Shown here: piece by piece, positions 1-64,000 of the stretch
Position numbering within the stretch: the stretch's first letter is position 1
Layout: every line of letters begins with the position of its first letter
NCBI GenBank assembly: GCA_947497945.1
Contig: CANMIP010000005.1
Location: 124,001-188,000 of the forward strand
Length of the DNA: 64,000 nt
Direction of reading: 5' to 3'
Origin: an uncultured Tropicimonas sp.
Lineage (GTDB): Bacteria > Pseudomonadota > Alphaproteobacteria > Rhodobacterales > Rhodobacteraceae
Position numbers and translations under genes: made by a program
Notes under the pieces: generated by a model
Told to the model about the DNA's origin: nothing
Seen by the model: the letters and a program-made list of their open reading frames with translations, nothing else
Database searches by the model: none

Positions 1-60
1 CCCGCAACGGGGCTCACCTTTAAAAAATCCCATAACAATCAACCGTCCTGGAGGAGGAGC
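1..60 (+). promoter_or_regulatory. Leader and ribosome binding site before TRAP permease
   Basis: Short non-coding stretch before the first gene. It contains an A-rich run and a very strong Shine-Dalgarno, GGAGGAGGAG, ending one base before the ATG at 61. In TRAP operons the solute-binding protein gene usually precedes the small permease, so this is probably the dctP-dctQ intergenic region, but dctP itself lies outside the window. Confidence 0.5.
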
Positions 61-867
61 ATGGAATCCGAAAGTCTCTGGCTCGGACCAATGCGCAAGC
101 CTGTCCGGCTCTTAATGCTGGCCTTCGTCGGGGTTACGGCCCTGATTTATGCCTGGCTGGTATTCAACAAGATCTTCGTGACCGACGCGATCGGAATGCA
201 CGAGATGATCCGGCCGGCTGAAGGCGGTCCGATTGTAACCATCATGCTATACGCGATCCTGGGATCGCTTCTTTTCGCCGGGCTTTACCTGTCGGATTTC
301 AAAGGTGACATCGAACCGGAGCCGGATGGCTTCTTCGACATCTTCTCTCTGGTCACGTCCAGGATCTGCATGATCATGGTCGCCCTGATCGTGCTGGTGA
401 TGTTCTACGAGGTTATCTCGCGCTACGTCTTCTCGCGCCCGACCCTCTGGGCCAACGAACTCTCGCTCTGGATCGCCTCGTTCGTGTTCCTGCTCGCAGG
501 TTTGTACGCGATGCAACAGCGCAGCCATATCCGGATCTACGTGATCTACGATGTCATGCCCCGCTGGATGCAAAAGGCGGCCGACCTGCTGTCGACGCTG
601 TTGATCGTCTTCTTCACCTTCTCGATGGTCTGGGGCGGTTACAACGACGCCAAGACGCGGGCGCTCCGGATGGAAACCTTCGGCACCGCCTGGGATCCAC
701 CACTGCCCGGTACGGTCAAGGCTGCGATCCTGATCATCATCATCCTCGTTACCATCCAGGCGATCTCGAACCTGATTGCCGACTGGAACAAGCTTCCCGA
801 ACACCACAGCGGAGCCGAGGTCGACGAGACCGAAATCGCGCATCTGCGCGAAACCCTGGAGAAGTGA
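61..867 (+). CDS. TRAP transporter small permease (DctQ family), N-terminally extended
   Basis: Small membrane subunit of a TRAP transporter, which with the large permease and a periplasmic binding protein drives uptake of carboxylates or sugar acids using the sodium gradient. The 268-residue protein has about six hydrophobic helices (near residues 17-37, 57-77, 95-117, 129-148, 172-195, 217-238). The last four, with the W-x-N-E-L-S segment near residue 130, form the usual DctQ four-helix domain; the first two are extra compared with the usual 160-200 residue family members. ATG at 61 has a perfect GGAGG ribosome site. The large permease follows with the stop and next start almost touching, so the two are translationally coupled. 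The substrate cannot be read from the permease; a sugar acid or carboxylate is plausible given the catabolic genes further on. Confidence 0.88.
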   Translation: MESESLWLGPMRKPVRLLMLAFVGVTALIYAWLVFNKIFVTDAIGMHEMIRPAEGGPIVTIMLYAILGSLLFAGLYLSDFKGDIEPEPDGFFDIFSLVTSRICMIMVALIVLVMFYEVISRYVFSRPTLWANELSLWIASFVFLLAGLYAMQQRSHIRIYVIYDVMPRWMQKAADLLSTLLIVFFTFSMVWGGYNDAKTRALRMETFGTAWDPPLPGTVKAAILIIIILVTIQAISNLIADWNKLPEHHSGAEVDETEIAHLRETLEK

Positions 868-868
868 G

Positions 869-2497
869 TTGGAATTTCTCGAACTTTTCGCGTGGATGAA
901 GGTCGATAGCATCGCCACGCTTTCCATCATCCTGCTGATAGGCATGTTCTTCCTGCTTGCCATCGGGATGCCGCTGGGCTTCGCCTCAGCCTTCCTCGCC
1001 GTCGCTGTCCTGATCATGAAGTTCGGCCCCGAAATGCTCTATGGCAGTTTCGGCAGGGGACCACTCTCGGTTCTCGGGCAGGCAATCTACCGACAGATGA
1101 CAAACTATGTCCTCATATCGGTGCCACTATTCATCTTCATGGCATCGTTGCTGGAACGCTCCGGCATCGCCAAGGACATGTACAACGCCCTAAGCATGTG
1201 GCTCAGCCGCACGCGTGGCGGCATTGCCATCGTCACCTCCCTCATGGCCGTTCTCATGGCCGCCATGTCCGGGATCATCGGTGGTGAAGTCGTGCTGCTC
1301 GGCCTGATCGCTCTGCCGCAGATGCTGCGCCTGGGCTATAACCAGAACCTCGCCATCGGCACGATCTGTGCCTCCGGCTCGCTGGGCACCATGATCCCGC
1401 CCTCGATCGTTCTGATCATGTATGGCCTCGTCACCGAGACCTCGATCAAGTCGCTCTTCACCGCGGCCTTCCTGCCCGGCTTCATGCTGGCCTCGTTCTT
1501 CATCATCTACATCATCGCGACGACGCAGATCGACAAGACGAAGGCACCCCTGCCGCCGGATGACCCGGATGCACCGAGGGGCAAGGAAAAGGGCCTGATG
1601 TTCGTCGGCTTCCTGTCGAAGTTCTTCATCTGGGCCGGCGGCGCGCTGATCGTGCGCAACCTGTTCCTGACCTTCACCAAGCAGAACGCCGTCGAAGAAG
1701 GTGTCGATCCGATCGCCCTCGGGATGGTCTCCGACCTTCCCTACCTGATCGGTCTTGTGGTCATTTCCGCCCTTCTCATGCGCTTCGTGGTGGGCAAGGA
1801 CCGCTCGAAGGCAGGTTGGGACATGGGCAAGGGCCTCGTGGCGCCCATCGTGGTCATCGGCGTGGTTCTCGGTTCCATCTACATGGGCATCACCGGGATC
1901 ACCGAAGCGGCTGGCATGGGTGCGATTGCGGTCTTCGTCATCGGCCTCATCCGTCGCGAGATGACCTTCGAGATCGTCTGGGACAGCCTGATGCGGACGC
2001 TGAAATCCACCGGTACCATCCTCTGGGTGACCATCGGTGCTTCGGCCCTGGCAGCTGCCTACACGCTCGCGGGTGGTCCGACCTATGTCGCCAACATGAT
2101 CGTGGCGGCGGACATGCCGACCATGAGCATCATCCTGGTCATGATGCTGATCTTCCTGATCATGGGCATGTTCATGGACTGGATCGGCATCGTGCTGCTG
2201 ATCATGCCGGTCTTCCTGCCGATCGTGTCGAAGCTTCCGGTGGAAGAACTCGGCTTCCTCGGCCATGTCGAACCGCAACATGTGGCGATCTGGTTCGGTG
2301 TGCTGTTCTGTATGAACATGCAGGTGAGCTTCCTCTCGCCGCCCTTCGGTCCCGCTGCCTTCTACCTGAAGTCGGTTGCTCCGTCGCATATCACGCTGAT
2401 CGACATCTTCCGTGGCTTCCTGCCCTTCATCCTGCTGCAGCTGCTTGCGCTGACCGTGATGCTGACCTGGCCGCAGATCGTGACAGTGTTCCTATAG
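869..2497 (+). CDS. TRAP transporter large permease (DctM family)
   Basis: Ion-coupled translocating subunit of the TRAP transporter. It is highly hydrophobic throughout, with the family's conserved early G-M-P-L-G-F-A-S-A-F and the glycine-rich I-P-P-S half-loop (S-L-G-T-M-I-P-P-S) typical of DctM/IT-superfamily permeases. At about 542 residues it is roughly 100 residues longer than the common 425-440 form; the extra length sits between the two halves as a charged linker (K-A-P-L-P-P-D-D-P-D) plus additional helices. I placed the start at TTG 869, just after the DctQ stop and behind GGAGAAG at 858-864; ATG at 896 is the alternative, and the frame is also open further upstream inside dctQ. 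A strong terminator follows at 2516, so the operon ends here. Confidence 0.88.
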   Translation: MEFLELFAWMKVDSIATLSIILLIGMFFLLAIGMPLGFASAFLAVAVLIMKFGPEMLYGSFGRGPLSVLGQAIYRQMTNYVLISVPLFIFMASLLERSGIAKDMYNALSMWLSRTRGGIAIVTSLMAVLMAAMSGIIGGEVVLLGLIALPQMLRLGYNQNLAIGTICASGSLGTMIPPSIVLIMYGLVTETSIKSLFTAAFLPGFMLASFFIIYIIATTQIDKTKAPLPPDDPDAPRGKEKGLMFVGFLSKFFIWAGGALIVRNLFLTFTKQNAVEEGVDPIALGMVSDLPYLIGLVVISALLMRFVVGKDRSKAGWDMGKGLVAPIVVIGVVLGSIYMGITGITEAAGMGAIAVFVIGLIRREMTFEIVWDSLMRTLKSTGTILWVTIGASALAAAYTLAGGPTYVANMIVAADMPTMSIILVMMLIFLIMGMFMDWIGIVLLIMPVFLPIVSKLPVEELGFLGHVEPQHVAIWFGVLFCMNMQVSFLSPPFGPAAFYLKSVAPSHITLIDIFRGFLPFILLQLLALTVMLTWPQIVTVFL

Positions 2498-2515
2498 CGG
2501 GATGAAAATCCCAAA

Positions 2516-2541
2516 GGCCGGGGCGGTCTTCCGCCCCGGCC
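2516..2541 (+). terminator. Terminator of the TRAP operon
   Basis: Perfect 11-bp inverted repeat GGCCGGGGCGG / CCGCCCCGGCC with a TCTT loop, followed by TGTTTGT. It lies 19 bases after the dctM stop. Confidence 0.8.
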
Positions 2542-2674
2542 TGTTTGTCGCCTTCGGCTGCGACCGGCCAGCACGGCCCAGCCAGCAGAATGGGACTCGC
2601 ATCAAAGTGACCTTCGAAATGTTCCTGTCCGCCGTGCCGCCGCTTCAAGGGCGGTTTTGTCATGTGAGGGCAAG

Positions 2675-3589
2675 GTGAGTTCGGTCCGTCCCCGGGAAGA
2701 ACGCACAGCAGCCGGCATCGCCACCATGGCGCTGGCCGTGGCCTTCTACACCTGCATCGACAGTTCCGCGAAATGGCTCAACCTCATCGGCCTGCCGGTG
2801 GTTCAGATAGTCTTCTTTCGCTATGCCGGCCATTTCGTCTATTCGCTTCTGCTTTACGTGCCGCAAGAGGGCATGAGCGCCTTCCGCTCGAACGCGCCGC
2901 GCCTGCAGTTTCTGCGCTCCCTCTTCCTGCTCGCCTCGACGGTCCTGAACTTCATTGCACTGAAATACCTGCCGCTTTCGATCACCGCATCGGTTTCTTT
3001 CGCCTCGCCCATCGTGGTGACGCTCCTCGGGATTCCGCTCCTCGGGGAGAAGGTGGGGGTGCGCCGCTTCATCGCCATTTTCACCGGATTCTGCGGCGTG
3101 CTCGTCGTGGTCCAGCCATGGGGATCGAGCTTTCACCCGGCGATTGTCTTCAGCTTGTCGTCGCTGCTTTGCGTCTCGCTCTATTTCATCATGACGCGGC
3201 GGTTGGCGGGGGTGGAAACCAATGCGGTCCAACAGGTCTGGTCCAGTGGCCTGGCGACGCTGGCGCTGCTCCCCTTCGTGCTTCCGGTCTGGCAATGGCC
3301 GGAGAGCACGACAACATGGGCCGTTTGCATTGCCATCGGCGCATTCGGCATGTTCGGCCATTCGATCACCGCCGTCGCCCATCGCTGGGCGGACGCCTCG
3401 GTGCTCGCGCCGATGATGTATTTGCAGATATTCTATGCCAGCTTCGCCGGGGTCATGATCTTCAACACCTGGCCGACCGTCTGGACGCTGATCGGCGGCG
3501 TCATTATCGCTGCCTCCGGACTTTACATCTGGCACAGGACGAAGGCCGAGGCCCGCGAGGCCACCGTAAGGGCTAGCCTCGGCCGATAA
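2675..3589 (+). CDS. EamA/DMT-superfamily permease
   Basis: Ten-helix drug/metabolite transporter-type protein made of two EamA repeats, acting in the inner membrane, usually as an exporter of amino acids or other small metabolites. Supporting features are the F-F-R-Y segment at the end of helix 2, the P-L-L-G-E-K that closes the first EamA repeat and the alternating short helices and loops. Start choice is uncertain: GTG 2675 sits four bases behind GAGGG, TTG 2657 gives six more residues, and ATG 2726 removes the charged N-terminus. The gene stands alone behind the TRAP terminator and converges on the following dehydrogenase, their 3' ends overlapping by 17 bases. Substrate unknown. Confidence 0.8.
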   Translation: MSSVRPREERTAAGIATMALAVAFYTCIDSSAKWLNLIGLPVVQIVFFRYAGHFVYSLLLYVPQEGMSAFRSNAPRLQFLRSLFLLASTVLNFIALKYLPLSITASVSFASPIVVTLLGIPLLGEKVGVRRFIAIFTGFCGVLVVVQPWGSSFHPAIVFSLSSLLCVSLYFIMTRRLAGVETNAVQQVWSSGLATLALLPFVLPVWQWPESTTTWAVCIAIGAFGMFGHSITAVAHRWADASVLAPMMYLQIFYASFAGVMIFNTWPTVWTLIGGVIIAASGLYIWHRTKAEAREATVRASLGR

Positions 3590-4307
3590 ACGGCATGTTG
3601 GTGGCCATGACGGTCATGAACTGGACATTCGCCTCCAGTGGCAGAGAAGCCATATGCAGGACCGACCGAGCCACATTCCCGACATCCATCATCGGTTCCA
3701 CGGCGATGGAGCCATCCGCCTGTGGCACACCCGCAGCCGCGGTGCTGCCCATCTCGGTCGTCGCATTGCCGATATCGATCTGGCCGCAGGCGATGTTGAA
3801 GGGACGTCCGTCGAGGCTGATTGTCCGGGTCAGACCGGTGATCGCATGTTTCGAAGCGGTATAGGGTGCCGAACCCCAGCGGGGCACATGCGCGGAGATC
3901 GAACCGTTATTGATGATCCGTCCGCCCTGCGGCTCCTGGTTGCGCATGATGCGAAAGGCCGCGCGGGCGGCGATGAATGCGCCGGTCACGTTGATCTCTA
4001 TCAGATTGCGCCAGTCGGCAACGGACAGCTCGTCGATCGGGCTGCCTTTCATGGCAACGCCCGCATTGTTGAAGATCGCGTCAAGACGGCCCCAGCTTTG
4101 CGCCGCCGCGTCGAAACAGGCATCGACCGCCGCCTCGTCGGTAACATCGCAGGGCATCACCCGCGCATTTTCCCGCCCGGCGGCTGTTTCTTCCAGCGCC
4201 TCGACGCGCCGTCCGACCAGCCCGACACCCCAACCTGCGTCCAGAAAGGCGTGCGCCGTGCTGCGTCCGATTCCCGTACCGGCTCCGGTGATGATGATGC
4301 TGTTCAC
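3573..4307 (-). CDS. Short-chain dehydrogenase/reductase (SDR)
   Basis: Classical NAD(P)-dependent SDR of 244 residues. It shows the nucleotide-binding T-G-A-G-T-G-I-G at residues 7-14, the structural N-N-A-G at 80-83, and the catalytic set Ser136, Tyr149 and Lys153 in Y-T-A-S-K. The start is GTG 4307, behind a GGAGGAG ribosome site; the longer upstream reading lacks SDR similarity. It is divergent from azlC across a 190-base spacer that carries a perfect TTGGTATACCAA palindrome, suggesting shared control. Many SDRs of this form oxidise polyols or sugars or reduce 3-oxoacyl groups, and nothing in the sequence fixes the substrate. The R-P-F-N-I-A segment after the active site is typical of the family. 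Confidence 0.85.
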   Translation of the reverse strand: MNSIIITGAGTGIGRSTAHAFLDAGWGVGLVGRRVEALEETAAGRENARVMPCDVTDEAAVDACFDAAAQSWGRLDAIFNNAGVAMKGSPIDELSVADWRNLIEINVTGAFIAARAAFRIMRNQEPQGGRIINNGSISAHVPRWGSAPYTASKHAITGLTRTISLDGRPFNIACGQIDIGNATTEMGSTAAAGVPQADGSIAVEPMMDVGNVARSVLHMASLPLEANVQFMTVMATNMPFIGRG

Positions 4308-4450
4308 GCTGCGTCTCCTCCAGGCTGTGTCTCGGTATGTTCCGGCGTCCCGATCCTGTCGCAGTTTCGGCCATGCCGTGCAAGAAAGACCCCTCTCCGG
4401 ACAGGCGCCGGGCGCTTCGCGGCGCGACACCTCTTGAGCTAATCTCGCGC

Positions 4451-4462
4451 TTGGTATACCAA
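4451..4462. promoter_or_regulatory. Perfect palindrome TTGGTATACCAA, candidate GntR/FCD operator
   Basis: A 12-base perfect palindrome in the divergent spacer between the SDR (start 4307) and azlC (start 4499). GTATAC-centred palindromes are the usual operator form for FadR/FCD-type GntR regulators, two of which are encoded in this window. Its position about 40 bases upstream of azlC fits repression of the azlC promoter. Confidence 0.5.
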
Positions 4463-4498
4463 ATGCAAGTCTAAACTGCGACTGAGGGAGGCGACGTC

Positions 4499-5251
4499 GT
4501 GGGAGGGGTTTCCCGGGCGACTCAAGGCCGACCCGATATCACGCAATGGCAGGCATTCTGGCGCGGCTATCTCGATGCCGCACCCTTCATCCTGATTATC
4601 ATTCCCTATTCCATGCTCTTTGGCGTGGTGGCACGCGATGCCGGTTTGGACATCCTCCAGACGATCTCGATGACCGTGATCGTGATTGCGGGGGCGTCGC
4701 AATTCACCGCCCTGGCGCTGTTGCAGGACAACGCTCCGGTGCTGATTGCGCTGCTGGTCTCGCTGGCGGTCAACCTGCGCATGGCGCTCTATTCCGCTGC
4801 ACTGGTGCCCTATCTGGGACATGCGCGGCTCGGAGTGCGGGTCTTGATGGCATATCTCATGGTCGATCAGGCCTTTGCCGTTGCGGTGCGCACCTATGAA
4901 GACAATCCGGAGATGTCGAAATCAGCCAGGGTCGCCTATTACTTCGGTTGCATGATGCTGGTCTGTCCGCTCTGGTATGCCTCCACAATTGCAGGTGCGG
5001 TGCTGGGCAAGGCGGTGCCGGCCTCATGGTCCTTCGATTTCGCGGTGCCCGTCGCCTTCATCGCCATGCTGGCGCCGCTGCTGCGCTCAGGACCCCATAT
5101 CGCGGCCGCCTTCGTCTCCGCCGTTGCCTCGCTTGCCTTCGCCTGGGTGCCTTGGTCGCTTGGGCTGATTATCGCGGCGATCTGCGGCATTCTCGCGGGA
5201 GCGCAAGCCGAGCTCTACCTCCGTCGCAGGGCCGAAAGGGGGCTGGCATGA
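4499..5251 (+). CDS. azlC: AzlC family branched-chain amino acid exporter, large subunit
   Basis: Large component of the AzlCD (BrnFE-like) exporter, which removes excess branched-chain or related amino acids across the inner membrane. The 250-residue protein has seven to eight hydrophobic segments, with the family's conserved early region P-Y-S-M-L-F-G-V-V-A and the G-A-S-Q-F loop. Start GTG 4499 is seven bases behind GGGAGG. Its stop overlaps the azlD start as ATGA, so the two subunits are translationally coupled. The regulatory palindrome upstream and the divergent SDR suggest the exporter is induced together with a catabolic function rather than constitutive. Confidence 0.88.
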   Translation: MGGVSRATQGRPDITQWQAFWRGYLDAAPFILIIIPYSMLFGVVARDAGLDILQTISMTVIVIAGASQFTALALLQDNAPVLIALLVSLAVNLRMALYSAALVPYLGHARLGVRVLMAYLMVDQAFAVAVRTYEDNPEMSKSARVAYYFGCMMLVCPLWYASTIAGAVLGKAVPASWSFDFAVPVAFIAMLAPLLRSGPHIAAAFVSAVASLAFAWVPWSLGLIIAAICGILAGAQAELYLRRRAERGLA

Positions 5252-5577
5252 TCTCCGACACGGCCTTTTGGGCGCTGACGGTTGCGCTCGGGATCGGCAC
5301 CTTCCTGATCCGCTTCTCTTTCCTGGGCCTCCTGGGGCGCAAGACGCTGCCCGACTGGGCCTTGCTGCATCTCAAATATGTCGGCGTCGCGGTCTTCCCG
5401 GCACTCATAACCCCGCTTGCCGTCTGGCCCGCTGCGACCGGCGGCACCATCGACCCGCTGCGCATCGTCGCCGCACTCGTGGCCCTGGCCGCGGGGCTGC
5501 GGTTCGGCGTCATCTGGGCGATCATCGCCGGCATGGGCTCGCTCTATCTCCTGCAGTTTCTCAACCACCAGATCTGA
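5248..5577 (+). CDS. azlD: AzlD family branched-chain amino acid exporter, small subunit
   Basis: Partner of AzlC, 109 residues with four hydrophobic helices and the conserved start W-A-L-T-V-A-L-G-I-G-T-F-L-I-R-F-S-F typical of AzlD. The ATG at 5248 overlaps the azlC stop by four bases (ATGA). The same frame is open upstream through azlC, but that part is a shadow of azlC. AzlD proteins are only functional with their large subunit. Confidence 0.86.
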   Translation: MISDTAFWALTVALGIGTFLIRFSFLGLLGRKTLPDWALLHLKYVGVAVFPALITPLAVWPAATGGTIDPLRIVAALVALAAGLRFGVIWAIIAGMGSLYLLQFLNHQI

Positions 5578-5591
5578 ATCGGAACACCGCC

Positions 5592-6290
5592 ATGATCGAA
5601 TCTCCTCCAATCCTAACCATCCGCCGCAACTTCCCGCGCCCGACTGCCGAGCAGGTCGAGGCATTCCGCGGCGTGCCAACCGGCTTCGTGTGTGATGCCA
5701 TGGGCGGACAGGGGGCAATGGCCGCCGAAATCGCCGCCATCGGAGGCGGGCGCGACATCGATTGTCACGCCGTGGGCACCGCTGTTGTGGCCGATAACGG
5801 GCCGTCCGAGATCCTGGCCTCGCTTGGGGCGCTGGAGATTGTCGTGCCGGGCGATGTTGTCATCGCCGCAATGCATGGACACAGGGACTGCGCTTCCGGG
5901 GGCGACCTGGTCTGCGGCATGCTGAAGAACAAGGGCGTGATCGGGTTCATCACCGATGGCGCCATGCGCGACTACGAGGGCATCGTCGAGGTCGGCATGC
6001 CGGTCTGGTGCAACGGGTTCAGCCCCAACTCGCCCAATGGCACCGGCCCCGGCAAGGTGGGTTTCGGCGCCTCCGTTGGCGGGCGGGTCGTTTCAAGCGG
6101 CGACATCATCGTTGCCGATGAGAATGGCGTCGTGGTCGTTCCCTTCGAGCAGATCGATGCCGTGATCGAGGCCGTGGCGCATGTGAAACAGCTGGAGGCG
6201 GATCTCGAAGCGGAGATCAAGGCCGGCAAGGACGGCTTCCTCGATCTCGACGAGATGGTTGCGGCTGGGCAGGCGGTCTTCGTGGACTGA
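5592..6290 (+). CDS. RraA-like / HMG aldolase-family protein
   Basis: Member of the RraA fold family (232 residues), which includes 4-hydroxy-4-methyl-2-oxoglutarate aldolase/oxaloacetate decarboxylase, demethylmenaquinone methyltransferase-like proteins and the RNase E inhibitor RraA. The metal and substrate region G-x-x-x-D-G-x-x-R-D is present as F-I-T-D-G-A-M-R-D, whose Arg-Asp pair is diagnostic of the aldolase branch. The late G-D-I-I-V-A-D-x-x-G-V-V-V-V-P segment is also typical. The ATG at 5592 follows azlD by 14 bases, so it is probably the third gene of that operon, and it ends at the terminator at 6314. A pyruvate-releasing aldolase or oxaloacetate decarboxylase is the most likely role. 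Confidence 0.8.
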   Translation: MIESPPILTIRRNFPRPTAEQVEAFRGVPTGFVCDAMGGQGAMAAEIAAIGGGRDIDCHAVGTAVVADNGPSEILASLGALEIVVPGDVVIAAMHGHRDCASGGDLVCGMLKNKGVIGFITDGAMRDYEGIVEVGMPVWCNGFSPNSPNGTGPGKVGFGASVGGRVVSSGDIIVADENGVVVVPFEQIDAVIEAVAHVKQLEADLEAEIKAGKDGFLDLDEMVAAGQAVFVD

Positions 6291-6313
6291 TAGGAGCCAG
6301 GCCAGAGAATGCG

Positions 6314-6343
6314 AAAGCCCCCGGCGCGATGTCCGGGGGCTTT
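6314..6343. terminator. Bidirectional terminator between RraA-like gene and rpiB
   Basis: Inverted repeat AAAGCCCCCGG (6314-6324) and CCGGGGGCTTT (6333-6343) with T-rich flank on the + side and A-run on the other. It sits between two converging genes and can serve both. Confidence 0.8.
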
Positions 6344-6363
6344 TGCTTTTCCGGCGGGGCGGA

Positions 6364-6819
6364 TCAGGCCTTGTTGTATTTCGTGTCGAGTTTGTTGATC
6401 GCATCGACATTTCCCGCGGAGCGGCCAGCCTCGTCGAAACTCTCGACGAGATAAGTGTCGACGATCTTCTTGGCCAGTTCCAGACCGATGCAGCGCGCGC
6501 CGAGCGTGATGACTTGCGCGTTGTTGGAAAGCGCGGCGCGTTCGGCGGAGTAGCAATCATGCAGATGCGCGGCGCGGATGCCCGGCACCTTGTTGGCCGA
6601 GATGCAGACGCCGATGCCGGTGCCGCAGACGAGGATCGCCTTGTCGAAGCTGCCGTCCGCAACACCGCTGGCGACGCGGTCCGCCATATCGGCATAAAAG
6701 GCCTCAGCGCCGGCCGGCGTCTCGGAGGCCTCGGTCACGTCGTAGCGATCCTTGAGGTATTCGGCGAGATCGTGGGCCATGCCCTTGCCTGCGGAATCGC
6801 CGGCCACTGCGAGTTTCAT
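6364..6819 (-). CDS. RpiB/LacA-family sugar-phosphate isomerase, DerI/EryI-like
   Basis: Aldose-ketose isomerase of the RpiB/LacAB fold, 151 residues, start ATG 6819 behind AAGGAAAAG. The catalytic Cys65 lies in V-C-G-T-G-I-G, followed by [10 protein letters not shown]. The N-terminal motif reads G-D-S-A-G (Asp8, Ser9) instead of the S-D-H-A-G of ribose-5-phosphate isomerase, so the His that helps open the ribose ring is replaced. This pattern, and the tail [10 protein letters not shown], resemble what I recall of the D-erythrulose-4-phosphate isomerases of erythritol catabolism (DerI/EryI); that link is inference. It has its own upstream palindrome, separate from the transketolase operon that ends just before it. 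A product of D-erythrose 4-phosphate would feed the neighbouring transketolase. Confidence 0.82.
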
Positions 6820-6895
6820 CTCTTTTCCTTTCATCCTGCGCTCCAGGGTCTGGAGTTGGCCGGATCGTAACATGTGAGGTCCGGTTTCTCAACAA

Positions 6896-6916
6896 ATATC
6901 ACATCAGTTGTGATAT
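6896..6916. promoter_or_regulatory. Palindromic operator ATATCACA-N5-TGTGATAT upstream of rpiB-like gene
   Basis: Two perfectly complementary 8-base arms separated by TCAGT, AT-rich in a GC-rich genome, about 80 bases upstream of the rpiB-like start. On the minus strand a weak promoter can be read just downstream (TTGTTG, 17-base spacer, TGTTAC). The geometry suggests a dimeric regulator site; which regulator binds is unknown. Confidence 0.6.
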
Positions 6917-6952
6917 AATGCCTCGATGAATTGTTACGTTTCTGGTGAGACA

Positions 6953-6984
6953 AACAGGTCCGCATTCGGGAATGCGGGCCTGTT
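6953..6984 (-). terminator. Terminator after the AroE-like gene
   Basis: Long inverted repeat, AACAGG-T-CCGCATT against AATGCGG-G-CCTGTT with a CGGG loop and one mismatch, 27 bases after the AroE-like stop. On the minus strand it is followed by TGTCT, so it probably ends the transketolase operon before the rpiB-like gene. Confidence 0.65.
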
Positions 6985-7011
6985 CTGAGAGGTCGGATCG
7001 CGCGTTTCGGC

Positions 7012-7818
7012 CTAGTCCGCAGTACGGAAGAAGCGCGCCATCTCGATGAACTGGTAGTCGAGCATGGAGCCGCCCTGCAGCGTGCGGTGGCCACGAGCCT
7101 CGGCTTCCTTGAGCAGCTTCGTCACCGGCGGCATCTGCACGACTTCGGCCACGACCGTGTCTCCTTCGAGCAGGTTCGGGTCGATCGGCATCGGGTCGTC
7201 CTCATGCATGCCGAGAGGCGTGGCGTTGACCACGACGTCGTAGCCCGCCGGATTCGGACCCGCGCCCTCGACGGCGATCGGCAGTTCTGGCACGGCGCCA
7301 CGCAGGCGGTCTGCCAGGGCTTCGGCACGGTCTGTGTCGAGATCCGAGATGGTCAGGCGGCTGATGCCGGATTGCGCCAGCGTGGCCGCGATGGCCGAGC
7401 CCGCGCCGCCGGTGCCGACGACGAGGAAGGACTTGCCTTCCGGCGAAAAGACCTGGTCCGCCAGCCCGTTGACGAAGCCCATGCCGTCAAGGTTGGTGCC
7501 GGTCCAGCTGCCGTCTTCCTCGGGGCGGATGATGTTGGTGGCGCCGGCCAGCGCGGCGGTTGGCATCACCTCGTCGACGAGATCCATGAAGGAGACCTTG
7601 TGCGGGATGGTGATGACCATGCCGCCGAAATTCGACAGCGCCTTGAAGCCTTCCATCGCCTTGGCGGCATTTTCCGGCTTCACATGGACGGGGATGAAGA
7701 CCGCGTCCATCTCTTCCTTCTCGAAATACTCGTTGAAGAGGAACTGAACACGCACGTGGTCGATGGGGTGGGCCACGACACCGAAGACTTTCGTCGTGCC
7801 GCTGATGACGGGTTTCAT
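7012..7818 (-). CDS. Shikimate/quinate dehydrogenase-family protein with altered substrate site
   Basis: AroE-fold NAD(P)-dependent dehydrogenase of 268 residues (start ATG 7818). The catalytic Lys74 in I-T-I-P-H-K and the Asn95 and Asp111 (G-T-N-L-D-G) of the family are intact, as is the nucleotide-binding V-G-T-G-G-A-G-S-A. The substrate-carboxylate motif H-S-x-S-P of true shikimate dehydrogenases is replaced by D-H-V-R-V: both serines that hold the shikimate carboxylate are valine. It is therefore unlikely to be the biosynthetic aroE and probably acts on a different polyol or keto acid. It is the last gene of the tkt-hyi-glxR operon, separated from glxR by 107 bases, and is followed by a terminator. 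Substrate is unknown; a polyhydroxy acid of the same pathway is the natural guess. Confidence 0.82.
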   Translation of the reverse strand: MKPVISGTTKVFGVVAHPIDHVRVQFLFNEYFEKEEMDAVFIPVHVKPENAAKAMEGFKALSNFGGMVITIPHKVSFMDLVDEVMPTAALAGATNIIRPEEDGSWTGTNLDGMGFVNGLADQVFSPEGKSFLVVGTGGAGSAIAATLAQSGISRLTISDLDTDRAEALADRLRGAVPELPIAVEGAGPNPAGYDVVVNATPLGMHEDDPMPIDPNLLEGDTVVAEVVQMPPVTKLLKEAEARGHRTLQGGSMLDYQFIEMARFFRTAD

Positions 7819-7925
7819 TGCGATTGTCCTGGGGTTTGGGGTGTCTGTTTGTGGCGTCCGCCGGTCCGGGTTGCTTCCTTCGGGGGAGAACAGAAGGCAA
7901 GATGGGCCGGCGGACGCGGGTCCGC

Positions 7926-8807
7926 TTACTTGCGGATTTCGACCTTGGCGAGCTTCTCGTAATGCTTCGCCACGGCGCAATGGTCGGAGGCGCCATCGCC
8001 GTCGAGCTTGAGCGCCTGCATGACTTCCATGATGCCGGCGGTCAGCGGAACGGAGACGTTCAGCTCATGCGCGGTGTCCAGCGCGTTCTGCAGGTCCTTG
8101 ATATGCAGCTCGATGCGGAAACCGGGGTTGAAATTGCCGTCCAGGATCATCGGGACCTTGGCGTTCATCACGGTCGAGCCGGCCAGCCCGCCCTTGATCG
8201 CGTCGAACACGGCTTCCGGATTCACGCCAGCCTTGGTCGAGAGCGTGAAGGCTTCCGAGACGGCGGCGATGTTGAGCGCAACGATGATCTGGTTGGCCAG
8301 TTTGGTGACGTTGCCGGCGCCGATATCGCCGACGCGGACGACCGAGCCCGCCATCACGTCGAGCACATCCTTGACCTTGTCGAAAGCGGCTTCGTCACCG
8401 CCGACCATGACCGCGAGCGTGCCGTCGATGGCCTTGGGCTCGCCGCCCGAGACCGGGGCGTCCAGCAGGATGACATCCTTGGCCTTGGCGGCTTCGCAGA
8501 TCTCCTGCGAGGCGGCAGGGGCGATGGAACTCATATCGACAAGAATGGTGCCGGGCTTGGCGCCGTCGAGCACGCCGTCCTCTCCCATGACCACTTCTTT
8601 CACATGCGGCGAGTTGGGCAGCATGGTGATGATCAGCTCGGCCTTGGAGGCAACATCCGCGCTGGACGCACCAGCTTCTGCGCCAAGCGCGACGAGGTCG
8701 TCCATGGGCGCGAACTTGTCGAAGACGACCAGCGAGTGGCCGGCGGCGATGAGGTTCTTGGCCATGGGGCGCCCCATGATGCCGAGGCCGATAAATCCGA
8801 TTTTCAT
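7926..8807 (-). CDS. glxR: 2-hydroxy-3-oxopropionate (tartronate semialdehyde) reductase
   Basis: Beta-hydroxyacid dehydrogenase, 293 residues, reducing tartronate semialdehyde to glycerate with NAD(P)H in the glyoxylate/glycerate pathway. It carries the dinucleotide fold F-I-G-L-G-I-M-G-R-P-M-A at the N-terminus, the substrate motif D-A-P-V-S-G-G near residue 120, and the catalytic Lys in G-A-G-N-V-T-K-L-A-N-Q. Start ATG 8807 has GGAG upstream. It is directly behind hydroxypyruvate isomerase, the pairing (hyi-glxR) known from glyoxylate carboligase operons, although no carboligase gene is in the window. A paralogue of the same superfamily, ltnD, lies at 16532. Related 3-hydroxyisobutyrate dehydrogenases are the main alternative. 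Confidence 0.87.
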   Translation of the reverse strand: MKIGFIGLGIMGRPMAKNLIAAGHSLVVFDKFAPMDDLVALGAEAGASSADVASKAELIITMLPNSPHVKEVVMGEDGVLDGAKPGTILVDMSSIAPAASQEICEAAKAKDVILLDAPVSGGEPKAIDGTLAVMVGGDEAAFDKVKDVLDVMAGSVVRVGDIGAGNVTKLANQIIVALNIAAVSEAFTLSTKAGVNPEAVFDAIKGGLAGSTVMNAKVPMILDGNFNPGFRIELHIKDLQNALDTAHELNVSVPLTAGIMEVMQALKLDGDGASDHCAVAKHYEKLAKVEIRK

Positions 8808-8864
8808 GTTTATCTCCAGTCTGTTGCCGGGCAGGACACCCTGTGCCCCGCCCATGGTCTCGTG

Positions 8865-9632
8865 TCAGCCGTTGAAGCGCTTCATCCAGCCGAAGCCCTC
8901 TTGGGGCACATACTCGCAGCCGACCCAGCCGTCGTAGCCAAGTTCGTCGATATAGGGCAGCAGGAAGTCATAGTTGATCTCGCCTGTGCCCGGTTCGTGG
9001 CGGCCGGGATTGTCGGCGAGCTGGATGTGGCCGATGCGGTCGAAATTGGCCTTGATCGTGGCGGCCAGTTCCCCCTCCATCCGCTGCATGTGGTAGATAT
9101 CGTATTGGAACAGCAGGTTGTCGGAGCCGACCTTGTCCAGCACCGCGAGCGTCTGGGTTGTGTTGGTGAGGAAGAAGCCGGGGATGTCGAAGGTGTTGAT
9201 CGCCTCGGCGACCAGCAGGATGCCCTCCTTCTTCAGCTCGTTGGCGGCGAAGGCCAGATTCGAGACCAGCGCTTCCTCGGCCTTCTCCGGGGCCACGCCC
9301 TCGGGCAGCTTTCCGGCAAGGCAGTTGATTTTCGGGCAGTTCAGCGCCTTCGCCATGGCGATGCCGCGTCCGACACTGTCCTGGAACTCGCCCACGCGGT
9401 TCGGGTCGCAGGCAATGCCCCGGTCGCCACCGGCCCAATCGCCGGCGGGAAGATTGTGCAGCGCCTGTTGCAGGCCGGCAGCCTGCAGCTTCTCGGCCAG
9501 TTGCTCCGGCTCGAAGCCTTCGGGGAAGAGGTTCTCGACCGCCTTGAACCCGGCATCCGCCGCGGCCTGGTACTTGTCGAGGAAGTCCAGCTCCGGGAAG
9601 AGCATGGAGATATTTGCAGCAAGTTTTACCAT
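8865..9632 (-). CDS. hyi: Hydroxypyruvate isomerase
   Basis: TIM-barrel (AP-endonuclease 2 / xylose isomerase-like) metal-dependent isomerase, 255 residues, interconverting hydroxypyruvate and tartronate semialdehyde. It matches the classical Hyi pattern closely: L-H-N-L-P-A-G-D-W near residue 58, the Glu in A-E-A-I-N-T-F-D-I-P-G-F, Q-Y-D-I-Y-H-M-Q-R-M-E-G and D-N-P-G-R-H-E-P-G-T-G-E-I-N-Y. The start ATG 9632 lies 12 bases after the transketolase stop, so they share an operon. Hydroxypyruvate is also a ketol donor for transketolase, which may explain the pairing. A second, more distant member of this family is otnI at 19436. Confidence 0.88.
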   Translation of the reverse strand: MVKLAANISMLFPELDFLDKYQAAADAGFKAVENLFPEGFEPEQLAEKLQAAGLQQALHNLPAGDWAGGDRGIACDPNRVGEFQDSVGRGIAMAKALNCPKINCLAGKLPEGVAPEKAEEALVSNLAFAANELKKEGILLVAEAINTFDIPGFFLTNTTQTLAVLDKVGSDNLLFQYDIYHMQRMEGELAATIKANFDRIGHIQLADNPGRHEPGTGEINYDFLLPYIDELGYDGWVGCEYVPQEGFGWMKRFNG

Positions 9633-9644
9633 TCTTGGAGGACC

Positions 9645-11657
9645 TTACGCTTTGGTTTCCGCCAGCCGCGCTTCGACAGCAGCGGCAACGGCCTTGGGTG
9701 TGATACCGAAATGCTCCATCAATTCGTCCGGCATACCGGCGGCGCCGAAGCCGTCGAGGCCGATGGCGAGCCCGTCGGGGCCGATGTACTTGTGCCAGCC
9801 GAACTTGGTCGCGGCTTCGACGGAGACCCGCAACGCCGTGCCAAGGATCTCGGCTTTGTAGGCCTCCTCCTGTGCGTCGAAGAGCTCTAGGCAGGGCATG
9901 GAGACCACGCGGGTGGGCACGCCCTTGGCTTCGAGCAACTCCCGCGCGCCGAGGGCGACGGAGACTTCCGAGCCGGTGGACAGCAGCGTGACCTGCGCTT
10001 GCGCCGAGGCTTCGGCGAAGACATAGGCGCCGCGGCGGCAGAGGTTTTCCTCCGAGTAGCCGGAGCGGACAGCCGGGACCTTTTCGCGGGTCAGCATCAA
10101 GGCAACCGGCATGTCCTTCGCCTCCAGTGCCAGCTCCCAGCACTCGGCCACTTCGGCGGCGTCGGCGGGGCGAAGCGAGAGCATGTTCGGCGTCGCCCGG
10201 AAAGTCACGAAATGCTCGACCGGCTGGTGGGTCGGGCCGTCCGGGCCTTGGGTGATCGTGTCATGCGTCATGATATAGAGCACCTTCTGCTCCATAAGCG
10301 CCGAGAGACGGATCGCGGGGCGGCAGTAGTCCGAGAAGCACATGAAAGTGGCGCAGAAGGGCAGGAAGCCCTTGTGCAGCGCGATCCCGTTGGTGATCGC
10401 GGCCATGGAATGCTCGCGGATGCCGAAATGGATGTAGCGGCCGGCGAAATTGTCCTTCGAGATCGGGTCGACCGTGTCCGGGCGGCTCAGGTTCGAGGGT
10501 GTCAGGTCTGCCGAGCCACCGATCATCGCCGGGATGGCCGGGATCAGCTTGCTCATCACCTTCTGCGAGGATTGCCGGGTCGGCTCGTCCTGCGGGGTCT
10601 TGGCAACGTCTTTCTTGATCGCGTCGATGATGTCATGCCAGCCCTCGGGCAGCTCGCCGGCAATGGCAGCCATCATCTCGTCGCCCTTGTCGGAAGCGTC
10701 TAGGCGCTCTTTCCAAGCGGCGTAATCGGAGCTGCTGCGCGCGCCGGCGAGACGCCAGTCGGTCAGGATATCGTCCGGGATTTCGAAGGGCGCGTAATCC
10801 CACTCATAGGAGGCACGCGCTGCGGCAGCTTCGTCATCGGTGGGCGGCTGGCCATGGGCGGCCGCTGTTCCTTCCTTGACCGGCATTCCGAGGCCGATCT
10901 TGGTCTTGCAGGCGATGATCGAGGGCGTGCCGGTTGTCTTCGCCTTGGCGATGGCGGCGGCGACGGCTTCCGGGTCATGGCCGTCGACGGCCTGCCAGTC
11001 CCAACCGGCGGCCTCAAACCGGGCCTGCTGGTTCTCGGAGGTGGCGAGGCTGGTCGGGCCGTCGATGGAGATGCCGTTGTCATCGAAGAGGACGATCAGC
11101 TTGTTAAGCCCCCAATGGCCAGCGAGCGCTGTGGCTTCGTAGGAGATGCCTTCCATCAGGCAGCCATCGCCGACCAGCGCATAGGTGTAGTGATCGACAA
11201 GATCGGCGCCGTAGCGCTCCTGCTGCATGCGCTCGGCCAGCGCCATGCCGACCGCCATGCCGATGCCTTGCCCAAGCGGGCCGGTGGTGGCTTCGACGCC
11301 GATATCGAGCGCAACTTCCGGGTGCCCCATGGCGCGGGAGCCGAGGCGGCGGAAGGTCTTGATGTCATCGAGGGTCATCGCCTCGTAGCCCGTCAGGTAC
11401 CCCAGCGAATACATCAGCATGGAACCGTGGCCTGCGGAGAGCACGAAGCGGTCGCGGTCAGCCCAGTCGGGGGTCTTCGGGTCGTATTTCAGGAACTGCG
11501 TGAACAGGACCGTGGCCATGTCGGCCGCGCCCAGAGGCAGGCCCGGATGCCCGGTCTGAATCTTGTTGATCGCATCGACCGATAACGCACGAATCGCATT
11601 CGCCATGCGCTTGAAGCGCGGTCCGGTGAAGGATTGGGGGGAAGATGAAACGTTCAT
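9645..11657 (-). CDS. tkt: Transketolase
   Basis: Full-length thiamine-diphosphate transketolase, 670 residues, moving two-carbon ketol groups between sugar phosphates. Seen in order are the substrate-facing H-P-G-L-P-L-G-A-A-D, the G-P-L-G-Q-G loop, the diphosphate motif G-D-G-C-L-M-E-G, the pyrimidine-domain G-I-R-E-H-S-M-A-A and the G-P-D-G-P-T-H-Q-P loop. I chose ATG 11657, which has GCGAGG five bases upstream; the ATG at 11675 lacks a ribosome site. The chosen ATG overlaps the stop of a 62-codon upstream ORF (TGATG). It heads an operon with hyi, glxR and the AroE-like gene. Being placed in a catabolic operon with its own regulator, it is probably a specialised paralogue rather than the housekeeping enzyme, but the window cannot prove that. 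Confidence 0.92.
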   Translation of the reverse strand: MNVSSSPQSFTGPRFKRMANAIRALSVDAINKIQTGHPGLPLGAADMATVLFTQFLKYDPKTPDWADRDRFVLSAGHGSMLMYSLGYLTGYEAMTLDDIKTFRRLGSRAMGHPEVALDIGVEATTGPLGQGIGMAVGMALAERMQQERYGADLVDHYTYALVGDGCLMEGISYEATALAGHWGLNKLIVLFDDNGISIDGPTSLATSENQQARFEAAGWDWQAVDGHDPEAVAAAIAKAKTTGTPSIIACKTKIGLGMPVKEGTAAAHGQPPTDDEAAAARASYEWDYAPFEIPDDILTDWRLAGARSSSDYAAWKERLDASDKGDEMMAAIAGELPEGWHDIIDAIKKDVAKTPQDEPTRQSSQKVMSKLIPAIPAMIGGSADLTPSNLSRPDTVDPISKDNFAGRYIHFGIREHSMAAITNGIALHKGFLPFCATFMCFSDYCRPAIRLSALMEQKVLYIMTHDTITQGPDGPTHQPVEHFVTFRATPNMLSLRPADAAEVAECWELALEAKDMPVALMLTREKVPAVRSGYSEENLCRRGAYVFAEASAQAQVTLLSTGSEVSVALGARELLEAKGVPTRVVSMPCLELFDAQEEAYKAEILGTALRVSVEAATKFGWHKYIGPDGLAIGLDGFGAAGMPDELMEHFGITPKAVAAAVEARLAETKA

Positions 11658-11845
11658 CACAGCCTCGCTTTCCATGTCTTGGAGACAGGTATGAGGGGAG
11701 AGGGGTCGCGGCCGGTCTCCCGGATCTCTGGTGTTTCGGGCCCGTTGCCACGGGGCGGTCGGGGCGCGTGTCGGAGGCAGGGTCCGACGCCCGTCAGGCG
11801 CGCCGCGCGGGTCGCGGCAGCCGCTGAAACAGGGCGTCTCGTCAT
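11657..11845 (-). CDS. Possible 62-residue leader peptide coupled to transketolase
   Basis: Small ORF opening at ATG 11845 with an excellent ribosome site (GGAGG six bases away) and ending in a TGA that overlaps the tkt ATG as TGATG. The peptide is rich in Arg, Pro and Ala and has no recognisable domain or signal. The good ribosome site and exact stop-start overlap argue that ribosomes translate it and reinitiate at tkt, either as a real small protein or as a regulatory leader. Against it are the lack of any family and the ease with which GC-rich DNA stays open. Confidence 0.4.
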   Translation of the reverse strand: MTRRPVSAAAATRAARLTGVGPCLRHAPRPPRGNGPETPEIRETGRDPSPLIPVSKTWKARL

Positions 11846-11884
11846 GACCTTCCTCCCAGGGGACCGGTAGCTCCGGTCCAGTCC

Positions 11885-11908
11885 GACAGCCCTCCGGGGA
11901 GGGCTGTC
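11885..11908. repeat. Perfect inverted repeat in the tkt/GntR divergent spacer
   Basis: GACAGCCCTCC and GGAGGGCTGTC (11-base arms, 2-base loop) lie about 40 bases upstream of the leader-peptide start on the minus strand. There is no T-run on either side. It could be a hairpin in the 5' leader of the tkt transcript or an operator. Confidence 0.5.
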
Positions 11909-11932
11909 ATGCCGCCGCAAGCCTCCATTGCA

Positions 11933-11945
11933 ATGCGGTCCGCAT
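11933..11945. promoter_or_regulatory. Candidate operator ATGCGG-T-CCGCAT between tkt and GntR
   Basis: Perfect 6-1-6 palindrome within TTGCAATGCGG...; a related element, TTGCAAGCGCAATGCG, follows about 40 bases downstream. Both sit between the divergent tkt operon and the GntR gene and are candidate autoregulatory sites. Confidence 0.4.
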
Positions 11946-12174
11946 GTAAGGTACGGTGAAGACATTCGATTGCAAGCGCAATGCGACAAAGAGCGGCGTC
12001 CGTGCCGAATCCGGTCTGGTTCCGGAGCCCGCCCGGGAGGTTCGCGTTGCGGCGCGCACGGTCGAGACGGAAGAAGGATTGAAGGAGCGTTCGCGCAACT
12101 CTATGCAGGCGGCCAAGGAAGCGTCGCGACGGGTTTGCACGGCATGCGCTGCTTCAAACAAGCTGGAGACCACG

Positions 12175-12846
12175 TTGCTCAACCTGTCCCTGACCCGCCC
12201 GAACACCCTTGTTCACACCGTGACGGAGCGTTTGCGGGAAGCGATCGTGACGGCCGAGGTCAAGCTCGGGGAACCTGTCTCGGAGGAGAAGCTTGCCGCG
12301 GCCTTCGGGGTGAGCCGTACGCCGGTGCGCGAGGCGCTGAACCTGCTGCAATTGCAGGGACTGGTCGAAATCGCGCCACAGCGGGGCAGCTTCGTGTTTC
12401 GCCCGACTCAGGAAGACATCGCGGATCTGTGCGAATATCGCATCTCGATGGAGATGACGGTGATTCCGCTCTGTGCAAAGAACGATCACCCGGCGACGCT
12501 TGCCGCGCTGAAGGCCTGCCTGAAGAAGATGGAAACCGCGCTGGCGGAGGATGATGGCCTGGCCTATGCGACGCTGGATGACGAGTTGCACCAGCTCTTC
12601 TTCCGACATTGCGGCAACAAGTATTTCCAGGACGCCTATGCCCTGATCGCGGGCCGGATCTCGGCGCTTCGCAACAACCTGACCAAGGATTACCGCGCCG
12701 ATCACACCGTCTCGATGGAAGAGCACCGGCAGATTGTGCAGCTCTTCGCCGCCCGGGAGTTTGACGGCATCGGTACGGTCCTTCATGGCCATATCGGCCG
12801 GACCGAAGAAAACTTTATGCGCGCTCTGGAGAATGGCGTCTTCTGA
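12175..12846 (+). CDS. GntR-family regulator with FCD ligand domain
   Basis: Transcription factor with an N-terminal winged helix-turn-helix (E-R-L-R-E-A-I-V, then F-G-V-S-R-T-P-V-R-E-A-L-N) and a C-terminal all-helical FCD domain that binds small carboxylates through a metal site (E-x-R plus His residues, including D-E-L-H-Q-L-F). Starting at TTG 12175, behind GGAG, gives 223 residues, the normal family length; an in-frame ATG at 12103 would add an unrelated Cys/Ser-rich 24 residues, and the frame is open to 11956. It is divergent from the tkt operon and points toward the aldehyde dehydrogenase gene, so it probably controls both, with a sugar-acid intermediate as ligand. Confidence 0.85.
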   Translation: MLNLSLTRPNTLVHTVTERLREAIVTAEVKLGEPVSEEKLAAAFGVSRTPVREALNLLQLQGLVEIAPQRGSFVFRPTQEDIADLCEYRISMEMTVIPLCAKNDHPATLAALKACLKKMETALAEDDGLAYATLDDELHQLFFRHCGNKYFQDAYALIAGRISALRNNLTKDYRADHTVSMEEHRQIVQLFAAREFDGIGTVLHGHIGRTEENFMRALENGVF

Positions 12847-12913
12847 GCTGCTCAGCTGCTCACCGGGCGTCGTTGACAAGAAAGACCCGAAGGAATACCC
12901 GACTCTCAGGGCC

Positions 12914-12922
12914 TGGTATACA
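12914..12922. promoter_or_regulatory. GTATAC-core site upstream of ketoglutarate semialdehyde dehydrogenase
   Basis: TGGTATACA lies in the 196-base spacer before the aldehyde dehydrogenase gene. It shares the GTATAC core with the perfect palindrome at 4451-4462 and is a candidate site for a GntR/FCD regulator. Confidence 0.3.
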
Positions 12923-13042
12923 GGATTCCGGATCGTGCGGCGCTGGCAAGAGGAGGCGACCCGATCTCGGTCAAGTTTCCGACAGGCTGGATTTTTCAGG
13001 CGGTTCCGGAGGGGAACCGCTTCAGCTCCCAAGGGGTCTCAC

Positions 13043-14548
13043 ATGCTCATAGGCAAGCACCTGATTGCAGGCGACTGGGTCGCCGGCGCCACGTCATTCG
13101 AAAACATGCCCACCGAGGGGGCGCCGGACAGTTTTGCCAAGGGGGAGCCCGCGCATGTGGCCGCAGCCGCCGAGGCGGCGGAAGAAGCCTTCTGGTCCTA
13201 TGGCTTCTCCACCCGCGCCACCCGCGCCGCCTTTCTGCGCAGGATCGCCGAGGAGATCGACGCCCGTGGCGCGGAGATCACCGCGATGGGCATGAAGGAA
13301 ACCGGCCTGCCCGAGGCGCGGCTCAATGGCGAGCGCGGCCGCACGGTCGGCCAGCTGCGCCTCTTCGCCGAGCATATCGAGGCGGGCGACTATCTTGACC
13401 GCCGCCATGACGAGGCCCTGCCCGACCGCACCCCGCTGCCGCGCCCGGACCTGAAGATGGTCCAGCGCCCGATCGGCCCGGTCGCCGTCTTCGGCGCCTC
13501 CAACTTCCCGCTGGCTTTCTCGACCGCGGGCGGCGACACGGCGGCTGCGCTGGCGGCGGGCTGCCCGGTCGTGGTCAAGGGCCACTCGGCCCATCCCGGC
13601 ACCTCCGATCTCGTCGCCCAGGCGGTGGATGCGGCGGTGAAAGCCTGCGACCTGCATCCCGGCGTGTTCAGCCAGATCCAGGGCGGCAACCGCGCCGTCG
13701 GCACCGCGCTGGTCCAGCATCCCTTCATCAAGGCGGTCGGCTTCACCGGCTCGCTCGCCGGCGGGCGGGCGATGTTCGACCTCTGCGCCGCGCGGCCCGA
13801 GCCGATCCCCTTCTTCGGCGAGCTCGGCTCGGTGAACCCGATGTTCATCCTCGACAGCGCACTGGCCGCCCGCGGCGCCGAGATCGCCGCCGGCTGGGCG
13901 GGCTCGCTCACCATGGGCGCGGGCCAGTTCTGCACCAATCCCGGGGTCGCCGTGCTGGTTGCCGGCCCCGAAGCCGAGGCCTTCGAGGCAGCCGCCAGGG
14001 AGGCGCTCGCCGCCATCGGTGGCCAGACCATGCTGACCGACGGCATCGCCAGCGCCTATCACGAGGGCGCGGACCGGGTCGGCGGGGCCAAAAGCGTGCG
14101 CTCGGTGCTCTCCACCGACTGCAGCGGCCGGTCGGCCACGCCCTTCCTCTTCGCGACCTACGCACAGGATTTCCTGGCCAATCACGACCTCGCCGAGGAG
14201 GTCTTCGGCCCGCTCGGCCTGATCGTGATCGCGAGGGACGAGGCGGAACGGCTCGAGGTTGCCCGCTCCCTCGTCGGACAGCTCACCTGCACGATCCACA
14301 TGGACGACGCCGACACCGCCTCCGCCCGGGCGCTGATGCCGATCCTCGAGCGCAAGGCGGGCCGGCTGCTGATCAACGGTTTCCCGACCGGCGTCGAGGT
14401 CTCCGACACGATGGTGCATGGCGGCCCCTACCCGGCCTCGACCAATTTCGGCGCGACCTCGGTGGGCACGCTCTCCATCCGCCGCTTCCTGCGCCCGGTC
14501 TGCTACCAGAACTTCCCCGAAGGGCTCTTGCCCGCCGATCTGGGGTGA
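13043..14548 (+). CDS. Alpha-ketoglutaric semialdehyde dehydrogenase (2,5-dioxovalerate dehydrogenase)
   Basis: NAD(P)-dependent aldehyde dehydrogenase of 501 residues, of the type that oxidises 2,5-dioxopentanoate to 2-oxoglutarate at the end of pentonate or hexarate degradation. The F-G-A-S-N-F-P-L-A-F-S-T-A-G-G-D-T segment, Glu260 in G-E-L-G-S-V-N-P and Cys297 in G-Q-F-C-T-N-P-G are characteristic of this subfamily, which differs from ordinary aldehyde dehydrogenases in these loops. The ATG at 13043 begins the conserved G-K-H-L-I-A-G-D-W-V; no strong ribosome site is visible. Its GC content, especially in third positions, looks higher than its neighbours'. It would pair with the IlvD/Edd dehydratase at 21326 in a Weimberg-type route, but the intervening 2-keto-3-deoxy acid dehydratase is not in the window. 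Confidence 0.88.
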   Translation: MLIGKHLIAGDWVAGATSFENMPTEGAPDSFAKGEPAHVAAAAEAAEEAFWSYGFSTRATRAAFLRRIAEEIDARGAEITAMGMKETGLPEARLNGERGRTVGQLRLFAEHIEAGDYLDRRHDEALPDRTPLPRPDLKMVQRPIGPVAVFGASNFPLAFSTAGGDTAAALAAGCPVVVKGHSAHPGTSDLVAQAVDAAVKACDLHPGVFSQIQGGNRAVGTALVQHPFIKAVGFTGSLAGGRAMFDLCAARPEPIPFFGELGSVNPMFILDSALAARGAEIAAGWAGSLTMGAGQFCTNPGVAVLVAGPEAEAFEAAAREALAAIGGQTMLTDGIASAYHEGADRVGGAKSVRSVLSTDCSGRSATPFLFATYAQDFLANHDLAEEVFGPLGLIVIARDEAERLEVARSLVGQLTCTIHMDDADTASARALMPILERKAGRLLINGFPTGVEVSDTMVHGGPYPASTNFGATSVGTLSIRRFLRPVCYQNFPEGLLPADLG

Positions 14549-14556
14549 TCCAGACG

Positions 14557-14586
14557 CGCCGCGCTCTTCCTCGGGCGCGGCGTTTT
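14557..14586 (+). terminator. Terminator of the aldehyde dehydrogenase gene
   Basis: CGCCGCGC at 14557-14564 pairs with GCGCGGCG at 14575-14582 and is followed by TTTT, nine bases after the stop codon. Confidence 0.75.
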
Positions 14587-14729
14587 CCTCCGATGGAAGC
14601 CGCCTTTGAAGCCGTTTGCGGACCACCACGCACGCGATCGACGGATGCGGTTGGAAGCGACCGATCCTTGCGAAATCCCCGGCCATCCGAAGAAGACAGC
14701 CAATTCTACGGTCGGGCAAAGCTCTCAGG

Positions 14730-15233
14730 CTACTTCACGATAAAACCAGACTTCATTCCGATTGGCATCTCGGATCTATCGAAGGTCGCCGACACGGTAA
14801 TGGGCCATTCACGATCCCTCATCCCAAGTCGCTGAAAGACGGAGGCGTAGAGTAGCCGTCCATGCTCCATCTGTGAGTAGCCGGCATAGAGTGCCAGGGT
14901 TGATCGCCTGTCGCGCTCATAGGTTCCGGAGATCCTGATTTTCTGACCTTCAAGCCAAGCGCCAAAAGTCTCAATGCCCTGATAAGCTGCCGCGATGCGA
15001 AGCAAGCAGACATCCGTCTGCCACGTGATGCGATACTGGTCCCAGGCGATACGTGCCAGATCGAGCTGCGGTTTGCTCCTCCTATCGACACTCAGGCAAT
15101 CCGTCACCGAAGGGACCTTTCGAACCGCCCTCCTGTCGTCGCTCAGACCTGCTGTTCTCTCGGAGAACGGCTTTCTCACGGCAGGGAACGGGTACTGATT
15201 TTCATTTGGCAGCCCAAGAACGAGACAATCCAT
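14730..15233 (-). CDS. Hypothetical protein in a low-GC stretch
   Basis: Open frame of 167 codons from ATG 15233 (GGAA upstream; the frame is open to 15275). I do not recognise it. The predicted protein has a basic N-terminal half and a compact C-terminal half rich in aromatic residues (W-D-Q-Y-R-I-T-W, Y-A-G-Y-S-Q-M), without signal peptide or membrane segment. Base composition is clearly lower in GC than the flanking catabolic genes. The gene is the only coding candidate in the 829-base gap between the aldehyde dehydrogenase and lacI; the rest of that gap (14587-14729 and 15234-15377) shows nothing I can support. It may be an acquired gene or a decaying remnant. Confidence 0.4.
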   Translation of the reverse strand: MDCLVLGLPNENQYPFPAVRKPFSERTAGLSDDRRAVRKVPSVTDCLSVDRRSKPQLDLARIAWDQYRITWQTDVCLLRIAAAYQGIETFGAWLEGQKIRISGTYERDRRSTLALYAGYSQMEHGRLLYASVFQRLGMRDREWPITVSATFDRSEMPIGMKSGFIVK

Positions 15234-15377
15234 ATTCGCAGCTTCCGAGGCTCGCCCGGCAAGGCCCTGCCCCATGCGGTTCTCGTTTCAAATGTCGGGA
15301 TACGCATCTACATGATAAGGAGGCGATTGAAGGAAGTCCGGTTAGGTTTCCTGGCGTCCCATCTTTCGTTCTCTACT

Positions 15378-16367
15378 TCACGTGGTTTCGCCGGCAATGA
15401 GTTGTGACCGCATCTCCGGCGCGGAAATCCCCTCATCCTCTGGCGCAGCAACGAATTCCGCGGCAGCGGCGCCCATCTCGTAGCGCGGCGTCTGTGTCGT
15501 GGTGATCCGCTGCGGCAACACTTCGAGGAAGGGCAGGGCGTTGAAGCCGGCCAACGCGACCTCCCCGGGGACCGAGATGCCAGTCTTCAGGCAGTACATC
15601 AGCCCGCCGGCGGCGAGATCGTCGTTCGAGGTGTAGATCGCATCGGGCCGCTCCGCCCCGGCCAGCATCTCTGCAGTGAGCTGGCTGCCGAGGACCATCG
15701 AGGAATCCGCCTCCGAGATCCGGCTGTCGACGATCTGCGCGCCTGCCTCCCGCACCACCTCCGAAAACGCCTCGAACCGCTTGCGGGCCCGCAAGTCCCG
15801 CCCGCCCTGACCGGCGAGATAGCCGAAGCGGCGATAGCCACGCCCGATCATGTGCCGGGCCATCTCCGCCCCCGCCTCGCGGTGGGAAACACCAAAACAG
15901 GCCGAAATCGGTGTCCCGTCCGTGTCCATCACCTCGGCCACGCGCACCCCGGTCTGCGTGGCGATTTTCCGCACCGCATCCGAATGTTCCAGCCCGGTCA
16001 GGATCAGCCCGAGCGGGCGCCAGGAGAGCAGGTCATAGACGATCTCCTCCTCGGTCTCGAGGGAATAGGCGCTGACGCCGAAAACCGGCCGCAACCCCTT
16101 CTCGCCAAGCCTGTCGTTGACTCCCGAAAGCACCTCGGTGAACACTCGGTTCTGCAGGTCCGGCACGATGACCCCGACCAGCGGGTTTCCATAGCCGGCC
16201 ATGCCGCCCTTGAAGCGGTTATGCACATAGCCGATCTGCCGCGCCGCCTGCTGGACGCGTTTGCGCACATCCTCCGAGATATAGCCTGTGCCGCGCATCA
16301 CCCGCGACACGGTCATCTGGCTGACGCCGGCCAGGGTCGCAACATCCTTCATTGTAGGCAGGGGCAT
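15378..16367 (-). CDS. LacI-family transcriptional regulator
   Basis: Repressor of the GalR/LacI family, 329 residues from ATG 16367. The N-terminal helix-turn-helix and hinge read M-K-D-V-A-T-L-A-G-V-S-Q-M-T-V-S-R-V-M-R and continue with the usual Q-I-G-Y-V-H-N spacing; a periplasmic-binding-protein-like sensor domain fills residues 60-329. It matches the GntR-regulator (gluconate) branch in its opening P-T-M-K-D-V-A and G-Y-V-H-N-R-F-K-G-G. It is divergent from ltnD with two matching operators in the spacer, so it almost certainly represses the ltnD-otnK-otnC-otnI operon, and possibly itself, until a sugar-acid inducer binds. Confidence 0.9.
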   Translation of the reverse strand: MPLPTMKDVATLAGVSQMTVSRVMRGTGYISEDVRKRVQQAARQIGYVHNRFKGGMAGYGNPLVGVIVPDLQNRVFTEVLSGVNDRLGEKGLRPVFGVSAYSLETEEEIVYDLLSWRPLGLILTGLEHSDAVRKIATQTGVRVAEVMDTDGTPISACFGVSHREAGAEMARHMIGRGYRRFGYLAGQGGRDLRARKRFEAFSEVVREAGAQIVDSRISEADSSMVLGSQLTAEMLAGAERPDAIYTSNDDLAAGGLMYCLKTGISVPGEVALAGFNALPFLEVLPQRITTTQTPRYEMGAAAAEFVAAPEDEGISAPEMRSQLIAGETT

Positions 16368-16425
16368 CGCTCGTGTCGCTCCTCGATCTGGCGCCCGAAA
16401 CACCGAGCCGGTCCGGAGTTCCTTC

Positions 16426-16478
16426 TTGACATGTTAATGTAAACATGTACGTTCGAGCAAGACATGTTTACATTAACA
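16426..16478 (+). promoter_or_regulatory. ltnD promoter with two inverted LacI-type operators
   Basis: A consensus -35 TTGACA (16426-16431) is followed after 16 bases by TACGTT as a -10. The element ACATGTTTACATTAACA occurs at 16462-16478, and its exact reverse complement at 16429-16445, that is, inside the promoter spacer. The two copies face each other about 33 bases apart, three helical turns. A dimeric or looped LacI-family repressor bound here would block the promoter. Confidence 0.8.
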
Positions 16479-16531
16479 CCCCGAGTCCCGCGACGGCATC
16501 AAATGCGGGTTCGGGAGGAGGAGAGGCAGCA

Positions 16532-17437
16532 ATGTCCGAAAAGCTGAACACCTGTGTTATCGGTCTTGGTTCGATTGGCTGGGGCGCTGGCGTCTCGCTG
16601 TTGCGCGAAGGGTTCCCGACAACGGCAGTGGATATCCGCTCCGAGGCGCTGGAGCGTTTCGTAGCCGAGGGTGGCGCAAAGGCCGACACGCCCGCCGAAG
16701 GGGCCGCGAGCGCGGATCTGGTCCTGGTCTTCGTGGTCAATGCCGCGCAGACCGAGACGGTGCTCTTTGGCGAAAACGGCGCTGTCGCGGCCGCGCGCCC
16801 CGGCACGACCTTCCTCATCGCCGTGACCATGCCGCCCTCGGCCATGGCCGATATCTGCGCGCGGCTGGAAGCCGCCGGCATGGTGGCAATCGACGCGCCG
16901 ACCTCCGGCGGATCGATCAAGGCCGGCAATGGCGAGACGACGCTGATGGCCTCCGGACCGGACGCGGCTTTCGAGGGCGTGATGCCGGCGCTTGAAGCCT
17001 TCACCGGACGGATCTACCGGCTCGGCGATACCTGCGGGCAGGGCAGCCGGGTGAAGATGATCAACCAGCTCCTCGCCGGCGTGCATATCGCCGCCATGGC
17101 TGAGGCGATGACGCTTGGCGCCAAGCTCGATGTCGATCTTGGCACGCTCTACGAGGTGATCACTGGCTCGGCCGGCAATTCCTGGATGTTCGAGAACCGG
17201 GGGCCGCATGTGGTCAATGGCGACTACACTGCGCATTCGGCCGTTGATATCTTCGTCAAGGATCTCGGAATCGTCACTTCCGAGGCCGGCGACGGCTGCC
17301 CGACGCCGCTTTCCGAGACTGCGCTGGCGTTGTTCAAGGAGGCGAGCGCGGCCGGTCTGGGCCGTCAGGACGATGCTGCCGTGGCCAAGATCCTGGCTGC
17401 GAAAGCAGGTGTGAAACTGCCGGGCGTCGAGGCCTGA
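16532..17437 (+). CDS. ltnD: L-threonate dehydrogenase (LtnD type)
   Basis: Beta-hydroxyacid dehydrogenase of 301 residues, expected to oxidise L-threonate (or D-erythronate) to the 2-oxo-tetronate with NAD. It has the nucleotide motif V-I-G-L-G-S-I-G-W-G-A-G, the substrate motif D-A-P-T-S-G-G-S and the catalytic Lys175 in G-S-R-V-K-M-I-N-Q. The G-S-I-G-W-G-A motif and its place as the first gene before otnK-otnC-otnI separate it from glxR-type reductases. ATG 16532 has an exceptional ribosome site (GGAGGAGGAGAGG) inside the LacI-controlled leader. The product would be isomerised by otnI, phosphorylated by otnK and decarboxylated by otnC. Confidence 0.9.
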   Translation: MSEKLNTCVIGLGSIGWGAGVSLLREGFPTTAVDIRSEALERFVAEGGAKADTPAEGAASADLVLVFVVNAAQTETVLFGENGAVAAARPGTTFLIAVTMPPSAMADICARLEAAGMVAIDAPTSGGSIKAGNGETTLMASGPDAAFEGVMPALEAFTGRIYRLGDTCGQGSRVKMINQLLAGVHIAAMAEAMTLGAKLDVDLGTLYEVITGSAGNSWMFENRGPHVVNGDYTAHSAVDIFVKDLGIVTSEAGDGCPTPLSETALALFKEASAAGLGRQDDAAVAKILAAKAGVKLPGVEA

Positions 17438-17503
17438 TCCAACATTGCCCGGTCGGCCAGGCGCTGGCCGGGACATTCAGAACTGTTCGAAGGGAAGAGG
17501 AAA

Positions 17504-18781
17504 ATGGGCGTCGTTCTTGGATGCATCGCAGACGATTTTACCGGGGCAACGGATCTTGCCGGGCTGCTTGCCCGCTCCGGTGTGAAGGTCTCGCTGAGGA
17601 TGGGGGTGCCGGAGGAGGCGCCCGAAGAGGCGGATGTCGCCGCTTTCGAGGTGATCGCGCTGAAATGCCGGACAGCGCCGGTCGCGGAGGCCGTGGCCGA
17701 GACCCGCGCGGCGCTGGACTGGCTCAGGCGCGCCGGTGCCGAGCGGTTCTTCTGGAAATACTGCTCGACCTTCGACAGCACCGCTGAGGGGAATATCGGC
17801 CCCGTCGCCGAGGCGCTGATGGAAGAACTGGGCACCAATCAGACCATCTACTGTCCGGCCTTCCCGGAAAATGGTCGCTCCATCTTCATGGGCAACCTCT
17901 TCGTCGGCGAACAGCCGATTGCCGAGAGCCCGATGAAGGATCATCCGTTGACCCCGATGCGCGACAGCAACCTGATGCGGCTGCTGGATCCGCAGGTGAA
18001 GGGCAAGACCGGGCTCGCCAACCGCCTGACTGTGGCGCGCGGACCCGAAGCGCTCAAGGCGCGCATGGCCGAACTTGCGGCAGTGGGCGTGAACCACGTC
18101 GTCGTCGATGCGGTGGCCGACGACGACCTCCGCATTATCGCCGAGGCCTGCTATGAGATGCCGCTCCTGACGGGCGGCAGCGCTGTCGCCATGCCGCTGC
18201 CCGAGCTGTACTTGAAACAAGGCACGATCACCGAGGCCGCCAAGCGCGCCTCCGCGCCGGATGTTGGCAAGGGCGCGATTGTTCTTTCCGGCAGCTGCTC
18301 GGCCCGGACCCGCGAACAGGTGGCCGACTTCCTGCCCAAGGCGGCGTCCTACCGGCTGGACCCGCTGGAGCTGTCCGCTAACGGGGCGCAAGCCGCGCGC
18401 GACTGGCTGGCCGCGCAAGAACCCGGACAGACCTGCATCGTCTATGCGACGGCCGAGCCGGAAGACGTTGCCCGCGTTCAGGCCGAGCTTGGCGTTGCCG
18501 AGGCTGGCGAACTTGTCGAAGCCGCGCTCGCACAGCTCGCCACGGATGCGCTGGAGCAGGGCGCGCGGCGCTTCGTGATCGCCGGCGGCGAGACCTCCGG
18601 CGCCGTCACCAAGGCGCTGGGCGTCACGGCTATGGAAATTGGCGAGGAAATCGCGCCGGGCGTTCCCTGGACCTGGTGCGAAAGCAAGGGCGAGCGCATC
18701 GCCATGACGCTGAAATCCGGCAATTTCGGCGGCGTCGGCTTCTTCTCCGAAGCGCTGGCCAAGCTGGACGCCATGTCATGA
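17504..18781 (+). CDS. otnK: 3-oxo-tetronate kinase (four-carbon acid sugar kinase, DUF1537)
   Basis: ATP-dependent kinase of 425 residues phosphorylating 3-oxo-tetronate at C4. It shows the family's two domains: an N-terminal substrate domain starting I-A-D-D-F-T-G-A-T-D-L-A-G, and a C-terminal nucleotide domain with V-L-S-G-S-C-S, G-G-E-T-S-G-A-V and K-S-G-N-F-G-G near the end. Start ATG 17504 sits behind GAAGAGGAAA, 66 bases after ltnD. Its stop overlaps otnC as ATGA. The gene order ltnD-otnK-otnC-otnI is the described threonate/erythronate catabolic operon. Confidence 0.93.
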   Translation: MGVVLGCIADDFTGATDLAGLLARSGVKVSLRMGVPEEAPEEADVAAFEVIALKCRTAPVAEAVAETRAALDWLRRAGAERFFWKYCSTFDSTAEGNIGPVAEALMEELGTNQTIYCPAFPENGRSIFMGNLFVGEQPIAESPMKDHPLTPMRDSNLMRLLDPQVKGKTGLANRLTVARGPEALKARMAELAAVGVNHVVVDAVADDDLRIIAEACYEMPLLTGGSAVAMPLPELYLKQGTITEAAKRASAPDVGKGAIVLSGSCSARTREQVADFLPKAASYRLDPLELSANGAQAARDWLAAQEPGQTCIVYATAEPEDVARVQAELGVAEAGELVEAALAQLATDALEQGARRFVIAGGETSGAVTKALGVTAMEIGEEIAPGVPWTWCESKGERIAMTLKSGNFGGVGFFSEALAKLDAMS

Positions 18782-19434
18782 CCGCCGAAACCCGCCTACG
18801 CGAGCAGGTCTGCCTGCTGGCCAAATCGCTCTATGACCGGGGGCTGACCCCCGGCGCGAGCGGCAATATCTCGGCGCGCCTTGAGGATGGCCGGCTTCTC
18901 GTGACCCCCACGGGAAGCTGCTTCGGACGGCTCGATCCGGCGCGGCTGGCCGTGTTGGACGCAGAGGGTCACGCCCATGTCGAGGGCGACAAGCCGACCA
19001 AGGAGGTGGCGCTCCACGCCGCCTTCTACGAGACCCGCCCCGCCCAGACCGGCGCGGTGGTCCACCTGCATTCCACGCATTCGGTCGCGCTCTCCCTGCT
19101 GCCCGAGACCGACCCCGACGACATGCTGCCGCCCCTGACGGCCTACGGCATCATGAAGCTCGGCAAGGTGAAGCTGCTGCCCTATTTCATGCCGGGCGAC
19201 CCGGCGATGGGCGACGCGATCCGTGGGTTGGCGGGAAAGCGCAGTGCCGTGGTGCTGGCCAATCACGGACCTGTCGTTGCCGGCAAGGATCTCGAAGCGG
19301 CCTGCTACGCGATGGAAGACCTCGAAGAGACCGCCAGGCTCGCCATGCTGACCCGTGGCCTCAACCCGCAAATGCTGAACGCGGCCCAGATCCAGGGCCT
19401 CGTGACCAAGTTCAACGTCGAATGGGACGACTGA
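18778..19434 (+). CDS. otnC: 3-oxo-tetronate 4-phosphate decarboxylase (class II aldolase fold)
   Basis: Zinc-dependent class II aldolase/adducin-family protein of 218 residues which decarboxylates 3-oxo-tetronate 4-phosphate to dihydroxyacetone phosphate. Visible are the phosphate-binding G-A-S-G-N-I-S-A-R near residue 22, the catalytic Glu in K-E-V-A-L-H, the zinc histidines in H-L-H-S-T-H, and a third metal His in L-A-N-H-G-P-V-V. The ATG overlaps the otnK stop by four bases. The following otnI begins one base after this stop, so the three are tightly coupled. Confidence 0.92.
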   Translation: MTAETRLREQVCLLAKSLYDRGLTPGASGNISARLEDGRLLVTPTGSCFGRLDPARLAVLDAEGHAHVEGDKPTKEVALHAAFYETRPAQTGAVVHLHSTHSVALSLLPETDPDDMLPPLTAYGIMKLGKVKLLPYFMPGDPAMGDAIRGLAGKRSAVVLANHGPVVAGKDLEAACYAMEDLEETARLAMLTRGLNPQMLNAAQIQGLVTKFNVEWDD

Positions 19435-19435
19435 T

Positions 19436-20191
19436 ATGACCCGATTTTCCGCCAATCTCGGATTCCTCTGGAACGAGCTTTCGCTGCCAGACGCGATCCG
19501 CGCCGCCAAGTCGGCCGGTTTCGACGCTGTGGAGTGCCACTGGCCCTACGAGACACCCGCCGCCGATGTGGCCGCGGCCCTGCAAGAGACCGGCCTGACC
19601 ATGCTCGGGCTCAACACGACGCGCGGCAATCCCGGCGAGAACGGTCTCACGGCGCTGCCCGGGCGCGACGTCGAAGCGCGCGCGGCCATCGATCAGTCGA
19701 TTGCCTATGCAAAGGCGATCGGCACGCCGAATATCCATGTCATGGCTGGCTTTGCGACCGGTGACGCGGCGCATGCCACTTTCGTCGAAAATCTCCGCTA
19801 TGCCTGCGACACGGCCGCCGGGGACAACATCACGATCCTGATCGAGCCGTTGAATCGCTATGACGCGCCGGGCTATTTCCTCGGAACGAGCGCGCAGGCG
19901 GCCGAGATCATCGCCGAGGTGGATCGGCCCAACCTCAAGCTCATGTTCGACTGCTATCACCTGCAAATCATGGAAGGCGATCTGACCCGCCTGCTGGTCG
20001 ATCGGCTGCCGATCACCGGCCATGTCCAGTTCGCCTCCGTGCCCGAGCGCACCGAGCCGGACTGTGGCGAGATCAACTACACGCATATCTTCGCCCATCT
20101 CGAGAGCCTCGGCTACGACGCCCCGCTTGGCGCCGAATACAAACCCCGGGGAACGACGGAGGAAGGGCTTTCCTGGATGAGCAGCCTGTAA
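19436..20191 (+). CDS. otnI: 2-oxo-tetronate isomerase
   Basis: TIM-barrel isomerase of the hydroxypyruvate isomerase family, 251 residues, converting 2-oxo-tetronate to 3-oxo-tetronate for otnK. It has the F-S-A-N-L-G-F-L-W start, the metal Glu in I-E-P-L-N-R-Y-D-A-P-G-Y-F, F-D-C-Y-H-L-Q-I-M-E-G-D and the late C-G-E-I-N-Y. Where Hyi has L-H-N-L-P-A-G-D-W, this protein has L-N-T-T-R-G-N, the substitution expected for OtnI. It is the last gene of the operon and converges on a GntR gene with a hairpin between them. Confidence 0.9.
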   Translation: MTRFSANLGFLWNELSLPDAIRAAKSAGFDAVECHWPYETPAADVAAALQETGLTMLGLNTTRGNPGENGLTALPGRDVEARAAIDQSIAYAKAIGTPNIHVMAGFATGDAAHATFVENLRYACDTAAGDNITILIEPLNRYDAPGYFLGTSAQAAEIIAEVDRPNLKLMFDCYHLQIMEGDLTRLLVDRLPITGHVQFASVPERTEPDCGEINYTHIFAHLESLGYDAPLGAEYKPRGTTEEGLSWMSSL

Positions 20192-20208
20192 CGGAATGCG
20201 GACGGAGC

Positions 20209-20226
20209 GGGCGCCGCGCGGTGCCC
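20209..20226. terminator. Hairpin between otnI and GntR
   Basis: GGGCGCC (20209-20215), loop GCGC, then GGTGCCC (20220-20226), a 7-base stem with one G-T pair, located between two converging genes. No T-run follows, so it is a weak terminator candidate. Confidence 0.4.
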
Positions 20227-20238
20227 CTCCGGCCGGAG

Positions 20239-20976
20239 TTACTTCATGCCGGCGCGCAGCAGCACCATGATCGAGCTGTCGAAATGCTCCGACATGGCGT
20301 TTTCCGCGGCTTCCGGATCCTTCGCGACAACCGCCTGTGCCACCCGTTCGTGGCAGCCGATATTGTCGAGCCAGGCCTCGTAATTCCCCCGCGCCCGCCA
20401 GCCGATATCCCAGGTTTGCCGGGTTATGACGCGGAAACTGTCCACGAAGATCGAATAGAGCGGGTTGCCCGAGGCGCGGGCAATGATCTCGTGAAACAGG
20501 ATGTCCAGTTCCATCACCCGTGCCGACTTCCCGGCCTTGACCGCCGCATACATGCCCTCGATCACCGTCAGCAACTCCCGCGCATCGGCTTCGCTGCGAT
20601 GAAGCGCGGCCAGGCTGACCGCGCGCATCTCGATCGTGCGCCGCGCCTCCTGGATCTGCACGACCGAAACCTGTTCGGTATGCACGATATGATCGATGAT
20701 CGCGCTCAGTGCCTCGGCTGTCGGGCCGGCCACGCGCGCGCGGCGGCCGTTTCCGACCTCGATGATTCGAAGTGCGGCCAAGCCGCGCATCGCTTCCCGC
20801 GCCACGGTCCGGGACACGCCGAACTCCGAGGAAATCGCCGCTTCCGCCGGAATCACGTCCCCGGGCTTTAACCCGTTGTCCTGAATAAGCTTTCGTATCC
20901 CCAGCATCGTCTGTTCCACGAGGCTGGTGGGTTTTTCGGCATCGAAGGGCACAAATTGTATGACAGGATCTTGCAT
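20239..20976 (-). CDS. FadR-subfamily GntR regulator (FCD domain)
   Basis: DNA-binding regulator of 245 residues. The winged helix includes G-D-V-I-P-A-E-A-A-I-S-S-E-F-G-V-S and R-T-V-A-R-E-A-M-R-G-L; the FCD sensor domain follows with E-A-R-R-T-I-E-M-R, D-I-L-F-H-E-I-I-A-R-A-S-G-N and a late H-F-D. It is divergent from the IlvD/Edd dehydratase across a 349-base spacer, and its own start overlaps an imperfect GTAT-N4-ATAC palindrome, so it probably represses itself and the dehydratase. The subfamily usually senses sugar acids or short carboxylates, which agrees with the neighbours. Confidence 0.88.
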   Translation of the reverse strand: MQDPVIQFVPFDAEKPTSLVEQTMLGIRKLIQDNGLKPGDVIPAEAAISSEFGVSRTVAREAMRGLAALRIIEVGNGRRARVAGPTAEALSAIIDHIVHTEQVSVVQIQEARRTIEMRAVSLAALHRSEADARELLTVIEGMYAAVKAGKSARVMELDILFHEIIARASGNPLYSIFVDSFRVITRQTWDIGWRARGNYEAWLDNIGCHERVAQAVVAKDPEAAENAMSEHFDSSIMVLLRAGMK

Positions 20977-20979
20977 TTG

Positions 20980-20991
20980 GTATTACTATAC
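20980..20991. promoter_or_regulatory. Candidate GntR operator GTAT-TACT-ATAC
   Basis: Short inverted repeat four bases upstream of the FadR-type GntR start, in an AT-rich promoter region. Its arms match the ends of GTATAC-type sites elsewhere in the window. The remainder of the 20977-21325 spacer contains only the SDR remnant described at 21144. Confidence 0.4.
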
Positions 20992-21143
20992 ACGTCAAAT
21001 CATCCTTCACAATATCGCATTGCTGTCATAACAAACCGGGAAGAGATGATCGATCGAGTCAGAACGCCCTACCGGGGCCGCACTCCGCCGGATTGTGCCG
21101 AGTTTGGCGGCCGCCGCTCGGAAACTTGAGGAGTACAGCGAGA

Positions 21144-21236
21144 ATGAGCACCGATCCGATCGATCTTTCCGGAAGGGCTGCCCTGATCGCCGGATCCTCG
21201 CGCTGCCCGGTTCGGGCCATGACCTCGGCGCTCTGA
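21144..21236 (+). pseudogene. N-terminal remnant of a short-chain dehydrogenase
   Basis: ATG 21144, preceded by GAGGAG, starts a 30-codon frame. Its first 20 residues read as a textbook SDR N-terminus (the [14 protein letters not shown] stretch, compared with D-L-S-G-R-V-A-L-I-T-G-S-S-R in intact genes). The glycine-rich loop that should follow is broken and the frame ends almost at once, although an R-A-M remnant is still visible. No later part of an SDR exists before the dehydratase start 90 bases on. It looks like a deleted sugar-dehydrogenase gene whose promoter region and ribosome site survive. Confidence 0.6.
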
Positions 21237-21325
21237 CATGGCGGCCCTCTCGCACCAACCCTCTTTCAACGAACTTGTCCGACGGTGTTTCGCCTCGGAC
21301 ATATCCACCGAACATGGAGAGTGAC

Positions 21326-23107
21326 ATGAAACTTCGTTCGCAGGCCTGGTTTGACGATCCTGAAGATCCGGGTTCAACCGCGATTTATGTCGAGCGGTAC
21401 CTGAATTACGGGCTCACCCGCGAAGAGCTGCAATCGGGCAAGCCGATCATCGGCATCGCACAGACCGGCAATGACCTCTCGCCCTGTAATCGCCACCATA
21501 TCGAGCTGGCCAAGCGGGTCCGTGAAGGCATCCGTTCGGCGGGCGGTATCTGCTTCGAGTTCCCGGTGCACCCGATCCAGGAAACCGGAAAGCGGCCCAC
21601 CGCGGCGCTCGACCGCAACCTCGCCTATCTCGGCCTCGTCGAGACACTCTACGGCTACCCGATCGACGGTGTCGTGCTGACCATCGGCTGCGACAAGACC
21701 ACCCCGGCGCTGCTCATGGCCGCCGCCACGGTCAATATCCCGTCCATCGCGCTGTCCGTCGGCCCGATGCTGAATGGCTGGCACAAGGGCAAGCGCGCCG
21801 GCTCCGGCGTCGTGATCTGGGACGGCCGCGAGATGCTCGCGCGCGGTGAGATCGATAACGAGGAATTCATGGAAATGGCAGCCAACAGCGCGCCGTCTGT
21901 CGGCTATTGCAACACGATGGGCACGGCCAGCACCATGAACAGCCTTGCCGAGGCACTCGGCATGCAGCTTCCCGGCGGCGCGTCTATCCCGGCCCCCTAT
22001 CGCGAACGCGGCCAGATCTCCTATCGCACCGGTGAACGGATCGTGGAGATGGTCAAGGAGGACCTCAAACCCTCCGACATCATGACCCGCGAAGCCTTCG
22101 AGAACGCCATCGTGGTGAACTCGGCCATCGGCGGTTCGACCAATGCGCCGATCCACCTGACGGCCATCGCCAGTCATCTCGGCTTGGAGCTGTGCAATGA
22201 CGACTGGCAGACGCTTGGCCACAAGATCCCGCTCCTGGCCAATGTGCAGCCGGCCGGCGAATATCTCTCCGAGGACTTCCACCTTGCCGGCGGCATTCCG
22301 GGTGTTGTCTCCGAACTGATGGGGGCGAACGCCCTGCCGCACCCGGGCGCCGTGACGGTGAGCGGCAAGTCCTTCTCCGAGATCTACGGCGACGCCGAGG
22401 TGACCAACCCCGAGGTTATCCGTCCCTTTGCCGATCCGTTGAAAGAGGCGGCCGGTTTCGTCAATCTCAAGGGCAATCTCTTCGACAGCGCGATCATGAA
22501 GACCTCGGTCATTTCCGAGGACTTCCGGGCGCGTTACCTGTCCAAGGACGGAGATCTCGATGCCTTCGAAGGCCGCGCGGTCGTGTTCGAAGGCCCTGAA
22601 GACTACCACGCTACCATCGAAGACCCGGCTCTGGAGATCGACGAGCACTGCATCCTCGTCATTCGAGGCACCGGCCCGATCGGCTATCCCGGCGGTGCCG
22701 AGGTGGTGAACATGCAGCCGCCCGCTGCCCTGCTCAAGCGTGGCATCGACGCGCTGCCCTGCATCGGAGACGGCCGTCAGTCCGGCACTTCCGGCTCGCC
22801 CTCGATCCTGAACGCGGCGCCGGAAGCGGCGGCGATGGGCGGGCTCGCGCTGGTGAAATCCGGCGACCGGCTGCGGATCGATCTAAAGGACGGGTCGGCC
22901 AATATCCTGGTCTCCGACGAGGAACTGGCGGCGCGCCGCAGCGCGCTCGAGGCCGAAGGCGGCTTTGCCTTCGCCGCGCACCAGACCCCCTGGCAGGAGA
23001 TCCAGCGCTCGATGGTCGACCAGTTCGACAAGGGCATGGTGCTGAAACCGGCGGTCAAATACCAGAAGATCGCTCAAACCAAGGGCTTGCCGCGCAACAG
23101 CCACTGA
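21326..23107 (+). CDS. IlvD/Edd-family sugar-acid dehydratase
   Basis: Iron-sulfur dehydratase of 593 residues, of the pentonate branch of the IlvD/Edd family (L-arabinonate or D-xylonate dehydratases), giving a 2-keto-3-deoxy sugar acid. Cluster cysteines are visible in [16 protein letters not shown] and [12 protein letters not shown], and the family's [13 protein letters not shown] loop is intact. ATG 21326 is preferred; ATG 21314 in the same frame adds four residues. It is divergent from the FadR-type regulator and ends at a strong terminator. With the ketoglutarate-semialdehyde dehydrogenase at 13043 it supplies two of the steps of a Weimberg-type pathway. Substrate stereochemistry cannot be read from sequence. 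Confidence 0.88.
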
Positions 23108-23160
23108 GGCGTGCCGGGTCCCGGGGACGGCTTCGGCCGTCTCCATGCGTTTCCAACCAC

Positions 23161-23191
23161 AAAAGCCGCGTCCCGTCCGGGCGCGGCTTTT
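23161..23191 (+). terminator. Terminator of the dehydratase gene
   Basis: AAAAGCCGCG (23161-23170) pairs with CGCGGCTTTT (23182-23191), followed by CCCGTTTTTCG. Confidence 0.85.
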
Positions 23192-23397
23192 CCCGTTTTT
23201 CGTTGTCGGCCAGCGCGGTGTGGTCCGCCCTGGCGCATTCTCCATATGCGACGGACAGTTCTTATCCGGGCGTCGTGGCAAAATAACCGCTCGATTTTTG
23301 TGCAGCGAGCGAGCATCGTCAGGTCAACGTGCTGCGCAACGGGAACGAGTCCGAACCGGTTGAGTGCGTGGCGCTGCATGGTTTCCGGGAGGATGGG

Positions 23398-26300
23398 ATG
23401 ACCAAGACCGAAGACGCTCTGTTCCACGAAAAACTGGACGAAATCCGCGCAATCGCGGTCGAGCGGCTGGACAAGGCGGATCGCGAGAGTTTCCTGACGG
23501 CGATCGATCTTCTCTTCGCCCGGGCATCTATGGAAGATTTCGAGGGGCGCAGTTGCGAGGAAATCTACGGTTCGGCATTGGCGTTGTGGAAGTTCTCTGC
23601 CCGCCGCGATGCCGGCGAAGCACGGGTGCGGATCTACAATCCGCGCATGTCCGAGCATGGCTGGGAGTGCTCGCACACGGTGCTGGAAATCGTCAATGAC
23701 GACATGCCCTTCCTCGTGGATTCCTTGACCTCCTACCTGACGGTGCAGGGGCTGGCGATCCACACGCTGATCCACCCGCTCGTGACCCTGCGCCGCAACA
23801 AGGCGGGCGAACGCGTGGAACTGGTGCCGGCCGGCACCGAGGGTGGCACGCGCGAATCCTTGATCCAGGTCCAGGTCGACCAGATCGGGGACGCGGCGCG
23901 GTTGGCGCGCTGCGAAGCCGAGATCGCGCAGGTGATGCGGGACGTGCGGGTTTCGGTCAAGGACTGGCGGCCCATTCTGATCCGGCTCGGCGAAGTCACC
24001 GGGGCGCTGAAGGAGAACGCGCCTGCCGAGACGCAGGATGTGACCGAAGAGGTTGTGGAGTTCCTCGACTGGCTCTCCGAGAACCATTTCACCTTCCTGG
24101 GGTACCGCGAATACGAGACGCGCGGTGAAACGCCCTCGGTGCAACGGGTCGAGAACAGCGGGCTCGGGTTGATGCGGGACCCGGACTTCACGGTGCTGCG
24201 CGACCTCGAAGGCAGTTTCTCCGATTGGTCCCCCGAGATGGACGCCTTCACCACCGATCGCTCTCCTCTGATGATCATCAAGTCCAACCGCCGCTCGACG
24301 GTTCACCGGCCCACGCATTTCGACCTGATCGGGGTCAAGCGCTTCGACGCAAAGGGCAACATGACCGGCGCCCATGTCTTTGTCGGCCACTTCACGGCCA
24401 CCGCCTATAACCGCAGCCCGCGCCAGATCCCGCTCTTGCGGCAGAAAGTCGAGCGGCTGGTCGAGCGCTCCGGTTTCCCCTCCGACAGCCACGACGCAAA
24501 GACGCTGGCCCATGTGTTGGGAATCTATCCGCGCGACGAGCTGTTCCAGAGCTCGGACGCGCAACTCCACGAAAACGCGATGGCCGCGCTGCACCTGACG
24601 ATCCGACCGCGCACCCGGCTGTTGGTCCGGCCCGACCGGTTCGGGCGCTTCGTCTCCTGCCTCGTCTATGTGCCGCGCGAGCGTTACAACACCGAATTGC
24701 GGACCAGGATCGGCGATATCCTTGCCGAAGAGTTCGACGGCCGGATCGCCACCTGGACTCCGAGTTTCGACGAGGTGTTGGCGCGGGTGCATTACGTGAT
24801 CGCGCTGCATGTTGGAAACGTGGCCACTGCGCATGACGTGACCACCATCGAGGAACGGATTCTCGGCGCGGTGCGCAGTTGGGGCGATCACTTGCGGACC
24901 GCGTTGATCGAGCGGAGGGGGGAATCCGAAGGCAACCGATTGCACGCACTCTACGGAGCCGGGTTTGCCGCCTCCTATCGCGACGAGTTCAACGCTGTCT
25001 CCGCAATAACCGATATCGAAAAGATGGAGCAGCTCAAAGGCGGGGCCGATCTCGAGTTGAGATTCTACCGTCGGTTGGAAGATCCCGAGCGGAACGTGCG
25101 CTTCAAGCTCTACCGGATGGGCTGCTCCGTGCCGCTGTCCGACGCGTTGCCGATCCTCGAACATATGGGCTTCCGGATCCAGGAGGAGCACCCGTTCCGC
25201 ATCGACCGCGAAGACGCCGTAATCTGGATGCACGATTTCCACATGGAATCCGCCGATGGCGCGCCGATTGATCTCGCCAATCTTCGCGACAAGCTGGAGA
25301 CGGCCTTCGCGGAGCTCTGGGCCGGGGAGGTGGATGACGACCGGTTGAACCGGCTTGTGCTCGTCGCCGGTCTGACGGTGCGGCAGACGGCGCTGCTGCG
25401 CGCCTATGGCGGCTTCCTGCGGCAGGCGAACATCCCCTATTCCATGCCTTACATGCAGGACGCGCTGATCGAGAACCCGGAGATCGCCCGCAAGCTGGTG
25501 GCGCTGTTCCAGGCGCTTTTCGATCCTGCCGACGGGGTGGAGTCCAACAGGCGCGTGGCTCGGGCGGAGGAGATCTCGGGTGAGATCGAGGCCGCGCTCG
25601 AATCCGTGGCCCGGCTCGATTTCGACCAGATCCTGCGCCGCTTCCGCAATGCCATCCTATCGACCCTGCGCACCAATTACTTCCAGCCGGGCGAGGGCGG
25701 GGCGACAAAGCCCTACATGTCCTTCAAGTTCGATTGCGCCCAGCTTGACGCCCTGCCGCTGCCGCGCCCCTGGCGGGAGATCTATGTCTTCTCCACCGCC
25801 GTCGAGGGCGTGCATCTGCGCTATGGCCCGGTCGCGCGCGGTGGGCTTCGTTGGTCGGATCGCAAGGAAGATTACCGCACCGAGGTGCTCGGGCTGGTGA
25901 AGGCGCAGCAGGTCAAGAATGCCGTCATCGTGCCGGTGGGGTCCAAGGGCGGCTTCCTGCCCAAACACCTCCCGGTGGGCGGGACGCGCGACGAGGTGGT
26001 GGCCGAGGCGGTGCGCTGCTATCGCATCTTCCTCTCCGGCATGCTCGATATCACCGACAATATCGTCGATGCCGAGATCGTGCCGCCGCAAGCGGTGATC
26101 CGCCGCGACCCGGATGATCCCTATCTTGTCGTCGCCGCCGACAAGGGAACAGCGACCTTCTCCGACTATGCCAATGCGCTGGCCGTCGACTACGGCTTCT
26201 GGCTCGGCGACGCCTTCGCTTCGGGCGGCTCCAACGGCTATGACCACAAGGGCATGGGCATCACCGCCAAGGGCGCCTGGGAGGCCGTGAAGCGGCATTT

Positions 26301-28221
26301 CCGCGAGCTTGGCCACGACACTCAAAGCGAGCCTTTCACGGTGATCGGCTGTGGCGACATGTCGGGCGATGTCTTCGGCAACGGCATGCTGCTCTCGGAT
26401 CAGATCAAGCTCGTCGCCGCCTTCGACCATCGCGACATCTTCATCGACCCCGATCCGGACCCGGCGGCCAGCTTCGCCGAGCGCAAGCGACTCTTCGAAC
26501 TGCCGCGCTCAAGCTGGCAGAGCTATGAGGAGAAGCTGATCTCCAAGGGCGGCGGGGTTTTCTCCCGCGCGGCCAAGTCGATCACGCTGACGCCGCAGAT
26601 CCGCCGCATCACCGGGCTGGAGGTCAATCGGGTGACGCCGGCGGAGCTGATCAAGGCATTGCTGAAAGCGCAGGCGGACCTGATGTGGTTCGGCGGCATC
26701 GGCACCTATATCAAGAGTGGCGACGAGAGCCATGCCGATACCGGCGACCGGGCCAATGACGCGGTGCGCGTGGATGCCGACGAGATCCGCGTGCGGGTGA
26801 TCGGCGAGGGCGCCAATCTCGGCGTCAGCCAGCGCGGGCGGATCGAGCTTGCGCAGGCGGGGATCAAGCTCAACAACGACGCGGTCGACAACTCCGCCGG
26901 CGTCGATTGCTCGGACCACGAGGTCAATATCAAGATCGCCCTCGGCGCCGTCGTCAATGCCGGCGACATGACAGAGAAGCAGCGCAACAAGCTGCTGGCG
27001 AGCATGACCGACGAAGTCGGCGAGCTGGTTCTCAAAACCAATTATCACCAGACCCTGGCGATCTCGCTGGACGAGGCGTCGGCGCCCGCATTGCTCGACG
27101 AGCATGCGCGCTTCATGCAGGGGCTGGAGGCGCGCGGCAAGCTTGACCGCGCGGTGGAGTTCCTGCCCGACGAGGAGGCGCTGGCCGAGCGCCGCGCCGC
27201 CGGCCTCGGCCTGACGCGGCCGGAGATCTCGGTGCTGGTGGCCTATGCCAAGATCGATATCTTCTCCGACCTGGTGGAGTCGGAGGTGCTGGACGATCCT
27301 TACATGGAGCGTTTCCTGATCGAGTACATGCCGGCGCCGCTGCGGAAGAAATACGCGGATGTTCTGCGCGACCACAGGTTGCGGCGCGAGATCATCGCCA
27401 CGGTCGTGGTCAACATGCTGGTCAACGAGGGCGGCCCGACACTGTGCTCGCGGTTGCGCGAGGATACCGGCGCCTCGGTGGGCGAGATTGTCAAGGCCTT
27501 CATCATCATCCGCGAGGTGTTCGGCCTGACCGAGATCGCGGCGGAGGTGAATGCGCTGGACAACAAGATCGCGGCCTCGGTGCAGACCGAGATCCACCGG
27601 GCGCTCTCGGATATGCTGGCAGCGCAATGCCAGCGGCTGATCCAGGACAATTGCCACGCCATCGGCGATGCCATCGCGCTTTACGGGCCGGGGATCGTCG
27701 AGATCGCCGAAATCGCGGAGACGGCGGTCAGCGCCTTCTCCCGCGAGCGGCTCGCGGCGCGGAAGGCCGACCTGATCGAACGCGGCGCACCGGAACATCT
27801 CGCCTCCCGCGTGGCTCTGTCCGAGCTGCTTGGCGGGGCGATCGACATTTTCGACGTGGCTGGCAAGCTTAAACGCGAGGTGCGCGACGTGGCGGCGAGT
27901 TATTTCGCTGCCGGGGCACGGTTCAGCCTCGACTGGCTGCGCTCCTCGGCGCGCAGTGTCGAGGTTGGCGATCACTGGGAGCGGATGGCGCTGGCCCGGC
28001 TGATGGCGGATATGCGCGTGCACCAGTCCAATATCGCGGCGGCGGCGCTGGGCATCGCGGAGGCCGAACCCGGAGCCGACAGCATCGAGAGGTGGATCGA
28101 GAAAAACAGCCAGTTGGCGCAACGAGCGGACAAGCTTATCGAGGAGCTGCGCGCGGGCGGCCCGCTCAGTGTGTCGAAACTCGCGGTGGCCTCGTCACAT
28201 CTGACGGTGGCCGCAGGTTGA
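23398..28221 (+). CDS. NAD-specific glutamate dehydrogenase, 180-kDa class
   Basis: Very large NAD-dependent glutamate dehydrogenase (1607 residues), converting glutamate to 2-oxoglutarate and ammonia for amino-acid catabolism. This length is normal for the class. The N-terminal third is the regulatory part with ACT-like segments (D-D-M-P-F-L-V-D-S). The catalytic core lies roughly at residues 700-1250, with G-G-L-R-W-S-D-R, the lysine loop V-G-S-K-G-G-F near 850 and W-F-G-G-I-G-T-Y-I-K near 1100; a helical C-terminal domain follows. ATG 23398 has GGGAGGATGGG directly upstream; the frame opens 69 bases earlier with no ribosome site. The gene stands alone. Enzymes of this class are usually allosterically controlled by amino acids or TCA intermediates. 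Confidence 0.95.
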   Translation: MTKTEDALFHEKLDEIRAIAVERLDKADRESFLTAIDLLFARASMEDFEGRSCEEIYGSALALWKFSARRDAGEARVRIYNPRMSEHGWECSHTVLEIVNDDMPFLVDSLTSYLTVQGLAIHTLIHPLVTLRRNKAGERVELVPAGTEGGTRESLIQVQVDQIGDAARLARCEAEIAQVMRDVRVSVKDWRPILIRLGEVTGALKENAPAETQDVTEEVVEFLDWLSENHFTFLGYREYETRGETPSVQRVENSGLGLMRDPDFTVLRDLEGSFSDWSPEMDAFTTDRSPLMIIKSNRRSTVHRPTHFDLIGVKRFDAKGNMTGAHVFVGHFTATAYNRSPRQIPLLRQKVERLVERSGFPSDSHDAKTLAHVLGIYPRDELFQSSDAQLHENAMAALHLTIRPRTRLLVRPDRFGRFVSCLVYVPRERYNTELRTRIGDILAEEFDGRIATWTPSFDEVLARVHYVIALHVGNVATAHDVTTIEERILGAVRSWGDHLRTALIERRGESEGNRLHALYGAGFAASYRDEFNAVSAITDIEKMEQLKGGADLELRFYRRLEDPERNVRFKLYRMGCSVPLSDALPILEHMGFRIQEEHPFRIDREDAVIWMHDFHMESADGAPIDLANLRDKLETAFAELWAGEVDDDRLNRLVLVAGLTVRQTALLRAYGGFLRQANIPYSMPYMQDALIENPEIARKLVALFQALFDPADGVESNRRVARAEEISGEIEAALESVARLDFDQILRRFRNAILSTLRTNYFQPGEGGATKPYMSFKFDCAQLDALPLPRPWREIYVFSTAVEGVHLRYGPVARGGLRWSDRKEDYRTEVLGLVKAQQVKNAVIVPVGSKGGFLPKHLPVGGTRDEVVAEAVRCYRIFLSGMLDITDNIVDAEIVPPQAVIRRDPDDPYLVVAADKGTATFSDYANALAVDYGFWLGDAFASGGSNGYDHKGMGITAKGAWEAVKRHFRELGHDTQSEPFTVIGCGDMSGDVFGNGMLLSDQIKLVAAFDHRDIFIDPDPDPAASFAERKRLFELPRSSWQSYEEKLISKGGGVFSRAAKSITLTPQIRRITGLEVNRVTPAELIKALLKAQADLMWFGGIGTYIKSGDESHADTGDRANDAVRVDADEIRVRVIGEGANLGVSQRGRIELAQAGIKLNNDAVDNSAGVDCSDHEVNIKIALGAVVNAGDMTEKQRNKLLASMTDEVGELVLKTNYHQTLAISLDEASAPALLDEHARFMQGLEARGKLDRAVEFLPDEEALAERRAAGLGLTRPEISVLVAYAKIDIFSDLVESEVLDDPYMERFLIEYMPAPLRKKYADVLRDHRLRREIIATVVVNMLVNEGGPTLCSRLREDTGASVGEIVKAFIIIREVFGLTEIAAEVNALDNKIAASVQTEIHRALSDMLAAQCQRLIQDNCHAIGDAIALYGPGIVEIAEIAETAVSAFSRERLAARKADLIERGAPEHLASRVALSELLGGAIDIFDVAGKLKREVRDVAASYFAAGARFSLDWLRSSARSVEVGDHWERMALARLMADMRVHQSNIAAAALGIAEAEPGADSIERWIEKNSQLAQRADKLIEELRAGGPLSVSKLAVASSHLTVAAG

Positions 28222-28347
28222 CGGCAGGGGCGGATGTCCCGGTTCGGATCGGGACGTTGGCGCTTGGGTGGCTCTGGCTTGTCGACCCGGGCTCTTTCGG
28301 ATCGGGCTGACCTGAAGCGAGCTGCGCGGATGTTGCGGCGCCGGAGG

Positions 28348-28920
28348 CTATTGGTGCTGAAAGGCGCCCGAAGTCCGCAGGCAGGTTTCCACTGCGTGAT
28401 GCAGCGACCGCGCATAGGAGCGGGCTGCGAGCAGCAAAAAACGCTCGGGTTCCGGGCAAAGAACGAAACAGCCGATATGCTCGATCACGCAACGCTCTGC
28501 CTGGCCGGGTCTCATGGCGCGTATGTCGAAACCCACGAGGCGCTCGAAAGCTTCCGCAAGGTTCGGCCCACTTGCGTCGAGCCCGACCCAGCCGTCATTC
28601 TGCTCGGTCACCGCGGCCATTTCGTGCAGCCGGTCCGCCAGCCGCGCCGCGAGATCCTCATGGCTGGGATGAGGCCCGTAGAGCATCCACTGCTCCGCAC
28701 CGGTCCAGAAGCAGCCAAGCGCGCCGGAGAACGTGAGCCCGCCCGGACCGGGCAGTGGCGCGCCGAAGAACTCCGACAGGCTGGCCTCGGCGTGCTGCCC
28801 TCGAAACCCGGCAACAGAGGTAAGCGCGAGATCGGCTTCGGCCAGTGTGAACTGGCCAATCTGGATTGGCGCGGAATCGGCGCCCAATGCGGGGCAGGGT
28901 TCAAGATGGAAGTCAGACAC
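28348..28920 (-). CDS. soxG: Sarcosine oxidase gamma subunit
   Basis: Small subunit (190 residues) of heterotetrameric sarcosine oxidase, a GcvT-like fold that contacts the alpha-subunit folate domain. The late segment E-R-C-V-I-E-H-I-G, followed by tightly packed hydrophobic stretches and R-S-Y-A-R-S-L-H-H-A, is typical of SoxG. The start GTG 28920 overlaps the end of soxA by eight bases and has GAGGGAGAG upstream, so translation is coupled. It is the last gene of soxBDAG; the operon converges on the glutamate dehydrogenase gene. Confidence 0.85.
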   Translation of the reverse strand: MSDFHLEPCPALGADSAPIQIGQFTLAEADLALTSVAGFRGQHAEASLSEFFGAPLPGPGGLTFSGALGCFWTGAEQWMLYGPHPSHEDLAARLADRLHEMAAVTEQNDGWVGLDASGPNLAEAFERLVGFDIRAMRPGQAERCVIEHIGCFVLCPEPERFLLLAARSYARSLHHAVETCLRTSGAFQHQ

Positions 28921-31843
28921 GGAGACGCTCTCCCTCGGGATCGATGAAATGCGGGCTGACGATTTCGGCCCGGCAGCGCTCGCCCTGGACCGGGTTGTCG
29001 ATCTCGACGATCTCGCCATGGCGTGCATCGCCTTGCCGCAGGAAGCCGAGCCCGATGGAGCCGCCAAGATGTGGCGAATGGCAGGCCGAGGAGATCCAGC
29101 CCTGATCCGCCTCGGGCTTGTGTTCGGCGCTGGCGGTGAACAGGTGACTTCCAGCCGAGAGCGTCGCGCCTTCCAGCGCCTTCAGCCCGACCAGCCGCAC
29201 CCCGCTGTCTTCCGCCAGTCCTTCCCTGCGCGAAAGCACGGCGCCGATACTGTCCTTCTTGCGCGCCACCATCCGGCCCATGCCGAGATGGGCGGGCGAG
29301 ATCTGCCCGTTCAGCTCATTGCCGGTGCCGTGGCCCTTCTCGATCCGCAGCACGCCGAGCGCTTCCGTTCCGTAAGGCGTGACGCCGAACTCTGCGCCAG
29401 CTTCCATCAGCACCCGCATCAGGCTGTTGCCATAGCGCGCCGGCACGGCGACCTCATAGGCCAGCTCGCCCGAGAAGGAGATCCGGAACAGCCGCGCCCG
29501 CATCCCGCCGCAGATGGTGATCTCGCCGCAGGCCATGAAAGGGAAGGCCTCGTTGGAGATGTCCGTTCCCGGATCGACCAGCTTTTCCAGGAGTTTACGT
29601 GCTTTCGGTCCGGCCACGGCGACCTGCGCCCAGGCATCGGTGGTCGAGATCAGGTGGACATCGAGATCCGGCCGCAGGCATTGGCGGACAAACTCCATGT
29701 GGCGGAACACGGCGACAGCATTGGCCGTGGTCGTGGTGACGACGAAATGCCCGTCGGCAAAACGCGCCGCCGTTCCGTCATCCATCGCGATCCCGTCCTC
29801 GCGCAGCATCAGCCCATAGCGACACTTGCCGACAGGCAGCTTCGCGAAGCCATTGGCATAGATGAGGTTGAGGAACTCTGCCGCGTCCGGCCCCTGCACG
29901 TCGATCTTGCCCAGCGTGGTCACGTCGCAAATCCCGACCGAGTGGCGCACCGCCTTCGCTTCCCGGTCCACGCTCTGGCGCCAATGCGCCTCGCCCGGAC
30001 GGGGGAAATACTGCGCGCGCATCCACGGCCCCACCTCGGTGAAGACGGCGCCCTGTTCGACGGCCCAGTCATGGCTCGGGGTCAGCCGTGTCGGACGAAA
30101 CTCCTTGCCGCGATGCCGGCCAGCCAGCGCGCCGATGGGGACAGGCGTGTAGGGCGGGCGGAAGACGGTGGTGCCGGTCTCGGGGATCGGTTTGCCCGTC
30201 AGCTCCGCCATCACGGCCAGCGCGCCGACATTGGCCAGCTTGCCCTGATCGGTCGCCATGCCGAGCGTGGTGTAGCGCTTGAGCAGCTCGACCGAGCGAA
30301 AACCCTCCTGATGCGCGAGTTTCACATCCTTGACGGTCACGTCATTCTGGAAGTCCAGCCAGCCGCGCCGCTTGCCCTCGCCGGTGTGCCAATAGGGGCG
30401 GATCCTGACTGGCGCATCCTCTGCGCGGGGCAGAGCGGGCAGCGTCGCACCAAACGCTTCCGCCGCCGCTATCGCGCCGCTGTGCAGCGCGCCATGGGTG
30501 GAGAGAATCCCCGCCGCCGCGCCAGCGACCGTGAGGCCCGGCGGCAGCGTTTCGCCAGGAACAAATGCAGCGATATCGTCCTGCCATTGCGGCTTGCCGC
30601 CTTGATGGCAGGCCAGGGACAGCGTTGGGTTCCATCCGCCCGAGACACCGAGCGCACCGCATTCGAAGCTCTTTTCGCCTTCATCGGCGAGGCGAAGACG
30701 AACGGCTGTCAGGCCCAGCCGCCCTTTGGTGTCGATGACCTTTGCGCCGGCAAAGAGCGGGTAGTCGCCAAGGCATGGCGCGTCCTCACGGATATCGGCC
30801 AGCGCGACGATCTCGACGCCCTTTGCAATGAGGTCCAGCGCGGTGCGGTGGCCGTCATCATTATTGGTGAAGATCGCAACCTTGCGCGACGGCGTCGCCG
30901 CCCAGCGATTGGCATAGGCGCGCAAGGCGCCGGCCAGCATCACGCCGGGGCGGTCGTTGTTTTCAAACGCAATCGGGCGTTCGGTGGCCCCGGCGCAAAG
31001 CAGGGCGCGGCCCGCCCGGATGCGCCAGAGTGTCTGGCGCGGCAGGTCCGGATGTGGCGCGGCGAGGTGGTCTGTGTTGCGCTCCAGCGCGCCATATTGG
31101 CCGTGGTCGAAGGTGCCGAAAACGGTCGTGCGCGGCAGGAGGCGGACATTCGGGAGCGATTGCAGTTCCGTGAGCGTGGCCGCGAGCCAGTCCGAGGCTG
31201 GCGCGTCGTCGAGGCTGAACTGTTCGGAGAGCAGACGCCCGCCCATCTCGAAATCCTCATCGGCGAGGATCACGCGGGCTCCCGCACGCCCCGCCGTCAG
31301 CGCGGCTGCAAGCCCGGCGGGACCAGCGCCGATCACCAGCAAGTCGCAGAAGAGATTGCCCTTGTCATAACAATCCGGGTCGGGCTGCATCGACAGTGCG
31401 CCGAGCCCGGCGGCGCGGCGGATCGCCGGCTCATAGACCTTCTCCCAGAAGGCGGCGGGCCACATGAAGGTCTTGTAATAGAACCCGGCGGTCAGGAAGC
31501 TGGAGAGAGCATCGTTGATCCCGAGCAGATCGAATCTGAGCGAGGGGAAACGGTTCTGTGATTGCGCCTCCAGCCCGTCGAACAGCTCCGCCGTGGTCGC
31601 CCGTGTATTGGGTTCGCGCCGCGCGCCGGAGCGCAGTTCGACCAGCGCACAGGGCTCTTCGGAACCGGCGGTGAGCACACCGCGCGGGCGGTGGTATTTG
31701 AAGCTCCGCCCCATGAGCCGCACGCCGTTGGCCAGCAGGGCCGAGGCCAGCGTGTCGCCGGCAAAGCCCGCGTAGTGATGTCCGTCGAAGGTGAAGTCGA
31801 GGGGTTTGGACCGGTCGATCCGGCCTCCGTCCAGGCGGCTCAT
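28913..31843 (-). CDS. soxA: Sarcosine oxidase alpha subunit
   Basis: Alpha subunit (976 residues) of the heterotetrameric sarcosine oxidase, which demethylates sarcosine to glycine and transfers the methyl as 5,10-methylenetetrahydrofolate. Domain order is an N-terminal ferredoxin-like Fer2_4 region (G-R-S-F-K-Y-H-R-P-R-G near residue 50), an NAD-binding Rossmann fold with V-I-G-A-G-P-A-G-L-A near 170, and a C-terminal GcvT aminomethyltransferase-type folate domain from about 560. The length is normal. ATG 31843 overlaps the soxD stop (ATGA). Regulated, by context, by the divergent AraC-type activator at 33494. Confidence 0.93.
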   Translation of the reverse strand: MSRLDGGRIDRSKPLDFTFDGHHYAGFAGDTLASALLANGVRLMGRSFKYHRPRGVLTAGSEEPCALVELRSGARREPNTRATTAELFDGLEAQSQNRFPSLRFDLLGINDALSSFLTAGFYYKTFMWPAAFWEKVYEPAIRRAAGLGALSMQPDPDCYDKGNLFCDLLVIGAGPAGLAAALTAGRAGARVILADEDFEMGGRLLSEQFSLDDAPASDWLAATLTELQSLPNVRLLPRTTVFGTFDHGQYGALERNTDHLAAPHPDLPRQTLWRIRAGRALLCAGATERPIAFENNDRPGVMLAGALRAYANRWAATPSRKVAIFTNNDDGHRTALDLIAKGVEIVALADIREDAPCLGDYPLFAGAKVIDTKGRLGLTAVRLRLADEGEKSFECGALGVSGGWNPTLSLACHQGGKPQWQDDIAAFVPGETLPPGLTVAGAAAGILSTHGALHSGAIAAAEAFGATLPALPRAEDAPVRIRPYWHTGEGKRRGWLDFQNDVTVKDVKLAHQEGFRSVELLKRYTTLGMATDQGKLANVGALAVMAELTGKPIPETGTTVFRPPYTPVPIGALAGRHRGKEFRPTRLTPSHDWAVEQGAVFTEVGPWMRAQYFPRPGEAHWRQSVDREAKAVRHSVGICDVTTLGKIDVQGPDAAEFLNLIYANGFAKLPVGKCRYGLMLREDGIAMDDGTAARFADGHFVVTTTTANAVAVFRHMEFVRQCLRPDLDVHLISTTDAWAQVAVAGPKARKLLEKLVDPGTDISNEAFPFMACGEITICGGMRARLFRISFSGELAYEVAVPARYGNSLMRVLMEAGAEFGVTPYGTEALGVLRIEKGHGTGNELNGQISPAHLGMGRMVARKKDSIGAVLSRREGLAEDSGVRLVGLKALEGATLSAGSHLFTASAEHKPEADQGWISSACHSPHLGGSIGLGFLRQGDARHGEIVEIDNPVQGERCRAEIVSPHFIDPEGERLRV

Positions 31844-32127
31844 TGGGCAGCCCTCCCGGCAAGGGCCACGTCGCGGGCGAGTTCGGCCCTCACGACCTCA
31901 TGGGTCACCGTGTTGCGGGTCACGACGAGCCAGGAGCGGTCGCCCTGCTCGTGATACCACAGCTCGCGGTGCAGCCCGGCCGGGTTGTCGCGGAGATAGA
32001 CATAGTCGTGGAAGGCATCGGCGGCGTCTTCGGCCTGCCAGTCGGGGCGGTCGAGCAGGCTGGCGTCGCCGAGATAGGTGAACTCCGAGGCGTCGCGGAG
32101 GCCAAGGAGCGGGTGCGGGATCAGCAT
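31840..32127 (-). CDS. soxD: Sarcosine oxidase delta subunit, zinc ligands missing
   Basis: Delta subunit (95 residues) of sarcosine oxidase, identified by position in soxBDAG and the conserved E-F-T-Y-L-G, Y-V-Y-L-R-D-N-P-A-G and E-L-W-Y-H pattern. Canonical delta subunits bind zinc with a C-P-x-C-G start and an H-x-x-G-C motif. Here the start is I-P-H-P-L-L-G and the second motif is H-E-Q-G-D, so three of the four cysteine/histidine ligands are gone. ATG 32127 follows soxB by about ten bases and overlaps soxA at its end. The subunit may be structurally retained without metal. Confidence 0.85.
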   Translation of the reverse strand: MLIPHPLLGLRDASEFTYLGDASLLDRPDWQAEDAADAFHDYVYLRDNPAGLHRELWYHEQGDRSWLVVTRNTVTHEVVRAELARDVALAGRAAQ

Positions 32128-32137
32128 CTGGTGCTCC

Positions 32138-33388
32138 TCAATGCAGGTTGGGACGCGGACCCACGCCCTTTTCGTCTATCGCGCGCCCGGCGCGGAAGCG
32201 GTCGAGACGATAGGCGGTGGCAGTCTCGTGCGGGGTGTCGGTCGCCAGGAGCTGGGCGAAGGCGTAGCCGGAGGCGGGCGTGGCCTTGAAGCCGCCATAG
32301 CACCAGCCGCCGTTGAAATAGAGCCCGTCGATGGCAGTGCGGTCGATGAAGGGTGAGCCGTCCATCGACATGTCCATGATCCCGCCCCAGACCCGCAGCA
32401 GCCGGGCGCGGCCGATGATCGGCATCAAGGCCATGCCGCCTTCGCAGACATCCTCGATCACGGGCAGGTTGCCGCGCGAAGCGTAGGAATTGTAGCCGTC
32501 GATATCGCCGCCGAAGACCAGCCCCCCCTTGTCCGATTGCGAGACATAGAAATGCCCGGCGCCGAAGGTGATCACGCCGGGCAGGACCGGCTTCAGCGCC
32601 TCCGAGACATAGGCCTGCAGGACATGGCTCTCGATGGGCAGGCGCTGCCCGGCCATCGCCATGAGCTTGCCCGAAGCCCCGGCCACCGTCAGCCCGACCT
32701 TTTTCGCGCCGATATAGCCGCGCGTGGTCTCGACGCCTTGAACGCGACCCTGTTCGATGCGGAAGCCCGTGACCTCGCAGTTCTGGATGATGTCCACGCC
32801 GCGCTGGTCGGCCGCCCGCGCATAGCCCCAGGCCACCGCATCATGGCGCACCGTGCCGCCGCGCCGATGCATCAGCGCGCCCTTGATTGGGAAGCGGGCA
32901 TTGTCGAAATCGAGGAAGGGAGCCTCGCGGCGCACGGCCTCGCGGTCCAGCAGTTCGGCGCCCGCGCCATTCAGCATCATCGAGTTGCCGCGCCGGCGGA
33001 ACGCGTCTCGCTGGCCGTCCGTATGGATCAGGTTCATGATCCCGCGCTGGCTGACCATGGCGTTGTAGTTGAGGTCTTGCTCAAGCCCTTCCCAAAGCTG
33101 CATGGCGAATTCATAGAAGGGCTCGTTGCCCGGCAGCAGGTAATTCGCGCGGACAATCGTCGTGTTCCGCCCGACGCTACCGCCGCCGATATAGCCCTTC
33201 TCCAGCACCGCGATCTTCGCCTTGCCGAAGACCTTTGCGAGGTAATGCGCGGTGGCCAACCCATGCCCGCCGCCGCCGATGATGACAAAGTCATAGGCCG
33301 GTTGCGGCGCCACATCGCGCCAGGCCGGTTTCCAACCCCTGTGCCCGGTGAGGGCCTCTTTCATGATCCGAAAGGCAGAATAGCGCAC
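32138..33388 (-). CDS. soxB: Sarcosine oxidase beta subunit
   Basis: Catalytic beta subunit (416 residues) that binds FAD and covalent FMN and oxidises sarcosine. The dinucleotide motif F-V-I-I-G-G-G-G-H-G-L-A-T-A lies near residue 33, followed by V-L-E-K-G-Y-I-G-G-G-S-V-G-R-N, and H-R-R-G-G-T-V-R-H-D marks the region of covalent flavin and substrate contacts. The C-terminal G-G-W-C-Y-G-G-F-K-A-T-P motif is also diagnostic. Start GTG 33388 is behind GGAGAGGG; the upstream extension to 33430 looks non-coding. First gene of the operon, divergent from its presumed activator. Confidence 0.94.
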   Translation of the reverse strand: MRYSAFRIMKEALTGHRGWKPAWRDVAPQPAYDFVIIGGGGHGLATAHYLAKVFGKAKIAVLEKGYIGGGSVGRNTTIVRANYLLPGNEPFYEFAMQLWEGLEQDLNYNAMVSQRGIMNLIHTDGQRDAFRRRGNSMMLNGAGAELLDREAVRREAPFLDFDNARFPIKGALMHRRGGTVRHDAVAWGYARAADQRGVDIIQNCEVTGFRIEQGRVQGVETTRGYIGAKKVGLTVAGASGKLMAMAGQRLPIESHVLQAYVSEALKPVLPGVITFGAGHFYVSQSDKGGLVFGGDIDGYNSYASRGNLPVIEDVCEGGMALMPIIGRARLLRVWGGIMDMSMDGSPFIDRTAIDGLYFNGGWCYGGFKATPASGYAFAQLLATDTPHETATAYRLDRFRAGRAIDEKGVGPRPNLH

Positions 33389-33493
33389 GGGCCCCTCTCC
33401 AGCTTGGTTCGGCGCCAATCTGTCCTGCAATTTCTCACAAGACTTTTCTCTATGTGCCGTTTAATTTTGGATTTACGCCAAACGGAGGTGCGG
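33389..33493. promoter_or_regulatory. Divergent control region between soxB and the AraC-type regulator
   Basis: A 105-base spacer carrying a distinct AT-rich patch (TGCCGTTTAATTTTGG, then ATTTACGCC) in GC-rich surroundings. This is the expected place for AraC-type activator half-sites and both promoters. I cannot define exact sites. Confidence 0.45.
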
Positions 33494-34438
33494 ATGAAAA
33501 TCGGGTTCCTGCTGATCGACGGTTTCGCGCTGATGTCCTGTGCCTCGGCCGTGGAGCCCCTGCGCGCGGCCAACCTGCTCGCCGATCACGCGCTTTACGA
33601 CCCGATCTACCTTTCCCGTGCGGGCGGGCGGGTGCGGGCCTCCTGCGGTGCCTGGTTCGAGACCGAAACTCTGGAGAATGCGGGGCGGTTGGACATGCTG
33701 TTCGTCGTGGCGGGGGGAGACCCGATAGGGTTCGAGGACACGGCACTTTTCGCGCGGCTGCGGGAGCTTGCCGCGCGCGGGCTGCGGCTGGGCGGGATCT
33801 CCGGCGGCGGCGTGATCCTGGCGCGGGCGGGCGTGATGGAAAACCGGCGTTTCACCGTGCATTGGGAGCATTTCGAGGCGTTGCGGGAATGGTCCGACGC
33901 TTTGCTGCTGGAGCGGCGGCTCTTCGTGATCGACCGGGATCGCGCGACCTGCGCGGGCGGCTCGGCGCCGCTGGACATGATGCATGCGATGATCCGGGCG
34001 GAGCACGGGGCAGAGCTTGCCGGACAGGTCAGCGACTGGTTCATCCATACCGGCATCCGCACGGCGGAGGCGCCGCAGCGGGCGCGGAGCCGGCGCGGGC
34101 AGGCCTTGCACCGCTCCACCGCGACTGCGCTCGACCTGATGGAGAGCCAGCTTGCCGACCCGCTCCCCGTCGCCCGCATTGCCCGACTTGTGGGCGCAAG
34201 CGAGCGGCAGTTGCAACGACGGTTTGCCCAGGATCTTGGTCAGAGCGTGGCGCAAGCCTACCTGGAGATCCGGCTCGCCAAGGCGGAGGAACTTCTGCGC
34301 CAGACGCGGCTTGCGGTGACGGAGGTGGCGCTGGCCTGCGGGTTTTCCAATCCGGGCCATTTTTCGACGCGGTTTCGGACGCGATACGGGCAGAGCCCAC
34401 GCAAACGACGTCAAGCCGCGCTATCGGGCGCGGCCTGA
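33494..34438 (+). CDS. GATase1-like AraC-family regulator (GbdR/SouR type)
   Basis: Transcription factor of 314 residues with an N-terminal DJ-1/PfpI-like sensor domain (residues 1-185) and a C-terminal AraC double helix-turn-helix (from about 215: V-A-R-I-A-R-L-V-G-A-S-E-R-Q-L-Q-R-R-F, then C-G-F-S-N-P-G-H-F-S-T-R-F). The catalytic nucleophile elbow of the fold reads I-S-G-G-G, without cysteine, so the domain binds a ligand and does not catalyse. ATG 33494 has ACGGAGGTG upstream. Divergent orientation from soxBDAG strongly suggests control of sarcosine oxidation, as known for SouR and GbdR in pseudomonads. Ligand likely glycine betaine, dimethylglycine or sarcosine. Confidence 0.9.
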   Translation: MKIGFLLIDGFALMSCASAVEPLRAANLLADHALYDPIYLSRAGGRVRASCGAWFETETLENAGRLDMLFVVAGGDPIGFEDTALFARLRELAARGLRLGGISGGGVILARAGVMENRRFTVHWEHFEALREWSDALLLERRLFVIDRDRATCAGGSAPLDMMHAMIRAEHGAELAGQVSDWFIHTGIRTAEAPQRARSRRGQALHRSTATALDLMESQLADPLPVARIARLVGASERQLQRRFAQDLGQSVAQAYLEIRLAKAEELLRQTRLAVTEVALACGFSNPGHFSTRFRTRYGQSPRKRRQAALSGAA

Positions 34439-34459
34439 CGGGATGTTGCGATCGGGGGC

Positions 34460-37400
34460 TCAGGCGACGAGCCGGGCCTCGAAGGATTTGGCCGAGTAGC
34501 GCGCGGCGGCATAGGCCTTGCGGCCGTCTTCCGTCTCCAGTTCCGGGAAGACATCCAGCAGCTCGCCGAAGATCTCGCGCGTCTCGGGGGCCGCGACCAT
34601 GTCGCCCGGCTGGAAGCTCTCGCTCCAGCAATTGTCGGCAAGCACGATCTCATGGGCGTCGAACATGAAGTGGATATAGTCGATCTTGTCCGACTCGATC
34701 CGTTCGATCCCGTCGCGATGGGTCAGGTCCTTTGCCTTGACCAGCACCTCAGGCTCGCCCAGCAGCAGCTGTGAGGCGCTGTTGGCAAAGAGGAGGCGGT
34801 GCTGCGGCGAGACCATCATGTCGCGATCCGGCACGTTGGGTCCGAGGGCGCCGCGGCGGATGCGGATCGGGCGCAGGCGCGGGTTGGCCAGGAGCTTGAA
34901 GCGGTCAACCGTGCGGACACCGATCCAGCGGATGGGGCGCAAGCCGCTGTCGCGGGTCAGGACCATGTCCCCTTCGCGCAGCTCTTCGACCGGAACGTCG
35001 CCCTTGGCCGTCCGGATCAGCGTGCCCGGCGTGAAACAGGGGACAACGCGCTCGATCTCGCTGAACTCGGCGCTGCCGGTGATGTTGCCGTCACTGTCCA
35101 GGAAATTGACGATGCCGGATTCGGCGCCGGTCCACTGCACTTCCAGCGGCCCGACATGGTCGCTGAGGTCGAGCGTGTCATCATCGGTGCCGCCTTCGCC
35201 ACCGATGATGACATCGCCAGCGCCGATATTGATGAAGGTGTCTGCATCATCGCCACCGGAGAGCTGGTCGCCGGCATCCCCCGTGACATCGGCATCGCCG
35301 GACAGCGTGTCCGCCCCGTCGCCGCCGAAGACAAGGTCACTTCCCGCACCGCCGAAGAGGCTGTCCGCTCCGCCGCCGCCATCGATGGAATCGGTGCCGG
35401 CCTCGCCGTAGATCGTATCCTCGCCATCGCCACCAAAGACGACATCCGCGTCCTCGCCGGCATAGACGGTGTCGTTGCCAGCCCCGGCCAGGATGATGTC
35501 CTGCTCGCCGGTCAGAGGAAAGACGGCGTCATCGCCATCGACCATGTCGCCATCGGGGTCACCGGTATAGGCGGTGTCGATGAGATCGTCGGCGTTCGTC
35601 CCTTCGACGATGCCGTCCAGCGAGTCCATGCTGGGGGAGGTTTCGGCCGGCAGTGCCGGCTGGTTGGAGCTGTCCCCATCGCCGCCAACCACGTAGACAT
35701 GCTCGATTTCCGAGAAGCTCGCCGTGCCGGTAACGTTCAAGTCGTCATCGTAATAGGTGATCGTGCCGGCCTCGGGGTCGGTCGGATCGTATTCCACCGT
35801 TGCCGCGCCGCCGACGATCAGGATGTCGTTGTCATCGCCGCCTTCGCCGCCTTCGATCACGTCATTGACGCCCGCGACGATCACGTCGCCGTCGTCGCCG
35901 CCAAAGAGGAGGTCGGCATCCGTGTCGTTGCCGCCGTCGAGGAAGTCGGCGCCCGCGCCGCCGGAGATGGTGTCCACGCCCTCGCCACCGGAGATCGTGT
36001 CGCCATCGGCTCCGCCGTCGAGCGTGTCGTCGCCGAGACCGCCGAGGATCGTATCCGCGCCGTCGCCGCCATCGACCACGTCGGCGCCATCGCCGGCGTC
36101 GATGCTGTCGGCACCCGCGCCGCCAAGGATCGTGTCGATCCCGTCGCCGCCCTCGATCGTGTCGTCACCGGAGCCACCAGTGATCGCGTCATCGCCGCCC
36201 GCGCCTTCGAGGATCTGCGACACGCCGGAGGCCGAGGCGTCGATCATGTCGGCCAGGTCGGAGCCGAGGATACGCTCGATATTGGTGAAGTCGGCCGTGC
36301 TGGCATCGGAGGTGGCATTGGCATCGCCGGCCTCGTCACCGGTGAACGTGACCTCGACGCCGCTGGTCATGGCCGAGAAATCGAGCGTGTCGAGATCCTC
36401 GCCGCCTTCGCTGCCATCGACGGTGTCGGTGCCGAACCCGTCCTCGAAGAGGATCTGGTCCTGGCCGTCGCCGCCGGTGATCGTGTCATTGCCGGTGCCG
36501 CCGGTCAGCACATCGTCGCCGCTGCCGCCATCCAGCGTGTCGTCGCCCGCGCCGCCGAGCAACGTGTCGCCGCCCCAGTCGCCCGAGAGCGTGTCATTGC
36601 CCGCGCCGCCGTCCAGAAGGTCGGCACCGGCGCTGTCGAATGTCTGGGTCGATCCGTCAGCGGGGCTCTCGAAGACATCAAGGATGTCGTCCGTTGCCGG
36701 GTCCAGTACCATCCAGGTCGTGCCGTCGGTCGTGGCTTCGGTGGTCGATGCACCGGCCGCCAGCGTGCCGTGGGAGACGAAACTGCCCGTGGCGTCGATC
36801 TCGACAAGCTCGATATCGTAGGGCGAGAGGTTCTCGAAGGCGACCGAGGTCGCGGTGCCGCCGGTGGAGGCATAATCGGTGGGATCGACCGCAAGCTGAT
36901 CGCCATAGATCACGTCGTCGCCGGCGTTGCCCGAGAGGGTGTCGTCGCCCTGGTCGCCATGGATCAGGTCGTTGTCGGTCTCCACGGAGGTGAAATGCAC
37001 ATCCGTGAGGTAGACAACCTGCCCGCCGGTCGAGCCGTTTTCGTACACGATCTCGATCTCGGAGACCGGCCCGGCGATCTCGACCAGCACCGAGCCATTG
37101 GCGATGCCGGCGGAGTCGTTGACCGGCCCACCGGTGATTGTGTTGTCGCTGACGGTGTCGTCGCCGGCGGCGGTCAGCGTCACCTCGACCGGGTTTCCGT
37201 CCGCGTCATAGGCGTTGACGGTGACGATATCTTCCCAGCTCGAGCTGTCGATATCGTTGATCCGGAAGCTCACATCCTCCATCGACTGGTCGGTGGAGAT
37301 GGAGACCGTGGCCACATCCGCGCCGCCATCGCCGCCCAGGGCGAGGGTGGAATTGGTCGCAAAAGGCTCGTCCGTATCGACATATTGCGTCGTGGCAGAG

Positions 37401-38965
37401 GTCTGGGCCGAGGTCAGCGCGCCGTCATCGCTCACGTTGACGGTTATGTTGGCAAGGCCAGTGTTCTGGGTGAAACCGGCCGTTGCGTCGATCCCGGTTC
37501 CATCGGCGGTCCAGTTCAGGCTCTCGGCGGCCGAGGGCAGCGTGTCCACACCGCCGGTGACCGTGTCGTCGCCCTCGCCGGCATAGACGATGTCGTCACC
37601 GCGCCCGGCTTGGATATTGTCCTCGTCGCCCGTGGTGCCGTTGATGCCGTCATCATTGTCGACCATCTCCAGCTGCGGATCGACATAGCTGGCATCGATC
37701 ACATCGTCGCTATCCGTGCCTTCGACAATGCCGTCCGGGCCGCCATTGATGACGAGGTTCTCGATCTCGGTGAAATCCGCCGTCGTGCCGTCGTTGAAAT
37801 AGATCGTGCCGGCTTCGATATCGCCGGACGCATATTCGACCCGGTCGACATCGCTGGCGATCAGCGTGTCATTGCTGTCATCGCCGCCTTCGCCGCCGAT
37901 GATGGTATCGCCGGAGCCGGCATGGAAGATGTCGCTGTCGTCGCCGCCCGACATCGTGTCGCTGCCCTCGCCGCCGGTCAGCGTGTCGGAACCGGTGCCG
38001 CCATCGAGGATATCGTTGCCGGCATCGCCGAACAGGATGTCATCGCCCTCGTCACCAAAGAGCGTGTCATTCCCTTCGCCGCCGCTTAGCGTGTCCGCGT
38101 CGTAGCCGCCGTGAAGGCTGTCATGGCCGGTGCCGCCGGAGAGGATGTCCTCGCCTTCCTCGCCATAGAGCGTGTCGCTGCCGGTGCCGCCATTGATCGT
38201 GTCGTTGCCCGTGCCGCCATAGACGGTGTCGTCATCGGCCGGGACGGCATCGAAATAGACATCGGTGACATAGAGCAGCTGGCCGCTGTCACCGGCATTC
38301 TCGTAGATGATCTCGATGCTGGAAACCGGCCCGGCGATCTCGACCAGGACGGAGCCTTCGGCGGAGGTGGCAGACGTGGAGCTGTCGCCGGCGGTGATCG
38401 TGTTGCCGCTGACCGTATCGTCGCCCTCGACCGTCAGTGTGACCTCGACCTGGTTGCCGTCGGCGTCATAGGCATAGACCGTGACGATATCCTGCCAGGA
38501 GCTGGCATCGATATCCTGGATCCGGAAGCTGACATTCTCGACCTCGTCCGAATACCCCGAGCCGCTGGTCGCGGCGAAGGAGATGTCGGTGGTCCAGGTC
38601 GAGCCGTTGCCAGAGCCGCGCAGGCCGAGATTGGATGTGTTCGAGAACGGATCGTCCGTCTCGGTATAGGTCGAGTTGGTCTCGACGGTGGCGGATGTGC
38701 CGATGCTGCCCTGGGTAAAGCCGACCGTGACGTCGATGACGCCGGTATTCTGGGTGAATCCGGAGGAGACATCCGTGCCGTCTCCGCCCTCGTCGGTCCA
38801 GGACAGGTTGAGTTCTGTTGACGCTGCGGTGTCCGGACCGGCCTGGATCATGTCATCGCCGGCACCTGCGTTGATCGTGTCGTTGCCGGAATCCCCGGTG
38901 ATCGTATCGGCCTGGCCCGTCCCGTTCAGGACGTTGTCGGTGCTGTCACCGTTGATCGTTGCCAT
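34460..38965 (-). CDS. RTX calcium-binding protein with C-terminal Hint domain
   Basis: Large acidic secreted-type protein (1501 residues). RTX blocks of G-G-x-G-x-D repeats occupy about 1-45, 240-390, 430-475, 665-700, 775-1125 and 1195-1290. Between them are two copies of a beta-rich module (about 51-240 and 478-662) sharing V-S-F-R-I-x-D-I-D and I-V-T-V-x-A-Y-D-A-D-G-N, and a short module at 704-772 resembling the VHL-beta fold. The C-terminus (1308-1460) is a Hint domain: Cys1310 in P-C-F-T-P-G-T, the S-P-Q-H-R block and a final H-E-I-V-L-A-D-N. Such proteins are typically exported by type I secretion without N-terminal signal; an ABC/MFP pair lies at 59269-62306. Asn-Cys protein splicing is not expected because the terminal His-Asn is absent. 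Function is unknown. Confidence 0.9.
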
Positions 38966-39371
38966 GGACCCACCCCGTAAGCGTAGAATTTGTTGTTAAT
39001 TCTTTGCTTAGAAGTGGAATTGGCCAATTCATGGACAATGCGGCGGCGCAGCGCGGGCAATTTCACAGAAGCAGGCCTGATTGCGACAGATTCTTGCCGC
39101 ATTGTCTCCATGGGGCGGACAATCCTTGGTTGTGTTGGCGTATTTGCAGCGCAATTCGCGCCAGTTCGGGCGAGCCGGCGCGAGGATTGTTTCTGAATCC
39201 GCGCCAGTATGGCCCAGGTCGGCAGGAGTGGGGGCCGGCTGTTCTGCCCCGCTGCCGGTGCGGCTTCCTGGCCGATTTCAATGGCGATTGACATTGCATC
39301 CGATGCGCGCCGGAGAGAGATTGGGACGACCGCGCCGGATCTCGCCGGCGGGCCTTCATCCGGAGAGTCCC
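38966..39371. other. Intergenic region between RTX protein and aldo-keto reductase, with palindrome
   Basis: A 406-base spacer upstream of two divergent genes, with local AT-rich composition near the RTX start. It contains the perfect 14-base palindrome GAATTGGCCAATTC at 39017-39030, about 50 bases before the RTX start, a plausible regulator site. I see no coding signal; the overlapping frames lack ribosome sites and codon bias. Confidence 0.5.
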
Positions 39372-40403
39372 ATGACCTATATCGCCCATCCTGATCGCTA
39401 TTCCCGCATGAGCTACCGCCGCTGCGGTACCTCCGGTCTCAAGCTGCCGGCGATCTCGCTGGGGCTGTGGCACAATTTCGGCCATGACACCCCGCACCAG
39501 ACCAAGCGCGAGATCTGCCAGGCCGCCTTTGACCACGGCATCACCCATTTCGACCTTGCCAACAATTACGGCCCGCCGCCGGGCTCGGCCGAGGAAGCCT
39601 TCGGGGAGATCCTGCGGACCGACTTCCGCGACCATCGCGACGAGATGATCATCTCGTCCAAGGCCGGCTACCGGATGTGGGACGGCCCTTATGGCGAGAT
39701 GGGCAGCCGGAAATACCTGATCGCGAGTTGCGACCAGTCGCTCAAGCGGATGGGGCTCGACTATGTCGACATCTTCTATTCGCACCGCTTCGACCCCGAC
39801 ACGCCGCTGGAGGAGACGATGGGCGCGCTGGCCGACCTGGTTGTTGCAGGCAAGGCTCTCTATGTCGGTATCTCCTCTTACAACTCGGCACGGACGCGCG
39901 AAGCCGTGTCGCTGCTCGAAGAGATGGGCGTGCCTTGCCTGATCCACCAGCCGAGCTATTCGCTGCTCAACCGCTGGATCGAACGCGACGGGTTGAAGGA
40001 CACGCTGAAAGAGCTGGGTGTGGGCTCCATCGCCTTCTCGCCGCTGGCGCAGGGGATGCTGACAAAGAAATATCTCGGCGGCGTGCCCGAGGGCAGCCGG
40101 GCGACCAAGGGCGGCTCCTTCCGCGACGGTTTCCTGACCGAGAGCGCGCTGGACAGCGTCCGGGCGCTGAACGCGGTGGCCGAGCGGCGCGGGCAGTCGC
40201 TGGCGCAGATGGCGCTGGCCTGGGTGCTGCGCGAGGAAGGGATCACCACGGCATTGATCGGAGCGAGCCGTCCGGAGCAGGTGATCGACTGCGCTGGCGC
40301 GGTTGGCAATCTCGACTTCACCGCCGAGGAGCTGGCCGAGATCGACCGGCTGGCCTCGGAGGAGGACATCAATATCTGGGCGCAATCTTCCGAGAATGCC
40401 TGA
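39372..40403 (+). CDS. Aldo/keto reductase, L-glyceraldehyde 3-phosphate reductase type
   Basis: Soluble NADPH-dependent aldo-keto reductase of 343 residues. It follows the YghZ/Gpr pattern very closely, with Y-R-R-C-G-T-S-G-L-K-L-P-A-I-S-L-G, F-D-L-A-N-N-Y-G-P-P-P-G-S-A-E, the catalytic Tyr in that segment, S-S-K-A-G-Y-R-M-W-D-G-P-Y-G and L-I-H-Q-P-S-Y-S. These enzymes reduce L-glyceraldehyde 3-phosphate and other toxic aldehydes such as methylglyoxal. ATG 39372 has GGAGAG upstream. It stands alone, converging on the oxidoreductase at 40443 across a strong hairpin. Confidence 0.93.
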   Translation: MTYIAHPDRYSRMSYRRCGTSGLKLPAISLGLWHNFGHDTPHQTKREICQAAFDHGITHFDLANNYGPPPGSAEEAFGEILRTDFRDHRDEMIISSKAGYRMWDGPYGEMGSRKYLIASCDQSLKRMGLDYVDIFYSHRFDPDTPLEETMGALADLVVAGKALYVGISSYNSARTREAVSLLEEMGVPCLIHQPSYSLLNRWIERDGLKDTLKELGVGSIAFSPLAQGMLTKKYLGGVPEGSRATKGGSFRDGFLTESALDSVRALNAVAERRGQSLAQMALAWVLREEGITTALIGASRPEQVIDCAGAVGNLDFTAEELAEIDRLASEEDINIWAQSSENA

Positions 40404-40412
40404 CCCTGGCGC

Positions 40413-40435
40413 GGCCCCTCCGTCTTGGAGGGGCC
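40413..40435. terminator. Bidirectional hairpin between aldo-keto reductase and FAD oxidoreductase
   Basis: Perfect 9-base stem GGCCCCTCC / GGAGGGGCC with loop GTCTT between two converging genes. There is no clear T-run, so it acts as a hairpin terminator only by position. Confidence 0.6.
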
Positions 40436-40442
40436 CGCCGGT

Positions 40443-41486
40443 TCACAGATTGTCCTCGACGCGGAAGCGCTCGGGGATCTCGTCGCGCCCGTCGAGGATC
40501 AGGTCGGCCATGGTCTGAGCGACCTTTGCGGAGATGCCGAAGCCGATCTTGAAGCCGCCATTGGCCACGAAGCTGCCCTCGCGGCCCGGCCAGGGGCCGA
40601 GCATCGGGGCGCGTGTGCGCGAGCGCGGGCGCAGCCCGGCCCAGCGGTCGATGATCGGGGCGTCGGCCAGCGCCGGGCAGGCCAGCTTGGCGCGGGCGAC
40701 GACCTCGTCGAGCTGGCTGTCCGTGCTGAACGGGTCGTCATATTCGCGCTCGGTGGTCGAACCGATGGCGAGGGTGCCGTCGATATGCGGGATGCCGTGG
40801 GTCGATTCCGCGAGGTATTGCGGGGCGTTGGGGTTGTCGAGCTTCAGCAGGGCGGCCTGGCCCTTGATCGGCGCGCCGACCTTCTTGCCGAGATCCTCGC
40901 TGAGATCGGCGAGGCCCGCGGAGCCGGTGGCCCAGAGGGTCCGGCCCTCATTCTCCGCCTCGCCGATGACCAGCTCGCCGCCAGCGGCCTCGAAGGCAGC
41001 CGCCAGCGCGGCGCCGGCCTTGCGGGGGTGGAGCCGGGCGGAAAGGGTCTCGTGGATGAGCCAGCCGGAGGGGCTCACCGGGGCCCAGGCGCCGAAATCT
41101 TCGGCGCGAACGACGTTCCACTCCGCCTTGCCCTGCCAGAGCGTCTTTGCCTCTTCGCCGCGCTCGCGGGCGCGGGCAAGCCCCTCCTTGTCGAGGATCG
41201 GCTGCAGGCGGCCGGTACGGGCATAGCCGGAGGTAAGGCCGGAAGCGGCCTCGATATCCGCCCAGAACGTCTCCGCTTTTATCAGGGCTTCGAACTGGAA
41301 CTGTTTCTTCGGGTTCCAGCGTTCGGGCACATGCGGGGCGAGCGCGCCCACGATCCCGCCGGAGCAGCCAGCAAAGACGCCCGCCGTGTCGATCACGCGT
41401 ATTTTCGCGCCGCGTCGTTGCATTTCCCAGGCACAGGCCAATCCGAAGATGCCCGCGCCGCGCACTGTAACGTCTACCCTTGCCAA
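40443..41486 (-). CDS. FAD-dependent oxidoreductase, MnmC C-terminal-domain type
   Basis: DAO-family flavoprotein of 347 residues. The nucleotide motif reads V-R-G-A-G-I-F-G-L-A-C-A-W-E at the N-terminus; G-C-S-G-G-I-V-G-A-L-A-P-H follows, and the end has L-R-P-R-S-R-T-R-A-P-M-L-G-P and G-G-F-K-I-G-F-G-I-S. In many gammaproteobacteria the equivalent is the second half of MnmC, which removes the carboxymethyl group from cmnm5(s2)U34 in tRNA. It is head-to-head with the mnmD-like methyltransferase, 52 bases apart, which supports a split MnmC. Start TTG 41486 behind GGGAAAA; GTG 41465 is an alternative. A general D-amino-acid or glycine oxidase is the other reading. Confidence 0.78.
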   Translation of the reverse strand: MARVDVTVRGAGIFGLACAWEMQRRGAKIRVIDTAGVFAGCSGGIVGALAPHVPERWNPKKQFQFEALIKAETFWADIEAASGLTSGYARTGRLQPILDKEGLARARERGEEAKTLWQGKAEWNVVRAEDFGAWAPVSPSGWLIHETLSARLHPRKAGAALAAAFEAAGGELVIGEAENEGRTLWATGSAGLADLSEDLGKKVGAPIKGQAALLKLDNPNAPQYLAESTHGIPHIDGTLAIGSTTEREYDDPFSTDSQLDEVVARAKLACPALADAPIIDRWAGLRPRSRTRAPMLGPWPGREGSFVANGGFKIGFGISAKVAQTMADLILDGRDEIPERFRVEDNL

Positions 41487-41538
41487 GGTTTTCCCTTTCG
41501 CCCATGGTCCGCACGTTTTCCAGCGGGGTCTAGAACAG

Positions 41539-42213
41539 GTGACGGGCGAGGACCAGAGCGACAAAGTGATCTGGCGCGGCGGCGATGTGCCGGTCGCAAC
41601 GCGCTTCGACGACCCCTATTACTCGCTGGAGAACGGGCTGGCCGAGACGCGGCACGTGTTTCTGGCGGGCAATGACCTGCCGGGGCGACTGCGTCCGGGA
41701 TTTGTCGTCGCGGAGCTTGGGGTCGGGACGGGGCTGAACCTTCTGGCATTGGCATTGCAAGCTGAGGCGGCCGGGGTCACCGGAATTCGCTATGTCGGAT
41801 TCGAGGCGTTTCCGCTTGAGCGCCCCGAGCTGGAACGGGCCCTTGCATCTTTCGAGGACGTTTCCGCTCCGGCGCAGGATCTGTTGGCGCACTGGAACAC
41901 GGGTGGATTTGGTGCGCAGGTCGGGCCGGTCGCGGCGCAGATGATCGTCGGGGATGCGCGCGAGACCCTGGCGCGTTGGGACGGGCTGGCCGATGCCTGG
42001 TTTCTCGATGGGTTCGCGCCGGCGAAAAACCCGGAGCTCTGGGAGCCGGGGCTCATGGCAGAGGTTGGCGCGCATTCAGCGCCGGGCGGCAGTTTCGCGA
42101 CCTATACGGCGGCGGGTGATGTACGGCGCGCCCTGGCAGCGGCGGGTTTCGAGGTTGAACGGTTGCCGGGATTTGGCCGCAAGCGTCACATGAGCGTGGG
42201 GCGCAAGCCATGA
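41539..42213 (+). CDS. mnmD: tRNA (5-methylaminomethyl-2-thiouridine) methyltransferase MnmD
   Basis: SAM-dependent methyltransferase of 224 residues completing mnm5(s2)U at the tRNA wobble position. The SAM motif A-E-L-G-V-G-T-G-L-N-L-L lies near residue 60, and the D-G-F-A-P-A-K-N-P-E-L-W signature, near 155, is specific for MnmD/MnmC N-terminal domains. GTG 41539 gives the correct N-terminus; the frame opens earlier over the divergent gene. Here the methyltransferase and the FAD domain of MnmC are separate genes. Its stop overlaps the next gene as ATGA. Confidence 0.88.
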   Translation: MTGEDQSDKVIWRGGDVPVATRFDDPYYSLENGLAETRHVFLAGNDLPGRLRPGFVVAELGVGTGLNLLALALQAEAAGVTGIRYVGFEAFPLERPELERALASFEDVSAPAQDLLAHWNTGGFGAQVGPVAAQMIVGDARETLARWDGLADAWFLDGFAPAKNPELWEPGLMAEVGAHSAPGGSFATYTAAGDVRRALAAAGFEVERLPGFGRKRHMSVGRKP

Positions 42214-43079
42214 GCGCGAGGCAGGACACGCGGCTCGGGATCTTGCTGATGATCGGTACCTGCGTGTTGTTTTCGCTGCAGGACGGGATCTCGCGTCACC
42301 TGGCGGCGGAATACAATGTCTTCATGGTGGTGATGATCCGCTACTGGTTCTTTGCTGCTTTCGTGATGACGGTGACGGCGCGCCAGGCCGGGAGCCTGAG
42401 AGCGGCGGCAGCAACGGCACAGCCGGTCTTGCAGATCACACGTGGTGTGCTGTTGGCATTGGAGATCTGCGTCATGGTCACTGCCTTCGTGCTGCTGGGG
42501 CTGGTGGAGAGCCTGGCGATCTTTGCTGGCTATCCGCTGATCGTGGCGGCGCTGTCCGGGCCGTTGCTGGGCGAGCGGGTGGGCTGGCAGCGCTGGGTGG
42601 CGATCGGGATCGGTTTTGTCGGGATCCTAGTGATCCTCAAGCCGGGAGTCGGTGTGTTCTCTCCCTATGTACTGATCGCCTTGACCGCGGCCACACTCTT
42701 TGCGGTCTACAGCCTCCTGACCCGACGCGCGGCAAGGAAGGACGCCTCGGCGACCAGTTTCTTCTGGACCGGGACCGTCGGAGCCGTGGTGATGACCTGC
42801 ATCGGGCTGTTTCACTGGGAGCCGATGGTCCCGGCGGATTGGGGCTGGATGGCGCTGCTCTGCGTGACCGGGGCGAGCGGGCATTACCTGCTGATACGCT
42901 GTTATGAAGTGGCGGAAGCGAGCGCCGTGCAGCCCTTCACCTATTTGCAGCTCGTCTTCGGGTCGATGATCGGGGTCCTGGTCTATGGCGAAGTTCTGCG
43001 GGCGAATGTGCTTGCGGGAACCCTTATCGTGGTTTCGGCGGGGATCTTCACGCTTCTGAGGGAGGCGCGGAAGGCCTGA
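42210..43079 (+). CDS. EamA/DMT-superfamily permease
   Basis: Ten-helix inner-membrane protein of 289 residues with two EamA repeats (M-I-R-Y-W-F-F-A in the first and F-T-Y-L-Q-L-V-F-G-S in the second). Paralogue of the permease at 2675. The ATG overlaps the mnmD stop by four bases, so it is co-translated with the tRNA methyltransferase, although no functional link is evident. Transport substrate unknown. Confidence 0.85.
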   Translation: MSARQDTRLGILLMIGTCVLFSLQDGISRHLAAEYNVFMVVMIRYWFFAAFVMTVTARQAGSLRAAAATAQPVLQITRGVLLALEICVMVTAFVLLGLVESLAIFAGYPLIVAALSGPLLGERVGWQRWVAIGIGFVGILVILKPGVGVFSPYVLIALTAATLFAVYSLLTRRAARKDASATSFFWTGTVGAVVMTCIGLFHWEPMVPADWGWMALLCVTGASGHYLLIRCYEVAEASAVQPFTYLQLVFGSMIGVLVYGEVLRANVLAGTLIVVSAGIFTLLREARKA

Positions 43080-43134
43080 CGCAGGCTCCCGCCCGCGACA
43101 CGCGCGCTGTCGCGCTTGCTCGCGGTTGGGGGTG

Positions 43135-43154
43135 GCCGCGCCTTGCGGCGCGGC
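43135..43154. repeat. GC-only hairpin after the DMT permease
   Basis: Perfect 8-base inverted repeat GCCGCGCC / GGCGCGGC with loop TTGC, in the spacer where the DMT gene converges on slt. No T-run; possible terminator. Confidence 0.4.
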
Positions 43155-43238
43155 GGTTGCGCATCTCGCCCGGTGACGCGCGGGGCGGAAATCTCGGCAA
43201 GACGGAGAGCGAGGGCCGGGCGGCGGTTGGGAGCGGCA

Positions 43239-45179
43239 TCAGCCGTTGCGCAGGAGGTCTGTCATCGGGACATTTGGCAACGTGCCATTGAGGCGGGCCC
43301 GGTAGACCATGATCGATTCCGTGACCCGCATGACGTAGTTTCGGGTCTCGCGGAAGGGGATCAGCTCGATCCAGTCGATCATGTCGACCGAGGCCTTGCG
43401 CGGGTCGCCACGGGCTTCGGACCAGTCGATGGAGCGGCTTGGGCCGGCATTGTAGCCTGCGGAGACGAGGATCGGAGCCGGGCCGAAGCGGTCGATTAGG
43501 CCGGCGAGATAGGTGGTTCCGAGCGTGACGTTATAGGCCGGGTCGTTGGTCAGCGCGTCCCGGCTATAGGACAGGCCGAGATCGACGGAGACGTCTTTTG
43601 CCGTGCCGGGCATGAGCTGCATCAGGCCCCGCGCGCCGGCCGGACTTACCACGACCGGGTCGAACTCGCTTTCGCGACGAGCGATGGCAAGGGCCAGCTC
43701 CTTCGACACCGGCAGGTCGCGCTCCATCAGCGGGCTGAGCGGGAAATAGGCCGCGGGCAGGACGACAAGGTTTCGCGCAGCGCGCTTGGCGATCATCAGC
43801 GCGATATGCGGCTGGTCGAGATCCAGCATCAGCGTGGCGAGCGTGCCGGCCTCGTCCCGCTCCAGGGATTCGACCAGGTGGGTCAGGAAGCGCTCGGCGA
43901 GGTTCAGCTCGCCGGCATCGAGCAGCAGGAGCCCGGCAACGAGGTTGGAATTGCCGCGCAGGGGGCTCTCGGAGAGCGGCGGGAAGGTCTCGTTGCCCGC
44001 CAGGGTCGGATCCATCGGCAGGCCGGCGGCTTCGGCGGCCAGCAGGCCGTAGAAACTGGACTGGTGTTGTGCGCCGCGCGTGTAGGCGGCCGTGGCGGAG
44101 GCCGGGTCTTCCGCGGCGGCAAAGGCGCGGCCCTGCCAGTAGCCGGCGCGCCCGAGGCTGATCGGGGTAAAGACCGCCGCTTCGAACCGGTCGAAATGCA
44201 GCAGCGCAAGCTCGGGGTCGTCAAGGTAGCGCAGGGCGATGAAACCGGAGAGCCATTCGAGATCGGCGAAGGCCGAGCCATCGACAAGAAAATGATGGCT
44301 GGCCAATGTATAGGCCTCTTCCGGGCGACCTTCGCGCAGGGCGCGGCGGGCATAGATCCGACGCCAGTTCGCCCATTTTTCGGGGCGGCCGAGCTTCTCG
44401 GGGTCGGCGGAACGTGTCACCAGCAGCGCGATGGCTTCCGAATGCCGCCCCTTGCGGGCACGCCAGTTGAAGCGCTCATAGGCGAGGCCGGGGTGGTCCT
44501 GCAGCGCCTCCGGGACGGCTTCGATACGGGTATCAACGCCGGGCGCGCGCTCCACCAGGGTCAGCCGCGCTTCGGCGAGTTCGGGCCAGCCCTCCGGCGC
44601 GCGCGGGATGTTGCGGCGCGCAGCCGTGCTCTGGCCGCGCCAGAGCAGGTCGTCCAGCCGGGCCGCGTGATGCTCCTTGAGCACGTCGCCGAAACGCTCG
44701 AGCAGGGCGGCTTCGGTCTCGGCGGTCAGGGTCCGGGTCCGCCAGGCCAGCACGGCGGTCGCCTCGGCCTCGCCCGTTTCGCCAAGTGCCAGAAAGGCAT
44801 CGACGAGGCGCAACACGCCGGTGCCGGTATTGGGAAGGTCGCCGTTGAAATAGTCGACCACCTCCTGCGGTGCCGCATCCTCGGGGATCGACCCTTCGCC
44901 ACGGGTGCGAAGCAGCGGGAGGCCCGGCCAATCGGAGCGGCGGTCGAGAAAGTCGCGATAGGCGTCGAACTCGGCCTGCCCGCCCTTGCGCAGACGGTGC
45001 CACTCGATGATGTCGCGCCCCTCCGGGCCTGCGGGCCGGGCGGCAACACTCGCGGCGCGCCAGTTTTCCGCGCGCACCGCGCCCATCGCCTCGGCCAGCG
45101 CCTGACCCTGTTCGGTCGGCGTGGCGAGAGCTGTCAGCGGCGGACAGACAAGCAGAAGCAATCCAAGAAGGAAGCGCAT
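43239..45179 (-). CDS. slt: Soluble lytic murein transglycosylase
   Basis: Periplasmic peptidoglycan lytic transglycosylase of 646 residues. An N-terminal signal peptide (F-L-L-G-L-L-L-L-V-C-P-P, cleaved near A-L-A) leads a long helical superhelix like the U-domain of Slt70, and a C-terminal SLT catalytic domain spans about 480-620. The catalytic Glu lies in A-R-R-E-S-E-F-D, and G-A-R-G-L-M-Q-L-M-P-G-T-A and A-G-Y-N-A-G-P complete the active site. Start ATG 45179 fits the signal peptide; the ORF extends upstream without cause. It is divergent from dapA, the usual Rhodobacterales arrangement. Confidence 0.93.
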   Translation of the reverse strand: MRFLLGLLLLVCPPLTALATPTEQGQALAEAMGAVRAENWRAASVAARPAGPEGRDIIEWHRLRKGGQAEFDAYRDFLDRRSDWPGLPLLRTRGEGSIPEDAAPQEVVDYFNGDLPNTGTGVLRLVDAFLALGETGEAEATAVLAWRTRTLTAETEAALLERFGDVLKEHHAARLDDLLWRGQSTAARRNIPRAPEGWPELAEARLTLVERAPGVDTRIEAVPEALQDHPGLAYERFNWRARKGRHSEAIALLVTRSADPEKLGRPEKWANWRRIYARRALREGRPEEAYTLASHHFLVDGSAFADLEWLSGFIALRYLDDPELALLHFDRFEAAVFTPISLGRAGYWQGRAFAAAEDPASATAAYTRGAQHQSSFYGLLAAEAAGLPMDPTLAGNETFPPLSESPLRGNSNLVAGLLLLDAGELNLAERFLTHLVESLERDEAGTLATLMLDLDQPHIALMIAKRAARNLVVLPAAYFPLSPLMERDLPVSKELALAIARRESEFDPVVVSPAGARGLMQLMPGTAKDVSVDLGLSYSRDALTNDPAYNVTLGTTYLAGLIDRFGPAPILVSAGYNAGPSRSIDWSEARGDPRKASVDMIDWIELIPFRETRNYVMRVTESIMVYRARLNGTLPNVPMTDLLRNG

Positions 45180-45368
45180 GTGAGCGGGGCCTGTATCATT
45201 GTTCAACGGGGAATCTTTCAGCCAGAGTAGCGGTGGCGCGCGTTGTGGCAACTCACAAACTTGGCAAGGCGGATTGCTGCCTATAGGGTCCGCCGCGATT
45301 CACGACCGTGAATCGGCCCTGACCGGGCCGGAAGGCGCGCCCGATGGCGCGGGAAAAGGAGGAAAACA

Positions 45369-46241
45369 ATGTTCAGAGGCTCGATTCCCGCACTGGTAAC
45401 GCCTTTCAGGAAACAGGAGGTCGATCACGAGGCCATCGATTCGCTTGTCGAGTGGCATATAGACCAGGGCTCCAGCGGATTTGTCCCTGTCGGAACCACC
45501 GGCGAGAGCCCGACGCTCACCCATGCCGAACATGGCGACGTGGTCGCGCGTGTCGTCAAGGCCGCTGCGGGCCGGGTTCCGGTGATCGCTGGGGCGGGGT
45601 CCAACAATACCTCCGAAGGCATCGGGCTGATCCGCCATGCGGCGGAGGTCGGAGCCGATGCTGCGCTGGTCGTGACGCCCTATTACAACAAGCCGACCCA
45701 GGCCGGGCTCTACGAGCATTTCAAGGCGCTGCATGATTGCTGCGACCTGCCGATCGTCATCTACAACATTCCCGGCCGCTCGGTTGTGGACATGTCTCCA
45801 GAGACGATGGGCCGGCTGGCGGAGTTGCCGCGGATCATCGGTGTCAAGGATGCCACGGGCGACATCACCCGTGTGAGCAAGCAGCGCGCGACCTGCGGCG
45901 CGGATTTCGTCCAGCTCTCGGGCGAGGATGCGTCCGCGCTCGGCTTCAACGCCCATGGCGGGGTGGGCTGCATCTCGGTGACGGCGAATGTCGCGCCGAA
46001 GCTTTGCGCCGAGTTCCAGGAGGCGACGCTGGCGGGCGACTATGCCAAGGCTCTGGAATATCAGGACCTTCTGATGCCGCTGCACACGGCGATCTTCCTG
46101 GAACCGGGACTGGCGGGCGCCAAGTATGGCCTGTCGCTGCTGGGGAAATGCTCGGAAGAGGTTCGCCTGCCGCTGGTCGGCCTGACAGACGCGACCAAGG
46201 CCGCCATTCGCGCGGCGATGGAGCAGGCCGGGGTCCTCTGA
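45369..46241 (+). CDS. dapA: 4-hydroxy-tetrahydrodipicolinate synthase
   Basis: First committed enzyme of lysine and diaminopimelate synthesis, condensing pyruvate with aspartate semialdehyde in the cytoplasm. TIM-barrel, 290 residues. The Schiff-base Lys160 lies in G-V-K-D-A-T-G-D, with T-T-G-E-S-P-T-L-T near residue 42 and Y-N-I-P-G-R-S-V near 132 for substrate binding. The ATG has AAAAGGAGG directly upstream. Ends at a T-run hairpin. The product serves the wall on which the neighbouring slt acts. Confidence 0.96.
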
Positions 46242-46270
46242 CCTCGGATTCCAAGACCTGCAAGCTGAGG

Positions 46271-46297
46271 AAAAGGGGCCGGGGACGGCCTCTTTTT
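46271..46297 (+). terminator. Terminator after dapA
   Basis: AAAAGGGGCCG pairs imperfectly with CGGCCTCTTTT across GGGA, and ends in a T5 run. Confidence 0.75.
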
Positions 46298-46507
46298 CGT
46301 TTTCCATGTGGACTGGCTGCGGGGGCGTGGTTGAGAGCCGCCCCCACGGTCGCGGTCGGCAAGGATCGTCTCCCCAATCAGTTGCGCCTGCCGATCGAAC
46401 CTGGTCTCCGGTGCCCTGCTTGTTACAGACCGGCGCCATATTCCTGCCCCTGCGGAAAGGCAGGATCGGACCTGTTCGAGATGTTTTCTGGTCACTGGAG
46501 TTGCCCC

Positions 46508-48094
46508 GTGCTCACCGCCATTTTTCGCCTTCCCTGGTCCGGAAACCTGATTTTCGCGGCGATCTTTGCCTTTGGCGCCTATTGGATCCACACCGAGTTC
46601 CAGCGGGAAGAAGCGGATAAGGCGATTGCCCTCGCGGGCGCCGCTCCGGCGCCGGTGACCTTGGCCGCGTACGACCAAGAACGGGATATTCACCCCGCAA
46701 AGGAAGTGCATCTCCTGGGATGGATCAATCCGGAATTCAACTATCGGCTGGTCGAGGAGAAGGGCGGGCGGGCCCAGAAAGAACGGTTCATGCTCGTTCT
46801 CTTCGATGGCAACCAGGACGAAACGGCGCGCATGGCCCATGCGGCCATCATCCTGCCGCCGGCCCGCAAGGACGACTTCTTCGACTGGCTGCAAGGCGGC
46901 AACACGCTGGCGACGATGGCGCGGGACATGGGCGAAAACGGGCTGGCCCGGCCGGTGCAGCGTTTCAACGGTGCGCCCGACGGGACCCCCGATCTGAAAG
47001 GGTTGGCCGAGGATGCCTTCGTGGAGGCGGGGCTGAGCCGTGCGCCGAATTTCCTCTATGTCGAGCCCTGGATCGATGGGCGGGAGGCCGCGCTTGCCGC
47101 CACGCCCGAGGTCGCCCGGCAGGCGGCGTCGATCCTGGGGACAATTGCCGGGGTCTTCCTGATCCTGGCCGTGACCAAGCTGGTGACCCGCAACCGGCGG
47201 AAAACTGGTCGCGTGAGCACGGTCGAAACAGCCGGTCGGAGGCCGGGCGCCCGGAGGCAAACTGCGGATACGACGCGGGACGACCCGCAATTGCAGCGCA
47301 CGGTTGCCGCGCGCGAGAAGGAGCTGGCAAACTTCCACAAGCGCCGCAATGCTCGTCCGCCCTTTGCGAGAACGGTGCTCCCCAGCATCCTCGCGATTGC
47401 TTTCTTCCTGGGGGGAACACTCTTTCTGGACGAGGTGAAGGGCCTGCCCGACTGGCTTGGCAGCGGCGAAGCCCTGCTCCCGATCTTTCTGGTATTGCTG
47501 GGTCTGCTCTTTGTCCTGTATCGGCTCGGTCTGCTCGACCGGATCATCGGGCACAGGCCGGAGCGTTCCAATCCGGTTTCGCTGGAGAGCGGCGAAAAAC
47601 TGCCCTTCGGGCAGACTGCGTTCGGGAAATACATGGGCTATGGGCTTGCGGCGTCCTTCTTCCTCATGCCCCTGCTCATTCCGATTTTGCTGCTGGTCTA
47701 TGGGGGCGCCTATCTGCATCACCGTTTCGGCAAGGGAGGGGCGCCGCTCAAGGCGCGGGCCGGGAGCAATGGCGCTGTCGAGTCCTACCTCGCCTCGCTC
47801 TCCGGGAGCGCGACACCACGCCGGGACAGCCGCTCGGCCATGATGACGGGAGAATCGCCCTGGGATGTCCGGATCCCGCCCGTGGAAGAGAGACCGGCCC
47901 CCGCCGCCGCGCGGCCTGCCCAGCCAGTGGTCCGGGCAGATGCCAGGCCAGAGCCGAAACCCGTGCCCAAACCGGTCTTCCCGAAGACGACGGTCGCAAC
48001 GCCATTCTCGGATGCGGTCCGGCGCAAGGCAAAAGAGGACCCCTTCGAGCGCCTGCGCAAGCGTTATCCGACTCTCAATGGCAAGGGTGTGTGA
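46508..48094 (+). CDS. Membrane protein of unknown function between dapA and smpB
   Basis: Predicted inner-membrane protein of about 528 residues from GTG 46508 (GGAG upstream); ATG 46481 would add nine residues. A first helix (L-I-F-A-A-I-F-A-F-G-A-Y) anchors an extracytoplasmic-looking domain of about 190 residues with repeated D-x-W/F-x-G motifs. Three further helices follow (near 210, 290-310 and 320-345), plus one near 385, with a charged Arg/Lys linker between. The C-terminus is proline-rich (P-E-P-K-P-V-P-K-P) and probably disordered. I do not recognise the family. The core of the gene has normal codon bias and it is flanked by core genes, so it is real. No enzymatic motif is visible. 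Confidence 0.75.
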   Translation: MLTAIFRLPWSGNLIFAAIFAFGAYWIHTEFQREEADKAIALAGAAPAPVTLAAYDQERDIHPAKEVHLLGWINPEFNYRLVEEKGGRAQKERFMLVLFDGNQDETARMAHAAIILPPARKDDFFDWLQGGNTLATMARDMGENGLARPVQRFNGAPDGTPDLKGLAEDAFVEAGLSRAPNFLYVEPWIDGREAALAATPEVARQAASILGTIAGVFLILAVTKLVTRNRRKTGRVSTVETAGRRPGARRQTADTTRDDPQLQRTVAAREKELANFHKRRNARPPFARTVLPSILAIAFFLGGTLFLDEVKGLPDWLGSGEALLPIFLVLLGLLFVLYRLGLLDRIIGHRPERSNPVSLESGEKLPFGQTAFGKYMGYGLAASFFLMPLLIPILLLVYGGAYLHHRFGKGGAPLKARAGSNGAVESYLASLSGSATPRRDSRSAMMTGESPWDVRIPPVEERPAPAAARPAQPVVRADARPEPKPVPKPVFPKTTVATPFSDAVRRKAKEDPFERLRKRYPTLNGKGV

Positions 48095-48163
48095 CGGAAT
48101 TCGCGACCGCGCAGGCGCGCCCTCCCTTGGAACTTGCCGCCAATGGGCCTATGTACCGCTCCC

Positions 48164-48637
48164 ATGGCAAAACCGAAGGACAACCCGAACTACAAGGTGA
48201 TCGCCGAGAACCGGCGTGCTCGCTACGATTATGCGATCGAGGACGATATCGAATGCGGTATCATCCTGACCGGGTCCGAGGTGAAGAGCCTGCGCACGAC
48301 CTCTGCGAACATCGCCGAGAGCTATGCCTCCGTCGAGGAGGGCGAACTCTGGTTGGTGAACTCCTATATCGCCCCCTATGACCGCGCGATGTTCGGCCAT
48401 GAGGAACGCCGCCGCCGCAAGTTGCTGGTTTCGAAGAAGGAATTGTCCCGACTCTGGAATGACACACAGCGCAAGGGGATGACCCTCGTGCCGCTGGTGC
48501 TCTATTTCAACCACAAGGGCATCGCCAAGATGAAGATCGGCATCGCCAAGGGCAAGAAAGCCCAGGACAAGCGCGCCACCGAGGCCAAGCGCGACTGGGA
48601 TCGCCAGAAACAGCGCCTCTTGCGGCATGGCGAATAG
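48164..48637 (+). CDS. smpB: SsrA-binding protein SmpB
   Basis: RNA-binding protein of 157 residues that delivers tmRNA to stalled ribosomes in trans-translation. The conserved N-terminus ([13 protein letters not shown]), the G-x-x-L-x-G-x-E-V-K-S-L-R loop, S-Y-A and the Lys-rich C-terminal tail (K-K-A-Q-D-K-R-x-x-x-K-R-D-W) are all present. ATG 48164 starts the protein; an earlier in-frame ATG at 48134 is unlikely. The family is essential or nearly so in many bacteria. Followed by a small Gly-rich gene. Confidence 0.95.
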
Positions 48638-48753
48638 GTAATATCGCCCTCTACCCTTCTTGCTCCCAGTTCTGATTAACCTTTTCTCAGCGGCGGGCGC
48701 CCGGCCTGTCGGCTGCGTGGTGTATTGTGTAACTGGCCGGTGGAGCCATTCTC

Positions 48754-49041
48754 ATGGAACTCATTATCTCTCTTCTCTCCGGTGCCGTTGGCGGCAATGT
48801 GGCCGGCGGGCTTCTCAAGAAATATGATCTCGGCCTGGTGATGAACTCGGTTGTCGGCATTCTGGGGGGCGGGCTTGGCGGTTCGGTCCTGAGCATGCTG
48901 GGCGCTGACGGTGTCGCAGAGGCGGCCGCATCGGGCGGCATGGATATCGGCTCTATCCTCGGGTCGGTCGCATCGGGCGGCGTCGGTGGCGGCGTGGTGA
49001 TGGTCGTGGTCGGCGTCATCAAGCAGGCGCTCGCCAAGTAA
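48754..49041 (+). CDS. Small glycine-rich membrane protein
   Basis: Ninety-five-residue hydrophobic protein with a GGAG ribosome site and ATG 48754. It contains two long Gly/Ala/Val stretches (G-A-V-G-G-N-V-A-G-G-L, and G-S-V-A-S-G-G-V-G-G-G-V-V-M-V-V-V-G-V) suggestive of closely packed helices or hairpins. No cysteine or catalytic motif. The pattern resembles small Gly-zipper or GlsB/YeaQ-type membrane proteins, but family assignment is not possible by eye. Alone between smpB and sseA. Confidence 0.65.
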   Translation: MELIISLLSGAVGGNVAGGLLKKYDLGLVMNSVVGILGGGLGGSVLSMLGADGVAEAAASGGMDIGSILGSVASGGVGGGVVMVVVGVIKQALAK

Positions 49042-49155
49042 ACGCCGAAATGGCCGGACCGCCAGCTGTGGTTCGGCTCTTCCTGCCGGTTATGCTTGAA
49101 TCCCGTCCCTTACGGCACTAGCAATTTCAGACGCATGGCGCCGATGGAGGGAGAG

Positions 49156-50007
49156 ATGGATCACAGCGACCCTAGGACGCTTGTCAGCACCGAATGGCTG
49201 GCCGCCCACCTGAACAACCCGGACCTGAGAGTGCTCGATGCCTCCTGGTATCTTCCGGCCATGGAGCGCGACGCGCGCGCCGAATATGATGCCGGGCATA
49301 TCCCCGGCGCACGGTTCTTCGATATCGACGAGATCTCGGATCACCGTTCGAGCCTGCCGCATATGGTACCGCCGCCGGAGAAGTTCATCTCGCGGATGCG
49401 CAAGATGGGCGTGGGCGATGGCCACCAGGTCGTCGTCTATGACGGGATGGGGATCTTTTCGGCCCCGCGGGTCTGGTGGCTTTTCCGGCTGATGGGACAT
49501 TCGGATGTCGCCGTGCTCGACGGCGGCTTTGCCAAGTGGAAGGCCGAGGGGCGCGACATCGAGGACATGCCGCCGGTGATCCGCGAGCGTCATATCACCG
49601 TTCGCCGGCAGTCGCAGATGGTCAAGGACGTGACGCAGGTCTCGCTCGCCGCCAAGCTCGGCGACTGGCAGATCCTCGACGCACGCCCAGAAGGCCGCTT
49701 TCGCGGCGAGGCGCCAGAGCCGCGCCCGGGCCTGCGGCCGGGCCGCATTCCCGGCTCGATCAATATCCCTTGGTCGTCGCTGTCGAATGATGACGGCACG
49801 ATGAAAACGACCGACGCGCTGCGCCGTATCCTGACAGGGGCCGGGGTTGATCTCCACAAGCCGGCCATCACGACCTGCGGGTCCGGCGTGTCCGCGGCGA
49901 TCATAACGCTGGCGCTTGTCCGGCTCGGACATGTGCAGAACGCGCTCTATGACGGCTCCTGGGCCGAATGGGGCGCCTATCCGGATCTGAAGGTCGAAAC
50001 CGGATGA
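49156..50007 (+). CDS. sseA: 3-mercaptopyruvate sulfurtransferase
   Basis: Two-domain rhodanese-superfamily enzyme (283 residues) transferring sulfur from 3-mercaptopyruvate to thiols or cyanide. Tandem rhodanese domains are seen; the second has the active Cys241 in T-C-G-S-G-V-S-A-A, the C-G-S-G loop being that of mercaptopyruvate sulfurtransferases. The N-terminal domain has D-A-S-W-Y-L-P and H-I-P-G-A. ATG 49156 has GGAGGGAGAG upstream. The stop overlaps the acetyltransferase start as ATGA. The nearby aminotransferase could make 3-mercaptopyruvate from cysteine. Confidence 0.92.
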   Translation: MDHSDPRTLVSTEWLAAHLNNPDLRVLDASWYLPAMERDARAEYDAGHIPGARFFDIDEISDHRSSLPHMVPPPEKFISRMRKMGVGDGHQVVVYDGMGIFSAPRVWWLFRLMGHSDVAVLDGGFAKWKAEGRDIEDMPPVIRERHITVRRQSQMVKDVTQVSLAAKLGDWQILDARPEGRFRGEAPEPRPGLRPGRIPGSINIPWSSLSNDDGTMKTTDALRRILTGAGVDLHKPAITTCGSGVSAAIITLALVRLGHVQNALYDGSWAEWGAYPDLKVETG

Positions 50008-50570
50008 GCATTACACCGGCAGGCACAGAGGTTCAGTATACCGTCACCTGGCTGGAGATGACCGAACGGCCAACGCATGGCTGGCCGCAGCAGCCGGCGG
50101 GCGAACCCGCCTCGTTGCTCAAGGCCGATGATCCGCCGGTCTGGTTCTTCCTGTCGCTCTATGACGCGGTTGGCCGGGACCATGCCTGGGAAGACATGCA
50201 TGACCGCACCGAGGACGATCTCGCGCGCTGGCTGCGTCACCCGGACACGTCGCTCTACACGCTGATGCAGCAGGGTTGGCCGCATGGCTTCTTCATGCTG
50301 GACCACCGCGATCCGAAGGTCTGCAACCTCGCCTATTTCGGCCTCGTCCCGCAGGCCATTGGGCGCGGGTTGGGCCGCTTCCTGCTGCAGAATGCGGTGA
50401 TGACGGCCTGGGACCTGCCGGGCACCGAGAAGCTGACCGTCAACACCAACACGCTCGACCATCCCCGCGCCCTGCACACCTACCAGCGTTGCGGGTTCGA
50501 GCCGGTCATGCGGACCGACCATTCCCGCGTGCTCAAGCGTCCGATCGACGCGAGCCGAATTCCCGACTGA
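50004..50570 (+). CDS. GNAT-family N-acetyltransferase
   Basis: GCN5-related acetyltransferase of 188 residues using acetyl-CoA. The CoA-binding region Q-A-I-G-R-G-L-G-R-F-L-L lies near residue 115, preceded by the strand L-A-Y-F-G-L, and is followed by the N-T-N-T-L-D-H-P-R-A-L-H-T-Y-Q-R-C-G-F-E segment of the fold's last strands. The ATG overlaps the sseA stop. The acceptor is unknown; it may act on an amino acid or antibiotic-like amine. Co-transcribed with sseA and the aminotransferase. Confidence 0.85.
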   Translation: MSITPAGTEVQYTVTWLEMTERPTHGWPQQPAGEPASLLKADDPPVWFFLSLYDAVGRDHAWEDMHDRTEDDLARWLRHPDTSLYTLMQQGWPHGFFMLDHRDPKVCNLAYFGLVPQAIGRGLGRFLLQNAVMTAWDLPGTEKLTVNTNTLDHPRALHTYQRCGFEPVMRTDHSRVLKRPIDASRIPD

Positions 50571-50589
50571 GACCGGACCAAGGAAAACC

Positions 50590-51774
50590 ATGTTCGAAAA
50601 CCACAAGGCCCCGGAAGCCGACAAGATTCTCCGGGTCATGAAGATGTTCGCGGAGGATACGCGCGCCGACAAGATCGACCTCGGCGTCGGCGTCTATCGC
50701 ACGCCGGAGGGGCGCACGCCGGTGCTGGCCGCGGTGAAGCAGGCCGAAGCGCGGCTGCTGGAGAGTCAGGAAACCAAGGGCTATGTCGCGCTGGCCGGAG
50801 ACCCGGGGTTCCACGGCGCGATGCGCGATCTTGCGCTTGGCGATGCCGTTGCGGCCGGGCGGGTTGCCGGTCTGGCCACGCCCGGGGGCACGGGCGCCGT
50901 TCGGCAGGCTTTCGAGCTGATCCGGATCGCGCGTCCCGAGGCGGTTGTGCATTGCTCCGCGCCGACATGGCCGAACCACGAATCCATTCTCGACACGCTG
51001 CAGATGCCCTGGCGCTCCTATCGCTACTATGATGCGGCGACAGGCGGGGTGGATCGCGATGGCATGCTTGAGGACTTGTCGCAGGTGGCGGCGGGCGATG
51101 TCGTACTGCTGCATGGATGCTGCCACAATCCGACCGGCGCCGATCTTGCGCCCGAGGATTGGAGCGCGATTGCCGAGACGTTGCTGAAAGCGGGCGCGGT
51201 GCCGATGGTGGATCTCGCCTACCAGGGATTCGGTCTTGGGCTGGAAGAGGACGTGGCCGGGCTTCGTCGTCTGGCCTCTGCCGTTCCGGAGATGCTGCTG
51301 ACCATCTCGGCCTCGAAGAATTTCGGCCTATACCGGGACCGTGTCGGCGTTTTGCTTGCGGTTGCCGAGACACCGGCCGTCGCTGCTCCGGTCCAGGATA
51401 CGATGGCCTGGCTCAACCGGCAGGCCTATGCCTTCCCGCCCGATCACGGGGCGCGGGTTGTCACCGAGATCCTCGGCGATGCCGGGCTGCGCGCCCTCTG
51501 GGAAGAGGAGCTTGCGGGAATGTGCGGGCGGGTGCGGTCGATGCGTGTGGCGCTGGCCGAGGCGCTGCGGGCCGAGACCGGGCACGCGAAATTCGATTTC
51601 CTGCTTGGCCATCACGGCATGTTCTCGCGGCTTCCGGCATCGCCGGAGCAGGTCGCGGCGTTGCGGGAGGCGCATGCGGTCTACATGATCGGGGATGGCC
51701 GGATCAACATGGCCGGGTTGGTCCCGGACAATGTGGCGCCCGCGGCACGGGCCATCGCCGTTGTGCTTGAATAA
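50590..51774 (+). CDS. Aspartate/aromatic-amino-acid aminotransferase (class I)
   Basis: PLP-dependent class I aminotransferase of 394 residues. The Schiff-base Lys243 lies in I-S-A-S-K-N-F-G-L-Y, with the conserved H-G-C-C-H-N-P-T-G-A-D-L and D-L-A-Y-Q-G-F-G for cofactor contact, and the N-terminal G-V-G-V-Y-R-T loop. These choose AspC/TyrB-type enzymes that transaminate aspartate and aromatic amino acids. ATG 50590 has AAGGAAAA upstream, 19 bases after the acetyltransferase. Cysteine transamination by this enzyme class gives 3-mercaptopyruvate, the substrate of sseA in the same run. Confidence 0.92.
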   Translation: MFENHKAPEADKILRVMKMFAEDTRADKIDLGVGVYRTPEGRTPVLAAVKQAEARLLESQETKGYVALAGDPGFHGAMRDLALGDAVAAGRVAGLATPGGTGAVRQAFELIRIARPEAVVHCSAPTWPNHESILDTLQMPWRSYRYYDAATGGVDRDGMLEDLSQVAAGDVVLLHGCCHNPTGADLAPEDWSAIAETLLKAGAVPMVDLAYQGFGLGLEEDVAGLRRLASAVPEMLLTISASKNFGLYRDRVGVLLAVAETPAVAAPVQDTMAWLNRQAYAFPPDHGARVVTEILGDAGLRALWEEELAGMCGRVRSMRVALAEALRAETGHAKFDFLLGHHGMFSRLPASPEQVAALREAHAVYMIGDGRINMAGLVPDNVAPAARAIAVVLE

Positions 51775-51777
51775 ATG

Positions 51778-51792
51778 CGTATCTAGTATACG
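51778..51792. promoter_or_regulatory. Inverted repeat CGTAT-CTAGT-ATACG before rhodanese gene
   Basis: Perfect 5-base arms around a CTAGT spacer, starting just after the aminotransferase stop and 66 bases before the rhodanese start. It contains a GTATAC core. Candidate operator for the rhodanese gene. Confidence 0.4.
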
Positions 51793-51857
51793 TCTTTGTG
51801 TTGACCTGACGGCAGGTCGGACCAATCCTGCACCCGAAGATAGATCAGGAGACGAAC

Positions 51858-52244
51858 ATGGATATTGAGAAAACACCGAATGGCGATCTGGAAACCTGGA
51901 CGGTCGAGGAGGTCGCGACGGCCTTCCGCACTGGCGAGGTTGCCATCATAGATGTGCGCACGATTCAGGAATACGCTTTCGAGCATATCCGCGGCGCGCT
52001 GCTCTTGCCGATGCATTTCTTCGAAGCCGAGCGACTGCCATCGCAGGATGGCAAGCGGATCGTTTTCCATTGTGGCTCCGGAATTCGCTCCGAGAAGGTT
52101 GCCCGCGCCGCCCTGGCGGCCGGTTTTGCCCCGGTGGCGCATATGGCGGGTGGCTTTGGGGCCTGGAAGGCCGAGGGGCAGTCCTACATGGGCACCGATA
52201 TGGCCACGGGCGGCGCGGCTCGCGTGCCGGGCAAGGACGGCTGA
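51858..52244 (+). CDS. Single-domain rhodanese
   Basis: Rhodanese-fold sulfurtransferase of 128 residues, cytoplasmic. The active Cys72 lies in F-H-C-G-S-G-I-R-S with the substrate loop expected for sulfurtransferase activity, and D-V-R-T precedes it at the CDC25-like motif. The end has M-A-G-G-F-G-A-W-K-A-E-G. ATG 51858 follows GGAGACGAAC. Likely supplies or detoxifies sulfane sulfur; its neighbours are sseA and an aminotransferase. Confidence 0.88.
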   Translation: MDIEKTPNGDLETWTVEEVATAFRTGEVAIIDVRTIQEYAFEHIRGALLLPMHFFEAERLPSQDGKRIVFHCGSGIRSEKVARAALAAGFAPVAHMAGGFGAWKAEGQSYMGTDMATGGAARVPGKDG

Positions 52245-52488
52245 GCAAGGCTTTTCGGGAGCAAGCCGAAGGCACCGTGCCAGCACCTGCCCGTTCCGGC
52301 GGGCTGGCGCTGTGCACGCGCCCGCAAAGGCTCGAACTTCTTCGAGCCTGACTTCGATTATGCGCAGACCACGGCTGTTGCCGTGTCACCCCACGGGCAG
52401 GCGCCGGCACGGCTGGCGTTGCGCTCCGTGAACCCGCAGAACATGCCAACGCTCCGTTGGCTCGGTCTCACTCGTCAAGAACGAAAAA
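52245..52488. other. Spacer after the rhodanese gene with stem-loops
   Basis: No coding signal. A perfect stem GGCTCGAA-CTTC-TTCGAGCC lies at 52329-52348, and a less perfect cruciform-like stem pairs GCCAGC with GCTGGC nearby. Neither has a T-run. The spacer separates the rhodanese gene from the convergent amtB. Confidence 0.4.
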
Positions 52489-52516
52489 GGCCCCGGATGC
52501 AGGTGCATCCGGGGCC
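52489..52516 (-). terminator. Terminator of glnK-amtB
   Basis: GGCCCCGGATGC and GCATCCGGGGCC (12-base perfect arms, AGGT loop) followed on the minus strand by TTTTTCG, 24 bases after the amtB stop. Confidence 0.9.
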
Positions 52517-52540
52517 AGTCCTGGCTGACAGGAAGGGAGG

Positions 52541-53893
52541 TCAGCCTTTGTGGAACTCGGGATAGGCTTCGATGCCGAGCTCGTGGACATCGAGACCGTT
52601 GATCTCGGCTTCCGCGTCAACCCGGATGCCCATGGTGGCCTTCAGGATGAACCACAGCACGAAGCTGATGACGAAGACGAAGACACCGACGATGATGATC
52701 GGGATCAGCTGGCCCATGAGGGTCGCGTCATCGTTGGTCAGCAGCACGGCGAGCGTGCCCCAGATACCGGCGCAGAGGTGCACCGGGATGGCGCCGACAA
52801 CGTCGTCGATCTTCAGCTTGTCGAGCATCGGGACCGCGAAGACCACAATCACGCCGCCGACAGCACCGATAAGGGTCGCGCCGCCAAGGGAAGGTGTCAG
52901 CGGTTCGGCGGTGATGGAGACGAGGCCGGCGAGGGCGCCGTTCAGGACCATGGTGAGGTCGACCTTGCCATACATGACCTGGGTCAGGATGAGCGCGGCG
53001 ATGGCGCCACCGGCAGCGGCCGTGTTGGTGTTGGCGAAGATGCGCGAGACGTCTGCGACGTCACCGACGGTGCCCATGGCAAGCTGCGAGCCGCCATTGA
53101 AACCGAACCAGCCGAGCCACAGGATGAACGTGCCGAGCGTGGCCAGGGCCAGGTTCGAACCCGGGTAGGGGTGGACACGGCCGTCCTTGTACTTGCCGAT
53201 TCTCGGGCCAAGCAGGATGGCGCCGGCGAGGGCAGCCCAGCCACCGACCGAGTGCACGACGGTCGAGCCGGCGAAGTCGAGGAAGCCATACTGGCTGTCG
53301 AGGAAGCCGCCGCCCCACTTCCAGGAGGCCTGGATCGGGTAGATGACCGCGGTCAGGACAATCGTGAAGATCAGGAAGGGCCAGAGCTTGATGCGCTCGG
53401 CCAGCGTGCCGGAGACGATCGAGGCGGTGGTGGCGCAGAACATCAGCTGGAAGAAGAAGTCCGAACCGGTGGAAGCATAGCCGTAATCGTCGGCAGCTTC
53501 ACGGCTGACGCCGACCGCTTCGAGGATGGCCGGGCCGAAGGCGCCGAGATAGCCACCGGTTTCGTCGGTGCCCATCATCCAGTTGCCCAGCGGGTACATC
53601 AGGTTGTAGCCGATGAGGTAGTAGAAGATCGCGGCCAGCGAGAAGAGCGCGACGTTCTTTGTCAGCTGCATCGTGACGTTCTTGGAGCGCACGAGGCCGG
53701 CTTCGAGCATCGCGAAGCCCGCAGCCATCCAGAACACCAGGAAACCGCCCACAAGAAACAGCAGCGAGTTGAGAATAAAGATACTGTCAGAGGACGCATC
53801 GATACCGGCCACAGGCGCGGAGTCCTGGGCAAGCACCATGCCCGGCAGCGCGGTGGCTGCGGCAAGGATGGGGAGGAATTTCGTCAGTTTCAT
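52541..53893 (-). CDS. amtB: Ammonium transporter AmtB
   Basis: Trimeric inner-membrane ammonium channel of 450 residues with 11 helices. An N-terminal signal peptide (A-A-A-T-A-L-P-G-M-V-L-A) precedes the ammonium family core. The twin histidines sit in S-T-V-V-H-S-V-G-G-W and A-I-P-V-H-L-C-A-G-I-W-G, and the F-N-G-G-S loop and W-L-G-W-F-G-F-N are also conserved. ATG 53893. It follows glnK, 31 bases apart, so PII can block it directly when nitrogen is sufficient. Confidence 0.95.
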   Translation of the reverse strand: MKLTKFLPILAAATALPGMVLAQDSAPVAGIDASSDSIFILNSLLFLVGGFLVFWMAAGFAMLEAGLVRSKNVTMQLTKNVALFSLAAIFYYLIGYNLMYPLGNWMMGTDETGGYLGAFGPAILEAVGVSREAADDYGYASTGSDFFFQLMFCATTASIVSGTLAERIKLWPFLIFTIVLTAVIYPIQASWKWGGGFLDSQYGFLDFAGSTVVHSVGGWAALAGAILLGPRIGKYKDGRVHPYPGSNLALATLGTFILWLGWFGFNGGSQLAMGTVGDVADVSRIFANTNTAAAGGAIAALILTQVMYGKVDLTMVLNGALAGLVSITAEPLTPSLGGATLIGAVGGVIVVFAVPMLDKLKIDDVVGAIPVHLCAGIWGTLAVLLTNDDATLMGQLIPIIIVGVFVFVISFVLWFILKATMGIRVDAEAEINGLDVHELGIEAYPEFHKG

Positions 53894-53924
53894 ATCGTCT
53901 TGTTTTCCCTGTTTGGCCCTGGGC

Positions 53925-54263
53925 TCAGAGCGCGTCGCTGTCGGTTTCGCCGGTGCGGACGCGGACGGCCTGGTTCACGTCGAGAACGAAGATCTTGCCG
54001 TCGCCGATCTTGTCGGTCTTGGCGGTCTTCTGGATGGTCTCGACAACCTGGTCAGCCATCTCGGCGGCGACGACGATCTCGAGCTTGATCTTCGGTACGA
54101 AGTTCACGGCATATTCGGCGCCGCGATAGATCTCGGTGTGGCCCGACTGCGAGCCGAAGCCCTTGATCTCGGTGACCATCATGCCGCGCACGCCGATTGC
54201 GGTGAGCGCTTCGCGCACCTCCTCGAGCTTGAACGGCTTGATTGCTGCAATAATGAGTTTCAA
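53925..54263 (-). CDS. glnK: Nitrogen regulatory protein PII (GlnK)
   Basis: Trimeric signal protein of 112 residues sensing glutamine, 2-oxoglutarate and ATP/ADP. The T-loop carries Tyr51 in Y-R-G-A-E-Y for uridylylation, and the ATP-binding K-I-G-D-G-K-I-F-V and R-x-R-T-G-E-x-D are intact. The start is TTG 54263, behind GGGGAG, giving the standard 112-residue length (L-K-L-I-I-A-A-I-K-P-F); longer readings are shadows. A rare start codon on a signalling protein may limit its synthesis. Operon with amtB. Confidence 0.95.
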   Translation of the reverse strand: MKLIIAAIKPFKLEEVREALTAIGVRGMMVTEIKGFGSQSGHTEIYRGAEYAVNFVPKIKLEIVVAAEMADQVVETIQKTAKTDKIGDGKIFVLDVNQAVRVRTGETDSDAL

Positions 54264-54387
54264 CTTAGCTCCCCTTCCGATTGGCCCGGGGGAGGACCCC
54301 GGCAGTGGTGATGGGGCAAGACAGCCGATGGATGGGGCATTGTTCAAGAAACAGCAGGGCCTGACGCAGGGCAGAATCCGAGCTTGA

Positions 54388-54430
54388 TGCACAATTTTTG
54401 CACAAACCGCCCGGTTTGCCCGTTTTTTAA
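54388..54430. promoter_or_regulatory. Repeat and hairpin upstream of glnK
   Basis: TGCACAA occurs at 54388-54394 and again at 54399-54405, an 11-base period, upstream of glnK on the minus strand. Overlapping it, CAAACCG-CC-CGGTTTG (54403-54418) is a perfect 7-base inverted repeat, and GTTTTTT follows a few bases later on the + strand. It could be a regulator site for glnK, or a + strand terminator for which no upstream gene is visible. Confidence 0.45.
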
Positions 54431-54529
54431 CCAGTCAATGAATGGGGTGGTGCGGCCTCGGCTCTCCCAATCGACGAGGTTTCGCGCTATCAAGCTCAAA
54501 ACAAGAGCAGCTCGGACATGAGGCGCCCC

Positions 54530-56833
54530 ATGAGCTCAACAGGCGGAAAGCGCCCGATTCTACGGGCTGACAAGCGATATTCATCCGGCGGCGCCAAGGC
54601 GGCGGCCGGCAAAGCGGGGTCGAAACCGACGCCCAAAAAAGCGGCACCCAAGAAGGTTTCGAAAGCTGCATCGAACAAGGCAGCCCGCAGCAAGGCCAAG
54701 CCGAAGAAGACGACCCGGAAGACGCGGCGGGCGCCGGTGCGGCGTGGGCCGATCGGCTGGATTCGCGGGCTGATCGGCTTCGTGATGCGGCTGATCTGGC
54801 TTGTCTTCTGGCGCACATCGCTGGTGGCGGGGCTTGTCCTGGCTGGCGCGGTGTTCTTTTTCTACGCCCAGCTTCCGCCCTTCACCGAACAGATCGACGG
54901 TCGGACGCGCGGCTCGGTCACGATGATGGACCGCGAGGGCGAGGTTTTCGCCTGGCGCGGAGAGCAGTTCGATTCGATCACCAGCATCGACCAGGTGTCC
55001 CCGGACCTGAAGAACGCGGTCGTCGCCGCCGAGGACAAGCGATTCTACTGGCATCTTGGCGTGTCGCCGCGCGGGGTCGCCTCTGCCATCCGCATCAATC
55101 TCAGCGAGGGCCGCTCGGCGCTGTCCGGCCATGGCGGCTCGACCTTGACGCAGCAGACCGCCAAGCTGCTCTGCCTCGGGGTGCCTTATGACCCGAGCGC
55201 CGGGCTGACCGAAGCGCAATACGAAGCGGAATGCCGGCGTGGCACCATCGGGCGCAAGCTCAAGGAAGCTGTCTATTCGCTGGCGATGGAGCTGAAATAC
55301 ACCAAGGACGAGATCCTGGTGATCTATTTCAACCGTGCCTATCTCGGCGCCTCGGCGCGCGGTTTCGAGGCGGCGGCGCAGCGTTATTTCGGCGTTCCGG
55401 CCCGCAATCTCGACCCTGCCCAGGCGGCGATGCTGGCAGGGCTGCTGCCGGCCCCGACACGCTATGCGCCGACCAACAACCTGCAGCGCTCGCAGGACAG
55501 GGCGGATACGGTTGTCCGGCTGATGTATGATCAGGGCTATCTGTCCGAAGCCGAGCGCGACCAGGCCTGGGCGCATCCGGCGGTCCTCTCGGAGGCCGCA
55601 CAAGCACAGACGGGCGGCTATTTCGCAGATTGGGTGATGGATTCCCGTCCCGAGCTGTTCTCGCGAGGGACGGCGGAAGACATGCTCCTGCGCACGACGC
55701 TGGACCAGGGCATTCAACGCTCGGCCGAAGAGGCCGTTCAGTTCATCTTCCAGGAAAAGGTCAAGGCCGGGTCCGAGGCGCAGGCGGCCATTGTCGTCAT
55801 GTCGGCGGATGGCGCGGTGCGCGCGATGGTCGGCGGGCGGGAGACGCGTGTCTCCGGCGCCTTCAACCGGGCGACCATGGCCAAGCGCCAGACCGGGTCT
55901 TCCTTCAAGCCGTTCGTCTATGCTGCAGCGATGGACCTGGGCTACGGTCCGCTCGACCGGGTCACGGACGAACCCTATTGTGTCGAGATCCCCGGCCAGC
56001 CGAATTACTGCCCGAAGAATTACAGCCGCGAGTTCAAGGGCAGGGTGACCCTGACCGAAGCGCTGGCAAGCAGCCTGAACATCCCGGCGGTCAAGATCTC
56101 CGAGTTTGTCGGACGGGAGAATGTGCGCAAGATCGCTTCCGATTTCGGCATCGACAACGAGCTGGCCGTGGGGCCGGCGCTGGCGCTTGGCGTGTCGGAA
56201 TCGACGCTTCTGGAGATGTCGGGCGCCTATGCGGGCATCCTCAACGGTGGGAGTTCGGTCACACCTTATGGGATCGTCGAGCTCCAGTTGGAAACGGCCT
56301 ACGGCCCGGTCGATCTCGACCTGCAAGCCGCGAACGGAACGCCCGGAAACGATATGGCAAAGGGCGGGATCGGCGAGCGGGTCATCACCGAACAGGCGGC
56401 GCGCAACCTTGTCTACATGATGAGTCGCGTGGTCGAGGCGGGAACGGGCCAGCGCGCGAAGCTGGGCGACCGTCCGGCGGCCGGCAAGACCGGCACGACG
56501 CAAGCGGCCCGGGACGCCTGGTTCATCGGCTTCACCGCCGATTACGTCGCCGGGGTCTGGATGGGCTATGACGACAACACGCCTCTGAGCGGGGTGACGG
56601 GCGGTGGGTTGCCGACCGAGATCTGGCATGAAGCGATGCTACGCATCCATGAGGGGCTGCCGGTGACACCTTTGCCGATGGACCTCCCGCAGCCGACGGC
56701 CGCCCCTCGCAGTCCGGGCAGCTCCGCCACCGCAAGCTCCACGCCCCAGGCGCCGGCACAGCCGCAAAAGCGGGACACAGTTGCCGAACGCCTGTTGAAA
56801 GAGGTCGGAAACATCTTCGGTCGGCGGAACTGA
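54530..56833 (+). CDS. Class A penicillin-binding protein
   Basis: Bifunctional peptidoglycan synthase (about 767 residues) making and cross-linking glycan strands in the periplasm. A Lys/Arg/Ala-rich basic tail (residues 15-70) precedes one membrane helix; the GT51 transglycosylase domain has A-A-E-D-K-R-F-Y-W-H and G-G-S-T-L-T-Q-Q. The transpeptidase domain has the active Ser in G-S-S-F-K-P, then S-L-N and K-T-G-T-T. ATG 54530 is preferred since GAGG lies six bases upstream; ATG 54518 in frame would add four residues. Pro/Ser-rich C-terminus. It most resembles PBP1C/1A types. A promoter is expected in the divergent spacer from glnK. Confidence 0.92.
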   Translation: MSSTGGKRPILRADKRYSSGGAKAAAGKAGSKPTPKKAAPKKVSKAASNKAARSKAKPKKTTRKTRRAPVRRGPIGWIRGLIGFVMRLIWLVFWRTSLVAGLVLAGAVFFFYAQLPPFTEQIDGRTRGSVTMMDREGEVFAWRGEQFDSITSIDQVSPDLKNAVVAAEDKRFYWHLGVSPRGVASAIRINLSEGRSALSGHGGSTLTQQTAKLLCLGVPYDPSAGLTEAQYEAECRRGTIGRKLKEAVYSLAMELKYTKDEILVIYFNRAYLGASARGFEAAAQRYFGVPARNLDPAQAAMLAGLLPAPTRYAPTNNLQRSQDRADTVVRLMYDQGYLSEAERDQAWAHPAVLSEAAQAQTGGYFADWVMDSRPELFSRGTAEDMLLRTTLDQGIQRSAEEAVQFIFQEKVKAGSEAQAAIVVMSADGAVRAMVGGRETRVSGAFNRATMAKRQTGSSFKPFVYAAAMDLGYGPLDRVTDEPYCVEIPGQPNYCPKNYSREFKGRVTLTEALASSLNIPAVKISEFVGRENVRKIASDFGIDNELAVGPALALGVSESTLLEMSGAYAGILNGGSSVTPYGIVELQLETAYGPVDLDLQAANGTPGNDMAKGGIGERVITEQAARNLVYMMSRVVEAGTGQRAKLGDRPAAGKTGTTQAARDAWFIGFTADYVAGVWMGYDDNTPLSGVTGGGLPTEIWHEAMLRIHEGLPVTPLPMDLPQPTAAPRSPGSSATASSTPQAPAQPQKRDTVAERLLKEVGNIFGRRN

Positions 56834-57027
56834 AAAGACAGGTCATGAAGGCCGGGCCACGTGTCGAACCTGTTGCTGATCCTCGTTTTGTCCGCATTGG
56901 CAAGACGACGATCGGCTGTGGAAACCTGCGGCTGTTCGATCCATCATCGGGACCGCTCTGTCACGGCGTGTCGGGGGCGACGCGCCTGCCGTAACTCGAT
57001 CTGTCATCCATTCCTGAAGGGTCACGC

Positions 57028-57561
57028 ATGTCCAACTTCGTTTTCATCGCAACAAGCCTCGATGGTTTCATCTCCGCCCCGGATGGCGGGTTGGACTGGC
57101 TGGAGACCGTTCCAAATCCGGAGGGCGAGGACGGTGGATTCGGAGCCTTCATGGAAAGGGTCGACGCCGTGGTCATGGGGCGGGTCACATTCGAGGCCGT
57201 CGTCGGCTTTGGGGTCGGCTGGCCCTATCCCAAGCCGGGGATCATCCTCAGCTCGACGATGGACACGGCTCCGGAAGGATTCGAGGAACACGTATCCTTT
57301 GCGACCGGAACACCCGGTGAGATCGTCGAGCTGGCATCGCGAAAGGGCTTCGGGAACCTGTACATCGATGGCGGCAAGACGATTCAACGCTTCCTCGAAG
57401 ACGACCTGATCGACGAGATGACAATCACCGAGATCCCGCTCCTTCTTGGAGGTGGCAGCAAGTTGTTCGGCGAACTGGCACAGAGCAGGGTTTTCGAACT
57501 GCTGGGCGCGGAGACTGTGCAGGGACAACTGCTGCAAAAGCGCTATCGCCGCAAGCGGTAG
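57028..57561 (+). CDS. Dihydrofolate reductase-fold (RibD C-terminal) protein
   Basis: NADPH-binding reductase-like protein of 177 residues in the DHFR/RibD-C superfamily. It has the opening F-I-A-T-S-L-D-G-F-I-S-A-P-D-G, V-V-M-G-R-V-T-F, the C-terminal L-Y-I-D-G-G-K-T-I-Q and E-I-P-L-L-L-G-G-G. These proteins are common and of unknown substrate; some reduce folates or flavin precursors. ATG 57028 follows GAAGGG. Stands alone with 190 empty bases before it. Confidence 0.85.
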   Translation: MSNFVFIATSLDGFISAPDGGLDWLETVPNPEGEDGGFGAFMERVDAVVMGRVTFEAVVGFGVGWPYPKPGIILSSTMDTAPEGFEEHVSFATGTPGEIVELASRKGFGNLYIDGGKTIQRFLEDDLIDEMTITEIPLLLGGGSKLFGELAQSRVFELLGAETVQGQLLQKRYRRKR

Positions 57562-57708
57562 CGCCAGCGGCGTTCACACTCGCCCTGCATCGGCCGGTCC
57601 GACCCGTTGCAGAAAGCCCGGACATACCGCCGCCTGAAGATCGCTTCCGTACGGGGATCGGCAGAGACCGCGCGCTCCCCCGATCCATCCTGCACGTCGG
57701 CTGCGAGA

Positions 57709-58314
57709 TCAGCTCGCTTTCTTGAGATCCGCGACCAGCTGGTCGATATTGCCCTTGCGCCGGTCGAGCATGGCGCCGATCTCGGTCTTCTCGGTCAGCA
57801 CCATGTTGACGCCTTCGATATACATGTTGATGAATTTCTCCTTGCCGGAGCGATCCGTCACCACGAAAGAGACCTCGAACGGGTCTTCTCCCTTGAGGAA
57901 GGCGATGGTCTTCACCTCGATGTATTTCTTCACCTGCTTGGCGCTCTTCACCTCGAGCCGCCCGCCGATGAACTCGCGGAACCGCTTGCCGTATTTGCGC
58001 GAGATATAGCCCTGGTAGGCGCCGACATAGGCTCTCTTCTGGGCTTCCGTCGCGCGGCGTCCATCCGCGCCAAGCGAGACGAGCGCGATGGTCGGCACGT
58101 CGGCATAACGGACGAAGATCTTTTCGAAATCGCGATACATCGCATTCTCGGATTTGCCCGAGGCAATCACCTTGTTGATATCTGCGACCAGCTTTTCGAC
58201 CAGCTGTGTTGCCGAGGCCGTCGTCGAGGCTTCGGACATGCCGGGCAAGAGAAGCGTCGCCGCCAGACCCAGCGTGGCGGTCCGGGCAAAGGATCGTCTG
58301 GTAAGGTCAGTCAC
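57709..58314 (-). CDS. mlaC: MlaC-type phospholipid-binding protein (Tat signal)
   Basis: Periplasmic lipid-carrier protein of 201 residues of the Mla retrograde phospholipid pathway. A twin-arginine signal (T-R-R-S-F-A-R plus A-T-L-G-L-A-A-T-L-L-L) begins the protein; the MlaC fold follows with K-I-F-V-R-Y-A-D, Y-Q-G-Y-I-S-R-K-Y-G and F-V-V-T-D-R-S-G. Start GTG 58314 overlaps the mlaA stop by eight bases. No mlaFEDB in the window. Lipid handling is by family, not by residues I can name. Confidence 0.85.
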   Translation of the reverse strand: MTDLTRRSFARTATLGLAATLLLPGMSEASTTASATQLVEKLVADINKVIASGKSENAMYRDFEKIFVRYADVPTIALVSLGADGRRATEAQKRAYVGAYQGYISRKYGKRFREFIGGRLEVKSAKQVKKYIEVKTIAFLKGEDPFEVSFVVTDRSGKEKFINMYIEGVNMVLTEKTEIGAMLDRRKGNIDQLVADLKKAS

Positions 58315-59161
58315 CGTAGAACTCCTCGAAAAGGTCAAGACTTTCATCATTTTCGGCCAAATCACCCCGGCTCATCTCGAAACGCCGGTTCTGCAAATAT
58401 ATCAGCCGGGACTGTGCGTAGCTGTCTTCGGACTCATATAGGATCGAATTGACGGTTTCCCCATAGCGAATGCGGTCTGTTGCCTCTTCGGCCCAGGTGA
58501 AGCCGTTTGCAACGAGATTCTGTGGCCAGGGGAAAACATACCAGAGCGGGTTCATGGCGAAATCGACCGTCCGGCCGACCGTGTCGCGCCGCGTCGACGG
58601 TCCGACGACCGGCAATTCCTGGTAGGGGCCTTCCGGCACCCCCCAGACATGCAGGGTCTCGCCGAAATCGGTGTCGACCTCCGGCAGGCCGGCCGCCCGG
58701 GCGACATCCATCAGCCCGAAGACACCAACCGTCGAGTTGATCCCGAAACGCAGCGTGTTATGCGCCGCATCGCCGGGCCGGACCTGCAGCAGGCTGTTCA
58801 CGATCTTGCGCGGGGTGTCGAGATTGGTGCCGAAATTCGCCACCGCGATCAGCAAAGGGCTGACCTCGCTGGGCGCGGCGTCCAGTTCTTCCGGCGCGGC
58901 CGAGAGCACGGTTCCGTCGGTTTCGAGCTCTTCCGCGTCTTCCGGCGAAGCGGCCTGCACATCGCTGCCGCCGCCGAGCGAGCGGTCGAGGGATTTGTTG
59001 AACTCATGCACGCGGCGATTGGCGACTTCGTTCGGGTCATTGATTTCGGATGGAATGCTGGCGGGCCCGCAAGAGGCAAGTCCGAGCGCCACCGCGAGCA
59101 CGGCGGTCCGCGAATACAGCCGCTCCCCCCGGGGCAAACGATTTGTCAGTACATCTATCAT
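58307..59161 (-). CDS. mlaA: MlaA/VacJ lipoprotein with an acidic insertion
   Basis: Outer-membrane lipoprotein of 284 residues that extracts misplaced phospholipids and passes them to MlaC. The lipobox gives Cys31 (G-L-A-S-C-G). The MlaA core has N-D-P-N-E-x-x-N-R-x-x-H-x-F-N near residue 40, G-D-x-x-x-N-x-x-R-F-x-I-N-S-T-x-G and G-P-S-T-R-R-D-T-V-G-R. Between the first motif and the core is an acidic, Glu/Ala/Ser-rich stretch (about residues 60-100) not usual in MlaA. ATG 59161 is behind GGAAGG. Coupled to mlaC. Confidence 0.9.
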   Translation of the reverse strand: MIDVLTNRLPRGERLYSRTAVLAVALGLASCGPASIPSEINDPNEVANRRVHEFNKSLDRSLGGGSDVQAASPEDAEELETDGTVLSAAPEELDAAPSEVSPLLIAVANFGTNLDTPRKIVNSLLQVRPGDAAHNTLRFGINSTVGVFGLMDVARAAGLPEVDTDFGETLHVWGVPEGPYQELPVVGPSTRRDTVGRTVDFAMNPLWYVFPWPQNLVANGFTWAEEATDRIRYGETVNSILYESEDSYAQSRLIYLQNRRFEMSRGDLAENDESLDLFEEFYGD

Positions 59162-59268
59162 AATTTGCCTTCCAGACCGACAGGCGACCCATTCGGCCCC
59201 AAACGGAGGGAAACCTAGCGGTGCTCGCAGGCAGAAACAACCGGGCGTGGGTCGGGAGAGCGGCAAAT

Positions 59269-61005
59269 ATGCGTGAAGTCAGGAAGAAGATGGACCAGAG
59301 CGAGCTTCTGGCCACAAAGGCAGCAAATCGGGGACTGTTGTTGTCGGCCTTCCTCTTCTCGGTCTTCGTCAACCTGCTGATGCTGACCGGCCCCCTCTAC
59401 ATGTTGCAGGTCTATGACCGTGTCCTGAGCTCCCGCTCGGTGGAGACGCTGACTGCGCTGACGGGGCTCGTCGCCTTTCTCTACCTGCTCATGGGGATGT
59501 TGGATTATGCGCGCGGCCGGGTCATGGCGCGGGTTGGCGCCCGTTTCCAGGCGCTTCTGGACAAGCGGGTCTTTGCCGCCGTGTTACGCAGCGAGACCGG
59601 GGCGCCGGGGCGGGCCGCCGCCTCCTCCGGGTTGCGGGATATCGAGATCGTGCAGCGTTTCTACGGCTCGCCGGCCTTCCTCGCGATGTTCGACCTTCCC
59701 TGGACGCCGCTTTTTCTCCTCGCCATTTTCATCTTCCACCCCTGGCTTGGCGTTCTGGCGCTTTCGGGTGGCGTGATCCTGGTCGGTGTGACGATTCTCA
59801 ATCAGTGGCGTACCCGCCAGCCAACCGTTGAGGCGTCACAGCTCAACCAGGTCGCGGATCGCATGTCGGACCAGATGCGCGACGAGGCCGAGTCCATCGA
59901 AGCGCTCGGAATGCGCGGCGCGACCTTCGAACGTTGGCAATCGGCGCGCGGTGCGGCCTTGCGCGCGACGCTTGAAGCCGGCGACCGGGCCGGCGGGTTC
60001 ACGTCGGCGACCAAGGCGCTTCGTCTCTTTCTGCAATCGGCCATGCTGGGGGCGGGCGCGTATCTTGTCCTGCAGGGAGAACTCTCCGCCGGTGCGATGA
60101 TCGCCGGGTCCATCCTGCTTGGCCGGGCGCTGGCGCCCGTGGAGTTGGCGATCGGGCAGTGGGAGTTGATCCAGCGGGCAACGCGGGGATGGTGGAACCT
60201 GTCGGAGTTGCTCGGGGCGGTGCCACCCGATATTCCCCACACGCCCTTGCCCAGACCCGCAGCCCGGCTGGAAGGGGTCCAGGTCACGGTTGTTCCGCCC
60301 GGCGAGGTGCATGCATCGCTGCGCATGGTGAGTTTCCTGCTGCCGCCTGGAAAGGCGATGGGGGTTATCGGTCCGTCCGGCTCCGGAAAGACCACGCTTG
60401 CCCGCGCCATTACCGGGGTCTGGCCCTGCGCCGGCGGCAAGATCCGTCTCGACGATGCCGCGCTCGATCAATATGATCCTGACGTGCTGGGTGAGCATGT
60501 TGGCTACCTACCGCAGCGAATTCGTCTGTTCGACGGTACGATCGGCGAAAATATCGCCCGCCTCTCGCCCGAACCGGACCCACGCAAGATCGTCGAGGCG
60601 GCGCGCAAGGCCGATGCTCATGCGATGATCCTGCGCCTGCCAGATGGCTACGACACCCAGATCAAGGCGGCGGCGAGCCGTCTGTCCGGCGGACAGATCC
60701 AGAGGATCGGGCTGGCCCGGGCGCTCTATGGAGACCCGCAGCTGCTTGTCCTCGACGAGCCCAACTCGAACCTCGACAATGAAGGATCCGAGGCCTTGAA
60801 CCGGGCGATCCGGCAGATCAAGGCCGAGAGCCGGTCGGTCATCATCATGGCGCATCGGCCAGCGGCGATCCAGGAATGCGATCTCCTTCTGGTGCTTGAT
60901 GGCGGTGTTCGCCGCGCCTTCGGTCCGCGCGACGAGGTGCTCAAGGAAACGGTCCAGAACGCGCGGCAGATCCAGACATCGAAGCAGTTGGGAGGCGTGC
61001 AATGA
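59269..61005 (+). CDS. Type I secretion ABC transporter (PrtD/HlyB family)
   Basis: Fused membrane-ATPase component of a type I secretion system, 578 residues. Six helices in the first 310 residues, with L-M-L-T-G-P-L-Y-M-L-Q-V-Y-D-R typical of PrtD. The ATPase has Walker A G-P-S-G-S-G-K-T-T near 369, the L-S-G-G-Q signature near 471 and Walker B L-V-L-D-E-P near 494. The peptidase domain of bacteriocin-type exporters is absent, so the cargo is recognised by a C-terminal signal. Start ATG 59269 or 59290 (AGGAAGAAG). Overlaps the next gene by ATGA. Confidence 0.92.
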   Translation: MREVRKKMDQSELLATKAANRGLLLSAFLFSVFVNLLMLTGPLYMLQVYDRVLSSRSVETLTALTGLVAFLYLLMGMLDYARGRVMARVGARFQALLDKRVFAAVLRSETGAPGRAAASSGLRDIEIVQRFYGSPAFLAMFDLPWTPLFLLAIFIFHPWLGVLALSGGVILVGVTILNQWRTRQPTVEASQLNQVADRMSDQMRDEAESIEALGMRGATFERWQSARGAALRATLEAGDRAGGFTSATKALRLFLQSAMLGAGAYLVLQGELSAGAMIAGSILLGRALAPVELAIGQWELIQRATRGWWNLSELLGAVPPDIPHTPLPRPAARLEGVQVTVVPPGEVHASLRMVSFLLPPGKAMGVIGPSGSGKTTLARAITGVWPCAGGKIRLDDAALDQYDPDVLGEHVGYLPQRIRLFDGTIGENIARLSPEPDPRKIVEAARKADAHAMILRLPDGYDTQIKAAASRLSGGQIQRIGLARALYGDPQLLVLDEPNSNLDNEGSEALNRAIRQIKAESRSVIIMAHRPAAIQECDLLLVLDGGVRRAFGPRDEVLKETVQNARQIQTSKQLGGVQ

Positions 61006-62306
61006 GACCGCAGGAACTCCCGTCCGCCCGGTTTCCGGTGTTTCTTGGAAGCATCGCGCTCCTGGTTCTGGTTGTCGGCGTCGGCGGGTGGGCGGTGATG
61101 ACGCGGATATCGGGGGCGATCGTTTCTGCCGGATTGGTCGAAGTCGATCAGAACAAGCAGGTTGTGCAGCATCTTGAGGGAGGAATTGTCGACCAGGTTC
61201 TGGTTGAGGAGGGCGACGAAGTGCAGGCTGGGCAACGGCTTGTCATTCTGGATTCCGCGTCGCTTCGAACGGAACTGGCGATTGTCGAGAGCCAGCTTCA
61301 CGAGGTCGAGGCCCGTGTCTGGCGGCTGCGCGCAGAGCGGGATTCCGACGAGCGGGTTCTTTTCCCGGCGGAACTTCTGGCCACTGCGGCAGCGCGGGAC
61401 GAGGTCGCCGATCTCATCGATGGGCAGCGCCGTCTCTTCGACGCACGGCTTGGGTCGCTATTCAACGAATCCGAGCAACTGGCGCGGCGGAGCGACCAGA
61501 TTGCCAGCCAGGTCGACGGAATCGACGCGCAGAGCCGCGCCTACCGGGAGCAGCTTTCCCTGATCGACAGGGAGCTGGAAGATCAACAGAAACTGCTCGA
61601 CAAGGGGTTGGCCCAGGCGTCACGCGTGCTCTCCCTGCAACGTGAGCGCGCGCAGCTTTCGGGCTCCCTCGGAGAGCTCGCGGCCTCCCGAGCGGAGGCG
61701 CTGGGACGGCAGACGGAGATCGACATCGAGATCCAGAAGCTGACTTCAGCACGTCGGGAGGAAGCGATCATGGAACTGCGCGACCAGCAACATCAGTTGG
61801 TCGCATTGGTGGAGGAACGGCTCTCCCTTCACGAGCGATTGGCGAGACAGGACATCACCGCACCGACTTCGGGCATTGTCTATGGCATGTCCGTAAACAC
61901 CCCACGTTCGGTGGTTCGGGCAGCGGAACCGGTCGCCTATATCGTTCCGCAAGACCGTCCGCTTGTCATTGCCGCGAGGGTCGAACCGATCCATGTCGAC
62001 CAAGTCCATATCGGTCAGCCGGTCATTCTTCGCTTCCCGGTTTTCGACGGGCGCAATACGCCGGAGATGCAGGGACATGTCTCCAAGGTTTCCGCCGATG
62101 CCTTTACCGACGAGCGCACCGCGCTGACCTATTACCGCGCCGAGATCGCGCTGGAGGCGGGCGAGATCGAAACTCTGGGAACGGACAAGGAAATCCTTCC
62201 CGGCATGCCCGTTGAAGCCTATATCCGGACAGGTGAACGGACGCCGCTGGCCTATCTGCTCAAGCCGTTCACGGACTATTTCAACAAGGCCTTCCGCGAG
62301 AGCTGA
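61002..62306 (+). CDS. Type I secretion membrane fusion protein (HlyD/PrtE family)
   Basis: Periplasmic adaptor of 434 residues linking the ABC transporter to a TolC-type outer-membrane channel. One N-terminal helix (about 12-32), a lipoyl-like half-motif (E-G-G-I-V-D-Q-V-L-V-E-E-G-D-E-V-Q-A-G), a long coiled-coil region (about 80-260) and a C-terminal beta-barrel (T-S-G-I-V-Y-G-M-S-V). ATGA overlap with the ABC gene. With the RTX protein at 34460 it forms a plausible export set; TolC is elsewhere. Confidence 0.92.
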   Translation: MRPQELPSARFPVFLGSIALLVLVVGVGGWAVMTRISGAIVSAGLVEVDQNKQVVQHLEGGIVDQVLVEEGDEVQAGQRLVILDSASLRTELAIVESQLHEVEARVWRLRAERDSDERVLFPAELLATAAARDEVADLIDGQRRLFDARLGSLFNESEQLARRSDQIASQVDGIDAQSRAYREQLSLIDRELEDQQKLLDKGLAQASRVLSLQRERAQLSGSLGELAASRAEALGRQTEIDIEIQKLTSARREEAIMELRDQQHQLVALVEERLSLHERLARQDITAPTSGIVYGMSVNTPRSVVRAAEPVAYIVPQDRPLVIAARVEPIHVDQVHIGQPVILRFPVFDGRNTPEMQGHVSKVSADAFTDERTALTYYRAEIALEAGEIETLGTDKEILPGMPVEAYIRTGERTPLAYLLKPFTDYFNKAFRES

Positions 62307-62327
62307 GGTCGTCCAGAGGAGTTTGCC

Positions 62328-62792
62328 ATGTCCGGCACCATCGAAACCCGCCTCGCCGAGCTCGGCGTGACCCTGCCCGACGCGCCTGCGCCGGCAGCGA
62401 ATTACGTGCCCTTTGTCCGGGTCGGGGATCTCGTCCATGTCTCTGGGCAGATCTGCTCTGGCCCGGATGGCCTGATTCTCGGAAAGCTGGGCGCGACCAT
62501 GGATACCGATGCCGGAGCAGCGGCGGCGAAGAGTTGTGCCATTGCCCTGCTGGCCCAATGCAAGGCGGCTTGCGAGGGCGACCTTGACCGGTTGGTCCGC
62601 GTCGTCAAGCTCACGGGTTTCGTAAACTCGACAGCCGATTTCACCGATCAGCCCAAGGTCATCAACGGTGCTTCCGATTTCCTTGTCGAGGCGCTTGGCG
62701 ATGCCGGCCGCCACGCCCGTTCCGCCGTCTCCGCCGCAGCACTGCCCTTGGGCGTTGCGGTTGAGATCGAAGGCATCTTCCAGATCGGCTGA
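62328..62792 (+). CDS. RidA/YjgF-family enamine/imine deaminase
   Basis: Trimeric RidA-like protein of 154 residues that hydrolyses reactive 2-aminoacrylate-type intermediates. V-H-V-S-G-Q-I opens the core, and the late R-S-A-V-S-A-A-A-L-P-L-G-V-A-V-E-I-E-G contains the Arg and Glu of the active site. ATG 62328 follows AGAGGAG. Longer than archetypal RidA (128 residues). Followed by gdpD within 10 bases. Confidence 0.9.
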   Translation: MSGTIETRLAELGVTLPDAPAPAANYVPFVRVGDLVHVSGQICSGPDGLILGKLGATMDTDAGAAAAKSCAIALLAQCKAACEGDLDRLVRVVKLTGFVNSTADFTDQPKVINGASDFLVEALGDAGRHARSAVSAAALPLGVAVEIEGIFQIG

Positions 62793-62801
62793 GCAGACGC
62801 T

Positions 62802-63557
62802 GTGGTTTTGCATCCAGAGTTCCTGACCCGCCCGATCGCCCACCGAGCCCTGCATGACCTGAACGCAGGACGACCCGAAAACTCACGCGCGGCTGTGAAG
62901 GCCGCCATTTCGCAAGGATTCGGAATCGAGATCGATCTTCAACTCTCCTCTGATGGCAAGGCGATGGTCTTTCACGACTATGCCCTCGACCGGCTGACGA
63001 AGCAGGCAGGCGCGGTCCGACTTCGCGATGCCGACGAATTGGCGGATATCCCGCTGACGGGAAGTTCGGAAGGCATTCCGAGCTTTCCGGAAATCCTGAA
63101 ACTGGTATCCGGCAAAGTGCCTCTCCTGGTCGAAATCAAGGACCAGGACGGTGCGCTCGGTCCGAATGTCGGGGTGTTGGAGCGTGAAGTGGTCGCGGCG
63201 TCGCGAGGGTATGAGGGACCGATTGCCTTCATGTCCTTCAACCCGCACTCAATGATTGCGCTGCGTGCATTGGCGCCGGAAGTGCCGCGCGGCCTCACGA
63301 CATGCAGTTTCCCCGCGCAGAACTGGCCGACCGTCCCCGCGGCGACCCGCGAGCGGTTGGCGGAGATCCCCGATCTTGCGGAGGCCGGCGCCTGTTTCAT
63401 CAGTCACGATGTGCGGGATCTGGCGTCCCCGCGTGTGGCCGAAGTCAAAGCGAGCGGGCTGAGTGTCCTGTGTTGGACGATTCGATCCGCCGAGATGGAG
63501 GCCACAGCGCGCAAGATTGCCGACAATGTGACGTTCGAGGGGTATGCGCCCGCTTGA
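62802..63557 (+). CDS. Glycerophosphodiester phosphodiesterase
   Basis: GDPD-family phosphodiesterase of 251 residues with a TIM barrel, hydrolysing glycerophosphodiesters to glycerol 3-phosphate. The H-R-x-x-x-x-x-x-x-x-P-E-N-S motif (A-H-R-A-L-H-D-L-N-A-G-R-P-E-N-S) provides the catalytic histidine, and the metal Glu lies in E-I-D-L-Q-L-S and V-E-I-K-D. Start GTG 62802 is nine bases after ridA. No signal peptide, so cytoplasmic. Confidence 0.9.
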   Translation: MVLHPEFLTRPIAHRALHDLNAGRPENSRAAVKAAISQGFGIEIDLQLSSDGKAMVFHDYALDRLTKQAGAVRLRDADELADIPLTGSSEGIPSFPEILKLVSGKVPLLVEIKDQDGALGPNVGVLEREVVAASRGYEGPIAFMSFNPHSMIALRALAPEVPRGLTTCSFPAQNWPTVPAATRERLAEIPDLAEAGACFISHDVRDLASPRVAEVKASGLSVLCWTIRSAEMEATARKIADNVTFEGYAPA

Positions 63558-63608
63558 TCCCGGCGGGCAGAGGGTCAAGTCTGAGGGGAACTCACAGAGC
63601 AGGGCCTC

Positions 63609-64000
63609 ATGACCGACACCGCCATCGATATTCGGCTTCTGCCAAGCATCGGAGCCATTCCGGCAGCCGAGTGGGACAGTTGTGCCTGCCCGGAAGCCGC
63701 AGACGGGTTTCGACCTGTCGATCCGTTCACGACGCACCGTTTCCTCCAGGCGCTCGAGGCAAGCGGGTCGGTCGGGCCGGGCAGCGGCTGGCAGCCTTCC
63801 TATCTGGTTGCAGAGAAGGATGGCGAGCTTGTTGCCTGCGCGCCGCTCTTTGCCAAGAGCCACAGCCAGGGCGAATATGTCTTCGATCACTCCTGGGCGC
63901 ATGCCTATGAGAATGCCGGCGGGGCATATTATCCCAAGCTTCAGATGGCCGTGCCTTTCACGCCCGTCTCGGGGAAACGCTTCCTGGTGAAACCGGACTG
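63609..64000 (+). CDS. DUF482/GNAT-type acyltransferase, cut by the window end
   Basis: N-terminal 130 residues of a FemAB/GNAT-like DUF482 protein (family about 380-400 residues). Features visible are I-P-A-A-E-W-D near the start, P-F-T-T-H-R-F-L-Q-A-L-E and the Y-Y-P-K-L-Q-M-A-V-P-F-T-P-V segment typical of the family. ATG 63609. It continues past base 64000. Found downstream of ridA and gdpD in many alphaproteobacteria; the function is not established. Confidence 0.85.
   Translation, partial: MTDTAIDIRLLPSIGAIPAAEWDSCACPEAADGFRPVDPFTTHRFLQALEASGSVGPGSGWQPSYLVAEKDGELVACAPLFAKSHSQGEYVFDHSWAHAYENAGGAYYPKLQMAVPFTPVSGKRFLVKPD

Follow-up and report, generated by a model that had tools for sequence, protein, structure and literature searches.

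What does a transketolase gene do in one operon with genes for hydroxypyruvate isomerase, tartronate-semialdehyde reductase, and an AroE-like dehydrogenase, a short distance from an L-threonate operon? The arrangement lies in a stretch of 64,000 nucleotides from an uncultured Tropicimonas sp. (here the window), where a first-pass annotation had taken everything between 6364 and 23107 as one composite sugar-acid island. All the genes that it named are present at the positions it gave, with tkt, hyi, glxR, the AroE-like gene, and an RpiB-family gene running head to tail on the minus strand:

6364..6819, minus strand: RpiB-family gene, D-erythrulose-4-phosphate isomerase-like (alternative start 6873); adjacent, judged to lie outside the module
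7012..7818, minus strand: AroE-like dehydrogenase without the shikimate-binding Ser-x-Ser
7926..8807, minus strand: glxR/garR-type tartronate-semialdehyde reductase, 67% identical to E. coli GarR and 42% to GlxR
8865..9632, minus strand: hyi, hydroxypyruvate isomerase, closer to E. coli Hyi (56% identical) than to E. coli OtnI/YgbM (36%)
9645..11657, minus strand: tkt, transketolase in which the cofactor- and phosphate-binding residues are canonical (11675 as alternative start)
11658..11941, minus strand: long 5' leader from the putative operator to tkt
11942..11955, minus strand: CGTACCTTACATGC, core of a 20-nt conserved motif, putative operator
12163..12846, plus strand: gntR, divergent from tkt, with a probable TTG start, 62-78% identical in the other four loci
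13043..14548, plus strand: aldehyde dehydrogenase (ALDH) behind gntR
15378..16367, minus strand: LacI-type regulator, transcribed away from the threonate operon; separate unit
16532..20191, plus strand: L-threonate operon ltnD-otnK-otnC-otnI; separate unit, which Aliiruegeria lutimaris has on another contig
20239..20976, minus strand: second GntR-family regulator, transcribed away from the IlvD-family gene; separate unit
21326..23107, plus strand: IlvD/Edd-family dehydratase (PRK13017 subfamily, 1011.5 bits)

Orthologous loci (L039, L040, L041, and L042) were fetched with the AroE-like gene as the probe, so that this gene is present in all of them by construction and the free observation is the company that it keeps. 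Beside it, tkt and gntR were found in all five loci, counting the window, and hyi-glxR in four. The conserved unit is gntR divergent from tkt-hyi-glxR-aroE-like, which recurs in A. lutimaris, A. sabulilitoris, Roseospira, and a Xanthobacteraceae MAG, the last with a module devoid of hyi-glxR. Across these loci, Tkt (70-90% identical to the window copy) and the AroE-like protein (73-94%) diverge in step. With the same probe, the four-gene set was detected in two of the nine genomes of the genus, and A. sabulilitoris and Roseospira add two named genomes that carry it; the five-gene set including rpiB, on whose co-location the first-pass annotation had staked its proposal, was seen only in the window genome. 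That tkt keeps company with a genuine hyi and a genuine tartronate-semialdehyde reductase is a real, conserved feature, and no published description of the tkt-hyi-glxR-aroE-like module was found in the literature searched on the subject. TRAP importer genes, a transporter class that takes up mostly acids, precede tkt in Roseospira and the Xanthobacteraceae MAG (two of the five loci), and the binding proteins of these distant hosts are 68% identical to each other. In the window, the operon lacks an importer, and nothing in the host genome closely resembles the Roseospira DctP (at best 34% identity).

A conserved motif, CGTACCTTA[C/G]AT, lies at the same place in the gntR spacer of every one of the five loci and occurs again before tkt in both TRAP loci. 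It was the top site in leave-out scans, its exact 12-mer has a single occurrence in the host genome, and the observed sharing was reached in 0 of 200 shuffles. We take it as the operator to which the module's GntR regulator would bind. No operator-like site was found at rpiB in the window. The 5' leader carries GGGAGGAAGGTCATGA at about the distance at which dctP starts in Roseospira and is possibly the scar of a lost TRAP importer.

The first enzyme of the operon is a transketolase (EC 2.2.1.1), scoring 748.6 bits with the NCBIfam model TIGR00232 (cut-off 682). The five module Tkts keep all 15 TktA residues compared (H26, H66, H100, D155, E160, N185, H261, R358, S385, E411, F434, H461, D469, H473, and R520); among eight further positions compared, changes are seen at 98 (P to M/A/Y) and 383 (A to T). 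Since the full phosphate-binding set is kept, Tkt bears no mark of an unphosphorylated carboxylate donor. In a tree of 12 transketolases, including the genome's two others, the module Tkts formed one clade with a support of 1.0. The genome encodes three full-length transketolases, which disposes of the objection that Tkt might be its only one.

Hyi and GlxR are genuine. Hyi, nearer to Hyi than to OtnI, reached 353.8 bits with TIGR03234 (cut-off 353.45), to be compared with 377.7 for the Roseospira copy and 344, just below the cut-off, for that of A. lutimaris. GlxR scored 408.7 with TIGR01505 (cut-off 340.75) and 483 with PRK11559 (cut-off 397). Two lineages fill this slot, GarR-type in Aliiruegeria (67% to GarR) and GlxR-type in Roseospira (65% to GlxR). 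As in the gcl-hyi-glxR glyoxylate operon of E. coli K-12, a thiamine-diphosphate enzyme is followed by hyi and tartronate-semialdehyde reductase, but transketolase comes first instead of glyoxylate carboligase and the AroE-like gene is added. The best gcl score in the host genome was 320 bits against a cut-off of 711, and no glyoxylate carboligase exceeded the cut-off in G000, G297, and G682 (the three that could be searched among the four hyi-glxR module genomes); therefore, tartronate semialdehyde or hydroxypyruvate needs another source. A gcl is present in the Xanthobacteraceae MAG, whose module is without hyi and glxR, and the 17 kb fetched around this gcl gave no glxR, garR, or hyi match, so that a reductase in this MAG is unproven. 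At 20 other Hyi places (gcl adjacency was judged from coordinates, with 16 of the 20 examined), a C-C enzyme forming tartronate semialdehyde adjoined hyi in six (gcl in five, garL in one), two were hyi-glxR pairs without a recognized C-C enzyme (G317 and G610), and at eight neither a C-C enzyme nor glxR was matched among the reference proteins used; most of these places have no recognized C-C enzyme adjoining. The module also resembles the garL-garR D-glucarate/galactarate genes of E. coli K-12, in which the GarL aldolase makes tartronate semialdehyde and GarR reduces it, except that Tkt replaces the aldolase. The order IlvD-garL-hyi-glxR is present in G645, and garL had no match in L039 to L042.

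The AroE-like protein, 25% identical to E. coli AroE, belongs to the shikimate dehydrogenase superfamily. It keeps T61, K65, N86, D102, and Q244, of which K65 and D102 are the catalytic Lys-Asp pair, and the nucleotide-binding glycines G135, G137, and G138 are invariant in 21 aligned relatives. Unlike shikimate dehydrogenase, it has lost S14-K-S16 of E. coli AroE, the Ser-x-Ser site for the shikimate carboxylate; V-R-V stands there in four aligned module orthologues and in the fifth. T101 and Y215 are not kept either, and the best AroE equivalog model gave 168 against a cut-off of 252. The third-best solved match, 5-ketofructose reductase (7cok), shares the superfamily and the catalytic Lys/Asp. 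The plasmid records searched mostly annotate this branch as shikimate dehydrogenase; another AroE-family gene of the host genome, at C1:317019, may be the biosynthetic one.

Our leading, if tentative, reading is that the tkt module is a sugar-acid catabolic unit. The AroE-like enzyme would oxidize a sugar acid to a keto acid bearing a terminal ketol (HOCH2-CO-), which Tkt would transfer to glyceraldehyde-3-phosphate, giving xylulose-5-phosphate and leaving a short aldehyde acid. A pentonate oxidized at C4 would fit best, because the leftover would be exactly tartronate semialdehyde. GlxR would reduce this to D-glycerate and Hyi would convert part of it to hydroxypyruvate, from which the same transketolase could draw a further ketol (with release of CO2). 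The earlier suggestion that hyi supplies hydroxypyruvate to Tkt may hold. D-Arabinonate and L-xylonate would yield the same 4-oxo acid, which, read from its other end, would share the D-threo configuration of D-xylulose but carry a carboxylate as its C5. That one or other of these two pentonates is the substrate, oxidized at C4 by the AroE-fold enzyme, cut by transketolase, and so fed into the pentose-phosphate pathway with no kinase or dehydratase acting on it, is a more speculative and rather doubtful extension. Known bacterial pentonate routes proceed through a dehydratase, then an aldolase or an oxidation. If true, ours would be a kinase-free and dehydratase-free route with transketolase as the C-C cutting enzyme, and a branch of the AroE superfamily whose functions are poorly assigned would gain a role. 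It would be the carboxylate counterpart of sulfo-transketolase catabolism (SqwGH, SqwI), for which PMC9594981 describes a catabolic transketolase acting on a sulfonated ketose that is not phosphorylated; the cleavage can yield xylulose-5-phosphate. That pathway starts from a sulfonated substrate and has a proposed RpiB-family isomerase (SqwI), whereas the module has the AroE-like partner and no such isomerase in its conserved unit.

Possible too, and nearly as likely as the pentonate reading, is that hydroxypyruvate is the only donor. The AroE-like enzyme would yield it directly (e.g., from L-glycerate) or through a spontaneously decarboxylating keto acid (e.g., from tartrate), Tkt would combine it with glyceraldehyde-3-phosphate to give xylulose-5-phosphate and CO2, and hyi-glxR would be a side branch to D-glycerate. 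Hydroxypyruvate is an established ketol donor for transketolase and Tkt is canonical; the TRAP, Tkt, and AroE-like set of the Xanthobacteraceae MAG would then be complete without hyi-glxR, and pairs such as those of G317 and G610 do exist. However, hyi-glxR already completes a route to D-glycerate without Tkt, yet Tkt is kept in five of five loci, and we know of no AroE-fold glycerate or tartrate dehydrogenase. This version would make the transketolase a separately regulated sink dedicated to hydroxypyruvate, and under either reading the regulator, the conserved motif, and the orthologous importers offer a direct way to the substrate.

We consider improbable a C4 version of the pathway, mirroring the threonate and erythronate genes nearby, in which the AroE-like enzyme would be a tetronate dehydrogenase and Tkt would cleave 3-oxotetronate to glyoxylate. 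D-Erythronate and L-threonate loci flank the module in the window, and an AroE-like relative (37% identical) lies directly before otnK-otnC-otnI in G175, where no ltnD was found. Nevertheless, no otn genes were found in the stretches fetched for the other four loci, and glyoxylate as the product would leave hyi and glxR unexplained in a host genome that shows no glyoxylate carboligase. For the pentonate reading, too, the otn example is a single case, since AroE-like relatives at 35-47% identity have very mixed gene contexts, and other roles exist among them, e.g., BKACE-linked ones.

Still less probable is the route of the first-pass annotation, in which GlxR would run in reverse from D-glycerate, Hyi would provide hydroxypyruvate for Tkt, and the RpiB/DerI-like isomerase would handle the C4 product. 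Hydroxypyruvate can feed transketolase, and rpiB lies directly behind the AroE-like gene on the same strand, but in none of the other four loci (A. lutimaris, A. sabulilitoris, Roseospira, and the Xanthobacteraceae MAG) was rpiB detected next to the operon, and the AroE-like partner would be left without a role. The RpiB-family protein falls just below the cut-off for D-erythrulose-4-phosphate isomerase (DerI/EryI; NF051858, 229.9 against 240 bits). In A. lutimaris, its orthologue (93%) adjoins genes for triose-phosphate isomerase and another transketolase, and a gene nearby reads as DeoR-type by sequence, with no profile matched. Erythritol clusters have deoR-tpi-rpiB sets of this layout, so that the surroundings would fit an erythritol-type set. 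PMC10190533 names eryR, eryH, and eryI.

Finally, it is very unlikely that all genes from 6364 to 23107 act together as one composite C3-C4 island, for apart from their closeness in one genome, the parts are scattered in A. lutimaris (otn operon on another contig, rpiB ca. 28 kb from the module), the tkt-hyi-glxR-aroE-like part is the one conserved elsewhere, and the operator motif occurs in the window only at the tkt operon. Neither rpiB, the otn operon, nor ilvD was found in the ca. 10 kb fetched per side in A. lutimaris and A. sabulilitoris, and the threonate genes next door belong to other units, not to the tkt module. LtnD (391.9, cut-off 350), OtnK (546.9, cut-off 350), and OtnC (293.2, cut-off 250) pass their NCBIfam models, while OtnI falls short (294, cut-off 325), as does the IlvD/Edd-family protein with the L-arabinonate dehydratase model (509, cut-off 882). 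The label of ketoglutarate-semialdehyde dehydrogenase given to the ALDH behind gntR could not be upheld, since all 25 NCBIfam ALDH models listed of the 36 matching were far below their cut-offs (AlphKGSA_gudD, 82 against 770 bits). Only in the three Aliiruegeria loci does this gene accompany the module, and its nearest solved relative, 3v4c, is very close (755 bits) and named only "Aldehyde dehydrogenase (NADP+)."

All genes that the first-pass annotation had named were found in the window, and the starts used here were as follows:

tkt (transketolase), start 11657
glxR (reductase of the module), start 8807
aroE-like (dehydrogenase without the shikimate-binding Ser-x-Ser), start 7818
rpiB, start 6819
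gntR (regulator), inferred TTG start 12163
ALDH, start 13043

The AroE-like protein was chosen as the probe for loci orthologous to the module (gntR with tkt-hyi-glxR-aroE-like) because the other module enzymes are common, and its presence in each locus is by construction. A pattern scan of 84,980 genomes gave nine loci, four of them orthologues at 73 to 94% (L039 in Aliiruegeria lutimaris, L040 in A. sabulilitoris, L041 in Roseospira visakhapatnamensis, and L042 in a Xanthobacteraceae MAG) and the remaining five at 31 to 53% identity over the matched segment; the scan requires exact short peptides and therefore undercounts. Orthologues were present in two of the nine genomes of the genus, in one of 295 sampled genomes of the family (the others at ≤43% identity among the matches listed), and in one of 385 sampled genomes of the class, where the next best match had an E value of 2.1e-81 vs 3.8e-174. 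Both gntR and tkt accompanied aroE-like in all five orthologous loci, including the window, and hyi and glxR lay between tkt and aroE-like in four of the five. In Roseospira and the Xanthobacteraceae MAG, gntR and tkt were separated by TRAP genes, and ALDH was found behind gntR in the three Aliiruegeria loci. Identities to the window copies in L039, L040, L041, and L042 were 94, 93, 76, and 73% for AroE-like (the two Aliiruegeria species being the nearest named relatives of the window), 89, 90, 74, and 70% for Tkt, and 78, 78, 67, and 62% for GntR; Hyi had 90, 81, and 74% in the first three and was absent from L042. The first-pass observation is confirmed in part, and the route first suggested survives in part: the pairing of tkt with hyi is real and conserved, with the AroE-like gene, not RpiB, as the partner. 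As a whole, the module is very probably a real, separately regulated acid-catabolic unit with a predicted substrate. Literature searches on the module and on its chemistry, with few subscription papers in their scope, listed no title that describes the module.

The 12-mer CGTACCTTACAT was common to the gntR-tkt (or gntR-dctP) spacers of four of the five loci, the fifth carrying CGTACCTTAGAT, and a second copy, CGTACCTTAGGT, directly preceded tkt in both TRAP loci. With a 20-nt matrix from which the tested locus was left out (for the Aliiruegeria loci, all members of the genus), a gntR-spacer site ranked first in 5/5 loci, scoring 20.3 vs 7.9 for the runner-up in the 64-kb window, and the second sites came second in both TRAP loci (21.8 vs 8.0 for the next in L042, but just 9.6 vs 4.7 in L041). 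The best 12-mer common to the spacers of the window, Roseospira, and Xanthobacteraceae had a total mismatch of 1, reached by none of 200 dinucleotide-preserving shuffles (best value 2, twice). The exact 12-mer matched the host genome once (reversed control, 0), which is not significant alone, with about 0.7 matches expected in random sequence by our arithmetic; the case rests mainly on the shuffle control and on the motif being conserved in different genera. The pattern CGTACCTTA[C/G]AT was confined to module loci among the 125 scanned, and within the window rpiB, ALDH, lacI, otn, and ilvD showed no such site. From the position and conservation of the motif, we infer that the GntR protein would bind it. 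In Aliiruegeria, a long leader precedes tkt (window 11658-11941), with a conserved GGGAG-AAGGTCATGA stretch at about the same distance as the dctP start in Roseospira; this leader may be a scar left by the loss of an importer.

The composite sugar-acid island originally drawn at 6364..23107, which joined tkt-hyi-glxR-aroE-like to rpiB, ltnD-otnK-otnC-otnI, ALDH, an IlvD/Edd dehydratase, and three regulators, was rejected on comparison with A. lutimaris, and RpiB was dropped as a module part on the same comparison. The ca. 20-kb loci of A. lutimaris and A. sabulilitoris showed no match to rpiB, ltnD, otn, or ilvD. The ltnD-otnK-otnC-otnI operon (82 to 88%) of A. lutimaris is on a different contig from the module. 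The rpiB orthologue of this species (93%) shares the module's contig, about 28 kb off, with a transketolase on one side and a triose-phosphate isomerase on the other; the next gene, which had no match to any NCBIfam profile, reads by sequence as a DeoR-type regulator. The host-genome orthologues of the isomerase and the DeoR-like regulator lie about 13 to 14 kb left of rpiB, ca. 7 kb beyond the window. The separation of rpiB (6364-6819) from these genes in the host genome and its adjacency to the isomerase in A. lutimaris (L126:9551-11196) suggest a rearrangement. Beyond the left end of the window, the TRAP genes at 61-2497 continue with dctP and a gene orthologous (91%) to a D-erythronate dehydrogenase that in A. 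lutimaris scored over its model cut-off (354.8 vs 325), followed by one further gene, which we read as a TIM barrel, and a GntR-family regulator (cf. L126:13209-17947). Window 61-2497 with these leftward genes, like L126:13209-17947, is a D-erythronate locus. The region therefore consists of several adjacent units, two or more of which serve C4 acids, and not of one pathway.

We propose that the AroE-like enzyme would oxidize a sugar acid, perhaps a pentonate, and that Tkt would cut the resulting keto acid to xylulose-5-phosphate and tartronate semialdehyde, a terminal ketol on the acid being the putative link between acid dehydrogenase and transketolase. Cutting a 4-oxopentonate would leave tartronate semialdehyde, on which the two added enzymes (Hyi and GlxR) both act; a 3-oxotetronate would leave glyoxylate, which these enzymes do not use. 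Transketolase needs the D-xylulose configuration at the ketol end, and by our Fischer projection C4 oxidation of D-arabinonate or L-xylonate would give an acid with such an end. Both 4-keto-D-arabonate and 4-keto-D-pentonate are named in the literature, mostly in work on acetic acid bacteria, and sulfo-transketolase catabolism (PMC9594981) is the nearest precedent for the proposed pathway. Almost as likely is that hydroxypyruvate serves as the sole donor, leaving CO2, because no unusual transketolase donor is then needed. That Tkt replaces glyoxylate carboligase was rejected, since the established transketolase mechanism does not fit the joining of two glyoxylates and the module enzyme is canonical.

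The window Hyi resembles E. coli Hyi (56%) more than it does OtnI (36%). The reductase is GarR-type in Aliiruegeria (67% to GarR, 42% to GlxR) and GlxR-type in Roseospira (65% to GlxR, 42% to GarR), and this slot was therefore filled twice. Among the four genomes searched for gcl, namely the host (G000), G297 (taken as A. lutimaris), G682 (Roseospira), and G683 (the Xanthobacteraceae MAG), only G683, whose module is without hyi-glxR, had a hit over the cut-off, with no hyi, glxR, or garR match in the 17 kb surrounding it. Of these four genomes, all but Roseospira carry a MOFRL-type glycerate kinase domain that could use D-glycerate. Across the 385 alphaproteobacterial genomes sampled, Hyi was over the cut-off in 12 and gcl in 8; the argument that Hyi without gcl is unusual is weak, since 5 of the 12 Hyi genomes, the host among them, have no gcl. 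Contexts were counted for 16 of the 20 other Hyi places in the class sample: gcl adjoins 5 by coordinates, and in the 11 fetched, garL adjoins one, a hyi-glxR pair stands without a recognized C-C enzyme in two, and neither occurs in eight. A C-C enzyme beside hyi is therefore common but not the rule. At L115:7339-11648 (genome G645), an IlvD-family dehydratase, garL, hyi, and glxR are grouped, which is a second way to supply tartronate semialdehyde to hyi-glxR.

The AroE-like protein has 25% identity to E. coli AroE, with V-R-V in place of S-K-S, and retains T61, K65, N86, D102, and Q244; its relatives of known structure are shikimate dehydrogenases and 5-ketofructose reductase. The neighbors of its relatives, scanned as one hand-picked set (97 of 176 ORFs from 30 loci), were too mixed to indicate a single substrate (SDR 8, ABC transporter 7, BKACE 5, DctM 5, GMC 5, ALDH 4), and similarity of the TRAP binding proteins to solved ones was too modest for a ligand to be inferred. 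At L034:5404-10431 (genome G175), an AroE-like gene, with a TctA-type transporter gene directly upstream, lies directly 5' of otnK-otnC-otnI, and ltnD was not found where expected. Beta-keto acid cleavage enzymes adjoining AroE-like relatives (L062:7419-8354 and L064:9487-10425) pass the 3,5-dioxohexanoate:acetyl-CoA acetone transferase model.

The module Tkts retain all 15 functional TktA residues compared and differ at 98 and 383 among 8 further positions; they form one clade in a 12-sequence tree (support 1.0). Two further full-length transketolases and two weaker matches were found in the host genome, and the genes around the transketolase at C5:19797 (a host contig) gave no pointer. A Shinella record holds a Tkt at 54.7% identity, without annotation. 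In the same tree, L037:8780-10780, L102:9707-11626, and L033:6361-8337 form a separate clade (support 1.0) without TktA R358 (V/I), S385 (A/P), and D469 (N), which may act on unphosphorylated substrates. In Roseospira, otnK-otnC and a Hyi/OtnI-like gene are close to the clade member, and the member in genome G024 lies beside an AroE-like gene and an ALDH.
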